A stretch of DNA of 64,000 bases from Frigoribacterium endophyticum (lineage in GTDB: Bacteria > Actinomycetota > Actinomycetes > Actinomycetales > Microbacteriaceae): positions 992,001 through 1,056,000 of the forward strand of contig NZ_JAAOYV010000001.1 in assembly GCF_011759585.1 (NCBI RefSeq), read 5' to 3'. The notes beneath the pieces are model-generated. The model made no database searches. It saw only the letters and a list, made by a program, of their open reading frames with translations, and was not told the origin of the DNA. The first letter of the stretch is position 1; each line of letters starts with the position of its first letter. Shown piece after piece: positions 1-64,000 of the stretch. A program made the translations under genes and the position numbers.

Positions 1-103
1 GACGTCGTCGTCGGTGCCGCGGGAGGAGCTGGCGGAGGTGGCCTGGAAGGCGACCGCGCTGCTGCGCGCGCTGGGGGTCCCCGCGGGAGGCGCCTCCTCG
101 TGA
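1..103 (+). CDS. C-terminal end of an unidentified protein (partial)
   Basis: The frame open from base 2 gives 33 residues ending in ALGVPAGGASS before the TGA at 101-103. Its third codon positions are almost all G or C, as in the real genes of this window, so it is probably the tail of a gene that starts outside the window. No family can be recognised from so short a piece. It lies on the same strand as leuS with 135 bases between them. Confidence 0.5.
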   Translation, partial: TSSSVPREELAEVAWKATALLRALGVPAGGASS

Positions 104-238
104 TCTGCCCCGGTGCGGTCGCCGCCCCGTGCGGACCACCTGCGGCGGGCCGCTACCCTGGACGACGGGCCGCCGCGTGCCCGCACCTCGTCGTGCCGTC
201 CGCCGGTCGCCTCCACCCCGTGAGCGAATGAGAGTCCC

Positions 239-2812
239 GTGGCACACGAGCACGACAACACCCCCGCCGAGGAGCGCGAGTACGACGTCGCGCGCCTGCA
301 GCGCAAGTGGCAGCAGGTGTGGGAGGTCGCGAAGCCCTTCGCGGTCGACCCCGACGACAAGCGCCCGCGCAAGTACATCCTCGACATGTTCCCGTACCCG
401 TCGGGCGACCTCCACATGGGCCACGCCGAGGGCTACGCGCTCGGCGACGTGATCGCGCGCTACTGGCGCCAGCAGGGCTTCAACGTGCTCCACCCCATCG
501 GCTGGGACAGCTTCGGCCTGCCCGCCGAGAACGCCGCCATCAAGCGCGGCGTCGACCCGCGCGAGTGGACCTACGCGAACATCGCGCAGCAGGCGCAGAG
601 CATGAAGCTCTACGCGCCCTCCTTCGACTGGGACCGCGTCCTCCACACGAGCGACCCCGAGTACTACAAGTGGAACCAGTGGCTGTTCCTCAAGATGTAC
701 GAGAAGGGGCTCGCCTACCGGAAGGACAGCTGGGTCAACTGGGACCCGGTCGACCAGACCGTCCTGGCGAACGAGCAGGTGCTCGCCGACGGCACCTCCG
801 AGCGCTCGGGCGCCGTCGTCGTCAAGAAGAAGCTGACGCAGTGGTACTTCGGCATCACCGAGTACGCCGACCGCCTGCTCGACGACCTCAACCAGCTCGA
901 GGGCCGCTGGCCGACCAAGGTGCTGAACATGCAGCGCAACTGGATCGGCCGGTCGATCGGCGCCGACGTGCACTTCGAGATCGAGGGCCGCGACGAGCGC
1001 GTCACGGTCTTCACGACGCGCCCCGACACGCTCTACGGGGCGACGTTCATGGTCGTCGCGCCCGACAGCGACCTCGCGGCCGAGCTCGTCGCCGAGGCCA
1101 CCGACGACGTCAAGGCCGCCTTCGCGGAGTACCTGGTGCAGGTGCAGAAGTCGACCGAGATCGAGCGCCAGACGGCCGACCGGCCCAAGACCGGCGTGCC
1201 CCTCGGCCGCGTCGCGGTCAACCCGCTCACCGGCGCCCCGATGCCGGTCTGGGCCGCCGACTACGTGCTGGCCGACTACGGCCACGGCGCGGTCATGGCC
1301 GTGCCCGCCCACGACCAGCGCGACCTCGACTTCGCCCGCAAGTTCGACCTGCCCGTCCGGGTCGTCGTCGACACGAACGCCCCCGTGACGGGCGTGATCC
1401 CGAAGCTCGAGCTCGACGAGGACGGCCAGGCGATCCTGCCCGAGGACCTGCCCGAGCTCGACCCCGCGAAGACCGGCGTGGCCCTGACCGGCGACGGCCG
1501 CCTGATGAACTCGGGCCCGCTGACCGGCCTCAGCAAGTCGAACGCGATCAAGCGCGTCGTCGAGCTGCTCGAGGAGAAGGGCGCCGGGAAGGCCGCGAAG
1601 ACCTACCGCCTGCGCGACTGGCTGATCTCGCGCCAGCGCTTCTGGGGCACGCCCATCCCGATCGTCCACGCGGCCGACGGCACCGAGGTGCCGGTGCCGG
1701 AGGACCAGCTGCCCGTGTTGCTGCCGTCGACCGAGGGCCTCGACCTCAAGCCGAAGGGCAGCTCGCCGCTCGGCGCCGCCACCGACTGGGTGACCGTGCC
1801 GAACCCGGTCGACGGCACGCCGGCCCGGCGCGACGCCGACACGATGGACACCTTCGTCGACAGCTCGTGGTACTTCCTGCGCTTCCTCAGCCCGAACGAC
1901 GCCGAGAAGGCCTTCGACCCCGCCGTCGTCAACCGCTGGGCGCCGGTCGACCAGTACGTGGGCGGCGTCGAGCACGCCATCCTGCACCTGCTCTACGCCC
2001 GCTTCATCACCAAGGTGCTCTTCGACCTCGGCTACGTCGACTTCACCGAGCCGTTCAGCGCGCTGCTCAACCAGGGCATGGTGCTGCAGGACGGCGCGAA
2101 GATGAGCAAGAGCAAGGGCAACCTCGTCACGCTGTCGGAGGAGGTCGAGAAGCACGGCGTGGACGCCATCCGCCTCACGATGGCGTTCGCCGGGCCGCCG
2201 GAGGACGACATCGACTGGGCCGACGTCTCGCCGGCCGGGTCGGCGAAGTTCCTCGCCCGCGCCTTCCGCCTCTCGTCCGACGTCGCCAGCCCCGTCGACG
2301 CCGTCTGGGCGGACGGCGACCAGGCCCTGCGCCGCCAGACGCACCGGTTCCTCGCCGAGGCGCCCGGGCTGACGGAGGCGTTCAAGTTCAACGTGGTCGT
2401 CGCGCGCCTGATGGAGCTCGTCAACGCGGTGCGCAAGACGATCGACTCGGGCGCCGGCGCGGCCGACCCCGCGGTGCGCGAGGCGACCGAGACGGTGGCC
2501 CTGGCCCTGTCGCTCTTCGCCCCGTACACCGCCAGCGAGATGTGGGAGAAGCTCGGGCACGACGGCGTCTCCGTCGCCTCGGCCGGGTGGCGCAAGGCCG
2601 ACCCGACCCTGCTCGTCGAGACGAGCGTCACGGCCGTCGTGCAGGTGAACGGCAAGGTGCGCGACCGCCTCGAGGTCTCGCCGAAGATCAGCTCGGAGGA
2701 GCTCGAGGCCCTGGCCCGCGACTCCGCCGCGGTGCAGCGCGCCGTCGGCGAGAAGGAGATCGTGAACGTGGTCGTGCGGGCGCCCCGCCTCGTGGCGATC
2801 GCCGTCAAGTAG
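239..2812 (+). CDS. leuS: Leucine--tRNA ligase
   Basis: Charges tRNA-Leu with leucine in the cytosol. The 857-residue product has the usual length of bacterial LeuRS. The class I signature HMGH is at residues 59-62, preceded by FPYPSG, and KMSKS is at 621-625. The editing (CP1) domain with [12 protein letters not shown] lies between them, and the C-terminal end has the [10 protein letters not shown] segment typical of bacterial LeuRS. Translation starts at a GTG with a purine-rich stretch (GAATGAGAG) just upstream. A candidate -10 box TACCCT lies at 154-159, which would leave a leader of roughly 75 bases; no T-box was found in it. A strong hairpin follows the stop codon. Identification is secure. 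Confidence 0.97.
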
Positions 2813-2838
2813 CGGCGCTCCGTCCCTCCCCGGTCACC

Positions 2839-2870
2839 GACGGCCGCCCTGGCTCCCCAGGGCGGCCGTC
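2839..2870 (+). terminator. Stem-loop downstream of leuS
   Basis: A 14-base perfect stem (GACGGCCGCCCTGG and its complement) with loop CTCC starts 27 bases after the leuS stop codon. There is no clear U-tract, as is common in GC-rich actinobacteria. It probably separates leuS from comEA. Confidence 0.7.
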
Positions 2871-2911
2871 GTCGTCGACGGGGGCACCACGGCGGCCCCT
2901 AGCGTCACGGG

Positions 2912-3637
2912 ATGGTCGTCACCTTCCGCAGCGCGCCCGACCCGGCGAGGCCGGGCGGCCCGCGCTGGCGTCTCGGCCTCGGCGCGGCCGTCGTGGTGCT
3001 GCTGGTGCTCGCCGTGGGGTCGGTCGTCGCCACGGCGGTGGCCACGGCAGGGGGAGCGGGGGGAGGCGCGGGCGAGACCGCGATCACGGCGGCGTCGTCG
3101 CCGGGCGGCCCGCTCGACGGCGAGGCGGGGGCGGCGGCGACCGGCGCGGGTGCCGGGCCGGGCACCGCGGGGTCGCTGTTCGTCCACGTGCACGGCCACG
3201 TCGCCCGGCCCGGCCTCTACGAGGTGCCCGCGGGAGCCCGCGTGGTCGACGTCGTCGCCGCGGCCGGGGGCTTCGCGGAGGGTGCGGACGAGGCGGGGGT
3301 CAACCTCGCCCGGCCGGTGGCCGACGGCGAGCAGCTGCGGGTGCCGGCGGTGGGCGAGGTCGTGGATGGGAGCGGTGCGACGGGTGCCGTCGGGGGTGCT
3401 GCCGGCGGGGGCGGGGCGTCGGGTGCGGGGGGCGGCGCGGGCGGCGGCCTGGTCGACCTGAACCGCGCCGACGCCACGGCTCTCCAGGCGCTGCCCGGGG
3501 TCGGCCCGGCGACCTCGGCCGCCATCGTCGAGTGGCGGGAGGGCTCGGGCGGGTTCCGGTCCGTGGACGACCTGCTCGAGGTGCCGGGCATCGGCGAGAA
3601 GACCCTCGAGTCGCTCCGGCCGCTGGTGACGGTGTGA
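2912..3637 (+). CDS. comEA: ComEA-family DNA-binding protein
   Basis: Membrane-anchored double-stranded DNA receptor of the ComEA family, used in DNA uptake where competence exists. The 241-residue product has one N-terminal membrane segment (about residues 22-46), a Gly/Ala-rich linker, an SLBB domain (about 85-140, with VHGHVARPGLYEVPAG), a second low-complexity Gly/Ala stretch, and a C-terminal helix-hairpin-helix pair (about 180-241, VDLNRADATALQALPGVG). A box TAGCGT at 2900-2905 lies six bases before the ATG, so the mRNA is probably leaderless. The stop codon overlaps the start of comEC by four bases, indicating one transcript. Whether the organism is transformable cannot be told from this window. 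Confidence 0.93.
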   Translation: MVVTFRSAPDPARPGGPRWRLGLGAAVVVLLVLAVGSVVATAVATAGGAGGGAGETAITAASSPGGPLDGEAGAAATGAGAGPGTAGSLFVHVHGHVARPGLYEVPAGARVVDVVAAAGGFAEGADEAGVNLARPVADGEQLRVPAVGEVVDGSGATGAVGGAAGGGGASGAGGGAGGGLVDLNRADATALQALPGVGPATSAAIVEWREGSGGFRSVDDLLEVPGIGEKTLESLRPLVTV

Positions 3638-6087
3638 CCGTCGGCGACGGCGAGGCGGCTCGGCCCGTCGACGTCCGCCTGGCGGTCCCGGCGGGCGTGG
3701 CCTGGGCGGTGCTCGTCGTCGCGCTGCCGTGGTCGGCGGGGCGGCAGCTGGTCGTGCTGGCGGGCCTCGCGGTGGTCCTGCTGGCGGCCGGCGTGGTGGC
3801 AGCCGTCGCGGGGAGGGGCGGTCAGGGCGTCGGCCCGTCGGGTGGGGCGTCCGCCGGAGCGCCAGCCGGGCCGCCGGCCCGGTCAGGCTCCCTCGCGAGG
3901 CCCCGAGCCTCCCGCGCGTCCCCCGTCGCGGCCCTCGTGCTCGTGACGGCGGGGCTGGCGGGTCTCCTGCTCGGGGCGGCCGCGGCGCGGGCGGACGACC
4001 GGTGGCCGCCCGCCGTCCTCGACGTGCAGGGCAGGGTGGTCACGATCGAGGGCACCGCGACGGCCCGGATCGTCCCGGGCAGCACCACCGCGGAGCTCGA
4101 CGTGGGCCTCGTCGAGGTGGGCGGTCGGGCGGTCTGGCGAGGCGACTCCTCGCTGTTCCTGCTGGGGCCCCGGGTCTCGGGGCCGGCCGTGGAGATCGGC
4201 CAGGCCGTCCGGGTCCGCGTCTCGCTGCTGCCCGTGGAGCGCGGCGATCCGCACCCGTGGGCGGCGGCGTCGCGGGGGCCGCTGCGGGCCGGAGCCGAGG
4301 CGGAGGGCGTCGAGGCCGTGGCGAACGGGCTCCGAGGGGCCTTCCGCGACGCCGTGGCCGAGCTGCCGGGCGACGGCGGCGCCCTGCTGCCCGGCCTGGT
4401 GCTGGGCGACACGTCGGCGGTGCCCGACGACCTGCGGGACGCGATGGAGACGGCCTCGCTGACCCACCTGACCGCCGTGTCGGGCTCGAACTGCGCCGTC
4501 CTCGTCGCCCTCGTGATGCTCGTGGGCGGTGCGCTGCGGGTGCCCCGCGTGGTCCGCATCGGGGTCTCCTGCGTCGTCCTGCTGGCCTTCCTCGTGCTGG
4601 TGACGCCCGACGCGAGCATCCTGAGGGCCACGGTCATGGCGCTCGTGGTGCTGGTCCACCTCGCGGCGGCCCGGCCCGTGTCGGGCCTCCCGGTCGTCGC
4701 CCTGGCCGTGACGGGGCTGCTCCTCGCCGACCCCTGGCTGGCGCGCGACGTCGGCTTCGCCCTCTCCGTCCTGGCCACGGCGGGGCTCGTCGTGCTGGCG
4801 CGACCGCTGGCGGCCGAGCTCGCCCGCGTGCTGCCCACGCCGCTCGCGCTGGGGCTCGCGGTCCCGGCGGCGGCTCAGCTCGCGTGCCAGCCCGTGCTGC
4901 TGCTGCTCGAGCCCAGCCTCCCGGTGCACGGGGTCGTGGCGAACGTCCTGGCCGAGCCCGCGGCTCCCGTCGCCACCGTGGCCGGCCTCCTGGTCTGCGT
5001 GACGGCGCCGTGGGCGCCCCGCGCGGCCGAGCTCGTCGCGCGCGTGGCCTGGGTGCCGGCGAGCTGGGTCGGCGCGGTCGCCCGCACCGTCGCCGCGTGG
5101 CCGGGGGCTCGCCTGGACTGGTCGGGCGGGCCGGCGGGCGTGGCCGTGCTGGTCGTCGCGTCCGCGCTCGTCGCGGCCCTCGTCCTGACACCGCGAGGGC
5201 TGCGGGCCCGACGTCTGCTGAGCGTCGCGCTCGTGTCCTCTCTCGTCGTGCCGGCCGGCGTCGCCGTCGGTGCCCGTCTCGGGGAGCGCGCCGGGGTGCC
5301 CGACGACTGGGTCGTCGTTCAGTGCGACGTCGGGCAGGGCGACGCCGTGCTCGTCCGGAGCGCCGGGCGCGTGGCGCTGATCGACGTGGGCGACGACGAG
5401 GAGGCGCTGGCCGGCTGCCTGCGCCGCTTCGGGGTCGACGAGGTCGACCTGCTCGTCCTCACCCACTTCGACACGGACCACGTCGGGGCCGTCGGAGTGG
5501 TCGCGGGCAACGTCGCCACCGTGCTCCTCGGGGCGCCGGGGAGACCGGCCGACGTGGCGGTCGTCGACGGCCTCCGGGCGGGAGGCGCGGAGGTCGTCCC
5601 CGTGACGGCCGGCGCCGGCGGAGTGCTCGGCGACCTGACCTGGTCGGTGCTCTGGCCGGTCGACCCTGAGGCCTCGGGCAACGACGCCAGCGTCGTGACC
5701 GCGTGGCGGCCCGCCCCAGGGTGCGTCACCGGCTGCGCGTCGCTGCTCGCGCTCGGCGACCTCGGCGAGACCGCCCAGCGGAGGCTCCTGTCGTCGCCGG
5801 CCGGCGAGGAGGCCGTGGGGCCGGTCGACGTCGTCAAGGTGTCGCACCACGGCTCCGCCGACCAGCACGCGGAGCTCTACCGCCGCGCTCCCGCCCGGGT
5901 GGCGATGATCGGCGTCGGGCGGGAGAACGGCTACGGGCACCCGACCGACGACGCCCTCGCGCTCGTCGGAGGGGCCGTCGTCGCCCGTACCGACCTCGAC
6001 GGCGACGCGGCGGTGACCGTCAGCGGGGCGCCCGCCGCCGACGGCGCCGCGGCGGAGCTGCGTCTCTGGCGGCGTCGTCGTGGGTGA
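3634..6087 (+). CDS. comEC: ComEC/Rec2-family DNA uptake channel
   Basis: Predicted inner-membrane channel that carries single-stranded DNA into the cytosol. The start is the GTG at 3634, whose bases overlap the comEA stop codon (GTGA), giving 817 residues. The frame stays open far upstream, but that extension only shadows leuS and comEA. The order is N-terminal membrane segments, the Competence domain (about residues 230-520; ends of helices with HLTAVSGSNCAVLVALV), then a metallo-beta-lactamase-like domain whose metal motif THFDTDHVG is near residue 610 and whose later VSHHGS is present. The C-terminal domain may be a nuclease that degrades the non-imported strand, as proposed for the family. 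Confidence 0.93.
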   Translation: MTVGDGEAARPVDVRLAVPAGVAWAVLVVALPWSAGRQLVVLAGLAVVLLAAGVVAAVAGRGGQGVGPSGGASAGAPAGPPARSGSLARPRASRASPVAALVLVTAGLAGLLLGAAAARADDRWPPAVLDVQGRVVTIEGTATARIVPGSTTAELDVGLVEVGGRAVWRGDSSLFLLGPRVSGPAVEIGQAVRVRVSLLPVERGDPHPWAAASRGPLRAGAEAEGVEAVANGLRGAFRDAVAELPGDGGALLPGLVLGDTSAVPDDLRDAMETASLTHLTAVSGSNCAVLVALVMLVGGALRVPRVVRIGVSCVVLLAFLVLVTPDASILRATVMALVVLVHLAAARPVSGLPVVALAVTGLLLADPWLARDVGFALSVLATAGLVVLARPLAAELARVLPTPLALGLAVPAAAQLACQPVLLLLEPSLPVHGVVANVLAEPAAPVATVAGLLVCVTAPWAPRAAELVARVAWVPASWVGAVARTVAAWPGARLDWSGGPAGVAVLVVASALVAALVLTPRGLRARRLLSVALVSSLVVPAGVAVGARLGERAGVPDDWVVVQCDVGQGDAVLVRSAGRVALIDVGDDEEALAGCLRRFGVDEVDLLVLTHFDTDHVGAVGVVAGNVATVLLGAPGRPADVAVVDGLRAGGAEVVPVTAGAGGVLGDLTWSVLWPVDPEASGNDASVVTAWRPAPGCVTGCASLLALGDLGETAQRRLLSSPAGEEAVGPVDVVKVSHHGSADQHAELYRRAPARVAMIGVGRENGYGHPTDDALALVGGAVVARTDLDGDAAVTVSGAPAADGAAAELRLWRRRRG

Positions 6088-6147
6088 CGGAGGGGTCCGT
6101 TACGCTGATCACCGGCTGCCCGGGGCGGCCGCACCTGGAGGAGGACC

Positions 6148-7182
6148 GTGGCCGCGAAGACGACCGGCAAGACCGTCAAGAAGGCGTCGGTCAGCGTCGA
6201 CCAGGTCGCGTGGCACCAGATCCGACCGGCCCCCGTCGTGCTCGTGAGCGGGCCGGAGCAGTTCCTCGCCGACCGGGCCGTGCGGCAGCTGCGTGACCAG
6301 CTCACGGCGGAGGACCCGAGCCTCGAGGTCAACGACCTCGAGGCCGACCACTACCAGCCGGGCGAGCTCATCTCGCTCGCGAGCCCCTCCCTGTTCGCCG
6401 AGCCGCGCCTCATCCGGGTCTCCTCCGTCGAGAAGTGCACGGACGCGTTCCTCACCGAGACGCTCCGCTACCTCGAGTCGCCCGCCGACGACACGTACCT
6501 CGTGCTCCGGCACGGCGGCGGCGTGAGGGGCAAGAAGCTCCTCGACGCGCTGCGCTCCGGGCTCGGCGGCGGCTTCGAGGTCGTCTGCGCCGAGCTGAAG
6601 AAAGAGACCGAGAAGCTCGACTTCGCCGCCGCCGAGTTCCGGGCCGAGCGTCGTCGGGTCACGTCGGGGGCCCTGCGCGCCCTCGTGACGGCCTTCAACG
6701 ACGACCTCGCCGAGCTGGCCAGCGCGTGCCAGCAGCTGATCTCCGACGCGGCGGACGAGATCACGGAGGCCACGGTCGAGAAGTACTACGCCGGCCGTGT
6801 CGAGACGAACGCCTTCAAGGTGGCCGACATGGCGATCGCGGGTCGGCAGGGCGAGGCGCTGGTGCTCCTGCGGCACGCCCTGTCGTCCGGGGCGGATCCG
6901 GTGCCCGTGGTGGCCGCGTTCGCGATGAAGGTCCGCACGATGGCGAAGGTGCAGGGCTCGTACGGGCCGTCGGGCCAGCTGGCCTCGCGCTTCGGCATGG
7001 CGCCCTGGCAGGTCGAGCGGGCGCAGCGCGACGTGCGTGGCTGGAGCGAGGACGGCCTCGGGCGCTGCATCGAGCTCATCGCCGAGACCGACGCCGCCGT
7101 CAAGGGCGCCGAGCGCGACGCGATCTACGCCCTCGAGCGCATGGTGACCGCCGTCGCGACCCGCGGCTCCCTCGCCCGCTGA
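6148..7182 (+). CDS. holA: DNA polymerase III subunit delta
   Basis: Delta subunit of the clamp loader, which opens the DnaN sliding clamp during replication. The 344-residue product matches the family in length, with the typical N-terminal VLVSGPEQFLADRAV segment and a C-terminal helical collar domain. The GTG start has a strong ribosome binding site (GGAGGAGG at 6137-6144), so a leadered mRNA is likely; a -10-like TACGCT lies about 45 bases upstream. In many actinobacteria holA follows comEC and precedes rpsT, as here. It is followed by low-complexity sequence and the first cluster of 75-bp inverted-repeat elements. Confidence 0.95.
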   Translation: MAAKTTGKTVKKASVSVDQVAWHQIRPAPVVLVSGPEQFLADRAVRQLRDQLTAEDPSLEVNDLEADHYQPGELISLASPSLFAEPRLIRVSSVEKCTDAFLTETLRYLESPADDTYLVLRHGGGVRGKKLLDALRSGLGGGFEVVCAELKKETEKLDFAAAEFRAERRRVTSGALRALVTAFNDDLAELASACQQLISDAADEITEATVEKYYAGRVETNAFKVADMAIAGRQGEALVLLRHALSSGADPVPVVAAFAMKVRTMAKVQGSYGPSGQLASRFGMAPWQVERAQRDVRGWSEDGLGRCIELIAETDAAVKGAERDAIYALERMVTAVATRGSLAR

Positions 7183-7215
7183 CCCGCGCCTCCCGCCCCG
7201 CCCCGTCCCGCGCCA

Positions 7216-7290
7216 TCCCGCGCCGCGCTGCCCCGCGCCGCGCTGCCCCTCGCCGCGCTGCCCCGCGCCGCGCTGCCCCGCGCCGCGCCG
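7216..7290. repeat. 15-bp tandem repeat after holA
   Basis: Four to five degenerate copies of a 15-base unit (GCGCCGCGCTGCCCC) lie in the noncoding stretch directly behind holA. The word CGCTG recurs at exact 15-base intervals. No coding or regulatory role is visible. Confidence 0.75.
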
Positions 7291-7373
7291 CGCCGCCCCG
7301 CCCCGCGCCGGCCTGCGTCGTCGGGCCCCGCCCGAGGGTGCCCCCTCCCTCCCTCCGTCGCGCGCCGGCGGTG

Positions 7374-7448
7374 GTCGGCAACTCCTGCACGGTGCCCTCA
7401 TCGGCTCCCGGGACGGCCGCTCAGCGACACCCCGCAGGAGTTGCCGAC
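7374..7448. repeat. 75-bp inverted-repeat element, copy 1
   Basis: Perfect 15-base arms, GTCGGCAACTCCTGC at 7374-7388 and GCAGGAGTTGCCGAC at 7434-7448, enclose a 45-base interior. An inner GACA lies four bases inside the right arm. It is the first of four copies between the convergent genes holA and rpsT. Confidence 0.85.
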
Positions 7449-7524
7449 CGCGCCGCGTCGGAGGCGCTGAACCGGCGCCGACGCGGTGCCGCCGCCGCCG
7501 CATGTTCGGCGCAGCGAAGCGTGC

Positions 7525-7599
7525 GTCGGCGACTCCTGCTCTCGGTCGCGTGAGCGGCGTGGGGGCCACGTCGGCGGGCAGGCCGCAGGAGTTGCCGAC
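7525..7599. repeat. 75-bp inverted-repeat element, copy 2
   Basis: The left arm at 7525-7539 has one change (GTCGGCGACTCCTGC) and the right arm at 7585-7599 is perfect. The interior shares GAGCGGCGTGGGGGCC with copies 3 and 4. The 64-76 base spacers between copies 1-4 are also related to each other (for example GGGGGAGGCGCG and AGCGAAGCGTGC), so copies 2-4 form tandem units of about 140 bases. Confidence 0.85.
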
Positions 7600-7663
7600 C
7601 GTCCGCGGGGGAGGCGCGTGCCGATTCGGTCGCGGCCCGGACGTGCTGCGCAGCGAGGCGTGC

Positions 7664-7738
7664 GTCGGCAACTCCTGCTCCTGGTCGCGGGAGCGGCGTG
7701 GGGGCCGGCCCGGCGAGCAGGCTGCAGGAGTTGCCGAC
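7664..7738. repeat. 75-bp inverted-repeat element, copy 3
   Basis: Both 15-base arms (7664-7678 and 7724-7738) are perfect. The interior is close to those of copies 2 and 4. It starts 139 bases after copy 2. Confidence 0.85.
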
Positions 7739-7803
7739 GGCTCGCGGGGGAGGCGCGGTGCCGGTCCCGCCGCGCTCCGGACGTGCGGCGCGGCCAAGCG
7801 TGC

Positions 7804-7878
7804 GTCGGCAACTCCTGCTCCCTGTCTCGAGAGCGGCGTGGGGGCCGCCCTGGCGGGCAGCCCGCAGGAGTTGCCGAC
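7804..7878. repeat. 75-bp inverted-repeat element, copy 4
   Basis: Both arms (7804-7818 and 7864-7878) are perfect. An inner TGTC lies four bases inside the left arm and GGCA at the mirrored place. It starts 140 bases after copy 3 and lies just before the rpsT terminator hairpin. Confidence 0.85.
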
Positions 7879-7914
7879 GGCGACGGCGACGGCCCGCGAC
7901 CGCCGGCCGCGGGC

Positions 7915-7956
7915 ACGACGAAGGCCCCGTCTCCGAGGAGACGGGGCCTTCGTCGT
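7915..7956 (-). terminator. Terminator of rpsT, probably bidirectional
   Basis: A perfect 20-base stem (7915-7934 with 7937-7956) has the core GAAGGCCCCGTCTCC and only two unpaired bases (GA) at its tip, so the last pairs must open. It sits between the 3' ends of holA and rpsT and would stop transcripts from both sides. Confidence 0.85.
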
Positions 7957-8010
7957 CGACGACCAGGTCGTCGGGGATGCTGCGTCAGCGACGCGTCACC
8001 GGGGTTCGGC

Positions 8011-8271
8011 TCAGAGAGCGCTGACCTGCTTGGCGATGGCCGACTTGCGGTTCGCGGCCTGGTTCTTGTGGATGACGCCCTTGCTGGCGGCCTTGTCGAG
8101 TTTCTTCGCCGCGAGGGCGAGGGTGCTGGTGGCCTTGTCCTTGTCGCCCGAGACGATGGCCTCGCGCGTGGCGCGGATCGCGGTCTTGAGCTCGCTCTTG
8201 ACGGCCTTGTTGCGGTCCTGGGCCTTCTTGTTGGTGCCGATGCGCTTGATCTGCGACTTGATGTTTGCCAC
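8011..8271 (-). CDS. rpsT: 30S ribosomal protein S20
   Basis: Primary binding protein of the 5' domain of 16S rRNA. The 86-residue product begins (M)[20 protein letters not shown] and is rich in Lys and Ala, as expected for S20. The start is the GTG at 8271-8269; the frame is open further upstream, but the family start fits this GTG. A purine-rich GGAAGTAGCG precedes it. The gene is convergent with holA and divergent from the aminotransferase at 8508, with 236 bases between the two starts that must hold both promoters. Confidence 0.96.
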
Positions 8272-8507
8272 GTTCGCTACTTCCTTGGTTTCTGTGTCTG
8301 GACGAGTGATGCGCCAGCCGACCGGAGGACGGTGCGTCCTGCCCGGGCTGCCGCCGGTGCTGCCACCGGAGCGGCTCACGGCTGGGATCGCGTTCCGTCA
8401 GTTCAGACGTAACGCGCAAGCCAACAGGCAACGTTACCAGTCGCGTCCGCCATCCTCAACGACCGAGGGGCCGGAGGCGCGGCGTGTCGCCCGTAGTACC
8501 GTTCAGC

Positions 8508-9695
8508 ATGCCTTCGCTCGCCCCGCACGTCGCGTCCGTCCCCACGTCCGGCATCCGACGGATCTTCGAGATCGCGGCGAAGCTGGACGACGTCGCGATG
8601 CTCGTCGTGGGGGAGCCCGACGTGCCCGTGCCGCACCACGTCGCCGACGCGGCGAGGCGCGCCTGGGCCGACGACCGCACGAACTACACGCCGAACGGCG
8701 GCGTCCCCGCGCTCCGCGAGGCCCTGGTGGCGAAGCTCGCCCGCGAGAACGACGTCCACGTCGACGTCGAGCAGGTCTGGGTGACGGTCGGCGCCACGCA
8801 GGCCCTGCACCAGACGATGGGCCTGCTGCTGGCCGCGGGAGACGAGGTCCTCGTGCCCGACCCCGGCTACACGACCTTCACGATGAACGCCCGCATGCTC
8901 GACGCCGTCCCCGTGCCCTACGCGCTGTCGCCCGACCGCGGCTTCGTGCCGCACGTCGACGACCTCGAGAAGCTCGTCACTCCGCGAACCCGGGTGATCA
9001 TCGTCAACTCGCCGTCGAACCCCCTCGGCGTCGTCTACGAGCGGGAGGTGCTGCAGTCGCTCCTCGACTTCGCGGCGCGCCACGACCTCTGGGTGATCAG
9101 CGACGAGGTCTACGAGTACTTCACCTACGGCACGCCCCACGTCAGCCTGGCGAGCCTCGACGCCGACGACCGCGTCTTCAGCGTCTTCTCGACGAGCAAG
9201 ACGTACGCGATGACCGGGGTCCGGGTCGGCTACCTCGTGACGCCGCGCGGCCTCGCCGACACGATGCGCACGGTGCAGGAGGCCGCGATCAGCTGTGTCG
9301 CCGAGCCCGACCAGCTGGCGGCCCTCGCGGCCGTCCTCGGCGACCACTCGCCGGTCTCCGAGGCCCGCGAGCACTACCGCAGCAACCTCGAGCTGGCGAA
9401 GGGCCTGCTCGACGAGCGGGGCATCCGCTACCTCGACCCGCAGGGCGCCTTCTACCTCTGGATCGACGTCGGCCACGCCTCGCGGGGCGACGTCGCCGCC
9501 TGGGCGGAGGATCTCTTGTTCCAGCACCGCGTCGCCGTCGCGCCGGGCAGCGCGTTCGGCCGCTCCGGCGAGGGCTGGATCCGCGTCTGCCTCGCCTCGT
9601 CGCCCGAGGTGATCACGCGGGGCCTGGCCGCGCTGCCCGCTCCCGGCGACCCGCGACGCCCGCTCGGCCGCGCCTCCGTCGTGTCGTCCGACTGA
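8508..9695 (+). CDS. Pyridoxal phosphate-dependent aminotransferase (class I/II)
   Basis: Fold type I PLP enzyme of the class I/II aminotransferase family, 395 residues. Visible features are NYTPNGGVPALREAL near the N-terminus, VTVGATQAL (phosphate-binding region), NSPSNPLG with the conserved Asn, SDEVYEYF with the conserved Asp, and STSKTYAMTGVRVGYL with the PLP-binding Lys. The ATG at 8508 is preferred to the in-frame GTG at 8484 because a -10-like TAGTAC at 8494-8499 suggests a leaderless mRNA starting near it. The substrate is unknown; aspartate or an aromatic/branched amino acid are the usual options. No neighbour suggests a pathway. Confidence 0.88.
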   Translation: MPSLAPHVASVPTSGIRRIFEIAAKLDDVAMLVVGEPDVPVPHHVADAARRAWADDRTNYTPNGGVPALREALVAKLARENDVHVDVEQVWVTVGATQALHQTMGLLLAAGDEVLVPDPGYTTFTMNARMLDAVPVPYALSPDRGFVPHVDDLEKLVTPRTRVIIVNSPSNPLGVVYEREVLQSLLDFAARHDLWVISDEVYEYFTYGTPHVSLASLDADDRVFSVFSTSKTYAMTGVRVGYLVTPRGLADTMRTVQEAAISCVAEPDQLAALAAVLGDHSPVSEAREHYRSNLELAKGLLDERGIRYLDPQGAFYLWIDVGHASRGDVAAWAEDLLFQHRVAVAPGSAFGRSGEGWIRVCLASSPEVITRGLAALPAPGDPRRPLGRASVVSSD

Positions 9696-9733
9696 CCCGT
9701 CCCGCACCTCCCGCACCGCCGGGCGAGGGCGGG

Positions 9734-9753
9734 CCCCCGGCCGTTTCCGGGGG
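9734..9753 (+). terminator. Stem-loop after the aminotransferase
   Basis: A seven-base GC stem (CCCCCGG/CCGGGGG) with loop CCGTTT starts 38 bases after the stop codon. It plausibly ends the aminotransferase transcript. Confidence 0.55.
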
Positions 9754-9797
9754 TCAGCCCCCGAGGAGTCGCGGGTCGACTTTCCTAGGCTCGGTGC

Positions 9798-10112
9798 ATG
9801 ACCTCGACCACCACCGCCCCCGCCCCGTCCCCCTCCGTCGCCGCCCCCGCCGCTGCCTCCGCGCCGCTCAGCATCACGAGCCTCGTGCTCGGCCTGGTCT
9901 CCGTCGCCGCCGGCTTCACCCTCGTCGTGCCGATCGTCGGCCTCGTGCTCGGCGTCCTCGCGCGCCGTCGCGAGCCCGAGGCGCGCACGTTCTCGACGAT
10001 CGGCATCGTCGCCAACGCCGTCATGCTCGCGGGCGCGGCGATCGTGCTGGGCCTCGGCCTGGCCGTGGGCGTCCCGCTCGGCGTCGCGCACCTCCTCGGC
10101 GGCCTCGGCTAG
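9798..10112 (+). CDS. Small DUF4190-like membrane protein
   Basis: A 104-residue protein with a Thr/Ala/Pro-rich N-terminus (residues 1-27) followed by two hydrophobic helices separated by a short loop containing [18 protein letters not shown]. This layout, with LGLVS and [11 protein letters not shown] in the first half, fits the DUF4190 family of small actinobacterial membrane proteins whose function is unknown. The box TAGGCT at 9786-9791 lies six bases before the ATG, so the mRNA is probably leaderless. It stands alone between a terminator and lepA. Confidence 0.7.
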
Positions 10113-10221
10113 GCGGCCCGGGCCGACCCGCCGGGGGCGCGGGTCGGCGCTGCCGGGCCCTCGCCGCGTCGCGGGCGTGGGAGAATGCTCGGACCCCCGC
10201 CCGCCACCCCCAGAGGACCGT

Positions 10222-12072
10222 GTGAGCCCCCAAGCACTCCGAGCACTCGAGCCGGCCCAGACCGCGCCCGAGCAACTCCGCAACTTCTGCATCATCGCGC
10301 ACATCGACCACGGTAAGTCGACGCTGGCCGACCGCATGCTCGGCATCACCGGCGTCGTCGAGAGCCGCGCCATGCGCGCCCAGTACCTCGACCGCATGGA
10401 CATCGAGCGCGAGCGCGGCATCACGATCAAGAGCCAGGCCGTCCGCATGCCGTGGGAGCGCGACGGGGCGACCTACGCGCTGAACATGATCGACACCCCC
10501 GGGCACGTCGACTTCAGCTACGAGGTCTCCCGATCGCTCGCCGCCTGCGAGGGCGCGATCCTCCTGGTCGACGCCGCGCAGGGCATCGAGGCCCAGACGC
10601 TGGCGAACCTCTACCTGGCGCTCGAGAACGACCTCGAGATCATCCCGGTGCTCAACAAGATCGACCTGCCCGCGGCCGACCCCGACAAGTACGCGGCCGA
10701 GCTCGCGAGCCTGATCGGCGGCGACCCCGCCGACGTCCTCCGCGTCAGCGGCAAGACCGGCATGGGCGTCGAGGAGCTCCTCGACCGCGTGGTCGACCGC
10801 ATCCCGTCGCCGGTCGGCGTCGCCGACGCCCCGCCGCGAGCGATGATCTTCGACTCGGTCTACGACAGCTACCGCGGCGTCGTGACATACATCCGGATGA
10901 TCGACGGCACGCTGCACCCTCGCGAGAAGGTCCAGATGATGTCGACGAAGTCGACGCACGAGATCCTCGAGATCGGCGTCTCGTCGCCGGAGCCGGTGCC
11001 GAGCGCGGGGCTCAGCGTCGGCGAGGTCGGGTACCTCATCACCGGCGTGAAGGACGTCCGGCAGTCGAAGGTCGGCGACACCGTCACGACCCACGCGAAG
11101 CCGGCCACCGAGGCGCTGCCGGGCTACACCGAGCCGCTCCCGATGGTGTTCTCGGGCCTCTACCCGATCGACGGCAGCGACTACCCCGACCTCCGCGAGG
11201 CGCTCGACAAGCTTAAGCTCTCCGACGCGGCGTTGGTCTACGAGCCCGAGACGTCGGTGGCCCTCGGTTTCGGCTTCCGCTGCGGGTTCCTCGGCCTGCT
11301 GCACCTCGAGATCATCACCGAGCGGCTCGAGCGCGAGTTCGGCCTCGATCTGATCACGACCGCGCCGAGCGTGGTCTACGAGGTCACGGCGGAGGACGGC
11401 AAGACCGTCACCGTGACCAACCCCAGCGAGTTCCCCGGCGGCAAGATCGCCAGCGTCCGCGAGCCGATGGTGAAGGCCGCCATCCTCGCCCCGAAGGACT
11501 ACGTCGGCGTGATCATGGAGCTCTGCCAGCAGCGCCGCGGGTCGCTGCTCGGCATGGAGTACCTCGGCGAGGACCGCGTCGAGATCCGCTACGCGATGCC
11601 GCTCGGCGAGATCGTCTTCGACTTCTTCGACAGCCTCAAGTCGAAGACGGCCGGCTACGCGAGCCTCGACTACGAGCCCACCGGCGAGCAGGAGGCCGAC
11701 CTGGTCAAGGTCGACATCCTGCTGCAGGGCGAGCAGGTCGACGCCTTCAGCGCCATCGTCCACCGCGACAAGGCCTACGCCTACGGCGTGCTGATGACCG
11801 GGCGCCTCCGCGAGCTCATCCCGCGCCAGCAGTTCGAGGTGCCCATCCAGGCCGCGATCGGCGCGCGGATCATCGCGCGCGAGAGCATCCGCGCGATGCG
11901 CAAGGACGTCCTCGCCAAGTGCTACGGCGGCGACATCACCCGCAAGCGCAAGCTGCTCGAGAAGCAGAAGGAGGGCAAGAAGCGCATGAAGACCATCGGT
12001 CGCGTGGAGGTCCCCCAGGAGGCGTTCATCGCCGCCCTCTCCGGCGACACGGAGAAGAAGGACAAGAAGTAG
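10222..12072 (+). CDS. lepA: Elongation factor 4 (LepA)
   Basis: Translational GTPase that acts on stalled or mistranslocated ribosomes. The 616-residue product has the G1 motif AHIDHGKS at residues 26-33, RGITI (G2), DTPGHVDF (G3) and NKIDLP (G4), and the LepA-specific C-terminal domain ending [20 protein letters not shown]. The GTG at 10222 is chosen because CAGAGGA lies seven bases upstream; an in-frame start at 10177 would add a Pro-rich tail that is not typical. A -10-like GAGAAT at 10181-10186 would give a short leader. The DUF1990 gene follows after four bases. Confidence 0.96.
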
Positions 12073-12076
12073 CCCC

Positions 12077-12868
12077 ATGCGCCGAGCCACCCACACCGAG
12101 ACCCGGACCACCTACGGCGAGGTCGGGGCCACCCAGGCCGCCGACCTGATGCAGTACCCGCCGGTCGGTTTCACCCCGGTCGAGTACCGCACCCGGGTGG
12201 GCCACGGCGACGCGCGCTTCGAGGCGGCCTGCATCGCCGCCCTGACCTGGAAGATCCAGGAGCGCAGCGGCATCACGGTGCGCGTCGACGACGTCCCGCC
12301 CGCCGATGACACCGGCTACGTGCCGGTGACGTTCGACGAGTCGGGCGAGCCGGTCGACCCGGCGCACTGGAGCGAGGAGCGCCCCGACGAGTCGCGCTAC
12401 GCGCCCGACGGCACGCCCTTCCTCACGGCCGGCACGACCGCGACGCTGGTCATCTCTGCCTGGGGCCGCCAGGTGGAGGCGCCGGTGCGCGTCGTCTACG
12501 TCGTCGACGAGCCGAAGCGCAAGGGCTTCGCCTACGGCACGCTCGAGGGCCACCCCGAGAGCGGAGAAGAGAGCTGGATCGTCGACCAGACCGACGACGG
12601 CTCGGTGTGGCTGACGATCCGTGCCTTCTCGCGCCCGAGCACGTGGCGCTGGCGCCTCGTGTCGCCGTTCATGAAGCGGACGCAGACCCTCTACACGAAG
12701 CGCTACCTCCAGGCCCTGAGCCAGAACGACGAGACCGGCGACGCGAGCGAGACCGTGCCGAGCGTCGACGACGTCGACCTCGCGGCCGCCGCCGAGGCCG
12801 CGGCGGACGACGAGGAGTCGCGCCGTCACGGTCCCGACGAGGTCCGCGACGTGCGTCCGGGCCACTGA
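12077..12868 (+). CDS. DUF1990 family protein
   Basis: A 263-residue protein with the family pattern TYGEVGATQ near residue 15, then GFTPVEYRTRVGHGDARFEAACIAALTWKIQERSGI, and a later segment where VYVVDEPKRKGFAYGTLEGHPESGEESW and FSRPSTWRWRL occur. These match DUF1990, a widespread actinobacterial family of unknown function. The ATG lies four bases after the lepA stop and the hemW start lies two bases after its own stop, so it is likely cotranscribed with both. The last 40 residues are acidic and low in complexity. Confidence 0.85.
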   Translation: MRRATHTETRTTYGEVGATQAADLMQYPPVGFTPVEYRTRVGHGDARFEAACIAALTWKIQERSGITVRVDDVPPADDTGYVPVTFDESGEPVDPAHWSEERPDESRYAPDGTPFLTAGTTATLVISAWGRQVEAPVRVVYVVDEPKRKGFAYGTLEGHPESGEESWIVDQTDDGSVWLTIRAFSRPSTWRWRLVSPFMKRTQTLYTKRYLQALSQNDETGDASETVPSVDDVDLAAAAEAAADDEESRRHGPDEVRDVRPGH

Positions 12869-12870
12869 CG

Positions 12871-14097
12871 GTGCCCGGAGCCCTCCCCGTCGCCGACCCG
12901 GCCCCCGCCGACGGATCCCTGCCCGCCTCCGTTTGCGAGGGCGTCGCCGACCGCGACCTCGGCGTCTACCTCCACGTCCCGTTCTGCCGCGTCCGCTGCG
13001 GCTACTGCGACTTCAACACCTACACGGGCGACGAGCTGCGCGGGGCCCGTCGCGACGACTACGCCTCGCAGGCGGTGGCCGAGGTGGCCCAGGCCGGCCG
13101 TGTGCTCGAGCGGGCGGGCCTGCCGCCGCGCCGCGCCTCCACCGTGTTCTTCGGCGGCGGCACCCCGACGATGCTGCCGCACACCGACCTCGCGACGATG
13201 CTGCACGCCGTCGTCGACACCTGGGGGCTGGAGGCGGGGGCCGAGGTCACGACGGAGGCCAACCCGGACAGCGTCGACGCGGAGTACCTGCGCGCCCTCG
13301 CCGCCGCCGGCTTCACCCGGGTCAGCTTCGGCATGCAGTCGGCCGTGCCGAGCGTGCTGGCCACGCTCGAGCGCACCCACGACCCCGAGCGCATCCCGCT
13401 CGTCGTGGCCTGGGCCCGGGAGGCCGGCCTCGACGTCAGCCTCGACCTCATCTACGGCACGCCGGGCGAGACCCTCGACGACTGGACGAGGTCGCTCGAC
13501 GTCGCCCTCGCGCAGGAGCCCGACCACCTCTCGGCCTACGCCCTGATCGTCGAGGACGGCACGAAGCTCGCCCGGCAGATCCGCCGCGGCGAGGTCGCCC
13601 AGCCCGACGACGACACGGCCGCCGACATGTACGAGCTGGCCGACGCCCGCCTCGCCGAGGCCGGCTACGACTGGTACGAGGTGAGCAACTGGTCGCGCGG
13701 CGTCGAGCACCGGTCGCGCCACAACCTGTCGTACTGGACGGGCCAGGACTGGTGGGGCGTCGGGCCCGGCGCACACAGCCACGTCGGCGGGGTCCGCTGG
13801 TGGAACGTCAAGCACCCCGCCGCCTACGCGCAGCGCATGACCGCGGGGGAGTCGCCCGGGGCGGGGCGGGAGACCCTCGACGACGAGACGCGCCGGGTCG
13901 AGCGCGTGCTGCTCGCCGTGCGCACGCGGGACGGCCTGCCGACGAGCGACCTCGACGCGACGGGCCGGGCGGCGGTCGCCGGGCTCATCGCGGACGGATG
14001 GATCGACGGCCGCGCCGCCCTCGCCGGCCGCGTCGAGCTGACGCGCACCGGGCGCCTGATGGCCGACGCCGTCGTCAGCCGGCTGCTCCCGGCGTGA
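12871..14097 (+). CDS. hemW: Radical SAM heme chaperone HemW
   Basis: HemW family protein, a radical SAM enzyme relative that binds heme and delivers it to target proteins (often annotated as oxygen-independent coproporphyrinogen III oxidase). The 408-residue product has the cluster-binding motif C39-x3-C43-x2-C46 within HVPFCRVRCGYCDF, then FFGGGTPTML, EANPDSV and SFGMQS. The extra Cys preceding the motif in true HemN is not seen, which supports HemW. The GTG at 12871 is two bases after the DUF1990 stop; no better start lies between. lepA followed by hemW and hrcA is the common order in actinobacteria. Confidence 0.9.
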   Translation: MPGALPVADPAPADGSLPASVCEGVADRDLGVYLHVPFCRVRCGYCDFNTYTGDELRGARRDDYASQAVAEVAQAGRVLERAGLPPRRASTVFFGGGTPTMLPHTDLATMLHAVVDTWGLEAGAEVTTEANPDSVDAEYLRALAAAGFTRVSFGMQSAVPSVLATLERTHDPERIPLVVAWAREAGLDVSLDLIYGTPGETLDDWTRSLDVALAQEPDHLSAYALIVEDGTKLARQIRRGEVAQPDDDTAADMYELADARLAEAGYDWYEVSNWSRGVEHRSRHNLSYWTGQDWWGVGPGAHSHVGGVRWWNVKHPAAYAQRMTAGESPGAGRETLDDETRRVERVLLAVRTRDGLPTSDLDATGRAAVAGLIADGWIDGRAALAGRVELTRTGRLMADAVVSRLLPA

Positions 14098-14099
14098 CG

Positions 14100-14132
14100 C
14101 GAGGCGCGCCTCCCCGGGGGAGACGCGCCTCG
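14100..14132 (+). terminator. Bidirectional stem-loop between hemW and the DUF4870 gene
   Basis: An imperfect inverted repeat starts five bases after the hemW TGA. Outer arms CGAGGCGCG and CGCGCCTCG surround an inner CTCCCC/GGGGAG pair. It sits between two convergent genes and would work in both directions. Confidence 0.65.
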
Positions 14133-14163
14133 GTGGGTGCGGCGGCGCTGTCGCGCCGGCGGG

Positions 14164-14718
14164 CTACGCCTTGATGAACTCGATCGTCAGCGGGTACTTG
14201 TAGTACTCGCCCTTGTTCGCGGCGAGGGCCGCGAGGATGCTGAAGACGAGGATGACGATGCCGACGGCGGCCGAGATCAGGTAGCCGACGAGGACGATCC
14301 AGAGCAGGGCGCCGACCACGCTCGCGATCGTCATCGTGATCTGGAAGTTGAGCGCCTGACGCGTGTGCTCCCGGATGAACGGACCGCGGTCCTTCAGCAC
14401 GAGGTAGCCGACGAGCGCCGGGATGAACCCGAACAGGATCCCGCCGACGTGGATCAGGGTCGACCAGAGCTTCTCGTCCTCCGGACGGAGGGGCTGGCCG
14501 GCCTGCTGGTAGCCGGCGCCGCCGCCCGGGGCCTGCTGGCCCCACGGCTGCTGCTGGCCGTAGGGCTGCGGGCCGCCCTGCGGCGCCTGCTGGCCGGGTG
14601 CCTGCTGGCCGGGTGCCTGCTGCCCGTACGGCGGCGGGCCGGGCTGGCCGGCCGGGCCGCCCTGGCCGGGCTGCTTGGCGTAGGGGTCCTGCGGCTCTGC
14701 GGGCGGGGTGTCGGTCAT
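14164..14718 (-). CDS. DUF4870 family membrane protein with Pro/Gly/Gln-rich N-terminus
   Basis: A 184-residue protein. Residues 1 to about 75 are a low-complexity tail rich in Gln, Pro and Gly (GQQAPGQQAPGQQAP and similar). The rest matches DUF4870: LIHVGGILFGFIPALVGYLVLKDRGPFIREHTRQALNFQITM followed by two further hydrophobic helices. Function is unknown; the tail resembles those of other actinobacterial small membrane proteins. The ATG at 14718 has AGGTGAG upstream as a ribosome binding site. It is divergent from hrcA. Confidence 0.85.
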   Translation of the reverse strand: MTDTPPAEPQDPYAKQPGQGGPAGQPGPPPYGQQAPGQQAPGQQAPQGGPQPYGQQQPWGQQAPGGGAGYQQAGQPLRPEDEKLWSTLIHVGGILFGFIPALVGYLVLKDRGPFIREHTRQALNFQITMTIASVVGALLWIVLVGYLISAAVGIVILVFSILAALAANKGEYYKYPLTIEFIKA

Positions 14719-14879
14719 CTGCTCACCTGGTTCGTCGTGGTCGGAGGTGACGGCCTCCCGCCCCGGAGGGGCCGGTGCCCGAGGGCGTCGACCGGACCGC
14801 GCGGTCCGGTGTCCGTCACGCCGAGCATAGGACAGGGAGGCGCGGCGCGAGTAGGTACCGCCAGGCCGGTGGCGTAGCA

Positions 14880-14906
14880 TTGGCAGTCTGGTACGGCGAG
14901 TGCCAG
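14880..14906 (+). promoter_or_regulatory. CIRCE operator of hrcA-dnaJ
   Basis: TTGGCAGTC and GAGTGCCAG are separated by exactly nine bases, the 9-9-9 layout of CIRCE. The right arm is consensus and the left has two departures from the ideal complement CTGGCACTC. A -10-like TAGCAT at 14875-14880 touches the left arm. HrcA, encoded 60 bases downstream, is the expected ligand. Confidence 0.85.
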
Positions 14907-14966
14907 CCGGTCCGTGTCGACGCCCGCGGGGCGCGCCGGGCCCGTGGTGCGATGAGGAGGTGTGCG

Positions 14967-15989
14967 GTGGTCTCGGAACGAGGGCTCGAGGTGCTGCGCG
15001 TCATCGTGCACGACTACGTCGCCTCCCGGGAGCCCGTGGGCTCGAAGTCCATCGTCGAGCGGCACCAGTTCGGCGTCTCTGCCGCGACGATCCGCAACGA
15101 CATGGCCCTCCTCGAGGAGGAGGAGCTCATCGCGGCCCCGCACACCTCCAGCGGCCGCGTCCCGACCGACAAGGGGTACCGCCTCTTCGTCGACCAGCTC
15201 GCCGACCTCCGCCCGCTCAGCGCCGCGCAGCGCCAGGCGATCGAGACCTTCCTCGGCGACTCCACCGACCTCGACGAGGTCCTCGGCCGCACCGTCCGCC
15301 TGCTCAGCCAGCTGACGAACCAGGTCGCGCTCGTCCAGTACCCCTCCTTCTCGCGGGCCCGCGTCCGCCACGTCGAGCTCGTCAGCCTCGCCGAGCGCCG
15401 GGTCATGACGGTGCTCATCACCGACACGGGCCAGGTCGAGCAGCGGGTCGTCGAGCTCCCCGCGCCGGTCGACGAGTCCTTCCTCGGCGAGCTGCGCTCC
15501 TCGCTCAACGCCCTCGTCGGCGGGGCTGCCCTGAGCGCCGCCGCGACGGCGCTGGCCGACCTGTCGGCGCAGCACCCGCCCGAGCGCGCGGCCACCGTCG
15601 GGCTCCTCGTGGCGAGCCTCGTCGAGCAGCTCGCCACCGGCCGCCAGGACCGCCTGGTCATGGCGGGCGCGGCGAACCTCGTCCGCATCGGCGACGACTT
15701 CAGCGGCAACCTCTACCCCGTCCTCGAGGCCATCGAGGAGCAGGTGGCGCTGCTCCGGCTCTTCGGCGAGATGCAGCTCGACGCCGTCGACGTCGCCGCC
15801 AGCATCGGCCGCGAGAACGAGTCGTTCGGGCTCTCGCAGGCGTCCGTCCTCGCGAGCGGCTACTCGTCGTCGGGCAGCGAGATCGCCCGCCTGGGCGTGC
15901 TCGGCCCGATGCGCATGGACTACTCGACCAACATGGCGGCGGTCCGGGCGGTCGCCCGCTACCTCTCGTCCCTGCTCTCCGAGCGCTGA
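14967..15989 (+). CDS. hrcA: Heat-inducible transcription repressor HrcA
   Basis: Repressor that binds CIRCE and, with GroEL, shuts off chaperone genes when misfolded protein is scarce. The 340-residue product has the N-terminal winged helix (SERGLEVLRVIVHDYVASREPVGSKSIVE and FGVSAATIRNDMALLEEEELI) and the HTSSGRVPTDKGYR segment, followed by the GAF-like dimerisation domain. The GTG at 14967 is chosen because GAGGAGG lies six bases upstream; an in-frame ATG at 14952 is the alternative. A CIRCE site upstream implies autoregulation. dnaJ follows after 139 bases. Confidence 0.95.
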   Translation: MVSERGLEVLRVIVHDYVASREPVGSKSIVERHQFGVSAATIRNDMALLEEEELIAAPHTSSGRVPTDKGYRLFVDQLADLRPLSAAQRQAIETFLGDSTDLDEVLGRTVRLLSQLTNQVALVQYPSFSRARVRHVELVSLAERRVMTVLITDTGQVEQRVVELPAPVDESFLGELRSSLNALVGGAALSAAATALADLSAQHPPERAATVGLLVASLVEQLATGRQDRLVMAGAANLVRIGDDFSGNLYPVLEAIEEQVALLRLFGEMQLDAVDVAASIGRENESFGLSQASVLASGYSSSGSEIARLGVLGPMRMDYSTNMAAVRAVARYLSSLLSER

Positions 15990-16128
15990 CGAGGGCCGTC
16001 GCCGGCCTGCGGCCCCGACCACCGACTCCACCCCCTGACACGACACACGACCAGCAGACACCCCACCCAGACATCCGCCCCGCGGCCCCCGCGGAGCGCA
16101 GACGCACACCAGAGGCAGACGAGAACCA

Positions 16129-17241
16129 GTGGCAGATCATTACGACGTGCTCGGAGTCGACCGCTCGGCGACCCCGGAGGAGATCAAGAAGGCGTACCGC
16201 CGGCTCGCCCGCGAGCTGCACCCCGACGTGAACCCCAGCCCGGAGGCGTCCGAGCGGTTCAAGGACGTCACGCACGCCTACGACGTCCTCAGCGACCCCC
16301 AGCAGCGGGAGCGCTACGACCTCGGCCCGCAGGCCGGCTTCGGCGGGGGAGGCGGCGCCGCGGGCTTCGGCGACATCTTCGACGCCTTCTTCGGCGGCGG
16401 GGGAGGCGGCGGCCAGCGCCAGGGGCCGAGGTCGCGTCGCGAGCGCGGCCAGGACGCCCTGCTCCGCCTCGAGGTCGACCTGGAAGAGATCGTCTTCGGC
16501 ACCCAGCGCGACATCGAGGTCGACACCGCGGTCCTCTGCGAGACCTGCTCCGGGTCCTGCTGCGCGCCCGGCACCTCGCCCCAGACCTGCGACATCTGCC
16601 ACGGCTCGGGCCAGATCCAGCGCCAGGTCCGCTCGCTGCTCGGCAACGTCATGACCTCCAGCCCCTGCGGCACCTGCCGCGGCTACGGCACAGTCATCCC
16701 GAACCCGTGCCCGACCTGTCAGGGCCAGGGCCGCGTCCGCGCGCGCCGCACCATCCCCATCGACATCCCAGCGGGCGTCGACACCGGCCTCCGCCTCCAG
16801 CTGCCCGGCCAGGGCGAGGTCGGCCAGGCCGGCGGCCCCAACGGCGACCTCTACCTCGAGGTCAAGGTCCGCCACCACGAGACGTACAGCCGCAACGGCG
16901 ACGACCTCCTGGCGACGCTCGAGGTGCAGATGTCCGACGCGATCCTCGGCACCGAGACGACCCTCGACGGCCTCGACGGCGCGGTGGAGATCGAGCTCAA
17001 GCCCGGCACCCAGAGCGGCGACGTGCTCACCGTCCGCGACCGCGGGGTCACGAAGCTCCGCGGCACGGGCCGCGGCGACCTCAAGATCGGCGTCCAGGTG
17101 GTGACGCCGACGAAGCTCAGCCACAAGGAGCGCGAGCTGATCGAGAAGTTCGCCGCCGGCCGTCGCGAGCAGGCGCCGGAGCTCTCGCAGTTCCAGCAGG
17201 GCCTGTTCGGCAAGCTCCGCGACCGGTTCCTCAACTTCTGA
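16129..17241 (+). CDS. dnaJ: Chaperone protein DnaJ (second-type actinobacterial DnaJ)
   Basis: Hsp40 co-chaperone that stimulates DnaK ATPase. The 370-residue product has the J domain (residues 1-68, HPD at 31-33), a Gly-rich stretch (about 72-100) and a zinc-binding region from 137 to about 201 with four Cys pairs. The first pair reads CETCSGSC rather than the usual CxxCxGxG; the other three are [16 protein letters not shown] and CPTCQGQG. The C-terminal substrate domains follow. Location behind hrcA marks it as the dnaJ2 type. The start is GTG. rsmE begins two bases after the stop, so the two are cotranscribed. Confidence 0.94.
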
Positions 17242-17243
17242 TC

Positions 17244-17987
17244 GTGGCGCACTTCTACCTGGTCGACGACCTGACGGAGGCGGTGGCCGGCTCGACCGTC
17301 ACGGTCACCGGCGCCGAGGCCCGGCACGCCGTCACCGTCAGCCGGGTGCGGGTCGGCGAGCAGCTCACGCTCGGCGACGGCCGCGGCACGGTGGTGCGGG
17401 GCGAGGTGACCGAGGCGACCGGAGACCGGCTGTCGCTGGTGGCGGCGACCGTCACCGCGCATCCTCGGCCGGGGGTGCGGATCGCGCTGGCCCAGGCCCT
17501 CGCGAAGGGCGACCGCGACGAGCTGGCCGTCCAGGCCGCGACGGAGCTCGGGGTCGACGAGGTCGTCCCCTGGTCGGCGTCGCGGTCGGTGTCGCGCTGG
17601 GAGGGCGCCAAGGTCGCGAAGGGCACGAGCCGCTGGCGCGCGATCACCCGTGAGGCGACGAAGCAGGCGATCCGGCCCTGGGCGCCCGAGGTGCTCGACC
17701 TCGCGACGACGAAGCAGCTCGCGGCCCGCACGGCGCTCGGCCCGGTGCTCGTGCTGGAGCCGACGGCCGACCGCGCGCTCTCCGCGGTCGACCTCCCGCC
17801 CGAGGGAGGCGCGGGCTCGGTCGTCACGGTGGTGGTCGGCCCCGAGGGCGGCGTCTCGACCGCCGAGCTCGCCCTCTTCGTCGACGCGGGCGCCACGCTC
17901 GCGAGGCTCGGCGACAGCGTGCTGCGGACCTCGACGGCGGGCCCGGCGGCCCTGGCCGTCCTCAGCGTGCGGCTCGGTCGCTGGTAG
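17244..17987 (+). CDS. rsmE: 16S rRNA (uracil(1498)-N(3))-methyltransferase
   Basis: SPOUT-class methyltransferase that modifies U1498 of 16S rRNA. The 247-residue product has an N-terminal PUA-like part (AHFYLVDD, GAEARHAVTVSRVRVGE) and the C-terminal knot with VVVGPEGGVSTAEL, LGDSVLRTSTAGPAAL. The GTG start lies two bases after the dnaJ stop codon, a common arrangement in this phylum. All family marks are present. Confidence 0.94.
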   Translation: MAHFYLVDDLTEAVAGSTVTVTGAEARHAVTVSRVRVGEQLTLGDGRGTVVRGEVTEATGDRLSLVAATVTAHPRPGVRIALAQALAKGDRDELAVQAATELGVDEVVPWSASRSVSRWEGAKVAKGTSRWRAITREATKQAIRPWAPEVLDLATTKQLAARTALGPVLVLEPTADRALSAVDLPPEGGAGSVVTVVVGPEGGVSTAELALFVDAGATLARLGDSVLRTSTAGPAALAVLSVRLGRW

Positions 17988-18043
17988 GCGGCCCCGTCGC
18001 CGACGTCGGGCCGGTGTCACCGGCCGCCGGTACGATGAGCGGC

Positions 18044-18455
18044 ATGTCCGACGACCAGACCAGCCAGGCCCCCGGCGGCTCCGACCAGCCGTCCGTCTTC
18101 AGCCGCATCGTCGCGCGCGAGATCCCGGCCGACATCGTCTTCGAGAACGAGCGGGTCATCGCGTTCCGCGACGTCGAGCCCAAGGCTCCCGTCCACCTGC
18201 TCGTCGTCCCCAAGAGCGAGCGGTGGCACGACGTCGCCGAGCTGGCCGCGGGCGACCCCGCGCTGCTCGCCGAGATCGTGGCGACGGCCTCGGCCCTGTC
18301 GGCCGACCCGGCCGTCTTCCGCTCCGACGACGGCACCGACCTCTCGGTCGGCCGCGGCGAGTTCCGGCTCGTCTTCAACACCGGCCCCTCGGCCGGCCAG
18401 ACCGTGTTCCACGCGCACGCCCACGTGCTCGGGGGACTCCTCCAGGAAGGCACCC

Positions 18456-18466
<11 letters not shown>
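18044..18466 (+). CDS. HIT-family (histidine triad) hydrolase
   Basis: Nucleotide-binding hydrolase of the histidine triad superfamily, HinT-like, which usually cleaves AMP-linked substrates. The 140-residue product has [36 protein letters not shown] and the triad HAHAHVLGG near residue 123. The ATG at 18044 is preferred because the box TACGAT at 18031-18036 lies seven bases upstream, consistent with a leaderless mRNA; two in-frame starts upstream (18014 and 18035) overlap the promoter. The end of the gene overlaps the phoH start. Confidence 0.92.
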
Positions 18467-19540
<1,074 letters not shown>

Positions 19541-19544
<4 letters not shown>

Positions 19545-20002
19545 GCATCGAGGTCAACAACGAGTCGAGCATCGAGGTCGACGAGGCCGCGCTGCAGCGG
19601 CTCGCGACCTTCGCCCTCGACCAGATGCACGTGCACCCCGAGGCCGAGCTGGCGATCGTGCTCGTCGACGAGGCCGCCATGGAGCAGCTGCACGTCCAGT
19701 GGATGGACGAGCCGGGCCCGACCGACGTGCTCAGCTTCCCCATGGACGAGCTGCGCCCCGGTACGGAAGACGACCCGACCCCGGCCGGGCTGCTCGGCGA
19801 CATCGTGGTCTGCCCGCAGGTCGCGGTCTCGCAGGCGGCGACGGCGGGCCACTCGCCCCTCGACGAGATGCTGCTGCTCACCTGCCACGGCGTCCTGCAC
19901 CTGCTCGGCTTCGACCACGCCGAGCCGGAGGAGGAGCGCGAGATGTTCGGGCTGCAGCGCGAGATCCTGGCCGCCTTCGCGGCCGCCGACGAGAGACGGT
20001 GA
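19541..20002 (+). CDS. ybeY: Endoribonuclease YbeY
   Basis: Metal-dependent endoribonuclease used in 16S rRNA 3' end maturation and ribosome quality control. The 153-residue product has the metal motif [11 protein letters not shown] near residue 116 and the preceding DVLSFPMDE and LLGDIVVC segments. The start codon overlaps the phoH stop (ATGA). A GTG five bases after its own stop begins the CBS-domain gene. Confidence 0.94.
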
Positions 20003-20006
20003 CGCC

Positions 20007-21314
20007 GTGATGGTCACCGTGTTCGTCATCGTGGCCGTCGTGCTCGTCGTCCTCGGAGGGCTGCTCGCGGCCGTCGACTCGGCCCTGGGCGTCCTCAGCC
20101 GGGGCGACCTGCACGAGGAGGCCGAGGCCTCCCCGCGCAGCCGGGCGGCCCTGCTCGCCGTCGCCGACGACGTCGGCGCCCACGTCAACGCCGTCAACTT
20201 CATGCGCATTGTCGCCGAGACGTCGGCGGCCGTGCTCGTCACGCTCTCGTTCGCGACGGCCGTCGACCAGTGGTGGCTGGCCCTGCTGCTGTCGGCGCTC
20301 ATCATGACCGTCGTGTCGTTCGTGCTGGTGGGCTCGAGCCCCCGCAGCGTCGGCCGCGCCCACGCCCGCGGGCTCGTGGTCGTCACGGCCGGGCTCGTCC
20401 GGGCCCTCCGGCTCGTGCTCGGCCCCCTGGCCGACGCCCTGGTCGCCGTCGGCAACCGGGTCACCCCGGGGCGGCCGCGCACCGCGTCGTTCTCGTCGGA
20501 GGAACAGCTGCTCAGCATGGTCGACGAGGCCACCGAGCTCGACGTCCTCGAGGAGGACGACCGGGAGCTCATCCACTCGATCTTCGAGTTCAGCGACACC
20601 GTCGTCCGCGAGGTCATGGTGCCCCGCACCGACATGGTGACCGTCGAGGCGACGGCGACCGTCGGCTCCGCGATGAGCCTCTTCCTCGGCCGGGGCGTGT
20701 CGCGCGTGCCGGTCGTCGGCCGCGACAGCGACGACGTCGTCGGGGTGGTCTACCTCCGCGACCTCGCCCGGCGCCTGCACGAGCACGTCGGCGACGACTC
20801 GGCGCCGGTCGTGGGGCTCGCCCGCCCCGCCCTCTTCGTCCCCGAGTCGAAGAAGGCCGACGACACGCTGCGCCAGATGCAGGTCGACAAGAACCACCTC
20901 GCGATGGTCGTCGACGAGTACGGCGGCATCGCCGGGCTCGTCACCCTGGAGGACCTCATCGAGGAGCTCGTCGGCGACATCAGCGACGAGTACGACCGAA
21001 CGGTCGCCGCCCACCGCGAGGTCAGCCCCGGCGTCTTCCGCGTCAGCGCTCGCATGCCCGTCGACGAGCTCGGCGACCTGTTCGGCCTCGAGCTCGACGA
21101 CGACGACGTCGACTCCGTCGGCGGGCTCCTCACCAAGGCGCTCGGCCGCCTGCCCGAGAAGGGCTCGGTCGTGACCGTGTCCGGTCTCGTGCTGACCGCC
21201 GACCGGACCGAGGGCCGCCGGCACGACCTCCAGACCGTGCTCGTCGAGCGCAGTCCCGACCTGACGGCCGCCGAGGCCGACACCGCACCCGCCACGACGA
21301 GAGAAGCACCATGA
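20007..21314 (+). CDS. CNNM/CBS-domain membrane protein (CorC/HlyC type)
   Basis: Member of the hemolysin C / CNNM family, implicated in magnesium or cobalt transport. The 435-residue product has a DUF21 membrane domain with about four hydrophobic helices (residues 1-140), a CBS pair (VMVPRTDMVTVEATATVG to about residue 330, including MVVDEYGGIAGLVTLEDLIEELVGDI), and the CorC_HlyC C-terminal domain. Start is the GTG at 20007; the ATG at 20010 is equally possible. The stop overlaps era by four bases. Often misnamed hemolysin. Confidence 0.9.
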   Translation: MMVTVFVIVAVVLVVLGGLLAAVDSALGVLSRGDLHEEAEASPRSRAALLAVADDVGAHVNAVNFMRIVAETSAAVLVTLSFATAVDQWWLALLLSALIMTVVSFVLVGSSPRSVGRAHARGLVVVTAGLVRALRLVLGPLADALVAVGNRVTPGRPRTASFSSEEQLLSMVDEATELDVLEEDDRELIHSIFEFSDTVVREVMVPRTDMVTVEATATVGSAMSLFLGRGVSRVPVVGRDSDDVVGVVYLRDLARRLHEHVGDDSAPVVGLARPALFVPESKKADDTLRQMQVDKNHLAMVVDEYGGIAGLVTLEDLIEELVGDISDEYDRTVAAHREVSPGVFRVSARMPVDELGDLFGLELDDDDVDSVGGLLTKALGRLPEKGSVVTVSGLVLTADRTEGRRHDLQTVLVERSPDLTAAEADTAPATTREAP

Positions 21315-22249
21315 CGAACACCGACGACGCCGACCGCACCTCCGCCGCGCCTCCGGCGGGGTCCACCTACCGCGCGGGCTTCGTCTCGTTCGTCGGCCGC
21401 CCGAACGTCGGCAAGTCCACGCTGACGAACGCCCTCGTCGGCGAGAAGGTGGCGATCACGTCGTCGAAGCCGCAGACGACGCGCCGCGCCATCCGCGGCA
21501 TCGTCCACCGCGAGGTCGGTCAGCTCGTCGTCGTCGACACCCCGGGCATGCACCGCCCGCGCACCCTCCTCGGCGAACGCCTCAACAGCGTCGTCCAGAC
21601 GACGCTCGGCGACGTCGACGTCATCGGCTTCTGCGTGCCGGCCGACGAGAAGATCGGACCCGGCGACAAGTTCATCAACGAGCAGCTCGACGCCTTCCCC
21701 CGGGCGAAGAAGGTCGCCATCGTGACGAAGACCGACACGATCTCGCGGCCCGCCGTGGCGGAGCAGCTGCTCGCCGTGAGCAAGCTCCGCGACTGGGAGG
21801 CGATCATCCCGCTCTCCGCCGTCGAGGGCGTGCAGCTCGACGTGCTCACCACCGAGCTGATCAAGCTGATGCCGGTCTCGCAGCCGCTCTACCCGGCCGA
21901 CGCCGTCACGGAGGAGGTCGTGCAGGACAGGATCGCCGAGTTCATCCGCGAGGCCGCGCTCGAGGGCGTGGAGGACGAGCTGCCCCACTCGCTGGCCGTC
22001 ACGATCGACGACATGATCGAGCGCGACGACCGCGACCTGCTCGAGATCTACGCGAACCTGTTCGTCGAGCGCGACAGCCAGAAGGGCATCGTCATCGGAG
22101 GAGGCGGCGCTCGCCTCCGCGAGGTCGGCGCCCGGGCCCGGGCCCAGATCGAGCCGCTCGTCGGCAAGCAGGTCTTCCTGTCGATCCGGGTCAAGGTCGC
22201 GAAGGACTGGCAGCGCGACCCGAAGCTGCTCGGCCGCCTCGGGTTCTGA
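21311..22249 (+). CDS. era: GTPase Era
   Basis: Essential GTPase that binds the 3' end of 16S rRNA during 30S assembly. The 312-residue product has G1 GRPNVGKS at about 29-36, SKPQTTRRAIRGI (G2 region), DTPGMH (G3), TKTD (G4) and the C-terminal KH domain with GGGGARLREVGARARAQIEPLVG. The ATG overlaps the stop of the CBS-domain gene (ATGA). It closes the phoH-ybeY-CBS-era operon. Confidence 0.96.
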   Translation: MTNTDDADRTSAAPPAGSTYRAGFVSFVGRPNVGKSTLTNALVGEKVAITSSKPQTTRRAIRGIVHREVGQLVVVDTPGMHRPRTLLGERLNSVVQTTLGDVDVIGFCVPADEKIGPGDKFINEQLDAFPRAKKVAIVTKTDTISRPAVAEQLLAVSKLRDWEAIIPLSAVEGVQLDVLTTELIKLMPVSQPLYPADAVTEEVVQDRIAEFIREAALEGVEDELPHSLAVTIDDMIERDDRDLLEIYANLFVERDSQKGIVIGGGGARLREVGARARAQIEPLVGKQVFLSIRVKVAKDWQRDPKLLGRLGF

Positions 22250-22348
22250 CCCGGCGGTGTCCCTCCACAGGATGATCCCCGTCGTCCTCTCGTCGTCCGG
22301 GGCGCCGTCGGTGTCGTGGGGCCGGGCCGCGGGCCGTACGGTGGTGCG

Positions 22349-23623
22349 GTGATCTTCCGACGACTCGCCCCGTACCAGGTGGTCGTCGACGTGTCGGCCG
22401 CGGTCGTCCTCGGGGTCGTCGCGCTGGGCCTCAGCGCGGGAGGCACGGCGGCCGGGCTGGTGATCGCGGGCATGACGGCGACGCTCGCCGTCCGGCGGCT
22501 CGCCCCGGGCCCGTCGCTCGTGCTCGCCTGGGTCGTGGCGATCAGCGAGATGCTGTCGCAGACCAGCCCCGGGGTGAGCAACCTGGCGATCTGCGCGGTG
22601 CTCTACACGGTCGCCGCCTACGGCACCGAGGCGACGAAGTGGGCGGGGCTCGTCTCCACGGTCGTCGGGGCCGCCGTGGGCACCTTCTACGTCACGAGCG
22701 TGCAGACCACGCTCTTCGGCATCGACTACACGGTGTACGGCCTGCAGGACGTCGTGCGCATCCTGCTCCAGCTGGGCATCACCTTCCTCGGCTTCCTCGC
22801 CCTCCTCGGCCTGCCGTGGGCGGGCGGCCTCCTGGCGCGAGCACGGTCGTCCGAGCGGCTCAGCCGTGAGGCGCAGCTCATCGCCGAGCGCGAGACGGCG
22901 CGGGCGGAGGGCGAGGTCGCCCGCATCGAGCGGGAGGCCGCCCGGGCCGAGCGCGACGTGGCGGTCGAGCAGGAGCGCAACCGCATCGCCCGCGACATGC
23001 ACGACGTCGTCGCGCACTCCCTGGCCGTCGTCATCGCCCAGGCCGACGGCGCCCGCTACGCGGCCAGGGTCGACGCCGGGTCCGTCGACGACGCCCTCGT
23101 CACCATCGCGACCACGGCCCGGGAGGCGCTCGGCGACGTCCGCGTGCTGCTCGGGCAGCTCCGCCACAGCCAGGGGGAGGCGCCCCAGCCGGCCCTCGGC
23201 GACCTCGACCGGCTGCTGGAGCAGATGCGCGCCTCCGGCCTGGTCATCGAGCACCGGGTGCAGGGGGAGGCGCAGGTGCTGGGCACCAACCGTCAGCTCG
23301 CCGTCTTCCGGATCGTGCAGGAGTCGCTGACGAACGTGCTGCGCCACGGCGCCGCGGGGGCGCCCGTCGACCTCCTCTTCGACTGGCGCTACGAGGCCCT
23401 CCACCTGGTCGTCACGAACGTCGTCCGGCCCGCCACCCAGCCCGTCGACACCCGCCCCGGCGGAGACGACCGCCGCGGAGGCGGGCACGGCCTCGACGGG
23501 ATGCGCGAGCGCGCGACCCTCGCCGGCGGCTCGCTCACCACGCAGGACGCCGACGGTCGCTTCGTCGTGCACGCCGTCGTGCCCACCCTCGCCCTCACCC
23601 AAGAAGTAGGAATCCGCCGATGA
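22349..23623 (+). CDS. Sensor histidine kinase (NarL/DesK-type)
   Basis: Membrane sensor of a two-component system. The 424-residue product has four to five hydrophobic N-terminal segments (about 1-165), a charged coiled-coil-like linker rich in Glu, Arg and Ala (about 170-205), a HisKA_3 domain with the phosphorylated His at about 218 (RDMHDVVAHSLAVV) and an HATPase domain with FRIVQESLTNVLRHG and GHGLDGMRERA. The GTG at 22349 has the box TACGGT six bases upstream, so it is probably leaderless. No sensor domain outside the membrane is visible, so the signal may be membrane state. It overlaps its response regulator by four bases. Confidence 0.9.
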   Translation: MIFRRLAPYQVVVDVSAAVVLGVVALGLSAGGTAAGLVIAGMTATLAVRRLAPGPSLVLAWVVAISEMLSQTSPGVSNLAICAVLYTVAAYGTEATKWAGLVSTVVGAAVGTFYVTSVQTTLFGIDYTVYGLQDVVRILLQLGITFLGFLALLGLPWAGGLLARARSSERLSREAQLIAERETARAEGEVARIEREAARAERDVAVEQERNRIARDMHDVVAHSLAVVIAQADGARYAARVDAGSVDDALVTIATTAREALGDVRVLLGQLRHSQGEAPQPALGDLDRLLEQMRASGLVIEHRVQGEAQVLGTNRQLAVFRIVQESLTNVLRHGAAGAPVDLLFDWRYEALHLVVTNVVRPATQPVDTRPGGDDRRGGGHGLDGMRERATLAGGSLTTQDADGRFVVHAVVPTLALTQEVGIRR

Positions 23624-24306
23624 GCCCCACCACGCCCGCCACCGCCGTCCGAGTCGCGCTCGTCGACGACCAGGCCCTCTTCCGGGCCGGCATCAAGATG
23701 CTCGTCAGCTCGCAGCCCGACCTCGAGTTCGTCGGCGAGGCCAGCAACGGGGAGGAGGGCGTCGCCATGGTCGCCGCGACCCGCCCCGACGTGGTGCTGA
23801 TGGACATCCGCATGCCCGTGATGGACGGCATCGCCGCGACGACGGCCGTCCTCGCCCAGGCCCAGGCCGCCTCCCGGAAGCCGCCGCGCGTCATCGTGCT
23901 CACGACCTTCGACCTCGACGAGGCCGCGACCCGGGCCATCCGGGGCGGGGCCAGCGGGTTCGTCCTGAAGGACGCCGACCCCGAGTTCCTGCTCGCGGCC
24001 ATCCGGACCGTGCACGCCGGCAACGCCGTCATCGCCGCCTCCGCCACCCGTGAGCTCTTCGAGCACTTCGACGGGCGGTCGGCGCGGGCCGCCGCGGTGC
24101 CCGCCGCCTTCGGCACGCTCACCACGCGCGAGCGCGACATCTTCGACCTCGCCGCCCGCGGGCTCAGCAACTCCGAGATCGCCGGGCGGGAGTACCTCAG
24201 CGAGGCCACGGTCAAGACGCACATCAGCCGCGTGCTGTCGAAGCTGTCGCTGCGCGACCGGGTGCAGCTCGTCGTCTACGCCTACGAGCACGGGCTGGCG
24301 GAGTAG
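23620..24306 (+). CDS. LuxR/NarL-family response regulator
   Basis: Partner of the kinase upstream. The 228-residue product has a receiver domain with the acidic pair DD near residue 15, phosphoacceptor Asp at about 62 (VLMDIRMPVMDG), the conserved Thr in VLTTFD and Lys in GFVLKDA, and a C-terminal LuxR helix-turn-helix (LTTRERDIFDLAARGLSNSEIA, ATVKTHISRVLSKL). The ATG overlaps the kinase stop. The genes it controls are not known; none in this window carries an obvious site. Confidence 0.92.
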   Translation: MSPTTPATAVRVALVDDQALFRAGIKMLVSSQPDLEFVGEASNGEEGVAMVAATRPDVVLMDIRMPVMDGIAATTAVLAQAQAASRKPPRVIVLTTFDLDEAATRAIRGGASGFVLKDADPEFLLAAIRTVHAGNAVIAASATRELFEHFDGRSARAAAVPAAFGTLTTRERDIFDLAARGLSNSEIAGREYLSEATVKTHISRVLSKLSLRDRVQLVVYAYEHGLAE

Positions 24307-26259
<1,953 letters not shown>

Positions 26260-26270
26260 TCTCCGTCGCC

Positions 26271-26392
26271 GTGGCCGTGGCCGTGGCCGTGGCCGTGGCC
26301 GGGGCTCGAGCCCGTGGCCTCTGCCGTGGCCGTGGCTCGAGGCGGTGGCCTCTGCCGTAGCTGCAGCCGCAGCCGCAGCCGCAGCCGCAGCC
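26271..26392. repeat. Hexamer repeats behind leuA
   Basis: Five exact copies of GTGGCC (26271-26300) and, further on, five exact copies of GCAGCC (26363-26392) lie in the 338-base gap between the convergent genes leuA and the TRIC-type gene. Scattered CCGTGGCC and CTCGAG words lie between them. Nothing coding is seen. The gap also holds element copy 5. Confidence 0.8.
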
Positions 26393-26437
26393 TCGGCTTC
26401 TGGCCGACCTCGTCGGCTCGTCACGCGCATCCCCCCG

Positions 26438-26512
26438 GTCGGCAACTCCTGCACACCGTCGTCTAGAGCGACGCCGGAGCCGCTGGCGCGCCACGGGGCA
26501 GGAGTTGCCGAC
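26438..26512. repeat. 75-bp inverted-repeat element, copy 5
   Basis: Both 15-base arms (26438-26452 and 26498-26512) are perfect and the pairing extends four bases outward (CCCG / CGGG). The interior is unrelated to copies 1-4 in sequence but identical in length. It is a single copy between convergent genes. Confidence 0.85.
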
Positions 26513-26597
26513 CGGGCTGTCCCGGGGGCCCGGCGCGAGCGGGGGCCCGGCGCGAGCGGGGGCAGCGGCCCGCGACCGCGAGGAGGCGCGGGCCGGC

Positions 26598-27260
26598 TCA
26601 GCGGGGCCGGCGCCAGCGGGGCAGGCGGCTGAGCGAGCGCTGCTCGGGCAGCGTCCAGCCGAAGCGCACGGCCAGCAGCCGGATCACCAGCGTCACCGAC
26701 GTGCCGATCACGGCGGCGGCCGCCGCGGGCACGCCGAGGGAGACGAGGCTGACGAGCACCACGGTGCCGCCCGCGGCCGCGACGGCGTAGAGCGACCCCA
26801 CGTGCATCATCGCGATCGTGAGGTTCATGAGCACGTCGCGCAGCACCGAACCGCCCACGGCGGAGATCACCCCCACGAAGATCGCCGGGATCTCCGGCAG
26901 CCCGAGCGACAGCGCCTTCGTCGAGCCGATCGCGCCGAAGAGCCCGATCGTCAGGGCGTCGAGGGCCGTGATGACGCTGGCGAGCCGGTGGAAGAGGCGC
27001 TGCAGCGCCATGCCGACGAGCGCGGCGGCGACCGCGACCAGCAGGTACCAGTTGCTCGCCATCATGCGCGGCACCTGCCCGAGCAGGACGTCGCGGAGGA
27101 TGCCGCCCCCGAGCCCGGTCGCGATGCCGATGATGGCCACGCCGAGCAGGTCGAGGCGGCGGTCCTTGAACTCGGAGGCGAACATCGCGCCCTGGAGGCT
27201 CCCCACGCCGACGGCCAGGAGATCAGCCCAGAGGGGGATGGCGAAGGCCGTGGCGTGCAT
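26598..27260 (-). CDS. Trimeric intracellular cation (TRIC)-type channel family protein
   Basis: A 220-residue membrane protein formed of two related halves, each with the motif GGG-x-LRDVL ([13 protein letters not shown] near residue 52 and [13 protein letters not shown] near residue 140). Six to seven hydrophobic helices are visible. This is the UPF0126/YadS family, whose structures resemble TRIC potassium channels; some members have been linked to glycine uptake. The start is the ATG at 27260, 34 bases from the divergent recO start. The basic tail RLPRWRRPR ends the protein. Confidence 0.88.
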
Positions 27261-27294
27261 CCGACGTTTGTACCACGCGTGGGATCATGGGTCG

Positions 27295-28176
27295 GTGCCC
27301 GTCTACCGTGATGAATGCGTCGTGCTGCGCACCCACAAGCTGGGTGAGGCCGACCGCATCGTCACCATGCTCAGCCGCCAGCACGGCAAGATCCGAGCCG
27401 TCGCCAAGGGCGTCCGTCGCACCGCGTCGAAGTTCGGGGCCCGCCTCGAGCCGATGATGGTCGCTGACCTCCAGCTCTACGAGGGCCGCTCGCTCGACAT
27501 CGTGCAGCAGGCGGAGTCCCTCGGCTCGTACGGCGCCCTCATCGCGAGCGACTACGCCAGCTACACCGCCGGCAGCGTCATGGTCGAGACGGCCGACAAG
27601 CTGACGGAGGCGGAGGCCGGCCTCCAGCAGTACCTCCTGCTGGTGGGGGCGCTGCGGTCGCTCTCGCGGCACGAGCACGCGCCGCAGCTGACGCTCGACT
27701 CGTACCTCCTGCGGGCCCTCAGCGTCGCCGGGTGGTCGCCGAGCTTCGGGGACTGCGCCGTCACGGGTGCACCCGGGCCGCACTCGGCGTTCGTCGTCCA
27801 GCTGGGCGGGGTCGTCGCGGACTCGCACGCGCCTCCCGGGGCTCCTCGCCTGTCGCGCGAGGCGCTCGGCCTCCTCGCCGCGTTGCTGACCGGCGACTGG
27901 GCGACCGCGGAGGCGGCGAGCGAGGCGACGCGCAACCAGGCCAGCGGCGTCGTCGCGGCCTACACGCAGTGGCACCTCGAGCGTGGCCTCCGGTCGATGC
28001 AGCACCTCGACCGGGAGCCGGGGCGACCGCAGCTCTCGGCCGGCGTCCGCGCGACGGCGGCGGCCGAGGCGGCGGCACTCGCGGCGACCGTCGTGCCCGT
28101 GCCCGTGCCCGTGCCCGCGGTCGATCCGAGCACCCCGACCACCCCGACCCCGCACGCCCTCGGAGGGACCCCGTGA
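27295..28176 (+). CDS. recO: DNA repair protein RecO
   Basis: RecFOR-pathway protein that loads RecA on gapped DNA. The 293-residue product has the N-terminal OB fold ([50 protein letters not shown]) and the helical C-terminal part. The zinc site of many RecO proteins is degenerate: the place of the first CxxCG reads CAVTG and the second pair is absent. The C-terminus carries a VPVPVPVP repeat encoded by GTGCCC hexamers. The GTG at 27295 has GATCAT six bases upstream, suggesting a leaderless mRNA. Its stop overlaps uppS by four bases. Confidence 0.92.
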
Positions 28177-28973
28177 AGAAGACCCACCGCGACGCCGTCG
28201 ACTTCCGCCCCCTCGACTGGACGGGCCTCTACCCGCCCGCGCTCCCCGCCGCGGCCGTGCCCGAGCACGTCGCCGTCGTGATGGACGGCAACGGCCGCTG
28301 GGCCAACGGCCGTGGCCTGACGAGGGTGGAGGGCCACAAGGCCGGCGAGGCGAGCCTGCTCGACGTCGTCGCGGGCGCGATCCAGCTGGGCGTCAAGCAC
28401 CTGAGCGTCTACGCCTTCTCGACCGAGAACTGGAAGCGCTCGCCCGACGAGGTGCGCTTCCTCATGGGCTTCAACCGCGAGGTGCTGCACCGTCGCCGCG
28501 ACCAGCTGAACGCGTGGGGGGTCCGGGTGCGCTGGGCGGGCCGGAAGCCGCGGCTGTGGGGCTCCGTCATCAAGGAGCTGCAGTTCGCCGAGCAGCTCAC
28601 CCGCGACAACGACGTGCTGACCCTCACGATGTGCGTCAACTACGGCGGTCGCACCGAGATCGCCGACGCCGTCCGTGAGATCGCCGTGGGGGTCGCCGCC
28701 GGGCGCATCAAGCCGTCGGGGGTCAGCGAGAAGCTGATCCAGAAGCACCTCTACACGGCCGACCTGCCCGACGTCGACCTCTTCGTCCGCAGCTCGGGCG
28801 AGCAACGGACGAGCAACTTCCTGCTCTGGCAGTCCGCCTACGCCGAGATGGTCTTCCTCGACACGCTCTGGCCCGACTTCACCCGCGAGCACCTCTGGGG
28901 GGCCGTCACCACCTACGCCCGGCGGGCGCGCCGCTTCGGCGGGGCCGTCGACGCCCCCGGTGAGGGCGCCTGA
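28173..28973 (+). CDS. uppS: Isoprenyl transferase (undecaprenyl/polyprenyl diphosphate synthase)
   Basis: Cis-prenyltransferase that makes the polyprenyl diphosphate carrier for cell-wall synthesis. The 266-residue product has the catalytic Asp at 38 in VVMDGNGRW, the FSTENWKRS segment, and the C-terminal [20 protein letters not shown]. The GTG start overlaps recO. Actinobacteria often carry two such enzymes with different chain lengths; the product length cannot be read here. It converges with the lipoprotein gene, with only three bases between the two stop codons. Confidence 0.94.
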
Positions 28974-28976
28974 GCC

Positions 28977-29648
28977 TCAGAACTGGACGTTGGCCCCGAG
29001 GAAGATGCGCTCGGCGGGCCAGAGGAACTGCAGCGTCAGCGGCCCGTCGGCCTGACGGTGGAACCAGGCGTTGCCGAACACGACCTGCTCGCCGGGCAGC
29101 AGGTACCACGACGTCGCGTCGGCGGGGAACTGCGTCGCCAGCTCCGTCGACCAGCCCTGGCTCGTGATGAGGTCCTGCCCGGCGAAGGTGTCCTGCTGGG
29201 CGAGGTCGTTGCCGTACGACGAGTAGTCGGCCGAGAGGTCGGTGAGGTCGAGGCGTCGCTGCGAGGCGTTCGACAGCACGTAGACGGTCGCCTCGACCGT
29301 CGTGCCGGCCGGGTAGGGGTCGGTGCCGTCCGGCCGCGCGAAGATCGACGGTTCGGTGGTCGTGAGCTCGCCGACGCCGTAGACGTAGATCGTGAGGTCC
29401 TTGTAGTTGACCTGGTTCAGCAGCGCGCCCCCGGGTACGAGGTCGTCCGCCGCCGACCCGCCGCCCGTGCCGGGCGCCCCCGTCACCTGGGGCTGCGGGA
29501 CACCGGACGAGCCCTGCCCGGGGTCGGAGCCCGACGCCCCGGACGAGCCGTCGGCGGGGCGGAGCGTGTCGAGGTCGGCGTAGCACCCGGTCAGCCCCAG
29601 GAGGGCCGCGGAGAGCAGGGCGGCGGAGGCGAGGGTTCTTCTCGACAC
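28977..29648 (-). CDS. Predicted lipoprotein of unknown function
   Basis: A 223-residue secreted protein with a signal peptide and lipobox LTGC, Cys at residue 22. A Ser/Gly/Pro-rich linker (about 30-70) tethers a globular domain of some 150 residues with segments such as TIYVYGVGEL, TVEATVYVLSNASQRRLDLTDL and VFGNAWF. No family is recognised with certainty; the shape recalls small beta-sandwich lipoproteins with a DUF4352-like fold, but this is a guess. Start is GTG at 29648-29646 with GAGAGGTGCC upstream. Next upstream on the same strand is the LysR gene, 59 bases away. Confidence 0.75.
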   Translation of the reverse strand: MSRRTLASAALLSAALLGLTGCYADLDTLRPADGSSGASGSDPGQGSSGVPQPQVTGAPGTGGGSAADDLVPGGALLNQVNYKDLTIYVYGVGELTTTEPSIFARPDGTDPYPAGTTVEATVYVLSNASQRRLDLTDLSADYSSYGNDLAQQDTFAGQDLITSQGWSTELATQFPADATSWYLLPGEQVVFGNAWFHRQADGPLTLQFLWPAERIFLGANVQF

Positions 29649-29707
29649 GGGGCAGGCACCTCTCGGACGGGCGGCCGCGCGGACGGCACGGCGGGCGGGT
29701 CGCCAGC

Positions 29708-30697
29708 CTAGCCGGGACCCCCGACGCCGACGCGGGAGGCGGGGGTCGGAGCGGCCTCGGGCCCCACGACGCCCCGGAGCCCGTGCGCCGCGGGATCGAC
29801 CGCGTGCAGGGCCTCGGCCAGCAGTCGCACGCTCGGCACGCGTCGGGCCCCGCGTCGGTGGACCACGGAGATGACGCGGGCCATCCCGCGGGGCAGCGGC
29901 ACGACCCGCACGCCGTCCGGCAGCGCCGCGGCCTGCAGCGAGAGCCCCGGCAGGAGGGCGACGCCGAGCCCCGACGCGACGAGCCCCAGCACCGCGAGGG
30001 CGTTGTCCGTCTCGAGCACGATCTCGGGCTCGAAGCCCGCCGACGCGCACGACGCGAGCAGGTGGCCCCGACAGCGTGGGCACCCGCCGATCCAGCGCTC
30101 CGCCGCGAGCGAGGCGAAGTCGTCTCCGGGCTGGAAGCCGTGCGCGCGGGGCACCACGAGCACGGTGTCGTCGACGAAGGCGGGGTGCTCCCGGAGGGAG
30201 TCGGGCAGCGGGGCCGGCGAGGGCGCGCCCGCCCCGGCGTGCCCGAAGACCACGGCCACGTCGGCGAGGCCGTCCCTGACCAGGGCCAGCGCCTCCGGCG
30301 GCTCGGCCTCGACGTAGTCCACCCGCAGCCCGGGGCGGCTCCGGTGCAGGGCGGAGAGGACCTCGGGGACGAGGGTCGAGGAGGCGCTCGGGAAGCCCGC
30401 GAGGCGCACCCGGCCGGACGTCGCCCCGCCCAGGTGGTCGAGCTCCTGCCGCGCGGCGTCGAGCGCGGCCTGCACGTGCACGGCGTGCTCGGCGAGACGG
30501 CGGCCGGCCTCGGTGAGGGCGACCCCGCGGCCCGACCGCAGGACGAGCGGGTGGCCGACCCGCGCCTCCGCGCGTCGTAGGTGCTGGCTGACGGCGGGCT
30601 GGCTGTAGCCCAGGCGGGCGGCCGCCGCCGTGATGGTGCCCGTCTCGGCCAGGGCCCGCACGACCCGGAGGGTCTGCAGGTCGACGTCGTCGCTCAT
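29708..30697 (-). CDS. LysR-family transcriptional regulator
   Basis: A 329-residue LTTR with the winged helix in residues 5-62 (LQTLRVVRALAETGTITAAAARLGYSQPAVSQHLRRAE) and the co-inducer domain behind it (GRVRLAGFPSASSTLVPEVL, DVAVVFGH, VASGLGVALLPGL). A CPRC motif near residue 205 is unusual but its role is unknown. It is divergent from the class V aminotransferase, and a perfect 9-1-9 palindrome lies eight bases before its ATG, so autoregulation and control of the neighbour are both likely. The -10-like TATGGT within the palindrome lies six bases before the ATG. Confidence 0.9.
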   Translation of the reverse strand: MSDDVDLQTLRVVRALAETGTITAAAARLGYSQPAVSQHLRRAEARVGHPLVLRSGRGVALTEAGRRLAEHAVHVQAALDAARQELDHLGGATSGRVRLAGFPSASSTLVPEVLSALHRSRPGLRVDYVEAEPPEALALVRDGLADVAVVFGHAGAGAPSPAPLPDSLREHPAFVDDTVLVVPRAHGFQPGDDFASLAAERWIGGCPRCRGHLLASCASAGFEPEIVLETDNALAVLGLVASGLGVALLPGLSLQAAALPDGVRVVPLPRGMARVISVVHRRGARRVPSVRLLAEALHAVDPAAHGLRGVVGPEAAPTPASRVGVGGPG

Positions 30698-30704
30698 GGC
30701 TCGA

Positions 30705-30723
30705 CCATAACCCCGGGTTATGG
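30705..30723. promoter_or_regulatory. Palindromic LysR-type operator in the divergent promoter region
   Basis: CCATAACCC-C-GGGTTATGG is a perfect 9-1-9 palindrome that contains ATAAC-N5-GTTAT, a T-N11-A LTTR box. It overlaps the likely -10 of the LysR gene and lies 56 bases before the start of the aminotransferase. Confidence 0.75.
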
Positions 30724-30778
30724 ATCTCGAGCGGAGCTGGCGGTTGTCGTGACGGGAGCGGGTCGTCACCCTGGAGGC

Positions 30779-31867
30779 ATGACCGCACCCGCCCGCACCC
30801 TCCCGGCCCCTGCCGGCGCTCCGCTCTCCGTCGCGGACCTCGCGGGGGAGTTCGCCCGCGGCACCGGCTACCTCGCCGCCTGCACGATGGGGCTGCCGCT
30901 GGCCGCGACGCTGGAGGCGCAGCAGCGTGACCAGGAGGCCTGGCGGACGGGCCGCCGGTCGCCCGTCGACTACGGGGCGATCGTCGAGGAGTCGCGGGCC
31001 GCGTGGGCCCGGTCGGTCGGCGTCCCGACGTCGGCCGTCGCGATCGGCTCCCAGACGTCGGTGATGGTGTCGGTGGTCGCCGCGGCCGTCCCCGACGGCG
31101 CCGAGGTGCTCTGCGTCGACGGCGACTTCAGCTCGATGGTGTTCCCGTTCGTGGCGCAGGCGCACCGGGGCGTCACGGTGAGGAGCGTGCCGCTGGCCGA
31201 GTTGGCGGAGAGCGTGGGGGAGCGCACCGCCGTGGTGGCCTGGTCGGCGGTGCAGTCGGCCACGGGGGAGGTCGCCGACCACGCCGCGGTGGTGGCGTCC
31301 GCGGCCCGGCACGGCAGCCTCACCGTCTGCGACCTGACCCAGGCCGCCGGCGTGCTGCCGGTCGACGCCGCGACCGTCGACGTGACGGTCTGCCACGCCT
31401 ACAAGTGGCTCTGCAGCCCGCGCGGCGCGGCCCTCGCGACGTTCTCGGCGCGGGCCCTCGCCGAGCTCCGGCCCGTCCAGGCCGGGTGGTACGCGGGGGA
31501 GTCCGTGTGGTCGTCCTGCTACGGGCCCGAGATGCACCTCGCGACGGACGCCCGGGCGTTCGACGTGTCGCCGGCCTGGCAGGCGTGGGCCGGCGCCCTG
31601 CCCGCCCTCGACGCCTTCTCCCGGCTCGACGTCGCGGAGGCCTGGGCCCACGCCAGCGGGCTCGGCGACGAGCTGTGCCGACGCCTCGGCATCGCCGAGC
31701 AGGGGCAGGCGATCGTCACCTGGCCCGACGCGGAGGCCCGCGACGTCGCGGCGATGACCGCGGCGGGCCTGACCGTCTCGGGCCGCGCGGGGCGTGCGCG
31801 CGTCGCCTTCCACCTCTGGAACGACGGCGACGACGTGGAGGCCGTCGTGCGGGCCCTCCGGCCCTGA
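30779..31867 (+). CDS. Class V aminotransferase (cysteine desulfurase/kynureninase-like)
   Basis: A PLP enzyme of fold type I, class V, 362 residues. Visible marks are AIGSQTSVMVSVVAAAVPDG (cofactor phosphate region), VCDLTQAAGVLPVD with the conserved Asp, and HAYKWLCSPRGAAL with the PLP Lys at about 209. The catalytic Cys loop of true cysteine desulfurases is not evident, so kynureninase-like or another lyase/transaminase role is more likely. The ATG at 30779 has GGAGG just upstream. Its expression is probably controlled by the divergent LysR protein. The last codons lie inside a 20-base tandem repeat. Confidence 0.8.
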   Translation: MTAPARTLPAPAGAPLSVADLAGEFARGTGYLAACTMGLPLAATLEAQQRDQEAWRTGRRSPVDYGAIVEESRAAWARSVGVPTSAVAIGSQTSVMVSVVAAAVPDGAEVLCVDGDFSSMVFPFVAQAHRGVTVRSVPLAELAESVGERTAVVAWSAVQSATGEVADHAAVVASAARHGSLTVCDLTQAAGVLPVDAATVDVTVCHAYKWLCSPRGAALATFSARALAELRPVQAGWYAGESVWSSCYGPEMHLATDARAFDVSPAWQAWAGALPALDAFSRLDVAEAWAHASGLGDELCRRLGIAEQGQAIVTWPDAEARDVAAMTAAGLTVSGRAGRARVAFHLWNDGDDVEAVVRALRP

Positions 31868-31924
31868 CGCCGGGCCTCCGGCCCTGACTCCGGCCCTGAC
31901 GCCGGCCCTCCGGCCCTGACGCCG
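31853..31924. repeat. 20-bp tandem repeat spanning the aminotransferase stop codon
   Basis: Three copies of the unit GCCCTCCGGCCCTGACGCCG and one 12-base partial copy run from inside the last codons of the aminotransferase gene into the gap before glyS. The first unit supplies the final Leu-Arg-Pro codons and the stop codon. Confidence 0.8.
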
Positions 31925-32027
31925 GCCCGGGGCCCCGGCCCTGGCGCGGCGACCTCGGCGGCTAGAGTTGCCGGGTACCTCGACCCACCGGGCACCCAGC
32001 TCGGCCTGACTCTCTGGAGCATCACAC

Positions 32028-33413
32028 GTGGCAGCACCCAACCGTCTCGATTCCGTCATCGCCCTGGCCAAGCGCCGAGGGTTCGTCTTCCAGTCGGGAG
32101 AGATCTACGGCGGATCGCGGTCGGCGTGGGACTACGGCCCCCTCGGCGTGGCCCTGAAGGAGAACATCAAGCGCCAGTGGTGGCAGACCATGGTGCAGGG
32201 CCGCGACGACGTGGTCGGGCTCGACTCGGCGGTCATCCTGCCCCGTCAGGTGTGGGAGGCCTCGGGCCACGTCGAGGTCTTCAGCGACCCGCTGGTCGAG
32301 TCGCTGCACACCCACAAGCGCTACCGCGCCGACCACCTGCTCGAGGCGTACGAGGCCAAGCACGGCCACCCGCCGGAGAACGGCCTCGCCGACGTGCGCG
32401 ACCCCGAGACCGGCCAGCCCGGCTCGTGGACGGAGCCGCAGAACTTCTCCGGCCTGCTGAAGACCTTCCTCGGCCCGGTCGACAACGAGCAGGGCATGGC
32501 GTACCTGCGACCCGAGACGGCCCAGGGCATCTTCACCAACTTCGACAACATCCTGCAGTCGTCGCGCATCAAGCCCCCGTTCGGCATCGGCCAGATCGGC
32601 AAGAGCTTCCGCAACGAGATCACGCCCGGCAACTTCATCTTCCGCACCCGCGAGTTCGAGCAGATGGAGATGGAGTTCTTCGTCGAGCCCGGCACCGACG
32701 AAGAGTGGCACCAGTACTGGATCGACCAGCGCTTCCAGTGGTACGTCGACCTCGGCATCGACCCCGACAACCTCCGCCTCTACGAGCACGCGGCCGAGAA
32801 GCTGTCGCACTACTCGAAGCGCACCGTCGACATCGAGTACCGCTTCCGCTTCGCGGGCGGCGAGTTCGGCGAGCTCGAGGGCGTCGCGAACCGCACCGAC
32901 TACGACCTCAAGACGCACGCCGCCGCCTCCGGCAAGGACTTGTCGTACTTCGACCAGGCGAAGAACGAGCGCTGGACGCCCTACGTCATCGAGCCCGCGG
33001 CGGGCCTCACCCGCTCGCTGATGGCCTTCCTCGTCGACGCCTACACGGAGGACGAAGCGCCGAACGCGAAGGGCGGCGTCGACAAGCGCACCGTCCTGAA
33101 GCTCGACCGCCGCCTGGCGCCGATCAAGGTGGCCGTGCTGCCGCTGAGCCGCAACGAGCAGCTGTCGCCGCTCGCCCGGGGCCTGGCCGCCGACCTCCGC
33201 AAGTACTGGAACATCGACTTCGACGACGCCGGCGCGATCGGGCGTCGCTACCGCCGCCAGGACGAGATCGGCACGCCGTTCTGCGTCACGGTCGACTTCG
33301 ACTCCCTCGACGACGACGCGGTCACGGTGCGCGAGCGCGACACGATGGCCCAGGAGCGCATGCCGCTCTCGGCCCTCCGCGGCTACCTGGCGGAGCAGCT
33401 GCTCGGCGCCTAG
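32028..33413 (+). CDS. glyS: Glycine--tRNA ligase (single-chain, alpha2 type)
   Basis: Class II synthetase that charges tRNA-Gly. The 461-residue product is the short homodimeric form used by actinobacteria. It begins with [24 protein letters not shown] and has [19 protein letters not shown], the motif 2 region [31 protein letters not shown], motif 3 with [14 protein letters not shown], and the C-terminal anticodon domain. The start is GTG. A -10-like TAGAGT about 60 bases upstream gives a short leader with no T-box. A strong hairpin follows the stop codon. Confidence 0.96.
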
Positions 33414-33428
33414 GCCTCCGGCACGCCG

Positions 33429-33464
33429 AGAGGGCCCCGACGGCGTGTGCTGTCGGGGCCCTCT
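33429..33464 (+). terminator. Terminator of glyS
   Basis: A 13-base perfect stem (AGAGGGCCCCGAC and complement) with a 10-base loop begins 15 bases after the stop codon and is followed by a short CTCTCC stretch. Confidence 0.85.
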
Positions 33465-33622
33465 CTCCGTCCCGATCTGCGCCTGTGCCGCGTCATGGCT
33501 TGGGGCGCGCCCTTGAGTCCGAGCCTGCGGCCTGCACGCGCGGTGTCGTCGCTCGCGACGGCACCGCAGTCCGTGCATGGCGCCGCCCTCGTCCCCGGCC
33601 CGCAGCGCGTCCTCCGCGCGTG

Positions 33623-33697
33623 GTCGGCAACTCCTGCTCGCTGTCACGCCGCGGCGGCCCAGCCCCTCCCCACGTGCAGCGTGCAGGACGAGCCGAC
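33623..33697. repeat. 75-bp inverted-repeat element, copy 6 (decayed right arm)
   Basis: The left arm at 33623-33637 is perfect; the right arm at 33683-33697 reads GCAGGACGAGCCGAC, with three changes. The inner TGTC is present on the left. The length is still 75 bases. Confidence 0.75.
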
Positions 33698-33768
33698 CGC
33701 CGCGTCGCGCAACCGGCACCGGACCGTCGACGCCGGGCTGGAGGCGGCAGGGTCCGCCGCCGCGCCCC

Positions 33769-33933
33769 CGCCTCCGCCTGGTGGTGCTGGGCGCCGACCC
33801 CCGCCTCCGCCTGGTGGTGCTGGGCGCCGACCCGCGCCTCCGCCTGGTGGTGCTGGGCGCCGACCCGCGCCTCCGCCTGGTGGTGCTGGGCGCCGACCCG
33901 CGCCTCCGCCTGGTGGTGCTGGGCAGCGACCCC
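33769..33933. repeat. 33-bp minisatellite, five copies
   Basis: Five near-identical 33-base units beginning CGCCTCCGCCTGGTGGTGCT run head to tail. All six frames stay open or nearly so because the unit is a multiple of three and GC-rich, but none has a credible start, ribosome binding site or homologous protein, so I call it noncoding. It lies between element copies 6 and 7. Confidence 0.85.
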
Positions 33934-33990
33934 CGCCGCCCACCCTGGGCGTCTCCCCACCGCTCGCCGCCGGTGCCCCCGGGTGCTCGG

Positions 33991-34065
33991 GTGGGGAACT
34001 CCTGAACGGTGTCTCCGGCGCGCGCTCCGCGGCTCGGGCCGCGACAGCGGGCAGGAGTCGCCGAC
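33991..34065. repeat. 75-bp inverted-repeat element, copy 7 (decayed left arm)
   Basis: The left arm at 33991-34005 reads GTGGGGAACTCCTGA (three changes) and the right arm at 34051-34065 has one change. The inner dyad TGTC / GACA sits exactly four bases inside each arm. Confidence 0.75.
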
Positions 34066-34130
34066 CGGTCCCTGGATGGTGGGGGCCTACGGGCGTGGCG
34101 GAGGGTGCTGCTCGCGTCGGCTCGGCCGCG

Positions 34131-34205
34131 GTCGGGAATTCCTGCTGGGTGTCGTCACGGCGCGCTCGGCGGCTCGGCCCACGACAGCGCGCAGGAGTTG
34201 CCGAC
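34131..34205. repeat. 75-bp inverted-repeat element, copy 8
   Basis: The left arm at 34131-34145 reads GTCGGGAATTCCTGC (two changes); the right arm at 34191-34205 is perfect. The inner TGTCGT / ACGACA dyad is clear. It starts 140 bases after copy 7 and shares its interior GCGCGCTC-GCGGCTCGG, so the two form a tandem pair. Confidence 0.8.
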
Positions 34206-34268
34206 CGGCCCCGGAGCGACGCGGGCTGAGGCGGTGCCGTGACCGGCTGTGCGACTGGCGTCGGCGCC

Positions 34269-34343
34269 GTCGGCAACTCCTGCCGGGTGTCGTCGGCGGG
34301 GGCGTCGAGGCGCGTCACGCCGCAGGGAGCAGGAGTTGCCGAC
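34269..34343. repeat. 75-bp inverted-repeat element, copy 9
   Basis: Both arms (34269-34283 and 34329-34343) are perfect, and the left inner TGTC is present. It starts 138 bases after copy 8, continuing the tandem spacing of about 140 bases. Confidence 0.85.
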
Positions 34344-34416
34344 GGAGGGCGGGTGAGCGGTGGGGTGGGGGAGAGCGGCAGAGCGGGAGAGCGGGAGAGC
34401 GAGACGGCGTGACGGC

Positions 34417-34560
34417 GAGAGGGGGAGGCGCGGGGAGCGCGTGCGGGGACGGGAGGCGCGGGGAGCGCGAGAGGGGGAGGCGCGGGCGCGCGTGCGGGGG
34501 AGGCGCGGGGCGCGCGTGCGGGGGAGGCGCGGGGCGCGCGTGAGGGACGGGAGGCGCGGT
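34417..34560. repeat. Degenerate GA/GC-rich tandem repeats
   Basis: About six degenerate units of 23-27 bases built on GGGGGAGGCGCGGGGCGCGCGTGC fill this stretch. It follows a shorter run of GCGGGAGAG repeats at about 34376-34402. Nothing coding is supported. It separates element copy 9 from the next gene. Confidence 0.7.
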
Positions 34561-34675
34561 GCGGGAGGTGCGCCGGTGCGGGACGCGCCCTCCCCAGCGG
34601 CCGCCGGGTGAGTCCTGTCCACGGGAGGGCGGGCGGCGTCGGGGGCCTGCCCTCGCGGAGCACCAGGATCGGCCC

Positions 34676-35626
34676 ATGACGACGATCCGAGAGCTGGTGC
34701 ACGACGCCGGCGGACTGCTGCACAAGCGTGATCTGGTCGCGCACGGCGCGTCCGACCGACACCTCACCGCTGCCGTCCGCCACGGGGGAGTGCTGCGGCC
34801 CCGCAGGGGGTGGTACTCGACGTGGAGTCCGACCGATCCGCGCTTCGTCGCCGTCGGCGTCGGGGGCCGCCTCGCGGGGGCGTCCGCGCTGGCCCTGCAG
34901 GGAGCCTGGGCCTGGCGGCCACCCTCGCAGGTCGTCGTCTCCGTGCCCCGGACGGCGTCACGGCTCCGCCGCAGGCCGGGAACGAGGGTGGTGTGGGACG
35001 GCCCGGCCGTCTCGGGCCGCGGCACGTCCGCCGTCGTCCACGTGCACGACGCCCTGTCGCGAGCCGTCGTCGAGGCCGGCTCGTTCGAGGACGCCGTCGC
35101 CCTCGCCGACTGGGCCCGACGGGCCGCAGTGGTCGACCGGGTCGACGTCGAGCCCGTGCTCGGAGCCCATCAGCGCGACGCGGCGGGCCTGGCCGCCTGG
35201 AGCGACGAGGGTGCCCAGAGCATGATCGAGAGCGTCGCGGGCACGCGCCTCCGCCTCCGAGGTCGGCGGGTGGCTCGGCAGGTGGTCGTGGGCCCCCTGG
35301 GGGAGGCGGTCGACCTGACCGTCGACGGGCTCGTCGGTCTCGAGACGGACGGCCGAGAGCACCACGAGGGCCGGTTCGAACGCGACAGGTGGAAGGACGG
35401 CCTGACAGCCCGGGCCGGGTACCTGCCGCTCCGGGCGAGCTTCCTCGCCGTGCGCCACCGGTGGGCCGAGACGGAGGCCGCCGTCGACGCCATGATCAGC
35501 ACCGCGGGCGGCCCTGCCCCCGGCGGACGGCCCGCGCCGGGGCTCCCGCGGCTCCTGGCTGCTCGGGGCGGGCGGTCCTGGAGGCTGTCCCGGGAATGCC
35601 GGGGGCGTGGCCGGACTTGGCTCTAG
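34676..35626 (+). CDS. AbiEi-like N-terminal domain fused to a DUF559/Vsr-like nuclease fold domain
   Basis: A 316-residue protein. The N-terminal part (TIRELVHDAGGLLHKRDLVAHGASDRHLTAAVRHGGVLRPRRGWYS, residues 2-50) matches the AbiEi antitoxin-type winged helix. The C-terminal part (about 200-285) shows VDLTVDGLVGLETDGREHHEGRFERDRWKDGLTARAGYLPLRAS, the layout of DUF559/Vsr-like nuclease folds with the acidic D...E-x-D core. Such fusions are common and usually orphan in actinobacteria. No AbiEii toxin lies beside it. A -10-like CAGGAT lies six bases before the ATG. The DsbA-family gene follows after two bases. Function is unproven. Confidence 0.75.
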   Translation: MTTIRELVHDAGGLLHKRDLVAHGASDRHLTAAVRHGGVLRPRRGWYSTWSPTDPRFVAVGVGGRLAGASALALQGAWAWRPPSQVVVSVPRTASRLRRRPGTRVVWDGPAVSGRGTSAVVHVHDALSRAVVEAGSFEDAVALADWARRAAVVDRVDVEPVLGAHQRDAAGLAAWSDEGAQSMIESVAGTRLRLRGRRVARQVVVGPLGEAVDLTVDGLVGLETDGREHHEGRFERDRWKDGLTARAGYLPLRASFLAVRHRWAETEAAVDAMISTAGGPAPGGRPAPGLPRLLAARGGRSWRLSRECRGRGRTWL

Positions 35627-35628
35627 GC

Positions 35629-36345
35629 GTGACCGACTCGACCCCCGCCTCCACCGTTCCCTCCCCCCGCGACCCCGTCGTCGTCGACGTGTGGAGCGAC
35701 ATCGCCTGCCCGTGGTGCTTCATCGGCAAGCGCAAGTTCGAGGCCGCGGTCGAGAGGTTCGAGGGCGCCGTCACCGTCGAGTACCACTCGTTCGAGCTCT
35801 CGCCCGACACCCCGGTGGACTTCGAGGGCGACGAGATCGACTTCCTGTCGAAGCACAAGGGCATGCCGGCCGACCAGGTGCAGGGCATGCTCGACAACGT
35901 CGCCGGGATCGCCGCCGAGGTCGGGCTCGCCTACGACTTCGACGCCCTGAGGCACACCAACACCGTCAAGGCGCACCAGCTGCTGCACTTCGCGAAGGCC
36001 CGGGGGCGCCAGCTCGACATGAAGGAGCGCCTCCTCTCGGCCTACTTCGAGGAGGGGCGTCACGTCGGCCGGGTCGAGGACCTCGCCGACCTGGCCGCCG
36101 AGGTCGGGCTCGACCGCGACGAGGTCGTCGCGGCCCTGGAGTCGGACGCCCACCTCGCCGACGTCCGTGACGATCAGCGGCAGGCCCAGGCCTACGGCAT
36201 CTCGGGGGTCCCCTTCTTCGTCCTCGAGGGCAAGTACGGCATCAGCGGCGCCCAGGCGCCGGAGACCTTCCTCGGGGCGCTGCAGCAGGTCGTCGCCGAG
36301 CGCAGCGCGGCTGCGGCGGCTCCCGCCGTCGGGGTCGACCGATGA
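35629..36345 (+). CDS. DsbA-family oxidoreductase (FrnE-like)
   Basis: A 238-residue thioredoxin-fold protein with the redox motif CPWC at residues 27-30 (DVWSDIACPWCFIGKRKF) and the FrnE-type insertion GISGVPFFVLEGKYGISGAQAPETF near the C-terminus. No signal peptide is present, so it works in the cytosol. Relatives act as polyketide-type isomerases or stress-linked disulfide enzymes. The GTG lies two bases after the preceding stop and the small gene at 36342 overlaps its own stop by four bases, so the three are likely cotranscribed. Confidence 0.88.
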   Translation: MTDSTPASTVPSPRDPVVVDVWSDIACPWCFIGKRKFEAAVERFEGAVTVEYHSFELSPDTPVDFEGDEIDFLSKHKGMPADQVQGMLDNVAGIAAEVGLAYDFDALRHTNTVKAHQLLHFAKARGRQLDMKERLLSAYFEEGRHVGRVEDLADLAAEVGLDRDEVVAALESDAHLADVRDDQRQAQAYGISGVPFFVLEGKYGISGAQAPETFLGALQQVVAERSAAAAAPAVGVDR

Positions 36346-36506
36346 GCGCCGCCTTCACGATGCTGGGCGACGCGGACGCGCTGGCCTGCGAGGGCGACTC
36401 GTGCCTCCTGCCGGCCGTCGTCGCCGACGTGCACGCGGCCACCGCGAGCGGCCAGGCACCCGCCCGAGCCGTCGTCGAGGCTCTCGACGAGGGCCGTCAG
36501 ATCTGA
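36342..36506 (+). CDS. Small protein of 54 residues, unknown function
   Basis: The ATG overlaps the stop codon of the DsbA-family gene (ATGA) and the frame runs 54 codons to the TGA at 36504. The product starts MSAAFTMLGDADALACEGDS and has two Cys (C16 and C21, spaced CEGDSC), then an Ala/Val-rich helix-like stretch ending EALDEGRQI. Codon use matches its neighbours and a terminator follows 20 bases later, which supports it as a real gene. It belongs to no family I recognise; a partner of the oxidoreductase is one possibility. Confidence 0.65.
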   Translation: MSAAFTMLGDADALACEGDSCLLPAVVADVHAATASGQAPARAVVEALDEGRQI

Positions 36507-36525
36507 CGCGACGTCCGTCGTGCCC

Positions 36526-36556
36526 GACGACGACGGCGTCCTCCGCCGTCGTCGTC
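36526..36556 (+). terminator. Terminator between the small protein gene and the ybaK-like gene
   Basis: A 13-base perfect stem (GACGACGACGGCG and complement) has loop TCCTC. It lies between convergent genes and can serve both. Confidence 0.8.
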
Positions 36557-36581
36557 CTCCTCGCGACGGCGGGGATCGAGC

Positions 36582-37142
36582 TCAGTCGCTGATGTCCGCC
36601 ACGGTCGCCGAGAGGCCCTCGACGAGCGCGTCGGCGTCGACGAGGGCGCTCCGGCCGTGGACCCCGGCCCCGAGGGCGACGCGCAGCCCGAGGATCCGCT
36701 CGTCGGCGAAGACCGGCCACGCGGTCGAGCTGCCCAGCGGGGTGATGGTGCCGCGTTCGTAGCCGGTGGCCGCGAAGGCCACCTCGGCCGAGGGCATCGA
36801 CAGCTTGTTGACGCCCACCACGGATCGCAGCTTGCTCCACGAGATCTGTCGGTCTCCCGGCACGAGCGCGAAGAGGAACGACCCGTCGTGCCGCTTCACG
36901 ACGAGGCTCTTGACCACGGACGAGGCGTCGAGGCCGAGGAGGGCCGCGGCCTGCTCCAGGCTCTCCGCGGCGGGCCGCTCGACCACCTCGACGGCGAGGC
37001 CCAGCTGATCGGCCGCGGCCGACACCCGGTCGGCTCCGGGACCAGCGGGGGAGCCCCCGTCGCCGCGTCCCTCCCCGACTCCACGCCCCTCCGACTCGTC
37101 CACACCCGCTGCCGACCCGACTGTCGCGCCCTCGTCGCTCAT
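36582..37142 (-). CDS. YbaK/EbsC-family aminoacyl-tRNA deacylase
   Basis: A 186-residue protein of the YbaK/ProX fold, which hydrolyses mischarged tRNAs such as Cys-tRNA-Pro. The N-terminal 35 residues are low in complexity (Gly, Glu, Arg). The core shows EQAAALLGLDASSVVKSLVVK, FALVPGDRQISWSKLRSVVGV and YERGTITPLGSSTAWPVFADE, all typical. The ATG at 37142 has the box TACGAT (- strand) six bases upstream, so the mRNA is probably leaderless. Only 15 bases separate it from the divergent dusB start. Confidence 0.88.
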   Translation of the reverse strand: MSDEGATVGSAAGVDESEGRGVGEGRGDGGSPAGPGADRVSAAADQLGLAVEVVERPAAESLEQAAALLGLDASSVVKSLVVKRHDGSFLFALVPGDRQISWSKLRSVVGVNKLSMPSAEVAFAATGYERGTITPLGSSTAWPVFADERILGLRVALGAGVHGRSALVDADALVEGLSATVADISD

Positions 37143-37157
37143 GGGAGAATCGTACAG
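37143..37157. promoter_or_regulatory. Overlapping divergent leaderless promoters of the ybaK-like gene and dusB
   Basis: The whole gap between the two start codons is 15 bases. GAGAAT at 37145-37150 fits a -10 for dusB (seven bases before its ATG). The complement of 37149-37154, TACGAT, fits a -10 for the ybaK-like gene (six bases before its ATG). The hexamers share two bases, so both promoters cannot be occupied at once, and each -35 lies inside the other gene. Confidence 0.65.
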
Positions 37158-38315
37158 ATGTCCACCACCACCCTTCCTTCCCCCGGCCTCTCGATCGGAC
37201 CGATCGACGTGGCCTCGCCCGTCGTCCTCGCCCCGATGGCCGGCATCACGAACACCGCCTACCGCCGCCTCTGCCGCGAGTACGGCGCCGGTCTCTACGT
37301 GAGCGAGATGATCACGAGCCGTGCGCTGGTCGAGCGCACCCCCGAGTCGATGCGGCTCATCCAGCACCACGAGAGCGAGACCCTCCGCAGCATCCAGCTC
37401 TACGGGGTCGAGCCCAACACCGTCGCCGAGGCGGTCACCATGCTCGTGGCGGAGGACCGCGCCGACCACATCGACCTCAACTTCGGCTGCCCGGTGGCGA
37501 AGGTGACGCGTCGGGGCGGGGGAGCAGCCCTCCCCTGGAAGCTCGGCCTGTTCCGCGAGATCGTCGAGCGGGCCGTGCGCGCCGCCGGTGACGTCCCGGT
37601 CACGGTGAAGATGCGGAAGGGCATCGACGCCGACCACCTGACCTACCTCGAGGCCGGCCGAGCGGCCGAGGGTGCCGGCGTCGCGAGCATCGCGCTCCAC
37701 GCGCGCACCGCCTCCGAGTTCTACTCCGGCACGGCCGACTGGTCGGCCATCGCCACCCTGAAGGAGACCATCGGCAGCGTGCCCGTGCTGGGCAACGGCG
37801 ACATCTGGTCGGCGGCGGACGCCCTGCGCATGGTCGACGAGACCGGCTGCGACGGCGTCGTCGTCGGCCGGGGGTGCCTCGGGCGTCCGTGGCTCTTCGG
37901 CGACCTCGCGGCCGCCTTCCGCGGCGAGGACGCCAAGGCCGAGCCCACGCTCGGCGAGGTGGCCGCCGCCTTCCGACGCCACGCCGAGCTGCTCGTCGAG
38001 TTCTACGACGGCGACGAGCCGCACGCGTGCCGCGACATCCGCAAGCACGTCGCCTGGTACTTCAAGGGGTACCCCGTCGGCGGCGAGACCCGCGCCAGCC
38101 TGGCGGCGGTGGAGTCCCTCCAGCAGATGGACGACCTGCTGTCGACGCTCGACGGCTCGCAGGAGTACCCCGGCGAGGCCGCCGAGGGCCCTCGCGGGCG
38201 CGCCGGCAGCCCGAAGCGACCGTCCCTGCCCGATCGCTGGCTCGAGAGCCGTGAGCTCGACGTCGCCTTCAAGGCCGAGCTGGCCGCCGCCGAGCTGCAC
38301 CACAGCGGCGGCTGA
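37158..38315 (+). CDS. dusB: tRNA-dihydrouridine synthase
   Basis: FMN enzyme that reduces uridines in the D-loop of tRNAs. The 385-residue product has VLAPMAGITNTAYRRLCREYGAGLYVSEMITS, the catalytic Cys at about 111 in DLNFGCPVAKV, RRGGGAALPWKLGL, VTVKMRKGID and LHARTASEFYSG. The length and motifs fit the DusB-type protein of actinobacteria, although the exact uridine modified cannot be told. It starts 15 bases from the divergent ybaK-like gene. dgt follows after 119 bases. Confidence 0.92.
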   Translation: MSTTTLPSPGLSIGPIDVASPVVLAPMAGITNTAYRRLCREYGAGLYVSEMITSRALVERTPESMRLIQHHESETLRSIQLYGVEPNTVAEAVTMLVAEDRADHIDLNFGCPVAKVTRRGGGAALPWKLGLFREIVERAVRAAGDVPVTVKMRKGIDADHLTYLEAGRAAEGAGVASIALHARTASEFYSGTADWSAIATLKETIGSVPVLGNGDIWSAADALRMVDETGCDGVVVGRGCLGRPWLFGDLAAAFRGEDAKAEPTLGEVAAAFRRHAELLVEFYDGDEPHACRDIRKHVAWYFKGYPVGGETRASLAAVESLQQMDDLLSTLDGSQEYPGEAAEGPRGRAGSPKRPSLPDRWLESRELDVAFKAELAAAELHHSGG

Positions 38316-38434
38316 GGCGTGTCGATCCGCATCGCCCCGCACCTGCCGGCCCGCACCCGCCCGGTCGTGCCTCCCCGCGACTCCGCCCGCTGCTCCGCCC
38401 GCCGTCCTGCCTGCCCCGAACCGAGAGGTGACCG

Positions 38435-39706
38435 GTGACCGCTGCGTCCCCGCACGCCGTGAGCGTCGCCTACGACCCCGCCGACTCCGAGCGGTGGCTG
38501 CCCGAGCAGCACTCGAACCGACGCAGCGACTTCGCCCGCGATCGCGCTCGGCTGCTGCACTCGAGCGCGCTCCGTCGCCTCGCGGCCAAGACGCAGGTGC
38601 TGAGCCCCACCGCGGGCCTCGACTTCGCGCGCAACCGGCTGACGCACTCGCTCGAGGTCGCGCAGGTCGGTCGTGAGCTCGCGACGAGCCTGGGCCTCGA
38701 CCCCGACGTCGTCGACACGGCGTGCCTGGCCCACGACCTCGGGCACCCGCCCTTCGGGCACAACGGCGAGCGTGCCCTCAACGAGTGGTCGCGCGACATC
38801 GGCGGCTTCGAGGGCAACGCGCAGACCCTCCGCCTGCTCACGCGCATCGAGCCCAAGGTCATCGACGCGACCGGGCGCAGCTTCGGCCTCAACCTGACCC
38901 GTGCCAGCCTCGACGCGAGCTGCAAGTACCCGTGGCCGGCCGCGCAGGGCGTGCCCGACCCCGGCGGGCGCATGAAGTTCGGCTTCTACGACGACGACAC
39001 GGCGGCGTTCCGGTGGCTGCGCGCCGGGGCCCCTCGTCGCCGTCGCTGCATCGAGGCCCAGGTGATGGACCTCTCCGACGACATCGCCTACTCCGTGCAC
39101 GACTTCGAGGACGCCGTGGTGAACGGCTACGTCGACGTCTCGAGCCTCGGCTCGCTCGACGGCCACGACGCCCTCGTGACGGCCATGCACGCGTGGGTCG
39201 GCGGCGAGCTCAGCCGTGACGAGCTGGTGGAGGCGTTCGAGCGGCTGCGCCGCCAGCCCTTCTGGCTGCGGTCGTACGACGGCGGCCGGCTCGACCAGGC
39301 CCGGCTGAAGAACCTCACCAGCCAGCTCATCGGCCGCTTCGCGGGCTCGGCCACGCAGTCGACCCGGGAGTCGTACGCGGAGGAGTCGCTCATCCGGTTC
39401 CGCGCGAGCATGGTCATCTCGCCCGACGTCATCGGCGAGATCGCCGTGCTCAAGGGGATCACCGCCGCGTTCGTGATGACCCAGGGCGCACGCCAGCCGA
39501 TCTACGAGCGCCAGCGCGAAGTGCTGACCACCCTCGCCGAGTCCCTCTGGCAGCGGGGCGACTCCGAGCTCGACGCGGGCTTCGCGGCCGACTGGGCCAG
39601 CGCCTCCGACGACGCCGCCCGCCGCCGCGTGGTCGTCGACCAGGTCGCGTCGCTGACCGACCAGAGCGCCATGGCCTGGCACGACCGTCTCGTCGGCTCT
39701 CGGTGA
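38435..39706 (+). CDS. dgt: Deoxyguanosinetriphosphate triphosphohydrolase-like protein
   Basis: HD-domain enzyme that removes triphosphate from dNTPs. The 423-residue product has RLLHSSALRRLAAKTQVL near the N-terminus, the metal motifs RLTHSLEVAQVGREL and CLAHDLGHPPFGHNGE (HD near residue 99), and DLSDDIAYSVHDFEDAV. The GTG start has GAGAGG six bases upstream. dgt followed by dnaG is the standard actinobacterial pair. Confidence 0.92.
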   Translation: MTAASPHAVSVAYDPADSERWLPEQHSNRRSDFARDRARLLHSSALRRLAAKTQVLSPTAGLDFARNRLTHSLEVAQVGRELATSLGLDPDVVDTACLAHDLGHPPFGHNGERALNEWSRDIGGFEGNAQTLRLLTRIEPKVIDATGRSFGLNLTRASLDASCKYPWPAAQGVPDPGGRMKFGFYDDDTAAFRWLRAGAPRRRRCIEAQVMDLSDDIAYSVHDFEDAVVNGYVDVSSLGSLDGHDALVTAMHAWVGGELSRDELVEAFERLRRQPFWLRSYDGGRLDQARLKNLTSQLIGRFAGSATQSTRESYAEESLIRFRASMVISPDVIGEIAVLKGITAAFVMTQGARQPIYERQREVLTTLAESLWQRGDSELDAGFAADWASASDDAARRRVVVDQVASLTDQSAMAWHDRLVGSR

Positions 39707-39788
39707 CGCGCCCGAGCGACACCGCCTCCGAGCACACCAGCCTCCGGGGCACAGCCCCCGTGTCGGAGCCCCGACCTAGGATCGATCC

Positions 39789-41696
39789 GTGGCAGGGCTG
39801 ATCAAGCGGGACGACATCGACGAGGTGCGCTCGCGCACCAACATCGCCGACGTCGTCGGCGACCACGTCACGCTCAAGGGCGCGGGCGTCGGCAGCCTCA
39901 AGGGCCTCTGCCCGTTCCACGACGAGCGCAGCCCGAGCTTCCACGTGCGGCCGCAGGTCGGCCGGTACCACTGCTTCGGCTGCGGCGAGGACGGCGACGT
40001 CTACAGCTTCGTCATGAAGATGGACCACACCACCTTCCAGGAGGCGGTGGAGCGTCTCGCGGGCCGCATCGGCTTCGCCCTGCACTACGAGGACGGTGGC
40101 CAGGCGAGCGACCACGGCAACCGGGCGCGCCTCCTGGCGGCGAACGAGGCGGCTCGCGAGTTCTTCGTCGAGCACCTCACGGCGGCCGACGCCGACCCGG
40201 CCCGGCGCTTCCTCGGCGAGAGGGGCTTCGACCCGGCGGCCGCCGAGCGCTTCGGGGTCGGCTTCGCGCCGAAGTCGTTCGACGCCCTCCGCTCGCACCT
40301 CAAGGGCCTGCGCTTCACCGACGAGGAGCTCGTGACGGCGGGCCTGCTCAGCCAGGGCGACCGCAGCCCCTACGACAGGTTCCGGGGCCGGCTGCTGTGG
40401 CCGATCCGCGACGTCACGGGCTCGACGATCGGCTTCGGCGCGCGCCGCCTGCTCGACGACGACAAGGGCCCGAAGTACCTCAACACGCCCGAGACGCCCG
40501 TCTACCACAAGTCGCAGGTGCTCTACGGGCTCGACCTCGCCCGACGCGACATCGCCAAGGGCAAGCAGGTCGTCATCGTCGAGGGCTACACGGACGTCAT
40601 GGCGTGCCACCTCGCGGGCGTCACCACCGCCGTCGCCACCTGCGGCACGTCGTTCGGCGTCGACCACATCAAGCTGCTGCGCCCGATGCTCGGCGACGTC
40701 GGCGGGGCGGACACGTCGACGGCCGGTGAGGTCGTCTTCACCTTCGACCCCGACGAGGCCGGTCAGCGGGCCGCCTCCCGCGCCTTCGCCGAGGAGAGCC
40801 GCTTCTCGGCGCAGACCTTCGTGGCCGTCGCGCCCGACGGGCTCGACCCGTGCGACCTGCGGCTCAACCGCGGCGACGACGCGGTCCGGCGCCTCGTCGA
40901 CACGAAGCGGCCGATGTTCGAGTTCATGATCCGCCGGGTGCTCGACGCCCACGACCTGGAGACGGTGGAGGGGCGGGTCGCCGCCCTGCGCGCCGCGGCT
41001 CCCGTCGTGGCCGGCATCCGCGACCGGTCGATGACCCAGGGCTACGTCCGCTCGCTCGCGGGCTGGCTGGGGCTCGACCCGGGGGAGGTCGCGACCAGCG
41101 TCGAGGAGGCGCGCCGCGCCTCCGGTGCCGTGGCCGCCCTCGAGCGGGCCCAGCCGAAGAGCGTCTCCGACGGGCGTCAGTCCATCACCAGCCTGCCGCC
41201 GCTGCCCGAGGAGCCTGCGGGCCCCAGCCTGATGACGCTGCCCGGCGACCTGACCACCCGTCTCGAGCGGGACGCGCTGATGGCGATCCTGCAGCAGCCG
41301 GCCGCCGTCGGCCTCGAGCTGATCCAGCGCGCGACGCGGGCGACGCTCGCGACCGCGTCGTTCGACGTGGTCAAGGACGCCGTCGCGGTCAGCCTCGACA
41401 GCTTCGGCGACCCGCGGTGGCTCGACGTGGTGCTCGACCAGACCCCCGAGTACTACGCGGGCCTCGCCAAGGAGCTCGCCGTCGCGCCGCTGCCGGAGCG
41501 CGAGGGCCGGGAGATCACCACCTACTGCCGCGGCATCGTCTCCTCGCTGGTCGAGCGCGACCTCCTGCGGCAGAAGGCGGACCTGATGGGGCAGTTCCAG
41601 CGCACCGACGTCAAGGCCGAGCCCGAGCGACACCGTGAGCTCCAACGTCGGCTCGTCGAGGTCGAGGCGGAGCGGCGCGCCGTCCGCGCCGAGTAG
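39789..41696 (+). CDS. dnaG: DNA primase
   Basis: Makes RNA primers for replication. The 635-residue product has the CHC2 zinc site C41-x2-H44...C62-x2-C65 (LCPFHDERSPSFHV and YHCFGCGEDGD), the RNA polymerase basic patch, the Toprim domain (VVIVEGYTDVMACHLAG and FTFDPDEAGQRA) and a C-terminal helicase-binding domain. The GTG start has TAGGAT six bases upstream, so the mRNA is probably leaderless. Three hundred bases of another start are not needed; the family begins with GLIKRDDIDEVR as here. Confidence 0.96.
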   Translation: MAGLIKRDDIDEVRSRTNIADVVGDHVTLKGAGVGSLKGLCPFHDERSPSFHVRPQVGRYHCFGCGEDGDVYSFVMKMDHTTFQEAVERLAGRIGFALHYEDGGQASDHGNRARLLAANEAAREFFVEHLTAADADPARRFLGERGFDPAAAERFGVGFAPKSFDALRSHLKGLRFTDEELVTAGLLSQGDRSPYDRFRGRLLWPIRDVTGSTIGFGARRLLDDDKGPKYLNTPETPVYHKSQVLYGLDLARRDIAKGKQVVIVEGYTDVMACHLAGVTTAVATCGTSFGVDHIKLLRPMLGDVGGADTSTAGEVVFTFDPDEAGQRAASRAFAEESRFSAQTFVAVAPDGLDPCDLRLNRGDDAVRRLVDTKRPMFEFMIRRVLDAHDLETVEGRVAALRAAAPVVAGIRDRSMTQGYVRSLAGWLGLDPGEVATSVEEARRASGAVAALERAQPKSVSDGRQSITSLPPLPEEPAGPSLMTLPGDLTTRLERDALMAILQQPAAVGLELIQRATRATLATASFDVVKDAVAVSLDSFGDPRWLDVVLDQTPEYYAGLAKELAVAPLPEREGREITTYCRGIVSSLVERDLLRQKADLMGQFQRTDVKAEPERHRELQRRLVEVEAERRAVRAE

Positions 41697-41818
41697 CGAC
41701 CGCCCGCGACGGCGGGGGTCCGCGACCGCGACGGGCCCCGACAGCGACGACACCTGCCTGGAAGCGCATACACGAGCTGCTGCGACGACCAGACCACGTG
41801 GCAAGGTTCGTTGCCGTC

Positions 41819-41856
41819 TTGTTAACGATCCGGCCTGGGCTACGACCCGAGGCCGG
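41819..41856 (+). promoter_or_regulatory. Promoter with inverted repeat upstream of the peptide transporter operon
   Basis: TTGTTA (41819-41824) and TACGAC (41841-41846) are spaced by 16 bases and resemble a sigma-70-type promoter. An imperfect inverted repeat, CCGGCCTGGG (41830-41839) with CCCGAGGCCGG (41846-41856), frames the -10 box and could be an operator or an early RNA hairpin. The leader to the first gene is about 95 bases. Confidence 0.5.
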
Positions 41857-41949
41857 GCGTGTGTTACCAATGAGCACTCCCAGAAACGGCCGCACCTCAC
41901 AGCAGCGGTGTCGGGAGCCCCTCGTACCCAGAGAAAGAGGCAACCGGAT

Positions 41950-43581
41950 ATGACAACGTCCGACATCAGGCTCGGCCGTCGCGTCCTCGCGATCACCGGT
42001 GGCGTCGCCGCCACCGCCCTCGTCCTCGCCGGCTGCGCGTCCGGAGGCGGCGACGCCGCCGACGACGCGCTGAACGGCATCAGCGTCGGCACCACCGACG
42101 TCATCACCTCGCTCGACCCGGCCGGTTCGTACGACAACGGCTCGTTCGCCGTGCAGAACCAGGTCTTCGGCTTCCTGATGAACTCGCCGTACGGCAGCCC
42201 CGACGTCGAGCCCGACCTCGCGGCCTCCGCCGAGTTCACCGACCCGACGACCTACACGGTCACCCTCAAGGACGGCCTGACCTTCGCGAACGGCAACGCG
42301 CTCACCTCGAGCGACGTCAAGTTCACGTTCGACCGCCAGCTCGCCATCGCCGACGACAACGGCCCCTCGTCGCTCCTCGCGAACCTCGACAGCACCGACG
42401 CGCCCGACGACACGACCGTCGTCTTCCACCTCAAGGGCGCCGACCAGACCTGGCCGCAGATCCTCTCGAGCCCCGCCGGCCCCATCGTCGACGAGGACGT
42501 CTTCTCGGCCACGAGCCTGACCGCGCCGGCCGACATCGTCTCGGGCGACGCCTTCTCGGGCCAGTACTCGATCACCGACTACAAGGAGAACGAGGCGATC
42601 CAGTACGAGGCCAACGACTCGTACGACGGCGTCCTCGGCGCTCCGAAGGCCTCCTCGATCACGGCCACGTACTACACCAAGGAGACCGACCTCAAGCTCG
42701 CCGTGCAGGAGGGCGACGTCGACGTCGCCAACCGCAGCCTCAGCCCGACCGACCTCGCCGACCTGGCGAAGGACGACTCGCTGACGGTGCACAACGGCCC
42801 CGGCGGCGAGATCCGCTACATGGTCTTCAACCTGAACACCCAGCCCTTCGGCGCCACGCAGCCCGACGCCGACCCGGCCAAGGCCCTGGCCGTGCGCCAG
42901 GCCGTCGCCGACAGCGTCGACCGCGCGGCCCTCGCGAAGGACGTCTACAACGACACCTACACGCCCCTCTACTCGGTCGTCCCCGACGGTCTGACCGGCG
43001 CCACCGAGCCCCTCAAGGAGCTCTACGGCGACGGCGACGGCGGAGCCGACGTGGCGAAGGCCACCGAGGCCCTCTCGGCCGCCGGCGTCTCGACGCCCGT
43101 GTCGATCGACCTGCAGTACAGCCCCGACCACTACGGCGCCTCGAGCGACGAGGAGTACGCGCTGATCAAGACGCAGCTCGAGGCCACCGGCCTCTTCACC
43201 GTCAACCTGCAGTCGACCCTCTGGGACACCTACTCGAGCGAGCGCCGCGAGGACGCCTACCCCGTGTACCAGCTGGGCTGGTTCCCCGACTTCTCGGACG
43301 CCGACAACTACCTGTCGCCGTTCTTCGTGAAGGACAACTTCGTCGGCAACCACTACGACGACGCCGAGGTGCAGGGCCTGCTCACGCAGGAGATCGCCGA
43401 GTCCGATGAGACCGCCCGCACGGCGCTCATCGGCCAGATCCAGGACGCGGTCGCCGCCGACCTGCCGACCCTGCCGCTGCTCCAGGGCACGCAGGTCGTC
43501 GTCTCGGCCTCCGACATCCAGGGAGTCGACGACACGCTCGACGCGTCGTTCAAGTTCCGCTACGGCGCCCTGAGCCGCTGA
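41950..43581 (+). CDS. Peptide/nickel-type ABC transporter substrate-binding lipoprotein
   Basis: SBP_bac_5 (cluster C) binding protein, 543 residues, anchored by a lipid on Cys 29 (VLAGC). Family marks are DVEPDLAASAEFTDPTTYTVTLKDGLTFANG near residue 80 and the C-terminal PVYQLGWFPDFSDADNYLSPFF. It captures an oligopeptide, dipeptide or similar solute outside the membrane. The ATG follows the GAGAAAGAGGCAACC ribosome binding region. It is the first gene of a six-gene operon and is separated from the permease genes by a strong hairpin. Confidence 0.92.
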   Translation: MTTSDIRLGRRVLAITGGVAATALVLAGCASGGGDAADDALNGISVGTTDVITSLDPAGSYDNGSFAVQNQVFGFLMNSPYGSPDVEPDLAASAEFTDPTTYTVTLKDGLTFANGNALTSSDVKFTFDRQLAIADDNGPSSLLANLDSTDAPDDTTVVFHLKGADQTWPQILSSPAGPIVDEDVFSATSLTAPADIVSGDAFSGQYSITDYKENEAIQYEANDSYDGVLGAPKASSITATYYTKETDLKLAVQEGDVDVANRSLSPTDLADLAKDDSLTVHNGPGGEIRYMVFNLNTQPFGATQPDADPAKALAVRQAVADSVDRAALAKDVYNDTYTPLYSVVPDGLTGATEPLKELYGDGDGGADVAKATEALSAAGVSTPVSIDLQYSPDHYGASSDEEYALIKTQLEATGLFTVNLQSTLWDTYSSERREDAYPVYQLGWFPDFSDADNYLSPFFVKDNFVGNHYDDAEVQGLLTQEIAESDETARTALIGQIQDAVAADLPTLPLLQGTQVVVSASDIQGVDDTLDASFKFRYGALSR

Positions 43582-43643
43582 CGGCCGCACCGCTGACCCG
43601 CCACGAGCGGGTCGGCACCGACCGAGACACCGCGTGACGCGGA

Positions 43644-43675
43644 GGGGGTGTCCCGCCCACGGGCGGGACGCCCCC
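43644..43675 (+). terminator. Stem-loop between the binding protein and permease genes
   Basis: GGGGGTGTCCCGCCC at 43644-43658 pairs with 43661-43675 over 15 bases (one G-U pair), leaving a two-base tip. It starts 62 bases after the binding-protein stop and ends 41 bases before the permease start. As in other binding-protein operons, it probably stabilises the first cistron or stops part of the transcripts, so that the binding protein is made in excess. Confidence 0.7.
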
Positions 43676-43716
43676 TTCCCGCGTCCGCTCCGCACCACCA
43701 CGAAAGGCACAGTGAC

Positions 43717-44814
43717 GTGACAGTGCTCACCGGGAGCGCCACAGCTCCCGCGACGCCCCCGACGACCACCGAGAAGAGGCGGAAGTCCTCCGGCGGCGGC
43801 CTCGGCCGCTACCTCGTGGTCAGGGCCCTCCTGATCATCCCGACCGTCTTCATCCTGGTCACCCTGGTCTTCTTCCTGATGCGGGTCGTCGGGAACCCGA
43901 TCACCGCCTCCGTCGGGGGCCGCCTCACCGAGGCGCAGCTGCAGGAGCGCCTGCACGCCGCGGGCTACGACCGGCCGATCATCGTCCAGTACCTCGAGTA
44001 CCTGGGCCAGATCGTCCGCCTCGACTTCGGCACGACCGCGACCGACAACCGCCAGATCAGCGAGGTCATCGTCACGTACGGCGCGGCCACGGTCGAGCTC
44101 GTCTTCTACGCCCTGATCGTCGCGCTGGTGATCGGCATCCCGCTCGGCATGCTCGCCGCCTACGTGCGCGACCGCTGGCCGGACGCCGTGCTGCGCATCC
44201 TCGCGATCCTCGCCTACGCGACCCCCGTCTTCTTCGCGGGCCTGCTGCTCAAGCTCGTCTTCTCGGTCTGGCTGGGCTGGCTGCCGCTCAGTGGCCGCGC
44301 CGACACGAGGGTGGGCATCGCCCTGGGGCGCATCGACAACCCCACCGGCGTCTACATCATCGACGCCCTGCGCATCGGCAACGCGACCATCACGACCAAC
44401 GTGCTGAGCCACGCCGTGCTGCCCGCCCTGACCCTCGGCCTCCTCACGGCCGGCATCTTCCTGCGCCTGGTGCGCACGAACGTCATCGGCACCCTCGGCT
44501 CCGAGTACGTCGACGCCGCCCGCTCGCGCGGGGTCTCGGAGTTCCGCCTCGTCCGCAAGCACGCGCTGAAGCCCGCGCTCATCCCGATCATCACCGTCAT
44601 GGGCCTGCAGATCGCCATGCTGCTCGGCGGCTCGGTGCTGACCGAGACGACCTTCGGCTGGCGCGGCCTCGGCTTCGAGCTGCAGCAGTACCTGTCGGCG
44701 CGCGACTTCGTCGCCGTGCAGGGCATCGTGGCCGTGCTGGCGGTGATCGTCGCCGTCACCAACTTCGTCGTCGACGTGATCGCGGCTCTCATCGACCCGC
44801 GAGTGAGGTACTGA
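43717..44814 (+). CDS. Peptide ABC transporter permease (DppB-type)
   Basis: Membrane subunit of 365 residues. Residues 1-28 are hydrophilic; then come about six membrane helices and the cytoplasmic EAA loop (EYVDAARSRGVSEFRLVRKHALKPALIPI). FGTTATDNRQISE after the first periplasmic loop is a DppB mark. The GTG at 43717 follows GAAAGG by about ten bases; GTG at 43723 is an alternative. The next permease begins one base after its stop. Confidence 0.92.
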   Translation: MTVLTGSATAPATPPTTTEKRRKSSGGGLGRYLVVRALLIIPTVFILVTLVFFLMRVVGNPITASVGGRLTEAQLQERLHAAGYDRPIIVQYLEYLGQIVRLDFGTTATDNRQISEVIVTYGAATVELVFYALIVALVIGIPLGMLAAYVRDRWPDAVLRILAILAYATPVFFAGLLLKLVFSVWLGWLPLSGRADTRVGIALGRIDNPTGVYIIDALRIGNATITTNVLSHAVLPALTLGLLTAGIFLRLVRTNVIGTLGSEYVDAARSRGVSEFRLVRKHALKPALIPIITVMGLQIAMLLGGSVLTETTFGWRGLGFELQQYLSARDFVAVQGIVAVLAVIVAVTNFVVDVIAALIDPRVRY

Positions 44815-44815
44815 C

Positions 44816-45826
44816 ATGTCCACCGTCCCCACCGCCGTCCTCGCCGACCGCCGCGAGCCGCTCTGGAAGCGCCTCCCGGTCGTCTCGCACCTCCGGCGCT
44901 CGGTCGGGCTCCAGCGCGGCATGCTCGTCGCCGGCCTCGTGCTCTGCGTCGTCTTCATCGTCCTGGCCCTCTTCGCGCCGCTCATCGCGCCCTACGGCTT
45001 CGGCCAGCTGAGCGACGCCGACGGCAACTTCGCCCGTCAGGCCGCCCCCTCCGCCATGCACCTCTGGGGCACGACGGTGGGCGGCTACGACGTCTTCAGC
45101 CGGGTCGTCTGGGGCACCCGCACGGCGATCGCCGTGATCGTCGTCGCCGTGGTCCTCTCGATCTCGATCGGCGTCGTGCTCGGCCTCGTCTCGGGCTACC
45201 TCGGAGGCTGGCTCGACCGCGTGCTCGTGGTCGTCGCCGACGCCGTCTACGCCTTCCCGTCGCTGCTGCTCGCGATCGTCATCTCGATCGTCATCAGCGG
45301 GGGGCAGTCGAGCCTGTGGGGCGGCATCCTCTCCGCCGGCATCTCGATCACGGTGGTCTACGTGCCGCAGTACTTCCGCGTGGTCCGCGCCGAGGCCGTC
45401 CGCCTCAAGGCCGAGGCCTTCGTCGAGTCGGCGAAGGTCGTCGGCAGCAGCACCCCGCGCATCATGTTCCGGCACGTGCTGCGGAACGCCACGCGGAGCC
45501 TGCCGCTCATCCTCACCCTGAACGCCTCCGAGGCGATCCTCACCCTGGCAGCGCTCGGGTTCCTCGGCTTCGGCATCGGCCCGACCTCGGCCGCCGAGTG
45601 GGGCTACGACCTCAACCGGGCGCTCAGCGACACGGCGAGCGGCATCTGGTGGACGGGCGTGTTCCCGGGCTCGGCGATCGTGCTGATGGTGCTCGGCATC
45701 ACCCTCGTGGGCGAGAGCCTCAACGACCTGGCCGACCCGCGCCTCCGGACGCGTCGTCGCGCGGGGCGCAAGAAGACGACGGCCGCGGCGCAGGCACCGG
45801 CCGAGACGACGGAGGTCCCCGCATGA
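44816..45826 (+). CDS. Peptide ABC transporter permease (DppC-type)
   Basis: Second membrane subunit, 336 residues, with an N-terminal cytoplasmic segment, a long first helix (GMLVAGLVLCVVFIVLALFAPLIAPYGF), HLWGTTVGGYDVFSRVVWGTRTAI and the EAA loop AEAFVESAKVVGSSTPRIMFRHVLRN. The Ala/Thr-rich tail after residue 310 is unconserved. It overlaps the ATPase gene by four bases (ATGA). Confidence 0.92.
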   Translation: MSTVPTAVLADRREPLWKRLPVVSHLRRSVGLQRGMLVAGLVLCVVFIVLALFAPLIAPYGFGQLSDADGNFARQAAPSAMHLWGTTVGGYDVFSRVVWGTRTAIAVIVVAVVLSISIGVVLGLVSGYLGGWLDRVLVVVADAVYAFPSLLLAIVISIVISGGQSSLWGGILSAGISITVVYVPQYFRVVRAEAVRLKAEAFVESAKVVGSSTPRIMFRHVLRNATRSLPLILTLNASEAILTLAALGFLGFGIGPTSAAEWGYDLNRALSDTASGIWWTGVFPGSAIVLMVLGITLVGESLNDLADPRLRTRRRAGRKKTTAAAQAPAETTEVPA

Positions 45827-47583
45827 GCGACGACACCAGCACCACGGCCGGCGGCACGACGAGCGCGGGAGGCGCGGTGGCGGTCCGCCACGCCGCGCAC
45901 GACCTGCCCCGCGACCAGCGCGACGTCGCGGTCGGCATCACCGACCTGCGCGTCACGTTCGCCACCGACGGCGGCGACGTGCCGGCCGTCCAGGGCGTGA
46001 CGCTCGACGTGCGCGCCGGCGAGGTCCTCGCGATCGTGGGGGAGTCGGGGAGCGGCAAGTCCGTGACGGCCAAGACGATCCTGGGGCTGCTGCCCGAGAC
46101 CGCAACCGCGAGCGGCGCCGTGGTGCTGAGCGGGAGCGACGTGCTCTCGGTCGGCGCCGGCAAGGTGCGCGAGCTGCGCGGCACCGAGGTCGCCATGGTC
46201 TTCCAGGAGCCCTCGACCGCCCTTAACCCCGTCTACACGGTGGGCTGGCAGATCGCCGAGGGCATCCGGGCCCACGGCAAGGTCAGCCGGAAGGACGCGA
46301 AGGCCCGCGCCGTCGACATCCTGCGTCGCGTGGGCATCCCCGACCCGGAGACTCGGGTCGACCACTACCCCCACCAGTTCTCGGGCGGGCAGAAGCAGCG
46401 CGTCGTCATCGCGATGGCGCTCGTGCTCAACCCGTCGGTCATCGTCGCCGACGAGCCGACCACCGCCCTCGACGTGACGGTGCAGGCCGAGATCCTCGAC
46501 CTGCTGCGCGACCTGCGTGACGAGTTCGGCACGGCCATCGTGCTCATCACCCACAACATGGGCGTCGTCGCCGACCTGGCCGACCGCGTCGCCGTGATGT
46601 ACCTCGGCCGCGTCGTCGAGCAGGCGTCCGCCGCGGACCTCTTCGCCGCGCCTCAGGACGACTACACGAAGCGCCTGCTGGCCTCCGTGCCCAAGCTGGA
46701 GGCGCGGGGCGCGCAGGTGCAGGCGGCGGAGGCCGACCGCGAGGTCGTCGTGCGCGCCACGGGGCTCGAGATCGAGTACCCGGGCCGCTTCGGCCGCAGC
46801 GGCTTCCGTGCCGTCAAGGGCGTCGACTTCTCCATCGCGAAGGGCGAGGTGCTGGGCCTCGTCGGCGAGAGCGGCTCAGGCAAGACGACCATCGGCCGGG
46901 CCATCGCCGGGCTGACCAAGGTCACCGGCGGGTCGCTCGAGGTGCTCGGCGTCGAGATGAACGGCGTGCACGAACGGGACTTCAAGCCCCGCCGCGCCGA
47001 CATCGGCTTCGTCTTCCAGGACCCGGCCTCCAGCTTCAACCCCCTGCTGACGATCGCCGAGTGCGTCGCCGAGCCCCTGGTGGTGCACGGCCGTGCCCCG
47101 CACGCCCGTGCGGCGCGGAAGCGGGTCGACGAGCTGCTCGAGGCCGTGCAGCTGCCCCGGGCGTTCGGCGACCGGTACCCGCACGAGCTCAGCGGCGGCC
47201 AGCGTCAGCGTGCGAGCCTGGCCCGGTCGCTGGCCCTCGAGCCGACCCTGCTGATCGCCGACGAGCCGACCAGCGCGCTCGACGTGTCGGTCCAGGCGCG
47301 GGTGCTCGAGCTGTTCCGCGAGCTGCAGTCCGACCTCGGGTTCGCCGCCCTGTTCATCAGCCACGACCTCGCCGTCGTCAACATGCTCGCCGACCGCATC
47401 GGCGTGCTGTACCACGGCGACATGGTCGAGATGGGGCCGAACGACCAGGTGCTCGGCGCCCCCGAGCACCTGTACACGCAGCGGCTGCTGGCGTCGCTGC
47501 CCGTGCCCGACCCGGCCGAGCAGGCGGCCAGACGGCAGCACCTCGCCGAGCTCGACCGCGTGGCGGCCGAGGGCGCGGCCTGA
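45823..47583 (+). CDS. Peptide ABC transporter ATPase with two fused domains (DppD-DppF type)
   Basis: A 586-residue protein with two complete nucleotide-binding domains. Domain 1 has Walker A GESGSGKS at about 72-79, signature FSGGQKQRV, Walker B VIVADEPTTALDV and the H-loop LITHNMG. Domain 2 has Walker A GESGSGKT at about 348-355, signature LSGGQRQRA, Walker B LLIADEPTSALDV and H-loop FISHDLA. One chain can therefore power the transporter. It overlaps the preceding permease and is followed two bases later by a third ATPase gene. Confidence 0.93.
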   Translation: MSDDTSTTAGGTTSAGGAVAVRHAAHDLPRDQRDVAVGITDLRVTFATDGGDVPAVQGVTLDVRAGEVLAIVGESGSGKSVTAKTILGLLPETATASGAVVLSGSDVLSVGAGKVRELRGTEVAMVFQEPSTALNPVYTVGWQIAEGIRAHGKVSRKDAKARAVDILRRVGIPDPETRVDHYPHQFSGGQKQRVVIAMALVLNPSVIVADEPTTALDVTVQAEILDLLRDLRDEFGTAIVLITHNMGVVADLADRVAVMYLGRVVEQASAADLFAAPQDDYTKRLLASVPKLEARGAQVQAAEADREVVVRATGLEIEYPGRFGRSGFRAVKGVDFSIAKGEVLGLVGESGSGKTTIGRAIAGLTKVTGGSLEVLGVEMNGVHERDFKPRRADIGFVFQDPASSFNPLLTIAECVAEPLVVHGRAPHARAARKRVDELLEAVQLPRAFGDRYPHELSGGQRQRASLARSLALEPTLLIADEPTSALDVSVQARVLELFRELQSDLGFAALFISHDLAVVNMLADRIGVLYHGDMVEMGPNDQVLGAPEHLYTQRLLASLPVPDPAEQAARRQHLAELDRVAAEGAA

Positions 47584-47585
47584 CC

Positions 47586-48524
47586 GTGGCGGGGCTCGAC
47601 CTCGACCTGTCGCGACCGGTCGCGACCGACGACCTCTCGCTCGAGTACCCGGCGCGCGCCGGCAGCCCCGCCCTGCGGGCGGTCGACGGCGTCACGCTCT
47701 CGGTGGCCCCCGGCGAGATCGTCGCGGTGCTCGGCGAGAGCGGCTCGGGCAAGTCCACCCTGGCCCTCGCCCTGGCCGGCCTCGTCGGGCGCGGCCGAGC
47801 GCCCGAGGGGCGGCCCCGCATCGTCGGCGGCGCCGCCCGCGTCTTCGGGCAGGACCTCCTGCGGGCGTCGCCGCGGCGTCGCGACCGGCTCACGGCCGTG
47901 GTCGGCTACCTCGCGCAGGACGACGGCGAGGCGCTCAGCCCCGACCTCACCGTGGGGGAGGCGATCGCGGAGCCGATCTACCTCCGTGACAAGCGGTTCG
48001 ACCGACGGGAGGCCGGTCGTCTGACCTCGACGCTCGTCGACGCGGTGCACCTGCCGCTCAGCGTCATGCTCAAGCAGACGTGGGAGCTCAGCTCGGGCCA
48101 GCGGCAGCGCGTGGCGCTCGCGCGGTCGCTCGTGCTCGAGCCGAGCCTGCTCGTCGCCGACGAGCCCGCCCGCGGGGTCGACGTGCTCGTGCGCCAGGCC
48201 GTGCTCGACGTGATCAAGAACCTGCACGAGGACCGCCAGTTCTCGGCCGTCGTCGTCACCTCCTCGGTGGCCGAGGCGCGCGCCGTGACCGACCGGGTCG
48301 CAGTGATGCGCGGCGGCCGTCTCGTGGGCCACGGCCAGATCGACGAGGTGCTGCGTGACGGGGTCGACCCGTACGTGAAGGTGCTCGCGCAGACGTCGCC
48401 GATCGACGCCATCCGGCGGGGGTCGACCGGAACGGTCGGCTCGACCGGCCCGCTCGGCTCGGCCGGCCCGCGCGGCGAGGCCGAGGGCGACGCCGGGCAG
48501 ACGGCCGGGGGAGACCCGCGATGA
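47586..48524 (+). CDS. Additional ABC ATPase domain protein with degenerate H-loop
   Basis: A 312-residue third ATPase in the same operon. It has Walker A GESGSGKST near residue 50, Q-loop YLAQDDGEALSP, signature LSSGQRQRVAL and Walker B LLVADEP. Two parts are unusual: the D-loop reads ARGVDV instead of SALD, and the H-loop His is replaced (VVVTSSVAEARAVTDR). Residues 265-312 are a Gly/Thr/Ser-rich tail. It may form a heteromer with the fused ATPase or act as a regulator. GTG start; the stop overlaps the next gene by four bases. Confidence 0.8.
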   Translation: MAGLDLDLSRPVATDDLSLEYPARAGSPALRAVDGVTLSVAPGEIVAVLGESGSGKSTLALALAGLVGRGRAPEGRPRIVGGAARVFGQDLLRASPRRRDRLTAVVGYLAQDDGEALSPDLTVGEAIAEPIYLRDKRFDRREAGRLTSTLVDAVHLPLSVMLKQTWELSSGQRQRVALARSLVLEPSLLVADEPARGVDVLVRQAVLDVIKNLHEDRQFSAVVVTSSVAEARAVTDRVAVMRGGRLVGHGQIDEVLRDGVDPYVKVLAQTSPIDAIRRGSTGTVGSTGPLGSAGPRGEAEGDAGQTAGGDPR

Positions 48525-49534
48525 CCGGCAGCGCTGACGTCCCGGTCGCCCGCGGGCACCGCTCCACCGACGTGGTCGCCGCCCTCCCCGCCGACCGCCG
48601 GCCCCGCCCGGGCGCCGTCACCGTGGCGCCGCGGGAGTCCCCGGTCTTCGTGGCCGCCGTCGAGGAGGCCGGGGGCACGCTCGTCCCGCTCGGCCCCGAC
48701 ACGCGCGGCCTGATCTGGCTGTCGTACCGTGACGTCGCCGGCCTCGACGCGGCACTCGCCGCCCATCCCGGCATCGAGTGGGTCCAGCTGCCCTGGGCCG
48801 GCGTCGACGCCTTCTCCGACGTGCTGGCCCGGCACGCCGACGCCCCCCGGCCCCTCTGGACGAGCGCGAAGGGCGCGTACTCCGAGCCGGTCGCCGAGCA
48901 CGCCCTGATGCTCGTCCTCTCGCTGTTCCGGGTCGTGCCCTCGCGCGTCCAGGCCACCTCGTGGCAGACCGAGCAGCGAGGGGTCTCGCTGTACGGCCGA
49001 CGGGTCGTCGTCGTGGGCGCCGGAGGGATCGCGCGCGAGCTGCTGCGGCTGCTCGCGCCCTTCGAGTGCCGCGTGACGGTGGTCCGCCGGTCGGCCGAGC
49101 CCGTGGCGGGCGCCGAGCGCACGGTCACCGTCGAGCAGCTCGACGAGGTGCTCCCCGACGCCGACGTCGTCGTGCTCGCGGCGGCCTCGACCGCCGAGAC
49201 GGCGCGCCTCGTCGACGCCCGGCGGCTCGCGCTGCTCCCTCCGCGGGCCGTCCTGGTGAACGTCGCGCGCGGTGACCTCGTCGACACGGAGGCGCTGGTC
49301 GCCGCCCTGGACGACGAGCGTCTCTGGGGCGCCGGCCTCGACGTGACGTCGCCCGAGCCCCTGCCCGACGGGCACCCGCTCTGGGGCCACCCCCGGGCGA
49401 TTGTGACGCCGCACCAGGCGGACACCCCCGAGATGACGGCGCCGCTGCTCGCCGGGCGCATCCGCCACAACGTGCGCGCCCTGGCCGGCGACGGCGACTT
49501 CGCGGGGGTCGTCGACCCGCGCGCCGGCTACTGA
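48521..49534 (+). CDS. D-2-hydroxyacid dehydrogenase family protein
   Basis: NAD-dependent oxidoreductase of 337 residues that interconverts 2-hydroxy and 2-oxo acids. The cofactor site VVVVGAGGIARELLRLL is near residue 163, the catalytic Arg is in VNVARGDLVDTEAL, and the catalytic His is in TPHQAD, with the acidic GLDVTSPEPLP between them. The N-terminal substrate domain is weakly conserved. Being the last gene of the peptide transporter operon, it may process an imported compound. The ATG overlaps the preceding stop. Confidence 0.85.
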   Translation: MTGSADVPVARGHRSTDVVAALPADRRPRPGAVTVAPRESPVFVAAVEEAGGTLVPLGPDTRGLIWLSYRDVAGLDAALAAHPGIEWVQLPWAGVDAFSDVLARHADAPRPLWTSAKGAYSEPVAEHALMLVLSLFRVVPSRVQATSWQTEQRGVSLYGRRVVVVGAGGIARELLRLLAPFECRVTVVRRSAEPVAGAERTVTVEQLDEVLPDADVVVLAAASTAETARLVDARRLALLPPRAVLVNVARGDLVDTEALVAALDDERLWGAGLDVTSPEPLPDGHPLWGHPRAIVTPHQADTPEMTAPLLAGRIRHNVRALAGDGDFAGVVDPRAGY

Positions 49535-49679
49535 GGTCCGGTCCCACGGCCGCCCGCGGGCGGTGGGTGCAGGGGCCGCGGCGCGACGCGCCCGGCGCGC
49601 GCCCGGTGTTCATCCGGAGGTCAGATGTGCGCTACAGTTGGACCCGCTGTTGAGAACTCAGGTTCGCAGCAGTTGCCAT

Positions 49680-49752
49680 TCCTCGATAGCTCAATTGGCA
49701 GAGCAGCCGGCTGTTAACCGGCAGGTTCTTGGTTCGAGTCCAAGTCGGGGAG
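49680..49752 (+). tRNA. tRNA-Asn (anticodon GTT)
   Basis: A full cloverleaf can be folded. Acceptor TCCTCGA pairs with TCGGGGA (one G-U), D arm GCTC/GAGC, anticodon stem GCCGG/CCGGC with loop CTGTTAA (anticodon GTT at 49713-49715), and T arm CTTGG-TTCGAGT-CCAAG. CCA is not encoded. A box TACAGT at 49633-49638 is a likely promoter -10. The 3' end and terminator are tandemly duplicated. Confidence 0.95.
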
Positions 49753-49754
49753 CG

Positions 49755-49786
49755 AAGGCCCAGCGGCTCCACCCGCTGGGCCTTTT
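49755..49786 (+). terminator. Terminator of tRNA-Asn
   Basis: AAGGCCCAGCGG and its complement form a 12-base stem with loop CTCCAC, ending in TTTT. It starts three bases after the tRNA. Confidence 0.9.
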
Positions 49787-49805
49787 CACGTTCTGGGGGA
49801 GCGAC

Positions 49806-49831
49806 GGCCCAGCGGCTCCGCCCGCTGGGCC
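49806..49831 (-). terminator. Second copy of the tRNA-Asn terminator hairpin
   Basis: GGCCCAGCGG-CTCCGC-CCGCTGGGCC is a near copy of the first hairpin, lying in the gap before the convergent def gene. It could stop the def transcript on the - strand. Confidence 0.7.
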
Positions 49832-49874
49832 TCCTCACGTCCTCGGGGAGCGACGAGGCCCGAGGCCGCGCCGA

Positions 49875-50441
49875 TCAGTCGTCGAGGTGGTCGACGCCCG
49901 GCAGCCAGGTCTTGCCGGGCACGCCCCAGCTCGCGCGCTTCACGGCCTTGGCGGCAGCCTTGTGGAACGGGTGCTCGAGACGGTCGGCGTAGAGCACGCC
50001 GTCGAGGTGGTCGTACTCGTGCTGGAAGATGCGGGCGAGCCAGCCGACCGCCTCGATCTCGAACGGCTGCCCGTCGAGGTCGGTGGCCCGGAGCAGCACG
50101 CTGTCGGCACGGCGCAGCGGGAAGCGCTCGCCCGGGATCGACAGGCAGCCCTCCGACTCGCCCTCGTCGTCGAGCGGCTCGATCGTCAGCGGGCTCTGCC
50201 AGAGGGTCGGGTTGATCGCGACGCCGCGCTGGTCGCCTCCGTCGTCGTCGATCCACGACCAGACGAACAGGCGGAGGCCCACGCCCACCTGCGGGCCGGC
50301 CAGGCCGACCCCGGGAGCGGCGTCCATGGTCTCGAACATGTCGGCGACGAGCGTGCGCAGCTCGTCGTCGATGTCGAGCACCTCGGAGGCGCGGTGGTGG
50401 AGGACGGGATCACCCGTGATCGAGATGGGACGTACGGCCAT
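49875..50441 (-). CDS. def: Peptide deformylase
   Basis: Removes the formyl group from new proteins, using a bound metal. The 188-residue product has motif 2 EGCLSIPG with the metal Cys and motif 3 QHEYDHLDG with the two metal His and catalytic Glu. Motif 1 reads GVGLAGPQVG, with Gly in place of the commoner second Ala (GVGLAAPQVG). The ATG is at 50441, 40 bases from the divergent membrane protein gene at 50482. Confidence 0.95.
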   Translation of the reverse strand: MAVRPISITGDPVLHHRASEVLDIDDELRTLVADMFETMDAAPGVGLAGPQVGVGLRLFVWSWIDDDGGDQRGVAINPTLWQSPLTIEPLDDEGESEGCLSIPGERFPLRRADSVLLRATDLDGQPFEIEAVGWLARIFQHEYDHLDGVLYADRLEHPFHKAAAKAVKRASWGVPGKTWLPGVDHLDD

Positions 50442-50481
50442 TCGTCCAGACTATCGACGACGCGCCCGCTACCGTGGTCGC

Positions 50482-51396
50482 GTGAGCGCTGACCTCGGGG
50501 ACCTGACCGCCCAGGTCTCGCTGACCCCGTACCAGGCGCTCGGCATCCCGCTCGCCCTCGTCGGCGCGGTCTTCCTGTCGATCGGCGCGCAGCTGCAGAG
50601 CCGGGGGGTGGCGAAGGTCGAGCACCGGCTCGGCGCGGCGCACAGCGGCATGTCGGTGCGCCAGGTCCTCGCCCTGCTCGGGCGGCCCTCGTGGGTGATG
50701 GGGACGGCCATGCTGGGCCTCGCGATCGTCTTCCAGCTCACCAGCCTGAAGATCGCGCCCCTCCTCGTCGTGCAGCCGCTCGGCGCCGTCGCGCTCGTCG
50801 TCACGGCCCTCGTCAACGCCCGGGTGACGGGGCGTCGGCTGACCGGCCGGGTCAAGCGCTCGATCGCGATCTGCGTGGGCGGCATCGGGCTGTTCGCGAC
50901 CGTCGCCGCCTTCACCGCCACGGAGAGCCCGATCACGACCCCGCAGCTCGTCACGGTGCTCGTGCTGCTGCTCTTGGTGGGGGCCCTGCTCGGAGGGGCG
51001 TTCGTGCTCCTGCGCCGTCGCCGCAGCGCGCTGTTCTACATCATCGGCGCCGGGGTGCTCTACGGCTTCGTGGCGACGCTCGCCAAGGTCGTCCTGAACA
51101 GGATCACGGCGGGGGAGTTCGACTGGCTCAGCGTGGTCTGCCTCGTGATGCTCCTCGCCGCCGGGGCCCTGGGCGGGTACTTCGTGCAGAACGCCTACTC
51201 GTCGGGCTCGCCCGACCTCGTCATCGCCGGCCTCACGGTGGTCGACCCGATCATCGCCGTCACGATCGGCATCGTCGTGCTGGGGGAGGCCGCGACCGCG
51301 CCCGCCGTCGCCGTCGTGCTCTTCCTGCTCGCCGGCGCGGTCGCCGTCTACGGCGTGTTCCAGCTGGCCAAATACCAGCCCGTGAAGAAGACCTGA
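50482..51396 (+). CDS. DMT-type multi-helix membrane protein
   Basis: A 304-residue membrane protein with about nine to ten hydrophobic helices, arranged as in drug/metabolite transporters (EamA/DMT; NIPA-like members have similar N-termini: GIPLALVGAVFLSIGAQLQSRGVAKVE). LKIAPLLVVQPLGAVALVVTALVNARVTGRRL is characteristic of this actinobacterial group. The substrate is unknown. The GTG at 50482 has TACCGT six bases upstream, so the mRNA is probably leaderless. The C-terminus QLAKYQPVKKT is short and basic. Confidence 0.8.
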   Translation: MSADLGDLTAQVSLTPYQALGIPLALVGAVFLSIGAQLQSRGVAKVEHRLGAAHSGMSVRQVLALLGRPSWVMGTAMLGLAIVFQLTSLKIAPLLVVQPLGAVALVVTALVNARVTGRRLTGRVKRSIAICVGGIGLFATVAAFTATESPITTPQLVTVLVLLLLVGALLGGAFVLLRRRRSALFYIIGAGVLYGFVATLAKVVLNRITAGEFDWLSVVCLVMLLAAGALGGYFVQNAYSSGSPDLVIAGLTVVDPIIAVTIGIVVLGEAATAPAVAVVLFLLAGAVAVYGVFQLAKYQPVKKT

Positions 51397-51529
51397 GCTA
51401 GCGTGGCCACGCCGTGTCGGGAGCGGGCCGTCGACCGGGCGCGCGCCTCCTCGGCACGACCCGCGCCTCCTCGCCTCACCTGACCACCGTTCGACCTGAC
51501 CACCGAGCCTCACGAAGGACGCCCGAGAC

Positions 51530-52768
51530 GTGACCGACGCCCCCGATCCCGCCGCGCCGACCCGCCCGGAGGCCGCCTCCGACGCCCGCCTCACCGTGCT
51601 GATCGCCGCCGACACCTTTCCGCCCGACGTCAACGGCGCGGCCAACTTCGCCGAGCGCCTCGCCGTCGGGCTCGCCGACCGTGGCCACGACGTGCACGTG
51701 CTGGCCCCGGCGGCGACTCGTCGGCACGGCACGTTCCTGGAGCAGCACGCCGGCACGACCCTCACCGTCCACCGCCTGTACTCCACGCGCTGGCCGCTGC
51801 ACGACTGGCTGCGCTTCGCGACCCCGTGGCGGGCGCAGCGCAACGCCGAGCGCGTGATCGAGCAGGTGAAGCCCGACGTCGTCCACATCCAGTCGCACAT
51901 CGTCATCGGCCGCGCCGTCGTGCGCGTCGCGAACCGCCTCGGCATCCGCGCCGTCGCGACGAACCACTTCATGCCCGAGAACCTCCTCGAGCACACCGGG
52001 CTGCCTCAGGGGCTCCGGGCCACCGCCGTCGCGCTGGCGTGGAAGGACGCGAGCTCGACGTTCCGCCGCGTCGAGGCCATCACGACGCCGACGCAGGCCG
52101 CCGCGGACTTCCTCGAACAGGCCGTCGACGTGCACGGCGTGCTCGCCGTCTCGTGCGGCATCGACGCGGCCGACTACACCGCCAGGACGGACCGCCCGGC
52201 CGAGAACCGGATCGTGTTCGTCGGCCGGGTCACCGCCGAGAAGCAGATCGACGTGCTGCTGCGGGCCGTGACCCAGCTCGACCCTGCCCTCGGCGCCACG
52301 CTGACGATCGTCGGCGGGGGCGACCTGATGAAGCAGCTGCAGCAGCTGACCGTCGAGCTGGGCCTCTCCGACCGGGTGACCTTCGCGGGGTACCTCTCCG
52401 ACCACGACCTGCGGCAGACGCTCACGGACGCCACGGTGTTCGCGATGCCCTCGATCGCCGAGCTGCAGAGCATCGCCAGCCTCGAGGCGATGGCGTCGGG
52501 CCTGCCCATCGTCGTCGCCGACGCGATGGCGCTGCCGCACCTCGTGACGGAGGGCGTCAACGGGCACCTCTTCCGGCCCGGCGACAGCCGAGACCTCGCG
52601 GCGAAGCTGACCCGGGTGCTGACCCTCCCCGACGACGACTACCTCGCGATGCGGCGGGCCAGCCTGCGGGTCATCCAGGGGCACGACATCCAGCGCACGC
52701 TGAGCGTGTTCGAGGGGCTGTATCGTGGTCAGCCGGTGGCACCCACCACCGAGGTCGACCCGGCCTGA
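51530..52768 (+). CDS. GT4-family glycosyltransferase
   Basis: A 412-residue GT-B enzyme of family GT4 (Pfam Glyco_transf_4 and Glycos_transf_1). The N-terminal domain starts IAADTFPPDVNGAANFAERLAVGLADRGHDVHVLAP. The C-terminal domain has IVFVGRVTAEKQIDVLLRAV and the donor site with MPSIAELQSIASLEAMASGLPIVVADAMALPHLV. Similar actinobacterial enzymes transfer mannose from GDP-mannose to glycolipids, which is a reasonable but unproven role. The GTG start follows AAGGACGCCCGAGAC; a TAGCGT box at 51399-51404 would give a leader of about 120 bases. Confidence 0.87.
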   Translation: MTDAPDPAAPTRPEAASDARLTVLIAADTFPPDVNGAANFAERLAVGLADRGHDVHVLAPAATRRHGTFLEQHAGTTLTVHRLYSTRWPLHDWLRFATPWRAQRNAERVIEQVKPDVVHIQSHIVIGRAVVRVANRLGIRAVATNHFMPENLLEHTGLPQGLRATAVALAWKDASSTFRRVEAITTPTQAAADFLEQAVDVHGVLAVSCGIDAADYTARTDRPAENRIVFVGRVTAEKQIDVLLRAVTQLDPALGATLTIVGGGDLMKQLQQLTVELGLSDRVTFAGYLSDHDLRQTLTDATVFAMPSIAELQSIASLEAMASGLPIVVADAMALPHLVTEGVNGHLFRPGDSRDLAAKLTRVLTLPDDDYLAMRRASLRVIQGHDIQRTLSVFEGLYRGQPVAPTTEVDPA

Positions 52769-52797
52769 CCCGCCTCGGCGGCCCGACGGGTCGGCGG

Positions 52798-52871
52798 GGG
52801 GCGGTAGCTCAGCCGGTTAGAGCAGTCGACTCATAATCGATCGGTCACGGGTTCAAGTCCCGTCCGCCCTA
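52798..52871 (+). tRNA. tRNA-Met (anticodon CAT, elongator type)
   Basis: Acceptor GGGGCGG pairs with CCGCCCT (one G-U), D arm GCTC/GAGC, anticodon stem GTCGA/TCGAT with loop CTCATAA, T arm ACGGG-TTCAAGT-CCCGT, discriminator A. The anticodon stem lacks the three G-C pairs of initiator tRNA, so it is an elongator. A tRNA-Ile with lysidine at the same anticodon is the alternative; the sequence resembles known actinobacterial elongator tRNA-Met. Confidence 0.88.
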
Positions 52872-52903
52872 CTGGTGTCGCGTACGGTGCGTCGTCGTGC
52901 GCC

Positions 52904-52938
52904 GCGTCTCGCGTCTCGCGTCTCGCGCCTCGCGCCTC
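52904..52938. repeat. 7-bp tandem repeat after tRNA-Met
   Basis: Three copies of GCGTCTC followed by two of GCGCCTC run head to tail between the tRNA and the next gene. Confidence 0.8.
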
Positions 52939-52968
52939 GCGCTGAGGTGCCTGTGGCACGATGTGCGC

Positions 52969-53286
52969 ATGTTCACGAGGCGACCGCGCGACCTGCAGTC
53001 CGACGACGACGGCCCCGCGGCCGGCCCGGCCCGCATGGGCATCGGGGCGCAGGTGTACGTGCTCGACTCCGACGAGGACGCCGCGTCGCCCTTCCCCTAC
53101 GGCCCGACCGGCGTCGTGCTGCGGGCCGGTGGCTCGGCCTGGCAGGGCGTCTCCGCCATCGGCGGGTCCGCCCGCACCTGGTGGGTCGAGTTCGACTCGC
53201 CGCAGATCGACCGTGACGGCGACGGGCCCGTCGAGCGTGCCCAGGTCGCCGAGCGCTTCCTCCGCCTCGCGCCCCCGCTGGCCTGA
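52969..53286 (+). CDS. Small protein of 105 residues, unknown function
   Basis: The ATG at 52969 has CACGAT six bases upstream, consistent with a leaderless mRNA. The product begins MFTRRPRDLQSDDDGPAAGP and has a compact region from residue 22 on (GIGAQVYVLDSDED, PTGVVLRAGG, RTWWVEFDSPQIDRDGDGPVERAQVAERFLRLAPPLA) that could be a small beta barrel of SH3-like shape. I do not recognise the family. Strong third-position GC bias supports coding. The third cluster of inverted-repeat elements follows it. Confidence 0.7.
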   Translation: MFTRRPRDLQSDDDGPAAGPARMGIGAQVYVLDSDEDAASPFPYGPTGVVLRAGGSAWQGVSAIGGSARTWWVEFDSPQIDRDGDGPVERAQVAERFLRLAPPLA

Positions 53287-53468
53287 CCCGCTCCTCCCTC
53301 TCCTCGTCCCGCTCTGGCGCCCCGTCCGCACCGGAGGGCAGCGCCCTTCCCTCCGGCGTCCCCCGGGCCCCGACGGGGCCCCTCGACCGACCCCCTCGAC
53401 CGGGCCCCTCGACCGGCCCCCTCCCCGTCCGAGCGCCCGCCTACCGTCTCGTCTGCCGCCCCCGGCCT

Positions 53469-53543
53469 GTCGGCAACTCCTGCTCCGGGTCCCGGAGCTG
53501 CCCCGTCGGCCGGGAGGGGCGCGCCTGAGCAGGAGTTGCCGAC
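53469..53543. repeat. 75-bp inverted-repeat element, copy 10
   Basis: Both arms (53469-53483 and 53529-53543) are perfect. The interior differs from all other copies. The surrounding 740 bases (53287-54026) hold no supported gene. Confidence 0.85.
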
Positions 53544-53643
53544 ACGCCTGGGCGAATCGAGTCCGCCCCGGAGCCCCGGGTGCGCGACGGCCCGTGTCTC
53601 CGCCCACCGCGACTCCTCGCAGGTCTCGGGATCGCCGCCCTCG

Positions 53644-53719
53644 GTCGGCAACTCCTGCCCTGCGCTGCGCGGAGCGGGTGGAGTCGCGGTGTCGGAGGCA
53701 GGGAGCAGGAGTTGCCGAC
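53644..53719. repeat. 76-bp inverted-repeat element, copy 11
   Basis: Both arms (53644-53658 and 53705-53719) are perfect; the interior is 46 bases. It is identical to copy 12 except for one base. Confidence 0.85.
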
Positions 53720-53728
53720 ACGGTGTGA

Positions 53729-53743
53729 GCAGGAATTGCCGAC
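53729..53743. repeat. Solitary right arm of the inverted-repeat element
   Basis: GCAGGAATTGCCGAC, one base different from the consensus right arm, lies nine bases after copy 11 with no matching left arm beside it. Confidence 0.7.
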
Positions 53744-53842
53744 ACGATGGGAAGGAGAGGGCGCGCCCGGCGATGGCGAGACGGCCAGGTCGGGTTGGGT
53801 GCGGTCGCTCGCTCGCGGCTGTCACATGACCCCTCGTGCTCG

Positions 53843-53918
53843 GTCGGCAACTCCTGCCCTGTGCTGCGCGGAGCGGGTGGAGTCGCGGTGTCGGAGGCAG
53901 GGAGCAGGAGTTGCCGAC
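53843..53918. repeat. 76-bp inverted-repeat element, copy 12
   Basis: Both arms (53843-53857 and 53904-53918) are perfect. Copies 11 and 12 are 199 bases apart and match over about 80 bases with a single C/T change, so one was copied from the other recently. Confidence 0.85.
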
Positions 53919-54026
53919 AGGGGGGCGATGGGCACGGGGCTCGGGGCAGGTGCCGGTGACGCGGTCGACGGAGAGAGGAGAGAGGTTCGCGGGGCGGGAA
54001 TGCCGAGGGGGAGGCGCGCGTTCGGA

Positions 54027-54061
54027 CAACTACATGCAAACGCATGCAGTTGAGCTAGGGT
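54027..54061 (+). promoter_or_regulatory. Promoter with a 26-bp palindromic operator of the LLM monooxygenase gene
   Basis: CAACTACATGC-AAAC-GCATGCAGTTG (54027-54052) is a palindrome with one mismatched pair in 11-base arms. The -10-like TAGGGT at 54056-54061 lies seven bases before the ATG. The palindrome covers the -35 region, so a bound protein would repress. Its shape fits a MarR-type dimer, but no such gene is in the window. Confidence 0.75.
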
Positions 54062-54068
54062 GGACACC

Positions 54069-55199
54069 ATGCAGCTAGGGATCTTCAGCGTCGGCGACAT
54101 CACGACCGACCCGACCACGGGGCGGACCCCGACCGATCACGAGCGCCTCGAGGCGATGGTCACCATCGCCAAGAAGGCGGAGGAGGTCGGCCTCGACGTC
54201 TACGCCGCCGGCGAGCACCACAACCCGCCCTTCGTGAACTCCAGCCCGACGACCCTCCTCGCCTGGATCGCCGCGCAGACCGAGACGATCACCCTCAGCA
54301 CCTCGACCACGCTCATCACGACGAACGACCCGGTCAAGATCGCGGAGGACTTCGCGACCCTCCAGCACCTCACGAACGGCCGCGTCGACCTGACCCTCGG
54401 CCGCGGCAACACCGGCCCGGTCTACCCCTGGTTCGGCAAGGACATCCGCCAGGGCATCAACCTCGCGATCGAGAACTACGCGCTGCTGCGCCGGCTCTGG
54501 ACGGAGGACGTGGTCGACTGGAAGGGGCACTTCCGGACGCCCCTGCAGGGCTTCACCGCGACTCCCCGGCCTCTCGACGGCGTCGCGCCGTTCGTGTGGC
54601 ACGGCTCCATCCGCAGCCCCGAGATCGCCGAGCAGGCCGCGTACTACGGCGACGGCTTCTTCGCCAACCACATCTTCTGGCCCGCCTCGCACACGAAGCA
54701 GATGGTCGAGCTCTACCGCACCCGCTTCGAGCACCACGGCCACGGCCGCGCCGACCAGGCGATCGTGGGCCTCGGCGGTCAGGTCTTCCTGGGGAAGAAC
54801 TCGCAGGACGCCAAGGCCGCGTTCCGCCCCTACTTCGACCAGGCCCCCGTCTACGGCCACGGGCCGAGCCTCGAGGACTTCACCCGGCAGACGCCCCTCA
54901 CGGTCGGCAGCCCGCAGGAGGTCATCGACCGCACCCTCGGCTTCCGCGAGTACGTCGGCGACTACCAGCGCCAGCTGTTCCTGATGGACCACGCCGGGCT
55001 GCCGCTGAAGACCGTGCTCGAGCAGCTCGACATCCTCGGCGAGGAGGTCGTCCCGGTGCTGCGCGCCGAGTTCGACGCCCGGCGGGCCCCCGGCGTGCCC
55101 GAGGCGCCCACCCACGCCTCGCGGGTGGCCGCGGCCGACGCCGCCGCGCTCGACGCGCAGGCGCTCCGTGAGGCCGACCCCGTCGCCACCGCGCGCTGA
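54069..55199 (+). CDS. LLM-class flavin-dependent monooxygenase (CE1758-like)
   Basis: Luciferase-like FMN-dependent monooxygenase of 376 residues. Marks include QLGIFSVGDIT at the N-terminus, EEVGLDVYAAGEHHNPPFVNSSP, TNGRVDLTLGRGNTGPVYPWFG and WHGSIRSPEIAEQAAYYGDGFFANHIFWP. Together with the FMN reductase gene that follows after 91 bases it forms the pair known from Corynebacterium (CE1758/CE1759 families). The substrate is unknown. The ATG at 54069 is chosen because the -10 box lies seven bases upstream; an in-frame GTG at 54060 overlaps it. It is controlled by a strong palindrome. Confidence 0.88.
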   Translation: MQLGIFSVGDITTDPTTGRTPTDHERLEAMVTIAKKAEEVGLDVYAAGEHHNPPFVNSSPTTLLAWIAAQTETITLSTSTTLITTNDPVKIAEDFATLQHLTNGRVDLTLGRGNTGPVYPWFGKDIRQGINLAIENYALLRRLWTEDVVDWKGHFRTPLQGFTATPRPLDGVAPFVWHGSIRSPEIAEQAAYYGDGFFANHIFWPASHTKQMVELYRTRFEHHGHGRADQAIVGLGGQVFLGKNSQDAKAAFRPYFDQAPVYGHGPSLEDFTRQTPLTVGSPQEVIDRTLGFREYVGDYQRQLFLMDHAGLPLKTVLEQLDILGEEVVPVLRAEFDARRAPGVPEAPTHASRVAAADAAALDAQALREADPVATAR

Positions 55200-55218
55200 G
55201 CGCCGGCCGGAGCCCCGG

Positions 55219-55266
55219 CACGCACCAGCACCAGCACGCACCAGCACCAGCACGCACCAGCATCAG
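55219..55266. repeat. 16-bp tandem repeat between the monooxygenase and reductase genes
   Basis: Three copies of CACGCACCAGCACCAG, the last with one change (CATCAG), fill most of the 91-base gap just before the reductase ribosome binding site. Confidence 0.85.
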
Positions 55267-55290
55267 CACCACAGACAGGAGCACCACCCC

Positions 55291-55923
55291 GTGAGCACCA
55301 AGACCGTCGTCGTCGTCAGCGCCGGGCTCAGCCAGCCCTCCTCCACGCGGCTGCTCGCCGACCGCCTCGCCGAGGCGACCGCCCGTGAGCTGCTCGCCGG
55401 CGGGACGCCCGCCCGCGTCGAGGTCGTCGAGCTGCGCGACCTGGCGCACGAGATCACCGACGCCCTGCTCACGGGGTTCGCTCCGGAGGCGCTGGCCGCG
55501 GCCCTGGAGCAGGTCGCGCGGGCAGACGGCCTGATCGCCGTCACTCCTGTGTTCACCGCGTCGTACAGCGGCCTGTTCAAGTCGTTCTTCGACGTGCTCG
55601 ACAAGGACGCCCTGAGCGGGACCCCGGTGCTGCTCGGGGCGACCGCGGGCACGGCGCGCCACTCGCTCGTGCTCGACCACGCGCTCCGGCCGCTGTTCTC
55701 GTACCTGCGGGCGGTCGTGTCGCCGACGGCCGTCTTCGCCGCCTCGGAGGACTGGGGCGGGGGAGACGAGACGACGACGGGCCTGCCTGAGCGCGTCAGC
55801 CGCGCCGCCGGCGAGTTCGCCGCCCTCGTCGCCCGCCACGACACCGAGCGCGACGACCCGTTCGCCGACGTCGTGCCGTTCGCCGAGCAGCTGCGCCGCC
55901 TCGGCGGTGACACGACGCCGTAG
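55291..55923 (+). CDS. NAD(P)H-dependent FMN reductase (CE1759-like)
   Basis: A 210-residue flavodoxin-like reductase. It begins KTVVVVSAGLSQPSSTRLLADRLAEA, has ITPVF-type flavin loop (IAVTPVFTASYSGLFKSFFDVLD) and VLLGATAGTARHSLVLDHALRPLFSYLRAVVSP, which are marks of the CE1759 FMN reductases. It would supply reduced FMN to the monooxygenase encoded upstream. The GTG follows GACAGGAGCACC. The tail ends LRRLGGDTTP. Confidence 0.88.
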   Translation: MSTKTVVVVSAGLSQPSSTRLLADRLAEATARELLAGGTPARVEVVELRDLAHEITDALLTGFAPEALAAALEQVARADGLIAVTPVFTASYSGLFKSFFDVLDKDALSGTPVLLGATAGTARHSLVLDHALRPLFSYLRAVVSPTAVFAASEDWGGGDETTTGLPERVSRAAGEFAALVARHDTERDDPFADVVPFAEQLRRLGGDTTP

Positions 55924-56024
55924 CCCGCCGCGCCGCGGCACGGCCCTCCGCGCCGCGCCGCAGCACGACGCGGGGCATGATCGGACGCCGCGCACGGTTC
56001 ACCCCGACAGACCCAGGAGGACCC

Positions 56025-56900
56025 ATGGCCGACGCCACGCCCCGAACGCCCGACCCCACGCCCCGCACTCCCGACGCCGCCTCGGCGGCCGCCGAGCTCG
56101 AGCGCTTCCGCGCTCTCCGGCACGCCCACGTCGTCGGCGCCCGCGGCCCGCTCGCCCTCGTGAACACGCAGTGGGTCGACTCGCCCCAGCCGATCTGGGG
56201 CGTGCCGGGCACGTGGGAGCCGACCTCCGCGGGCGTCTCCGGTCTGCGGGTGACGGCCGCCGCCTCCGACGGGATCGTGGTCGACGGCGACCTCGTCGAC
56301 GGCTCGGTGCTGGTCTCGGGGGACGACGCGATCACCCCGAGCAGCGTGCGGTTCTCCGACACCGTCACCGGCACCGTGGTCGCGAACGACGACCGCACGA
56401 GCTGGGCGCTCCGCGTCTGGGACGCCGCGTCGCCCGACATCGGCCGCTTCGGCGAGATCGACGCGTTCCCCCACGACCCGGCCTGGGTCGTCACCGCCGA
56501 GTTCGTCCGCAGCGAGGAGGGGGCGGAGGTCGACATCCGCCACCAGGCCGACCTCGAGCTGAGCCGGCCGAAGCCGCTGCCGGGCGTCATCCGCGTCACC
56601 CTGGGCGGCGTCGAGCACGAGCTGGTCGCGTTCCCGGCCGGGCAGGGCGACCGCCTCCAGCTCGTCTTCTCCGACGGCACGACCGGCGACAGCACCTACT
56701 CCGTCGGCCGCTTCCTCTTCCCGACGCCGTCCGACGACGGCACGATCGTGCTCGACTTCAACCGGGCGGTGCTGCCGCCCTGCGCCTTCAGCTACGCGTT
56801 CAACTGCCCGGTGCCGCCGCCGCAGAACCGGCTCACGGTCGCGGTCGAGGCGGGCGAGAAGACCGTGCTCGACACGGCCGGGGCCCCGCTGCACGAGTAG
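56025..56900 (+). CDS. DUF1684 family protein
   Basis: A 291-residue cytosolic protein. The C-terminal half has the DUF1684 pattern GDSTYSVGRFLFP and VLDFNRAVLPPCAFSYAFNCPVPPPQNRLTVAVEAGEKT, with two Cys near residue 265 and 273. Residues 1-25 repeat the phrase TPRTPDPTPRTPD. The ATG at 56025 is chosen because AGGAGG lies four bases upstream. Function is unknown. Confidence 0.88.
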   Translation: MADATPRTPDPTPRTPDAASAAAELERFRALRHAHVVGARGPLALVNTQWVDSPQPIWGVPGTWEPTSAGVSGLRVTAAASDGIVVDGDLVDGSVLVSGDDAITPSSVRFSDTVTGTVVANDDRTSWALRVWDAASPDIGRFGEIDAFPHDPAWVVTAEFVRSEEGAEVDIRHQADLELSRPKPLPGVIRVTLGGVEHELVAFPAGQGDRLQLVFSDGTTGDSTYSVGRFLFPTPSDDGTIVLDFNRAVLPPCAFSYAFNCPVPPPQNRLTVAVEAGEKTVLDTAGAPLHE

Positions 56901-56948
56901 CGCAGGGGCGCGGCCGGGCGGGCCCCCGTCAGGTGGCAAGATCGACGG

Positions 56949-58604
56949 GTGTTCATCCTCGTCCGCCGTCTCGACGACGGCGACGTCGAGCTGACGCCGT
57001 GGAGCCGCGAGGCCCCGGGCGCCCCGCTCGCTCCCGGTCCCTCCCGCACGATCGCCGACGGCGAGCTCGCCGAGGTGGTCAGGAGGCGCGAGGCCGACCC
57101 CGAGGTCGCGTCGCGGCCCCGCTGGGTCTGGGACGACACCCCGCGGTGGTACCCGCGCCTCCTCGAGGCCGGCGTCCGCGTCGCCCGCTGCGTCGACCTG
57201 CGCCTGTGCCACGCCCTGCTGCGTGCCTCGACCGCCACCGTCGGCTCCGAGCTGCACGGGGCCCCTCGGGGGCCGTGGGACGTGCCCCAGGCGAGCGAGT
57301 CCCCGCGGGACGGGCTCTTCGACGTCCTGCCCGAGTCCCTCCCCGACCCCGCGGCCGAGTTCGCCCGTCAGCGTGCGGCGATCGAGGCCGCCGCGGGGCG
57401 GGGCAGGCTCGAGCTGCTGACGGCCGCCGAGTCGACGGGGGCCCTGATCGCCGTCGAGATGCGTCACCGCGGCGTGCCCTGGTCGCCCGTCGTGCACGAC
57501 CGGCTGCTGACCGAGATCCTCGGGCCGCGGCCCGCGCCGGGCGAGCGCCCGAGCCGCATGCGCGCCGACCTCGCCGAGGTGCGCGAGGCGCTCGGGGCGC
57601 CCGACCTCAACCCCGACTCGCCCGCCGAGCTCGTCCGGGCTCTGCAAGGCGCCGGCGTCATGGCCGCGTCGACGAGCAAGTGGGAGCTCGAGCGGCACGA
57701 CCACCCCGTCGTCGAGCCCCTGCTGCGGTACAAGAAGAAGCAGCGGCTGCTCGTCGCGAACGGCTGGGCCTGGCTCGACGCGTGGGTGCACGACGGCCGC
57801 TTCCGCCCCGACTACGTGCCGGGCGGGGTCGTGACCGGGCGCTGGGCGACGAGCGGGGGAGGCGCGCTGCAGCTGCCGAGGGCGGTGCGCGCCGCCGTCG
57901 TGGCCGACCCGGGCTGGTCGCTCGTCGTGGCCGACGCCTCGCAGCTCGAGCCGCGCATCCTCACCGGCCTCAGCGGCGACCGGGCGATGGCCGCCGCGGG
58001 GGAGGGCGACCTCTACGAGGGCATCGTCGCGAGCGGTGCCGTCGCGAGCCGCGCCGAGGCGAAGGTCGCGATGCTCGGCGCCATGTACGGTGCGACCCAG
58101 GGCGAGAGCGGGCGCCTCGTGCCCCGGCTGGCACGGAGATTCCCCCAGGCGATGCAGTTCGTCGAGGACGCGGCGCGGACGGGCGAGGCGGGCGGCGTGG
58201 TCAGCACGCTCCTCGGCCGCACCTCGCCCTCGTCGGCCGACGGCGCCGACGAGCTGCCGCCCGAGATGCCCCGCGCCGCGGTCGACCGCGACGCGCGCTC
58301 GTGGGGCCGATTCACGCGCAACTTCGTCGTCCAGGGCACCGCCGCGGAGTGGGCGCTGTGCTGGATGGGCGCGCTGCGCTCCCGGGTGCACGACCGCTGG
58401 GGCCACCTCGGCGACGGCGCTCCGCACCTCGTCTTCTTCCTCCACGACGAGGTCGTGCTGCAGGCACCGCGGGAGGCGGCGGCGGAGGTCGCCGAGATCG
58501 TCACGGAGGCCGCGGCGGAGGCCGGGCGCCTCCTCTTCGGCTCGGCGCCGGTGCGGTTCCCGCTCACAGTGGCGGTCGTCGACGACTACTCGCAGGCCAA
58601 GTGA
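56949..58604 (+). CDS. Family A DNA polymerase-like protein (bifunctional exonuclease/polymerase type)
   Basis: A 551-residue PolA-like protein, far shorter than DNA polymerase I and without a 5' nuclease domain. Residues 1-170 are a poorly conserved exonuclease-like part; the polymerase domain follows. Motif A reads VVADASQLEPRIL (DYSQIELR in Pol I), motif B AKVAMLGAMYGATQG, and motif C FFLHDEVVLQ with the catalytic Asp and Glu. The Asp of motif A is present, so activity is possible. This second polA-like gene is common in actinobacteria and of uncertain role. The GTG at 56949 has CAAGAT six bases upstream, so it is probably leaderless. Confidence 0.85.
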   Translation: MFILVRRLDDGDVELTPWSREAPGAPLAPGPSRTIADGELAEVVRRREADPEVASRPRWVWDDTPRWYPRLLEAGVRVARCVDLRLCHALLRASTATVGSELHGAPRGPWDVPQASESPRDGLFDVLPESLPDPAAEFARQRAAIEAAAGRGRLELLTAAESTGALIAVEMRHRGVPWSPVVHDRLLTEILGPRPAPGERPSRMRADLAEVREALGAPDLNPDSPAELVRALQGAGVMAASTSKWELERHDHPVVEPLLRYKKKQRLLVANGWAWLDAWVHDGRFRPDYVPGGVVTGRWATSGGGALQLPRAVRAAVVADPGWSLVVADASQLEPRILTGLSGDRAMAAAGEGDLYEGIVASGAVASRAEAKVAMLGAMYGATQGESGRLVPRLARRFPQAMQFVEDAARTGEAGGVVSTLLGRTSPSSADGADELPPEMPRAAVDRDARSWGRFTRNFVVQGTAAEWALCWMGALRSRVHDRWGHLGDGAPHLVFFLHDEVVLQAPREAAAEVAEIVTEAAAEAGRLLFGSAPVRFPLTVAVVDDYSQAK

Positions 58605-58672
58605 CGGGCCGGCCCGCGGCGCGCGCCTCGTCCGCCCACGCCGACGCGCCCGGGCGCACAGCTGTTACACGG

Positions 58673-58702
58673 TTGTGATGCACGGGCGGCATCTGCGATG
58701 AT
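58673..58702 (+). promoter_or_regulatory. Promoter of the DUF3145 gene
   Basis: TTGTGA (58673-58678) and GATGAT (58697-58702) are spaced by 18 bases. The transcript would have a leader of about 110 bases with a ribosome binding site (TGGAGGA). The leader has no recognised riboswitch. Confidence 0.5.
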
Positions 58703-58817
58703 CTCCCCAGCGGGCTCGCCCGCGCACAACTGAACACGCACGAGAGCAACGATCGCAGCCGAGCTGCACCGTTCGAGAGGTCGATGGGGAAGTCGCACCT
58801 GACCGAATGGAGGAATC

Positions 58818-59321
58818 GTGGCTGCTGCAATGGCTCGGGGAGTGCTCTACGTGCATTCATCCCCTCGTGCACTGTGCCCACACGTGGAGTGGGCGGTCGG
58901 TCGTGCCCTCGGGCACGCCGTCAACTTCGCGTGGGTCGACCAGCCCGTGCTGAAGGGCTCCCAGCGCACCGAGTTCTCCTGGCAGGGAGACGAGGGCGCG
59001 GGTGCCCGCATCGCCTCTGCCCTCCGGGGCTGGGAGCACCTCCGCTACGAGGTGACGGAGGACCCGGGCGCCGAGAACGACGGCGGGCGGTGGATGCACT
59101 CGCCCGACCTCGGCGTGTTCTTCGCCCAGACCGACACCGCGGGCAACACGGTCGTCCCCGAGGACCGCATCCGGTACGCCATGGATATCGCGGGCTCGAA
59201 CGCGCTCGAGCTGCACCGCGAGCTCCGGCTCGCGCTCGGGCAGGCGTGGGACGACGAGCTCGAGCCGTTCCGCCACAGCGGCGAGGGCAACCCCGTCGTG
59301 TGGCTGCACAAGGTGGGCTGA
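58818..59321 (+). CDS. DUF3145 family protein
   Basis: A 167-residue actinobacterial protein of unknown function with all marks of DUF3145: RGVLYVHSSPRALCPHVEWAVGRALG, FSWQGDEGAGARIASALRGWEHLRYEVTEDP, RWMHSPDLGVFFAQTDTAGNTVVPEDRIRYAMD. The GTG start at 58818 has GGAGGAA six bases upstream; ATG at 58830 is an alternative. Its position next to the fatty acid operon is common in actinobacteria, though no link has been shown here. It converges with fabF over a strong hairpin. Confidence 0.92.
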   Translation: MAAAMARGVLYVHSSPRALCPHVEWAVGRALGHAVNFAWVDQPVLKGSQRTEFSWQGDEGAGARIASALRGWEHLRYEVTEDPGAENDGGRWMHSPDLGVFFAQTDTAGNTVVPEDRIRYAMDIAGSNALELHRELRLALGQAWDDELEPFRHSGEGNPVVWLHKVG

Positions 59322-59354
59322 CCGCTCGGCCGACCCGCGCCTCCCGGGTCACGT

Positions 59355-59392
59355 GACGAAGGCCGGCACCCTCGCGGGTGCCGGCCTTCGTC
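59355..59392. terminator. Bidirectional terminator between the DUF3145 gene and fabF
   Basis: A 17-base perfect stem (GACGAAGGCCGGCACCC and complement) with loop TCGC lies between two convergent genes. Short TCGTC/GACGA tails follow on both sides. Confidence 0.85.
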
Positions 59393-59430
59393 GTGCTCGC
59401 TGCGACGCGTCGAGGCGCGTCGCGCCGTGG

Positions 59431-60669
59431 TCAGACCGAGCGGAACGCGATGACCGCGTTGTGGCCTCCGAAGCCGAACGAGTTGCTGATCGCGACGATC
59501 TGGCCGTCGGGGAGGCGACGCGGCTCGCCGAGCACGACGTCGAGGTCGATCTCGTCGTCCATCTGCGTGACGTTGATCGTCGGGGGAGCGATCTTCTCCT
59601 GCAGCGCCTTGACGGTGAAGACCGCCTCGATCGCGCCGGCCCCGCCGAGGAGGTGCCCGGTCGCGGCCTTCGTGGCCGACACGACGAGCTTGGAGGTGTG
59701 GTCGCCGAAGACGCGCTTGATGGCGCGGTACTCGGCGATGTCGCCCACCGGCGTGCTCGTGGCGTGCGCGTTGACGTGCACGACCTGCTCGCGCTCGACG
59801 CCGGCGGCCTCGAGCGTGGCGACGACGGCACGAGCCGCTCCGGAGCCCTCGGGGTCGGGGGCGGTGATGTGGTACGAGTCGCTGGTCACGTCGCCGCCGA
59901 TCAGCTCGGCGTAGATCTTGGCGCCGCGGGCGAGCGCGTGCTCCTCGGTCTCGAGGACGAGCGCCGCGCCTCCCTCGCCCAGGACGAAGCCGTCGCGGGT
60001 GACGTCGTACGGGCGCGAGGCGGTCGCCGGGTCGTCGTTGCGCTTCGAGAGGGCCTGCATGGCCGCGAACGACGCGAGCGGCATGGGGTGGATCGCCGCC
60101 TCGGAGCCGCCCGCGATGATGATGTCGGCGAGGCCCTGCTGCAGGTGCGAGTACGCGTTGGCGATGGACTCGGTGCTGGAGGCGCAGGCCGACACGACGG
60201 TGCGGGCGCCGGCCCGGGCGCCGAGGCCCATCGAGATGGCCGCGGCGGGGCCGTTGGGCATGAGCATCGGGACGGTCATGGGCAGGACCCGGCGGGGGCC
60301 CTTCTCGCGGAGGGTGTCCCAGGCGTCGAGGAGGGTCCAGACGCCGCCGATGCCGGTGGCCCAGTCGACGCCGAAGCGCTCGGGGACGACCTCGGGGGAG
60401 CCCGCGTCGGCCCAGGCCTCGCGCGCCGCCGTGAGGGCGAACTGGCTGGAGGGGTCGAGCCGCTTCGTCTCGCGGCGGTCGAGCACGTCGGCCGAGGGCG
60501 TCCGCGCCTGGCCAGCGATGGTGACGGGCAGCTCGTACTTGGCGACCCAGTCCTGCTCGAGGGTCGTGATGCCGGACTGGCCGGCGAGGAGGTTGGCCCA
60601 GCTGTCGACGGCGGTGCCGCCGAGGGGCGAGGTCGCACCGATGCCGGTGACGACGATCTTCTTGGTCAT
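59431..60669 (-). CDS. fabF: Beta-ketoacyl-ACP synthase II
   Basis: Elongating condensing enzyme of type II fatty acid synthesis. The 412-residue product has the catalytic Cys in VSACASSTES, the first His in VNAHATSTPVGD, and the second in SATKAATGHLLGGAG, and ends SNSFGFGGHNAVIAF. It is the last gene of the - strand operon fabD-fabH-acpP-fabF. The ATG at 60669 follows CCAGGGAGAACCGTC. A GC-rich hairpin in the 112-base gap to acpP may lower its expression relative to acpP. Confidence 0.95.
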   Translation of the reverse strand: MTKKIVVTGIGATSPLGGTAVDSWANLLAGQSGITTLEQDWVAKYELPVTIAGQARTPSADVLDRRETKRLDPSSQFALTAAREAWADAGSPEVVPERFGVDWATGIGGVWTLLDAWDTLREKGPRRVLPMTVPMLMPNGPAAAISMGLGARAGARTVVSACASSTESIANAYSHLQQGLADIIIAGGSEAAIHPMPLASFAAMQALSKRNDDPATASRPYDVTRDGFVLGEGGAALVLETEEHALARGAKIYAELIGGDVTSDSYHITAPDPEGSGAARAVVATLEAAGVEREQVVHVNAHATSTPVGDIAEYRAIKRVFGDHTSKLVVSATKAATGHLLGGAGAIEAVFTVKALQEKIAPPTINVTQMDDEIDLDVVLGEPRRLPDGQIVAISNSFGFGGHNAVIAFRSV

Positions 60670-60741
60670 GACGGTTCTCCCTGGAGTGGCGCTGTCGCCC
60701 GGCCGTGCGGGGGCGCGACGGAGAGCGGCGGAACGGGTGCG

Positions 60742-60773
60742 CCCGGCCGGCCCCTGCGGGCCGGGCCGGGCCG
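60742..60773 (-). terminator. GC-rich hairpin between acpP and fabF
   Basis: CCCGGCCGGCCC and GGGCCGGGCCGGG pair with one bulge around loop CTGC. It begins nine bases downstream of the acpP stop and may act as a partial terminator or a 3' end protector. Confidence 0.5.
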
Positions 60774-60781
60774 CGACGTCG

Positions 60782-61030
60782 TTAGTCCTGCGCCTTGGTG
60801 ATGAAGGTGACGGCGTCGCCGACGGTCTTGAGGTTCTTGACCTCTTCGTCGGGGATCTTCACGTCGAACTTCTCTTCTGCGTTGACGACGATCGTCATCA
60901 TCGAGATGGAGTCGATGTCCAGGTCGTCGGTGAACGACTTGTCCATCTCGACGGTGTCGGTCGCGATGCCCGTCTCGTCGTTGACGAGCTCGGCCAGGCC
61001 GGCGAGGACTTCTTCGGTGGACAGTGCCAT
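60782..61030 (-). CDS. acpP: Acyl carrier protein
   Basis: Carries growing acyl chains on a phosphopantetheine arm attached to Ser 41 (DLDIDSISMM). The 82-residue acidic protein starts MALSTEEVLAGLAELVNDET. The ATG at 61030 follows AAGGAGAACAACACC. A -10-like TATAGG in the gap to fabH (about 61073-61078, - strand) hints at an extra promoter, as ACP is needed in great amounts. Confidence 0.95.
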   Translation of the reverse strand: MALSTEEVLAGLAELVNDETGIATDTVEMDKSFTDDLDIDSISMMTIVVNAEEKFDVKIPDEEVKNLKTVGDAVTFITKAQD

Positions 61031-61110
61031 GGTGTTGTTCTCCTTGAGGGGGTGTCGTGGTGACCGAGGTAGAGCCTATACAGGCGGGGGCGAGGGGGAG
61101 GCGCGGCGCG

Positions 61111-62121
61111 CTACGGCAGGACGACGACCTGGGCGCCGAACACGAGGCCCGCGCCGAAGCCGATCTGCAGCGACAGGCCGCCGCTGAGCTCGGGGTGCTC
61201 CTCGAGCAGGCGGTGCGTCGCGAGCGGGATGCTGGCGGCCGAGGTGTTGCCGGTGGTCGCGATGTCGCGGCCGATCACGACGGTGTCGGGCAGCCCGAGC
61301 TGCTTGGCGAACTCGTCGATGATGCGCATGTTGGCCTGGTGCGGCACGAAGGCGGCGAGCTGGTCGCTCGTGACGCCGGCCCGCTCGAGGGCGAGCTTCG
61401 CGACCTTGACCATCTCCCAGACGGCCCAGCGGAACACCGTGGGGCCCTCCTGGCGGAGCGTCGGCCAGGCGACCTCACCGGCGCCCTCGCGGTACTCCTG
61501 CATGGTCGACGTCATGCCGATCGCGTCCCACTTGCTGCCGTCGGAGCCCCAGACGGTCGGTGAGATGCCGACCGTGTCGCTCGGGCCGACGATCGCCGCG
61601 CCCGCGCCGTCGGCGAGGAGGAACGAGATCGTGCGGTCGGTCGGGTCGATGATGTCGCTGAGCTTCTCGGCGCCGACGACGAGCACGTGCTCGGCGAGGC
61701 CGCTGCGCACGAACGAGTCGGCCTGGGCGATGCCGTAGGCGTAGCCGGCGCAGGCGGCGCTGATGTCGTACGCCGCGGCGGGGTTCGCGCCGATGCGCTC
61801 GGCGAGCAGGGTGGCGACGGAGGGCGTCGCCACGCCGCCGCTGACGGTCGAGACGAGCACGACCCCGATCTGGTCGGGGCGGATGCCGGCGCGCTCGATC
61901 GCCTGGCGGGCGGCCGTCTCGGCGAGGTCGACGACGTGGACGTCCTTCGAGGCGCGGACCCGGGTGATCACGCCGGTGCGCTGCTGGATCCACTCGTCGG
62001 AGGAGTTGATCGGCTCGATGATGTCGGCGTTGGGCACGACGTTCTCGCCGCGGGCGGCGCCGAGCGAGAGGATGCGCGTGTACGCCGCACCGGTGGTCTG
62101 GTTCATCTGGGGGGTGGTCAT
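61111..62121 (-). CDS. fabH: Beta-ketoacyl-ACP synthase III
   Basis: Starts fatty acid synthesis by joining an acyl-CoA primer with malonyl-ACP. The 336-residue product has the catalytic Cys in ISAACAGYAYG, His in FVPHQANMRI and Asn in GNTSAASIPLA. In actinobacteria it often uses branched primers, giving iso/anteiso acids; the primer cannot be read from the sequence. The ATG overlaps the fabD stop by four bases. Confidence 0.95.
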   Translation of the reverse strand: MTTPQMNQTTGAAYTRILSLGAARGENVVPNADIIEPINSSDEWIQQRTGVITRVRASKDVHVVDLAETAARQAIERAGIRPDQIGVVLVSTVSGGVATPSVATLLAERIGANPAAAYDISAACAGYAYGIAQADSFVRSGLAEHVLVVGAEKLSDIIDPTDRTISFLLADGAGAAIVGPSDTVGISPTVWGSDGSKWDAIGMTSTMQEYREGAGEVAWPTLRQEGPTVFRWAVWEMVKVAKLALERAGVTSDQLAAFVPHQANMRIIDEFAKQLGLPDTVVIGRDIATTGNTSAASIPLATHRLLEEHPELSGGLSLQIGFGAGLVFGAQVVVLP

Positions 62122-63038
62122 GCTGCTCCCTCGAGGAGGTCGACGGCGGCCTGGAGGTCGTCGGGGGTCTTGACGGCGACGCTGGGGACGCCGCGGAGGG
62201 CGCGCTTGGCGAGCCCGGTCAGGGCGCCGGCCGGCGCGAGCTCGACGATGCCGGTCACGCCCTCCGCCGCGAACGACTCCATCGTGGCGTCCCAGCGGAC
62301 GGGCGAGGCCACCTGACCCACGAGCAGCTCGACGAAGCGGGGGCCCGAAGTGACGACGGTGCCGTCGTGGTTGGTCCAGAGGCGGAGCGTCGGGTCGGCG
62401 GGCGTCACCGAGGAGGCGGCGGTGCGGAGGGCCTCGACGGCCGGCTCCATGAAGCGCGTGTGGAACGCGCCGGCCACCTGCAGCGGGACGACCCGGGCCC
62501 TGGCGGGGGGCTGCTCGGCGAGGGCCGCGAGGCCGGCCAGCTCACCCGCGACGACGATCTGTCCGCCGCCGTTGTAGTTGGCGGGCGACAGGCCCAGCTC
62601 GGCGAGGCGGGCAGTGAGCTCGTCGGCGTCCCCGCCGAGCACGGCGCTCATGCCGGTCTCGACCTGGGCCGCGGCGGCGGCCATGGCGCGCCCGCGCTCG
62701 GCGACGAGGCGGACGGCCTCCTCGTCGGTGAGGACGCCGCTGACCGCTGCTGCGGTGAACTCGCCCACGGAGTGGCCGGCGACGCCGCCGACCCGGCCGC
62801 GGTCGACGCGGGCGAAGAGGGCGTGCGCCGTCAGCAGGCCGGCGGCGACGATGAGCGGCTGCGCCACCGCGGTGTCGCGGATGGTGTCGGCGTCGGAGGT
62901 CGTGCCGTGCGCGACCAGGTCGAGGCCGGAGGCCGTGCTCAGCGTCTCGAGGAGGCCGCGGCTCTCCGGGTCGGCGAGCCAGGGGGCGAGGAAGCCGGGG
63001 GACTGGGAGCCCTGCCCGGGCGCTACGACAACGATCAC
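62118..63038 (-). CDS. fabD: ACP S-malonyltransferase
   Basis: Moves malonyl from CoA to ACP. The 306-residue product has VVVAPGQGSQ at the N-terminus, the active-site GHSVGEF and the later conserved FHTRFME with the catalytic His. The GTG at 63038-63036 is chosen because the box CATGAT (- strand, 63045-63050) lies six bases upstream and the family start fits; longer in-frame starts run through the promoter region. It heads the operon and probably answers to the PucR-like regulator encoded upstream. Confidence 0.94.
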   Translation of the reverse strand: MIVVVAPGQGSQSPGFLAPWLADPESRGLLETLSTASGLDLVAHGTTSDADTIRDTAVAQPLIVAAGLLTAHALFARVDRGRVGGVAGHSVGEFTAAAVSGVLTDEEAVRLVAERGRAMAAAAAQVETGMSAVLGGDADELTARLAELGLSPANYNGGGQIVVAGELAGLAALAEQPPARARVVPLQVAGAFHTRFMEPAVEALRTAASSVTPADPTLRLWTNHDGTVVTSGPRFVELLVGQVASPVRWDATMESFAAEGVTGIVELAPAGALTGLAKRALRGVPSVAVKTPDDLQAAVDLLEGAA

Positions 63039-63044
63039 TGCTCC

Positions 63045-63114
63045 ATCATGCCCTCGACACCGTGGGCCGTGGTGTAGCAACTCGACCAAAGATCGCGACG
63101 AGCCTTGTCGATCT
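63045..63114 (-). promoter_or_regulatory. fabD promoter and candidate regulator site
   Basis: The -10-like CATGAT at 63045-63050 (- strand) lies six bases before the fabD GTG. Further upstream, at 63090-63114, an imperfect dyad with arms AGATCGCGAC and GTCGATCT (24-25 bases overall) is a candidate operator for the PucR/FasR-type protein encoded next to it. Confidence 0.45.
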
Positions 63115-63140
63115 CCACGAGGCGCCGCCTCCGGCACGCG

Positions 63141-64000
63141 TCAGCGGCGACGCGTGACCGGGGCGTCGTGGTCGGCGATCGAGCCGAGGATGAGCGCGCT
63201 CTGGAGGATGAGGGCCTCCCGGGCGCCGGTGGCGTCCCAGCCGATGACGTCGGAGACGCGCTTGAGGCGGTAGCGCACGGTGTTCGGGTGCACGAAGAGC
63301 TCGCGGGCCGTCGCCTCGAGCGAGCGCCCGTTGTCGAGGTAGCACCAGAGGGTGGTCAGGAGCTCGGTGGAGTGGTTCTTGAGCGGCTTGTAGACGCGGT
63401 TGACGAGGGTCGACCGGGCGACGGGGTCGCCGGCGAGGGCCCGCTCGGGCAGGAGGTCGTCGGCCAGGACAGGGCGGGGTGCGGCACGCCACGACCGCGC
63501 CACGGCGAAGCCGGCGAGGGCTGCCTTGGCGCTCTTGGACGCATCGACGAGGCTCAGCACCTCGTGGCCGAGGACGAGGTGCCCGTCGCCGAACCCGGGC
63601 TCGAGAGCCGAGGCGATCTCCGTGAACGACGTGCGGCGGTCGGGGGCGGCCGTCTCGCCGTCCGTGTCGGAGACGACCTGCTCGGCGCGGCCGATGACGA
63701 GGACGAGCCTGCTGCCCTGCACGCCGATGAGCACGTCGGCCTCGAGGTGCCGGGCCGTGCGCCGGAGCATGTCGACGTCGAGCATCCGCGGGGCGGTGCC
63801 GACGAGGACGGAGACCTCGCCGTGCCCGTGCCAGCCGAGCGCGGCGATGCGGCTCGGCAGCTCGTCGTCGTACTCGCCGCTGAGGATGGAGTCGACGACG
63901 AGGGCCTCGAGACGGGCGTCCCAGAGGCCGCGTGCCTCCGCGGCCCGCGCGTAGACGTCGGCGGAGGCGAACGCGATCTCACGCGAGTAGAGCAGGATCG
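63141..64000 (-). CDS. PucR-family transcriptional regulator, FasR-like (partial, 5' end outside window)
   Basis: At least 286 residues; the start lies beyond the window. Visible parts are FASADVYARAAEARGLWDARLEALVVDSILSGE, LGWHGHGEVSVLVGTAP, a GGDEF-like middle region (VLIGVQGSRLVLVIGR) and the C-terminal HTH_30 domain with DNGRSLEATARELFVHPNTVRYRLKRVSDVIGWD. A PucR-type regulator directly upstream of fabD-fabH-acpP-fabF is known in Streptomyces coelicolor as FasR, an activator of this operon. The same gene order makes it a likely ortholog; 102 bases lie between it and fabD. Confidence 0.88.
   Translation of the reverse strand, partial: ILLYSREIAFASADVYARAAEARGLWDARLEALVVDSILSGEYDDELPSRIAALGWHGHGEVSVLVGTAPRMLDVDMLRRTARHLEADVLIGVQGSRLVLVIGRAEQVVSDTDGETAAPDRRTSFTEIASALEPGFGDGHLVLGHEVLSLVDASKSAKAALAGFAVARSWRAAPRPVLADDLLPERALAGDPVARSTLVNRVYKPLKNHSTELLTTLWCYLDNGRSLEATARELFVHPNTVRYRLKRVSDVIGWDATGAREALILQSALILGSIADHDAPVTRRR

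Follow-up and report, generated by a model that had tools for sequence, protein, structure and literature searches.

REP sequences are short palindromes of 20-40 bp (PMC3733652), and RAYT/REPIN systems are described as extragenic inverted doublets with conserved ends, also in arrays, in which a repeat family lies beside each enzyme gene and several enzyme-repeat pairs may occur per genome (PMC3116915). Inverted DNA sites are also recognised by AbiEi antitoxins of type IV toxin-antitoxin systems; in the account given in PMC7319586, the S. agalactiae protein has two 23-bp inverted sites that are bound cooperatively by two monomers with bending of the DNA, the site pairs of Rv2827c lie 13 bp apart, and both proteins autoregulate via inverted repeats. 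Loops formed by LacR in vivo were fitted with 11.08 to 11.60 bp per turn (PMC1762422).

The inverted-repeat elements analysed here are read, with a probability of about 0.6, as paired DNA half-sites that would be bound by the product of a nuclease gene at 34676-35626, the gene and its sites forming a resident, selfish-type unit with the elements as its REPIN-like modules. The window, by which the whole stretch of 64,000 nucleotides from Frigoribacterium endophyticum is meant, is core chromosome and carries leuS, holA, rpsT, lepA, dnaJ, leuA, recO, glyS, a Dus gene and dnaG, together with genes that by eye we take to be comEA, hemW, hrcA, phoH, ybeY and dgt. All twelve elements listed in an earlier, sequence-only reading were recovered at the starts it had given, ten being 75 bp and two 76 bp long, with both arms perfect in 8/12. 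Numbered along the window, elements 1-4 (75 bp each) occupy the gap between holA and rpsT (7374-7448, with both arms perfect, 7525-7599, 7664-7738 and 7804-7878), elements 2-4 and their spacers forming a repeat with a period of about 140 bp. Element 5 (26438-26512, 75 bp) lies between leuA and recO; elements 6-8 (33623-33697, 33991-34065 and 34131-34205, 75 bp each) lie between glyS and the nuclease gene, and element 9 (34269-34343, 75 bp) is the closest element upstream of the latter. Element 10 (53469-53543, 75 bp) is upstream of a luciferase-like monooxygenase gene and is followed by element 11 (53644-53719, 76 bp), an unpaired extra right half-site on the minus strand (53729-53743, 1 mismatch) and element 12 (53843-53918, 76 bp), a near-copy of element 11. 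Each of these four sites is 3' of a plus-strand gene, as had been noted, and the 15-bp arm is commoner than chance, with 29 matches at up to 3 mismatches in the window against 4.18 expected and a maximum of 10 in 100 shuffles. The claim that the elements lie outside genes held in the window, where 0/12 overlap a gene called with a simple GC-frame script, but not in the relatives, where one element extends into the 3' end of the nuclease gene. Other repeats were observed beside the elements, namely low-complexity GCGCCGCGCTGCCCC-like repeats just 3' of holA next to the array (7200-7310), a 17-bp perfect tandem duplication right after element 5 (26523-26556) and a tandem repeat with a 33-bp unit between elements 6 and 7 (33732-33973).

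Element geometry was examined at 52 loci in 16 genomes (referred to by G numbers, G000 being the genome of the window), the loci being selected clusters rather than whole genomes. Pairs were present at 51 of the loci, and the 145 pairs found were reduced to 142 distinct elements by dropping two 58-bp pairs at the nuclease gene end and one duplicate in G004 (overlap of loci L068 and L200). Element lengths were 75-76 bp (19 elements), 84-88 bp (103) and 96-98 bp (20), with none between, and the best length period was 11.0-11.1 bp in a fit on 101 elements, one 58-bp pair included. The shortest class contained each of the 14 own-genome elements and each of the 5 examined in G004, at several loci; the elements of the other species measured 84-98 bp. 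Position 15 of the arm was likewise species-dependent, with A in 26/36 half-sites of G001, G007, G011 and G012, and C in 37/38 half-sites of G000 and G004 and in 148/210 of the other ten genomes. Shifts of this kind, which affect many loci throughout a species, suggest that a factor acts in trans or that the copies undergo conversion.

An information profile was calculated from 100 elements that remained after removal of those with similar interiors, and the same set was used for comparison of the two halves. Information extends from position 1 to about position 22 of the half-site, with traces to position 25 and values near zero further in. The inner TGTC/GACA blocks reported previously proved to be real but only partial, the second signal block of these de-duplicated genus elements lying at half-site positions 20-22 with the consensus TGC. 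With half-sites taken as 23 bp, the gaps between them are 29, 40 or 51 bp, that is, one helical turn apart. The arms of the left and right halves of one element were no more alike (0.895) than those of different elements from the same genome (0.895), and the same held for positions 16-23 (0.496 within an element and 0.507 between elements) and positions 24-30 (0.400 and 0.397). The two halves of an element therefore do not co-vary, in a comparison whose power is limited by the strong conservation of the arms, and this makes a protein bound to duplex DNA more likely than an RNA hairpin. The earlier proposal that constant length reflects a protein at both ends is thus strengthened by the length steps of about 11 bp, the independent halves and a half-site close in length to the AbiEi site, although the binding itself is our inference. 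At one locus of G005 (L064, 8195-8277), half-sites were observed in direct orientation at 34-bp steps, as opposed to the usual inverted pair.

Terminators or mRNA-end protection by RNA hairpins, which the sequence-only reading had also entertained, would suit the location of the window sites 3' of genes. All seven elements folded (7/7, of the 12) were far more stable than shuffled sequences (z -3.5 to -6.0), although this is expected of any 15-bp inverted repeat, and 11-bp steps are unnecessary for a hairpin. Rfam matches in the window were two tRNAs only, with none on the elements, no terminator was called on any element in a scan of 7150-8100, and a separate terminator-like hairpin, seen by eye and unlisted by the scan, is present in the holA-rpsT gap of G000 and of four relatives. 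An RNA element was rejected on account of the missing co-variation and the lack of an Rfam match, the stable folds notwithstanding, and we regard this explanation as very improbable.

The gene that accompanies the elements (34676-35626, plus strand) encodes a protein of 316 aa, its start codon being picked by comparison with relatives. The protein has an AbiEi-type winged helix as its N-terminal domain (residues ~1-50) and a predicted Vsr/I-Bth0305I-like nuclease domain (residues ~180-280). Family matches were obtained to AbiEi_4 and MTES_1575/DUF559 and to no Y1 family, the window protein itself being below Pfam cut-offs. A Vsr-type fold, for which conserved acidic and His residues would be expected, is a tentative prediction; the structure model was poor (seven sequences, mean pLDDT 51), and for it Foldseek gave I-Bth0305I at E 0.74 and AbiEi at E 0.023, with no match below 0.001. 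PADLOC yielded weak AbiEi matches to the N-terminal part only, plus one to Hhe, and a sequence search of the PDB returned a single match at E 0.96. No DUF1814-type toxin was found among the scanned neighbours (glyS, Dus and an ORF at 35607-36170 without a family). Homologues at 59% identity or more were identified by tblastn in 16/16 Frigoribacterium genomes, dN/dS being 0.12-0.29 in 16 pairs of homologues, and relatives of the protein occur in 153/297 sampled genomes of the order and in 53/95 genera. Searched at E 1e-5 with the protein of locus L143, phage records gave 0/50,697 and plasmid records 2/72,556 matches, and in viral_contigs no relative was confirmed by a scan that reaches close relatives only.

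The association of this gene with the palindromes is strong. In the own genome (3.32 Mb, 6 contigs), 26 of the 27 half-sites with at most one mismatch were at 959-1046 kb of contig 1, within 70 kb of the nuclease gene. Two further elements beyond the window (contig positions 959001-959075 and 959191-959265, with arms 45 bp apart and at most 3 mismatches) bring the own-genome total found to 14. The exact 15-mer was present in 15/16 Frigoribacterium genomes and in 0/44 other relatives, and a half-site at one mismatch was present in 16/16 Frigoribacterium genomes. The exact two-arm pattern, with 40-70 bp between the arms, was found in 13 stretches of genome_contigs, all from Frigoribacterium, and in none of viral_contigs; together with the phage and plasmid counts above, this led to the rejection of carriage by phages or plasmids. 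In some species, second element clusters adjoin a second copy of the partner gene.

Movement as REPINs by a Y1 (RAYT) transposase encoded elsewhere is very unlikely. The paired extragenic inverted repeats, clustered beside an enzyme gene, do resemble those systems (PMC3116915), but the gene co-distributed with the sites has its matches in AbiEi and REase families and none in Y1, only 14 elements were found, near one gene, and the length steps point to duplex DNA. Moreover, the arm GTCGGCAACTCCTGC forms no hairpin by itself: each REP unit is a palindrome, while the arm has no internal dyad by eye, and in predicted folds arm pairs with arm.

Sites for chromosome structure, in terminus function or segregation, had been suggested too, and regional clustering on the chromosome would fit such a role. 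Scored against what we take to be the actinobacterial dif consensus, dif-like sites were observed once each, at 0-1 mismatch, at G000:C1:1354510, G004:C1:1660029, G005:C1:1245776, G007:C1:2153956 and G015:C1:1855443, with one extra match at 3 mismatches in G000. The distance from the main element cluster to the dif-like site varies, being ~260-400 kb in four genomes and 630-723 kb in G015, and the GC skew, taken over 128 kb around the cluster, was too noisy to be informative. Terminus or segregation sites were rejected and are hardly credible, since the clusters go with gene copies and with no landmark, second clusters being located elsewhere.

Several element-bearing gaps are common to several species, namely leuA-recO, glyS-nuclease, the gap between an unnamed gene and the monooxygenase gene, and the gap before lepA; in these shared gaps the arms persist and the interiors have diverged. 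At least one paired element was present between leuA and recO in 13/15 genomes examined (the G014 gap not included), the exceptions being G010, with a single half-site, and G013, with none at up to 5 mismatches. Since elements are found at the same gene gaps across species, most of them must be old. This persistence also agrees with an unlikely but serious alternative, in which a domesticated AbiEi-like host regulator would use the elements as operators to control its own gene along with neighbours, lepA, recO and the monooxygenase gene among them, selection having retained the elements and tandem duplication having multiplied them. Its further merits are the autoregulation of AbiEi and Rv2827c via inverted repeats (PMC7319586), the dN/dS values given above, the conserved half-sites with diverged interiors, and the element before lepA in six genomes (G001, G005, G006, G007, G011 and G015). 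However, G000 and G004 have no element before lepA, the four-element holA-rpsT array is between convergent genes, second gene copies accompany clusters elsewhere, and an operator would not be expected inside the coding end of the gene, where one copy lies.

Diverged paralogues of the partner gene have distinct palindromes of their own. For the palindrome GTCGAGGACTCAGG of one such paralogue, 15/15 exact copies in G007 were within 30 kb of its gene, and exact copies within 65 kb of the gene numbered 13/13 in G001, 16/17 in G011 (one copy being on another contig) and 10/12 in G012. G004 had no exact copy, with 86-bp variant elements in the 20 kb examined. The own-genome paralogue (G000:C1:316340-317263) was accompanied by one exact half-site (306870) and two weak elements, so it appears to have few recognisable sites left, in contrast to its relatives in G001, G007, G011 and G012.

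The partner gene lies between two elements at several places, the 3' element overlapping the coding end. Bracketing was also seen beyond the genus, in G019, in G024 (elements of 92 and 92 bp) and in G045 of another family (91 and 91 bp), where the neighbouring genes are, by eye, presumably ftsH-like and hpt-like. A two-sided bracketing test was applied to the 30 best-matching of the 153 genomes with a relative, a choice of best matches rather than a random sample, from which L188 was removed because its match touches the contig end. At a score of at most 6, 19/29 of these best survey loci passed (16/23 of one family and 3/6 of other families), as did 11/20 Frigoribacterium loci and 3/10 other-genus loci, L116 and L164 being the same gene in two rows. 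Controls passed in 2/156 cases for mismatched flanks, which are not fully independent as L165-L167 share arms, and in 2/300 for random intervals. These figures are from the final run with wider windows; a first run gave 19/29 and 0/120 mismatched pairs at the same score, and in a run with narrower windows (30 loci), of which the 3' ones were too narrow for Frigoribacterium, 1/300 random intervals passed. The two flanking spans agreed within one base at 18/19 passing survey loci, and three of the 10 failing loci had equal spans (94/94, 82/82 and 72/72) with weak arms. The partner gene of the own genome does not pass, having elements upstream and none at its 3' end.

An unsupervised repeat scan for families of at least 3 copies with spans within 2 bp was positive at 10/22 close-homologue and 5/20 diverged-homologue loci, compared with 1/15 controls and 0/6 nearby loci without the gene; with loose spans the scan was noisy in GC-rich controls. 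Such families are not unique to the gene, as the positive control (L157) has a palindrome family without it. This was a fixed-span 106-bp palindromic repeat with TCGGCGGGTTCCCGTCGC-like units (L157 6032-6137, 6164-6269 and 12769-12874; G007 contig 1, ~2.306-2.313 Mb), observed in a 20-kb stretch with no significant nuclease homologue and with neighbours that, by eye, we take to be Wadjet/SMC-like.

Traces of gain or loss were sought at syntenic positions. One gene unit is shared by G005, G009, G010 and, at a contig end, G008, and is missing from the corresponding place in G013, G014 and G015, in which 20-23 bp separate the matching flanks, a pattern that may reflect either gain or loss. Between holA and rpsT, where G000 has its array, the gap is short and element-free in G001, G004, G007 and G011. 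Target duplications, a check named in the sequence-only reading, were not clear at either of two filled/empty comparisons, in which intergenic divergence blurs the junctions.

In comparison with the systems introduced above, the elements share with RAYT/REPIN the extragenic inverted doublets with conserved ends, the arrays, the repeat family beside each enzyme gene and the presence of several enzyme-repeat pairs in a single genome. The earlier MITE/REPIN suggestion agrees in its logic, an element family beside an enzyme gene, but not in the family, the partner gene being unlike a RAYT transposase. The adjacent co-distributed gene encodes an AbiEi-type winged helix with a Vsr-like nuclease and no Y1 enzyme, lengths are quantised in steps of ~11 bp, the copy number is low, most copies being no more than 60-80 kb from the gene, and some genomes have close gene copies at two or more places. 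As enzyme, half-site and spacing rule differ, the system was not placed in RAYT/REPIN. AbiEi antitoxins have the N-terminal winged helix and inverted sites of ~23 bp (PMC7319586), against inverted half-sites of ~22 bp here; the present protein differs in its nuclease-like C-terminal domain, the scanned neighbouring genes include no DUF1814-type toxin, the half-sites are 29, 40 or 51 bp apart versus the 3 or 13 bp given in that source, and many copies are away from the gene. The Vsr-like homing endonuclease I-Bth0305I is similar in predicted catalytic fold and in a patchy, selfish-type gene distribution, but no intron or intein was seen here, and flanking palindromes and multiplied solo sites are present. 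MITE/IS elements also have inverted ends with gene-bearing and solo copies, whereas each end here is a two-armed element, no transposase family was recognised and no target duplication was seen. In the open-licence literature, no report of the gene-palindrome association, no paper on AbiEi together with DUF559 and no assigned role for the protein family were found.

We infer that the partner protein binds the half-sites, of which each element would hold two, inverted and ~22 bp long. The spacing would place two bound protein copies on the same side of the helix, where they could meet by bending or looping of the spacer DNA; this arrangement is proposed from the cooperative binding and bending of AbiEi, the one-turn steps of the gaps and the LacR loop fit. 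Some species carry bracketed gene copies at two or more positions on the chromosome, and additional sites accumulate mostly close to the gene, which suggests a resident selfish-type unit made up of the gene together with its sites. A nuclease step might then spread the unit and its solo sites, which is the favoured possibility, or the protein may act in regulation only, as the operator alternative would have it; that the nuclease spreads the sites, acting preferentially near its own gene, is put forward purely as a hypothesis. The nuclease gene and its private palindromes suggest a small genetic system, perhaps a mobile one, of a type not recognised so far. More tentatively, and at slightly worse than even odds, they may represent a new class of small mobile element that is widespread in the order. 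Such an element would consist of a winged-helix/Vsr-like nuclease gene with private two-site palindromes on either side; by bringing two half-sites together on the same face of the helix and cutting DNA, it would spread both its own copies and solo palindromes, for the most part in cis. It would be an evolutionary counterpart of RAYT/REPIN that employs an unrelated enzyme.

If this is true, REPIN-like repeat families are not confined to Y1 transposases but can also belong to an unrelated nuclease, and neighbourhood-limited spread together with the 11-bp spacing rule would provide a natural trace of DNA loops and of activity near the gene. As each gene comes with a DNA site of its own that can be read from the sequence, the binding, cutting and movement of an orphan protein family become testable.
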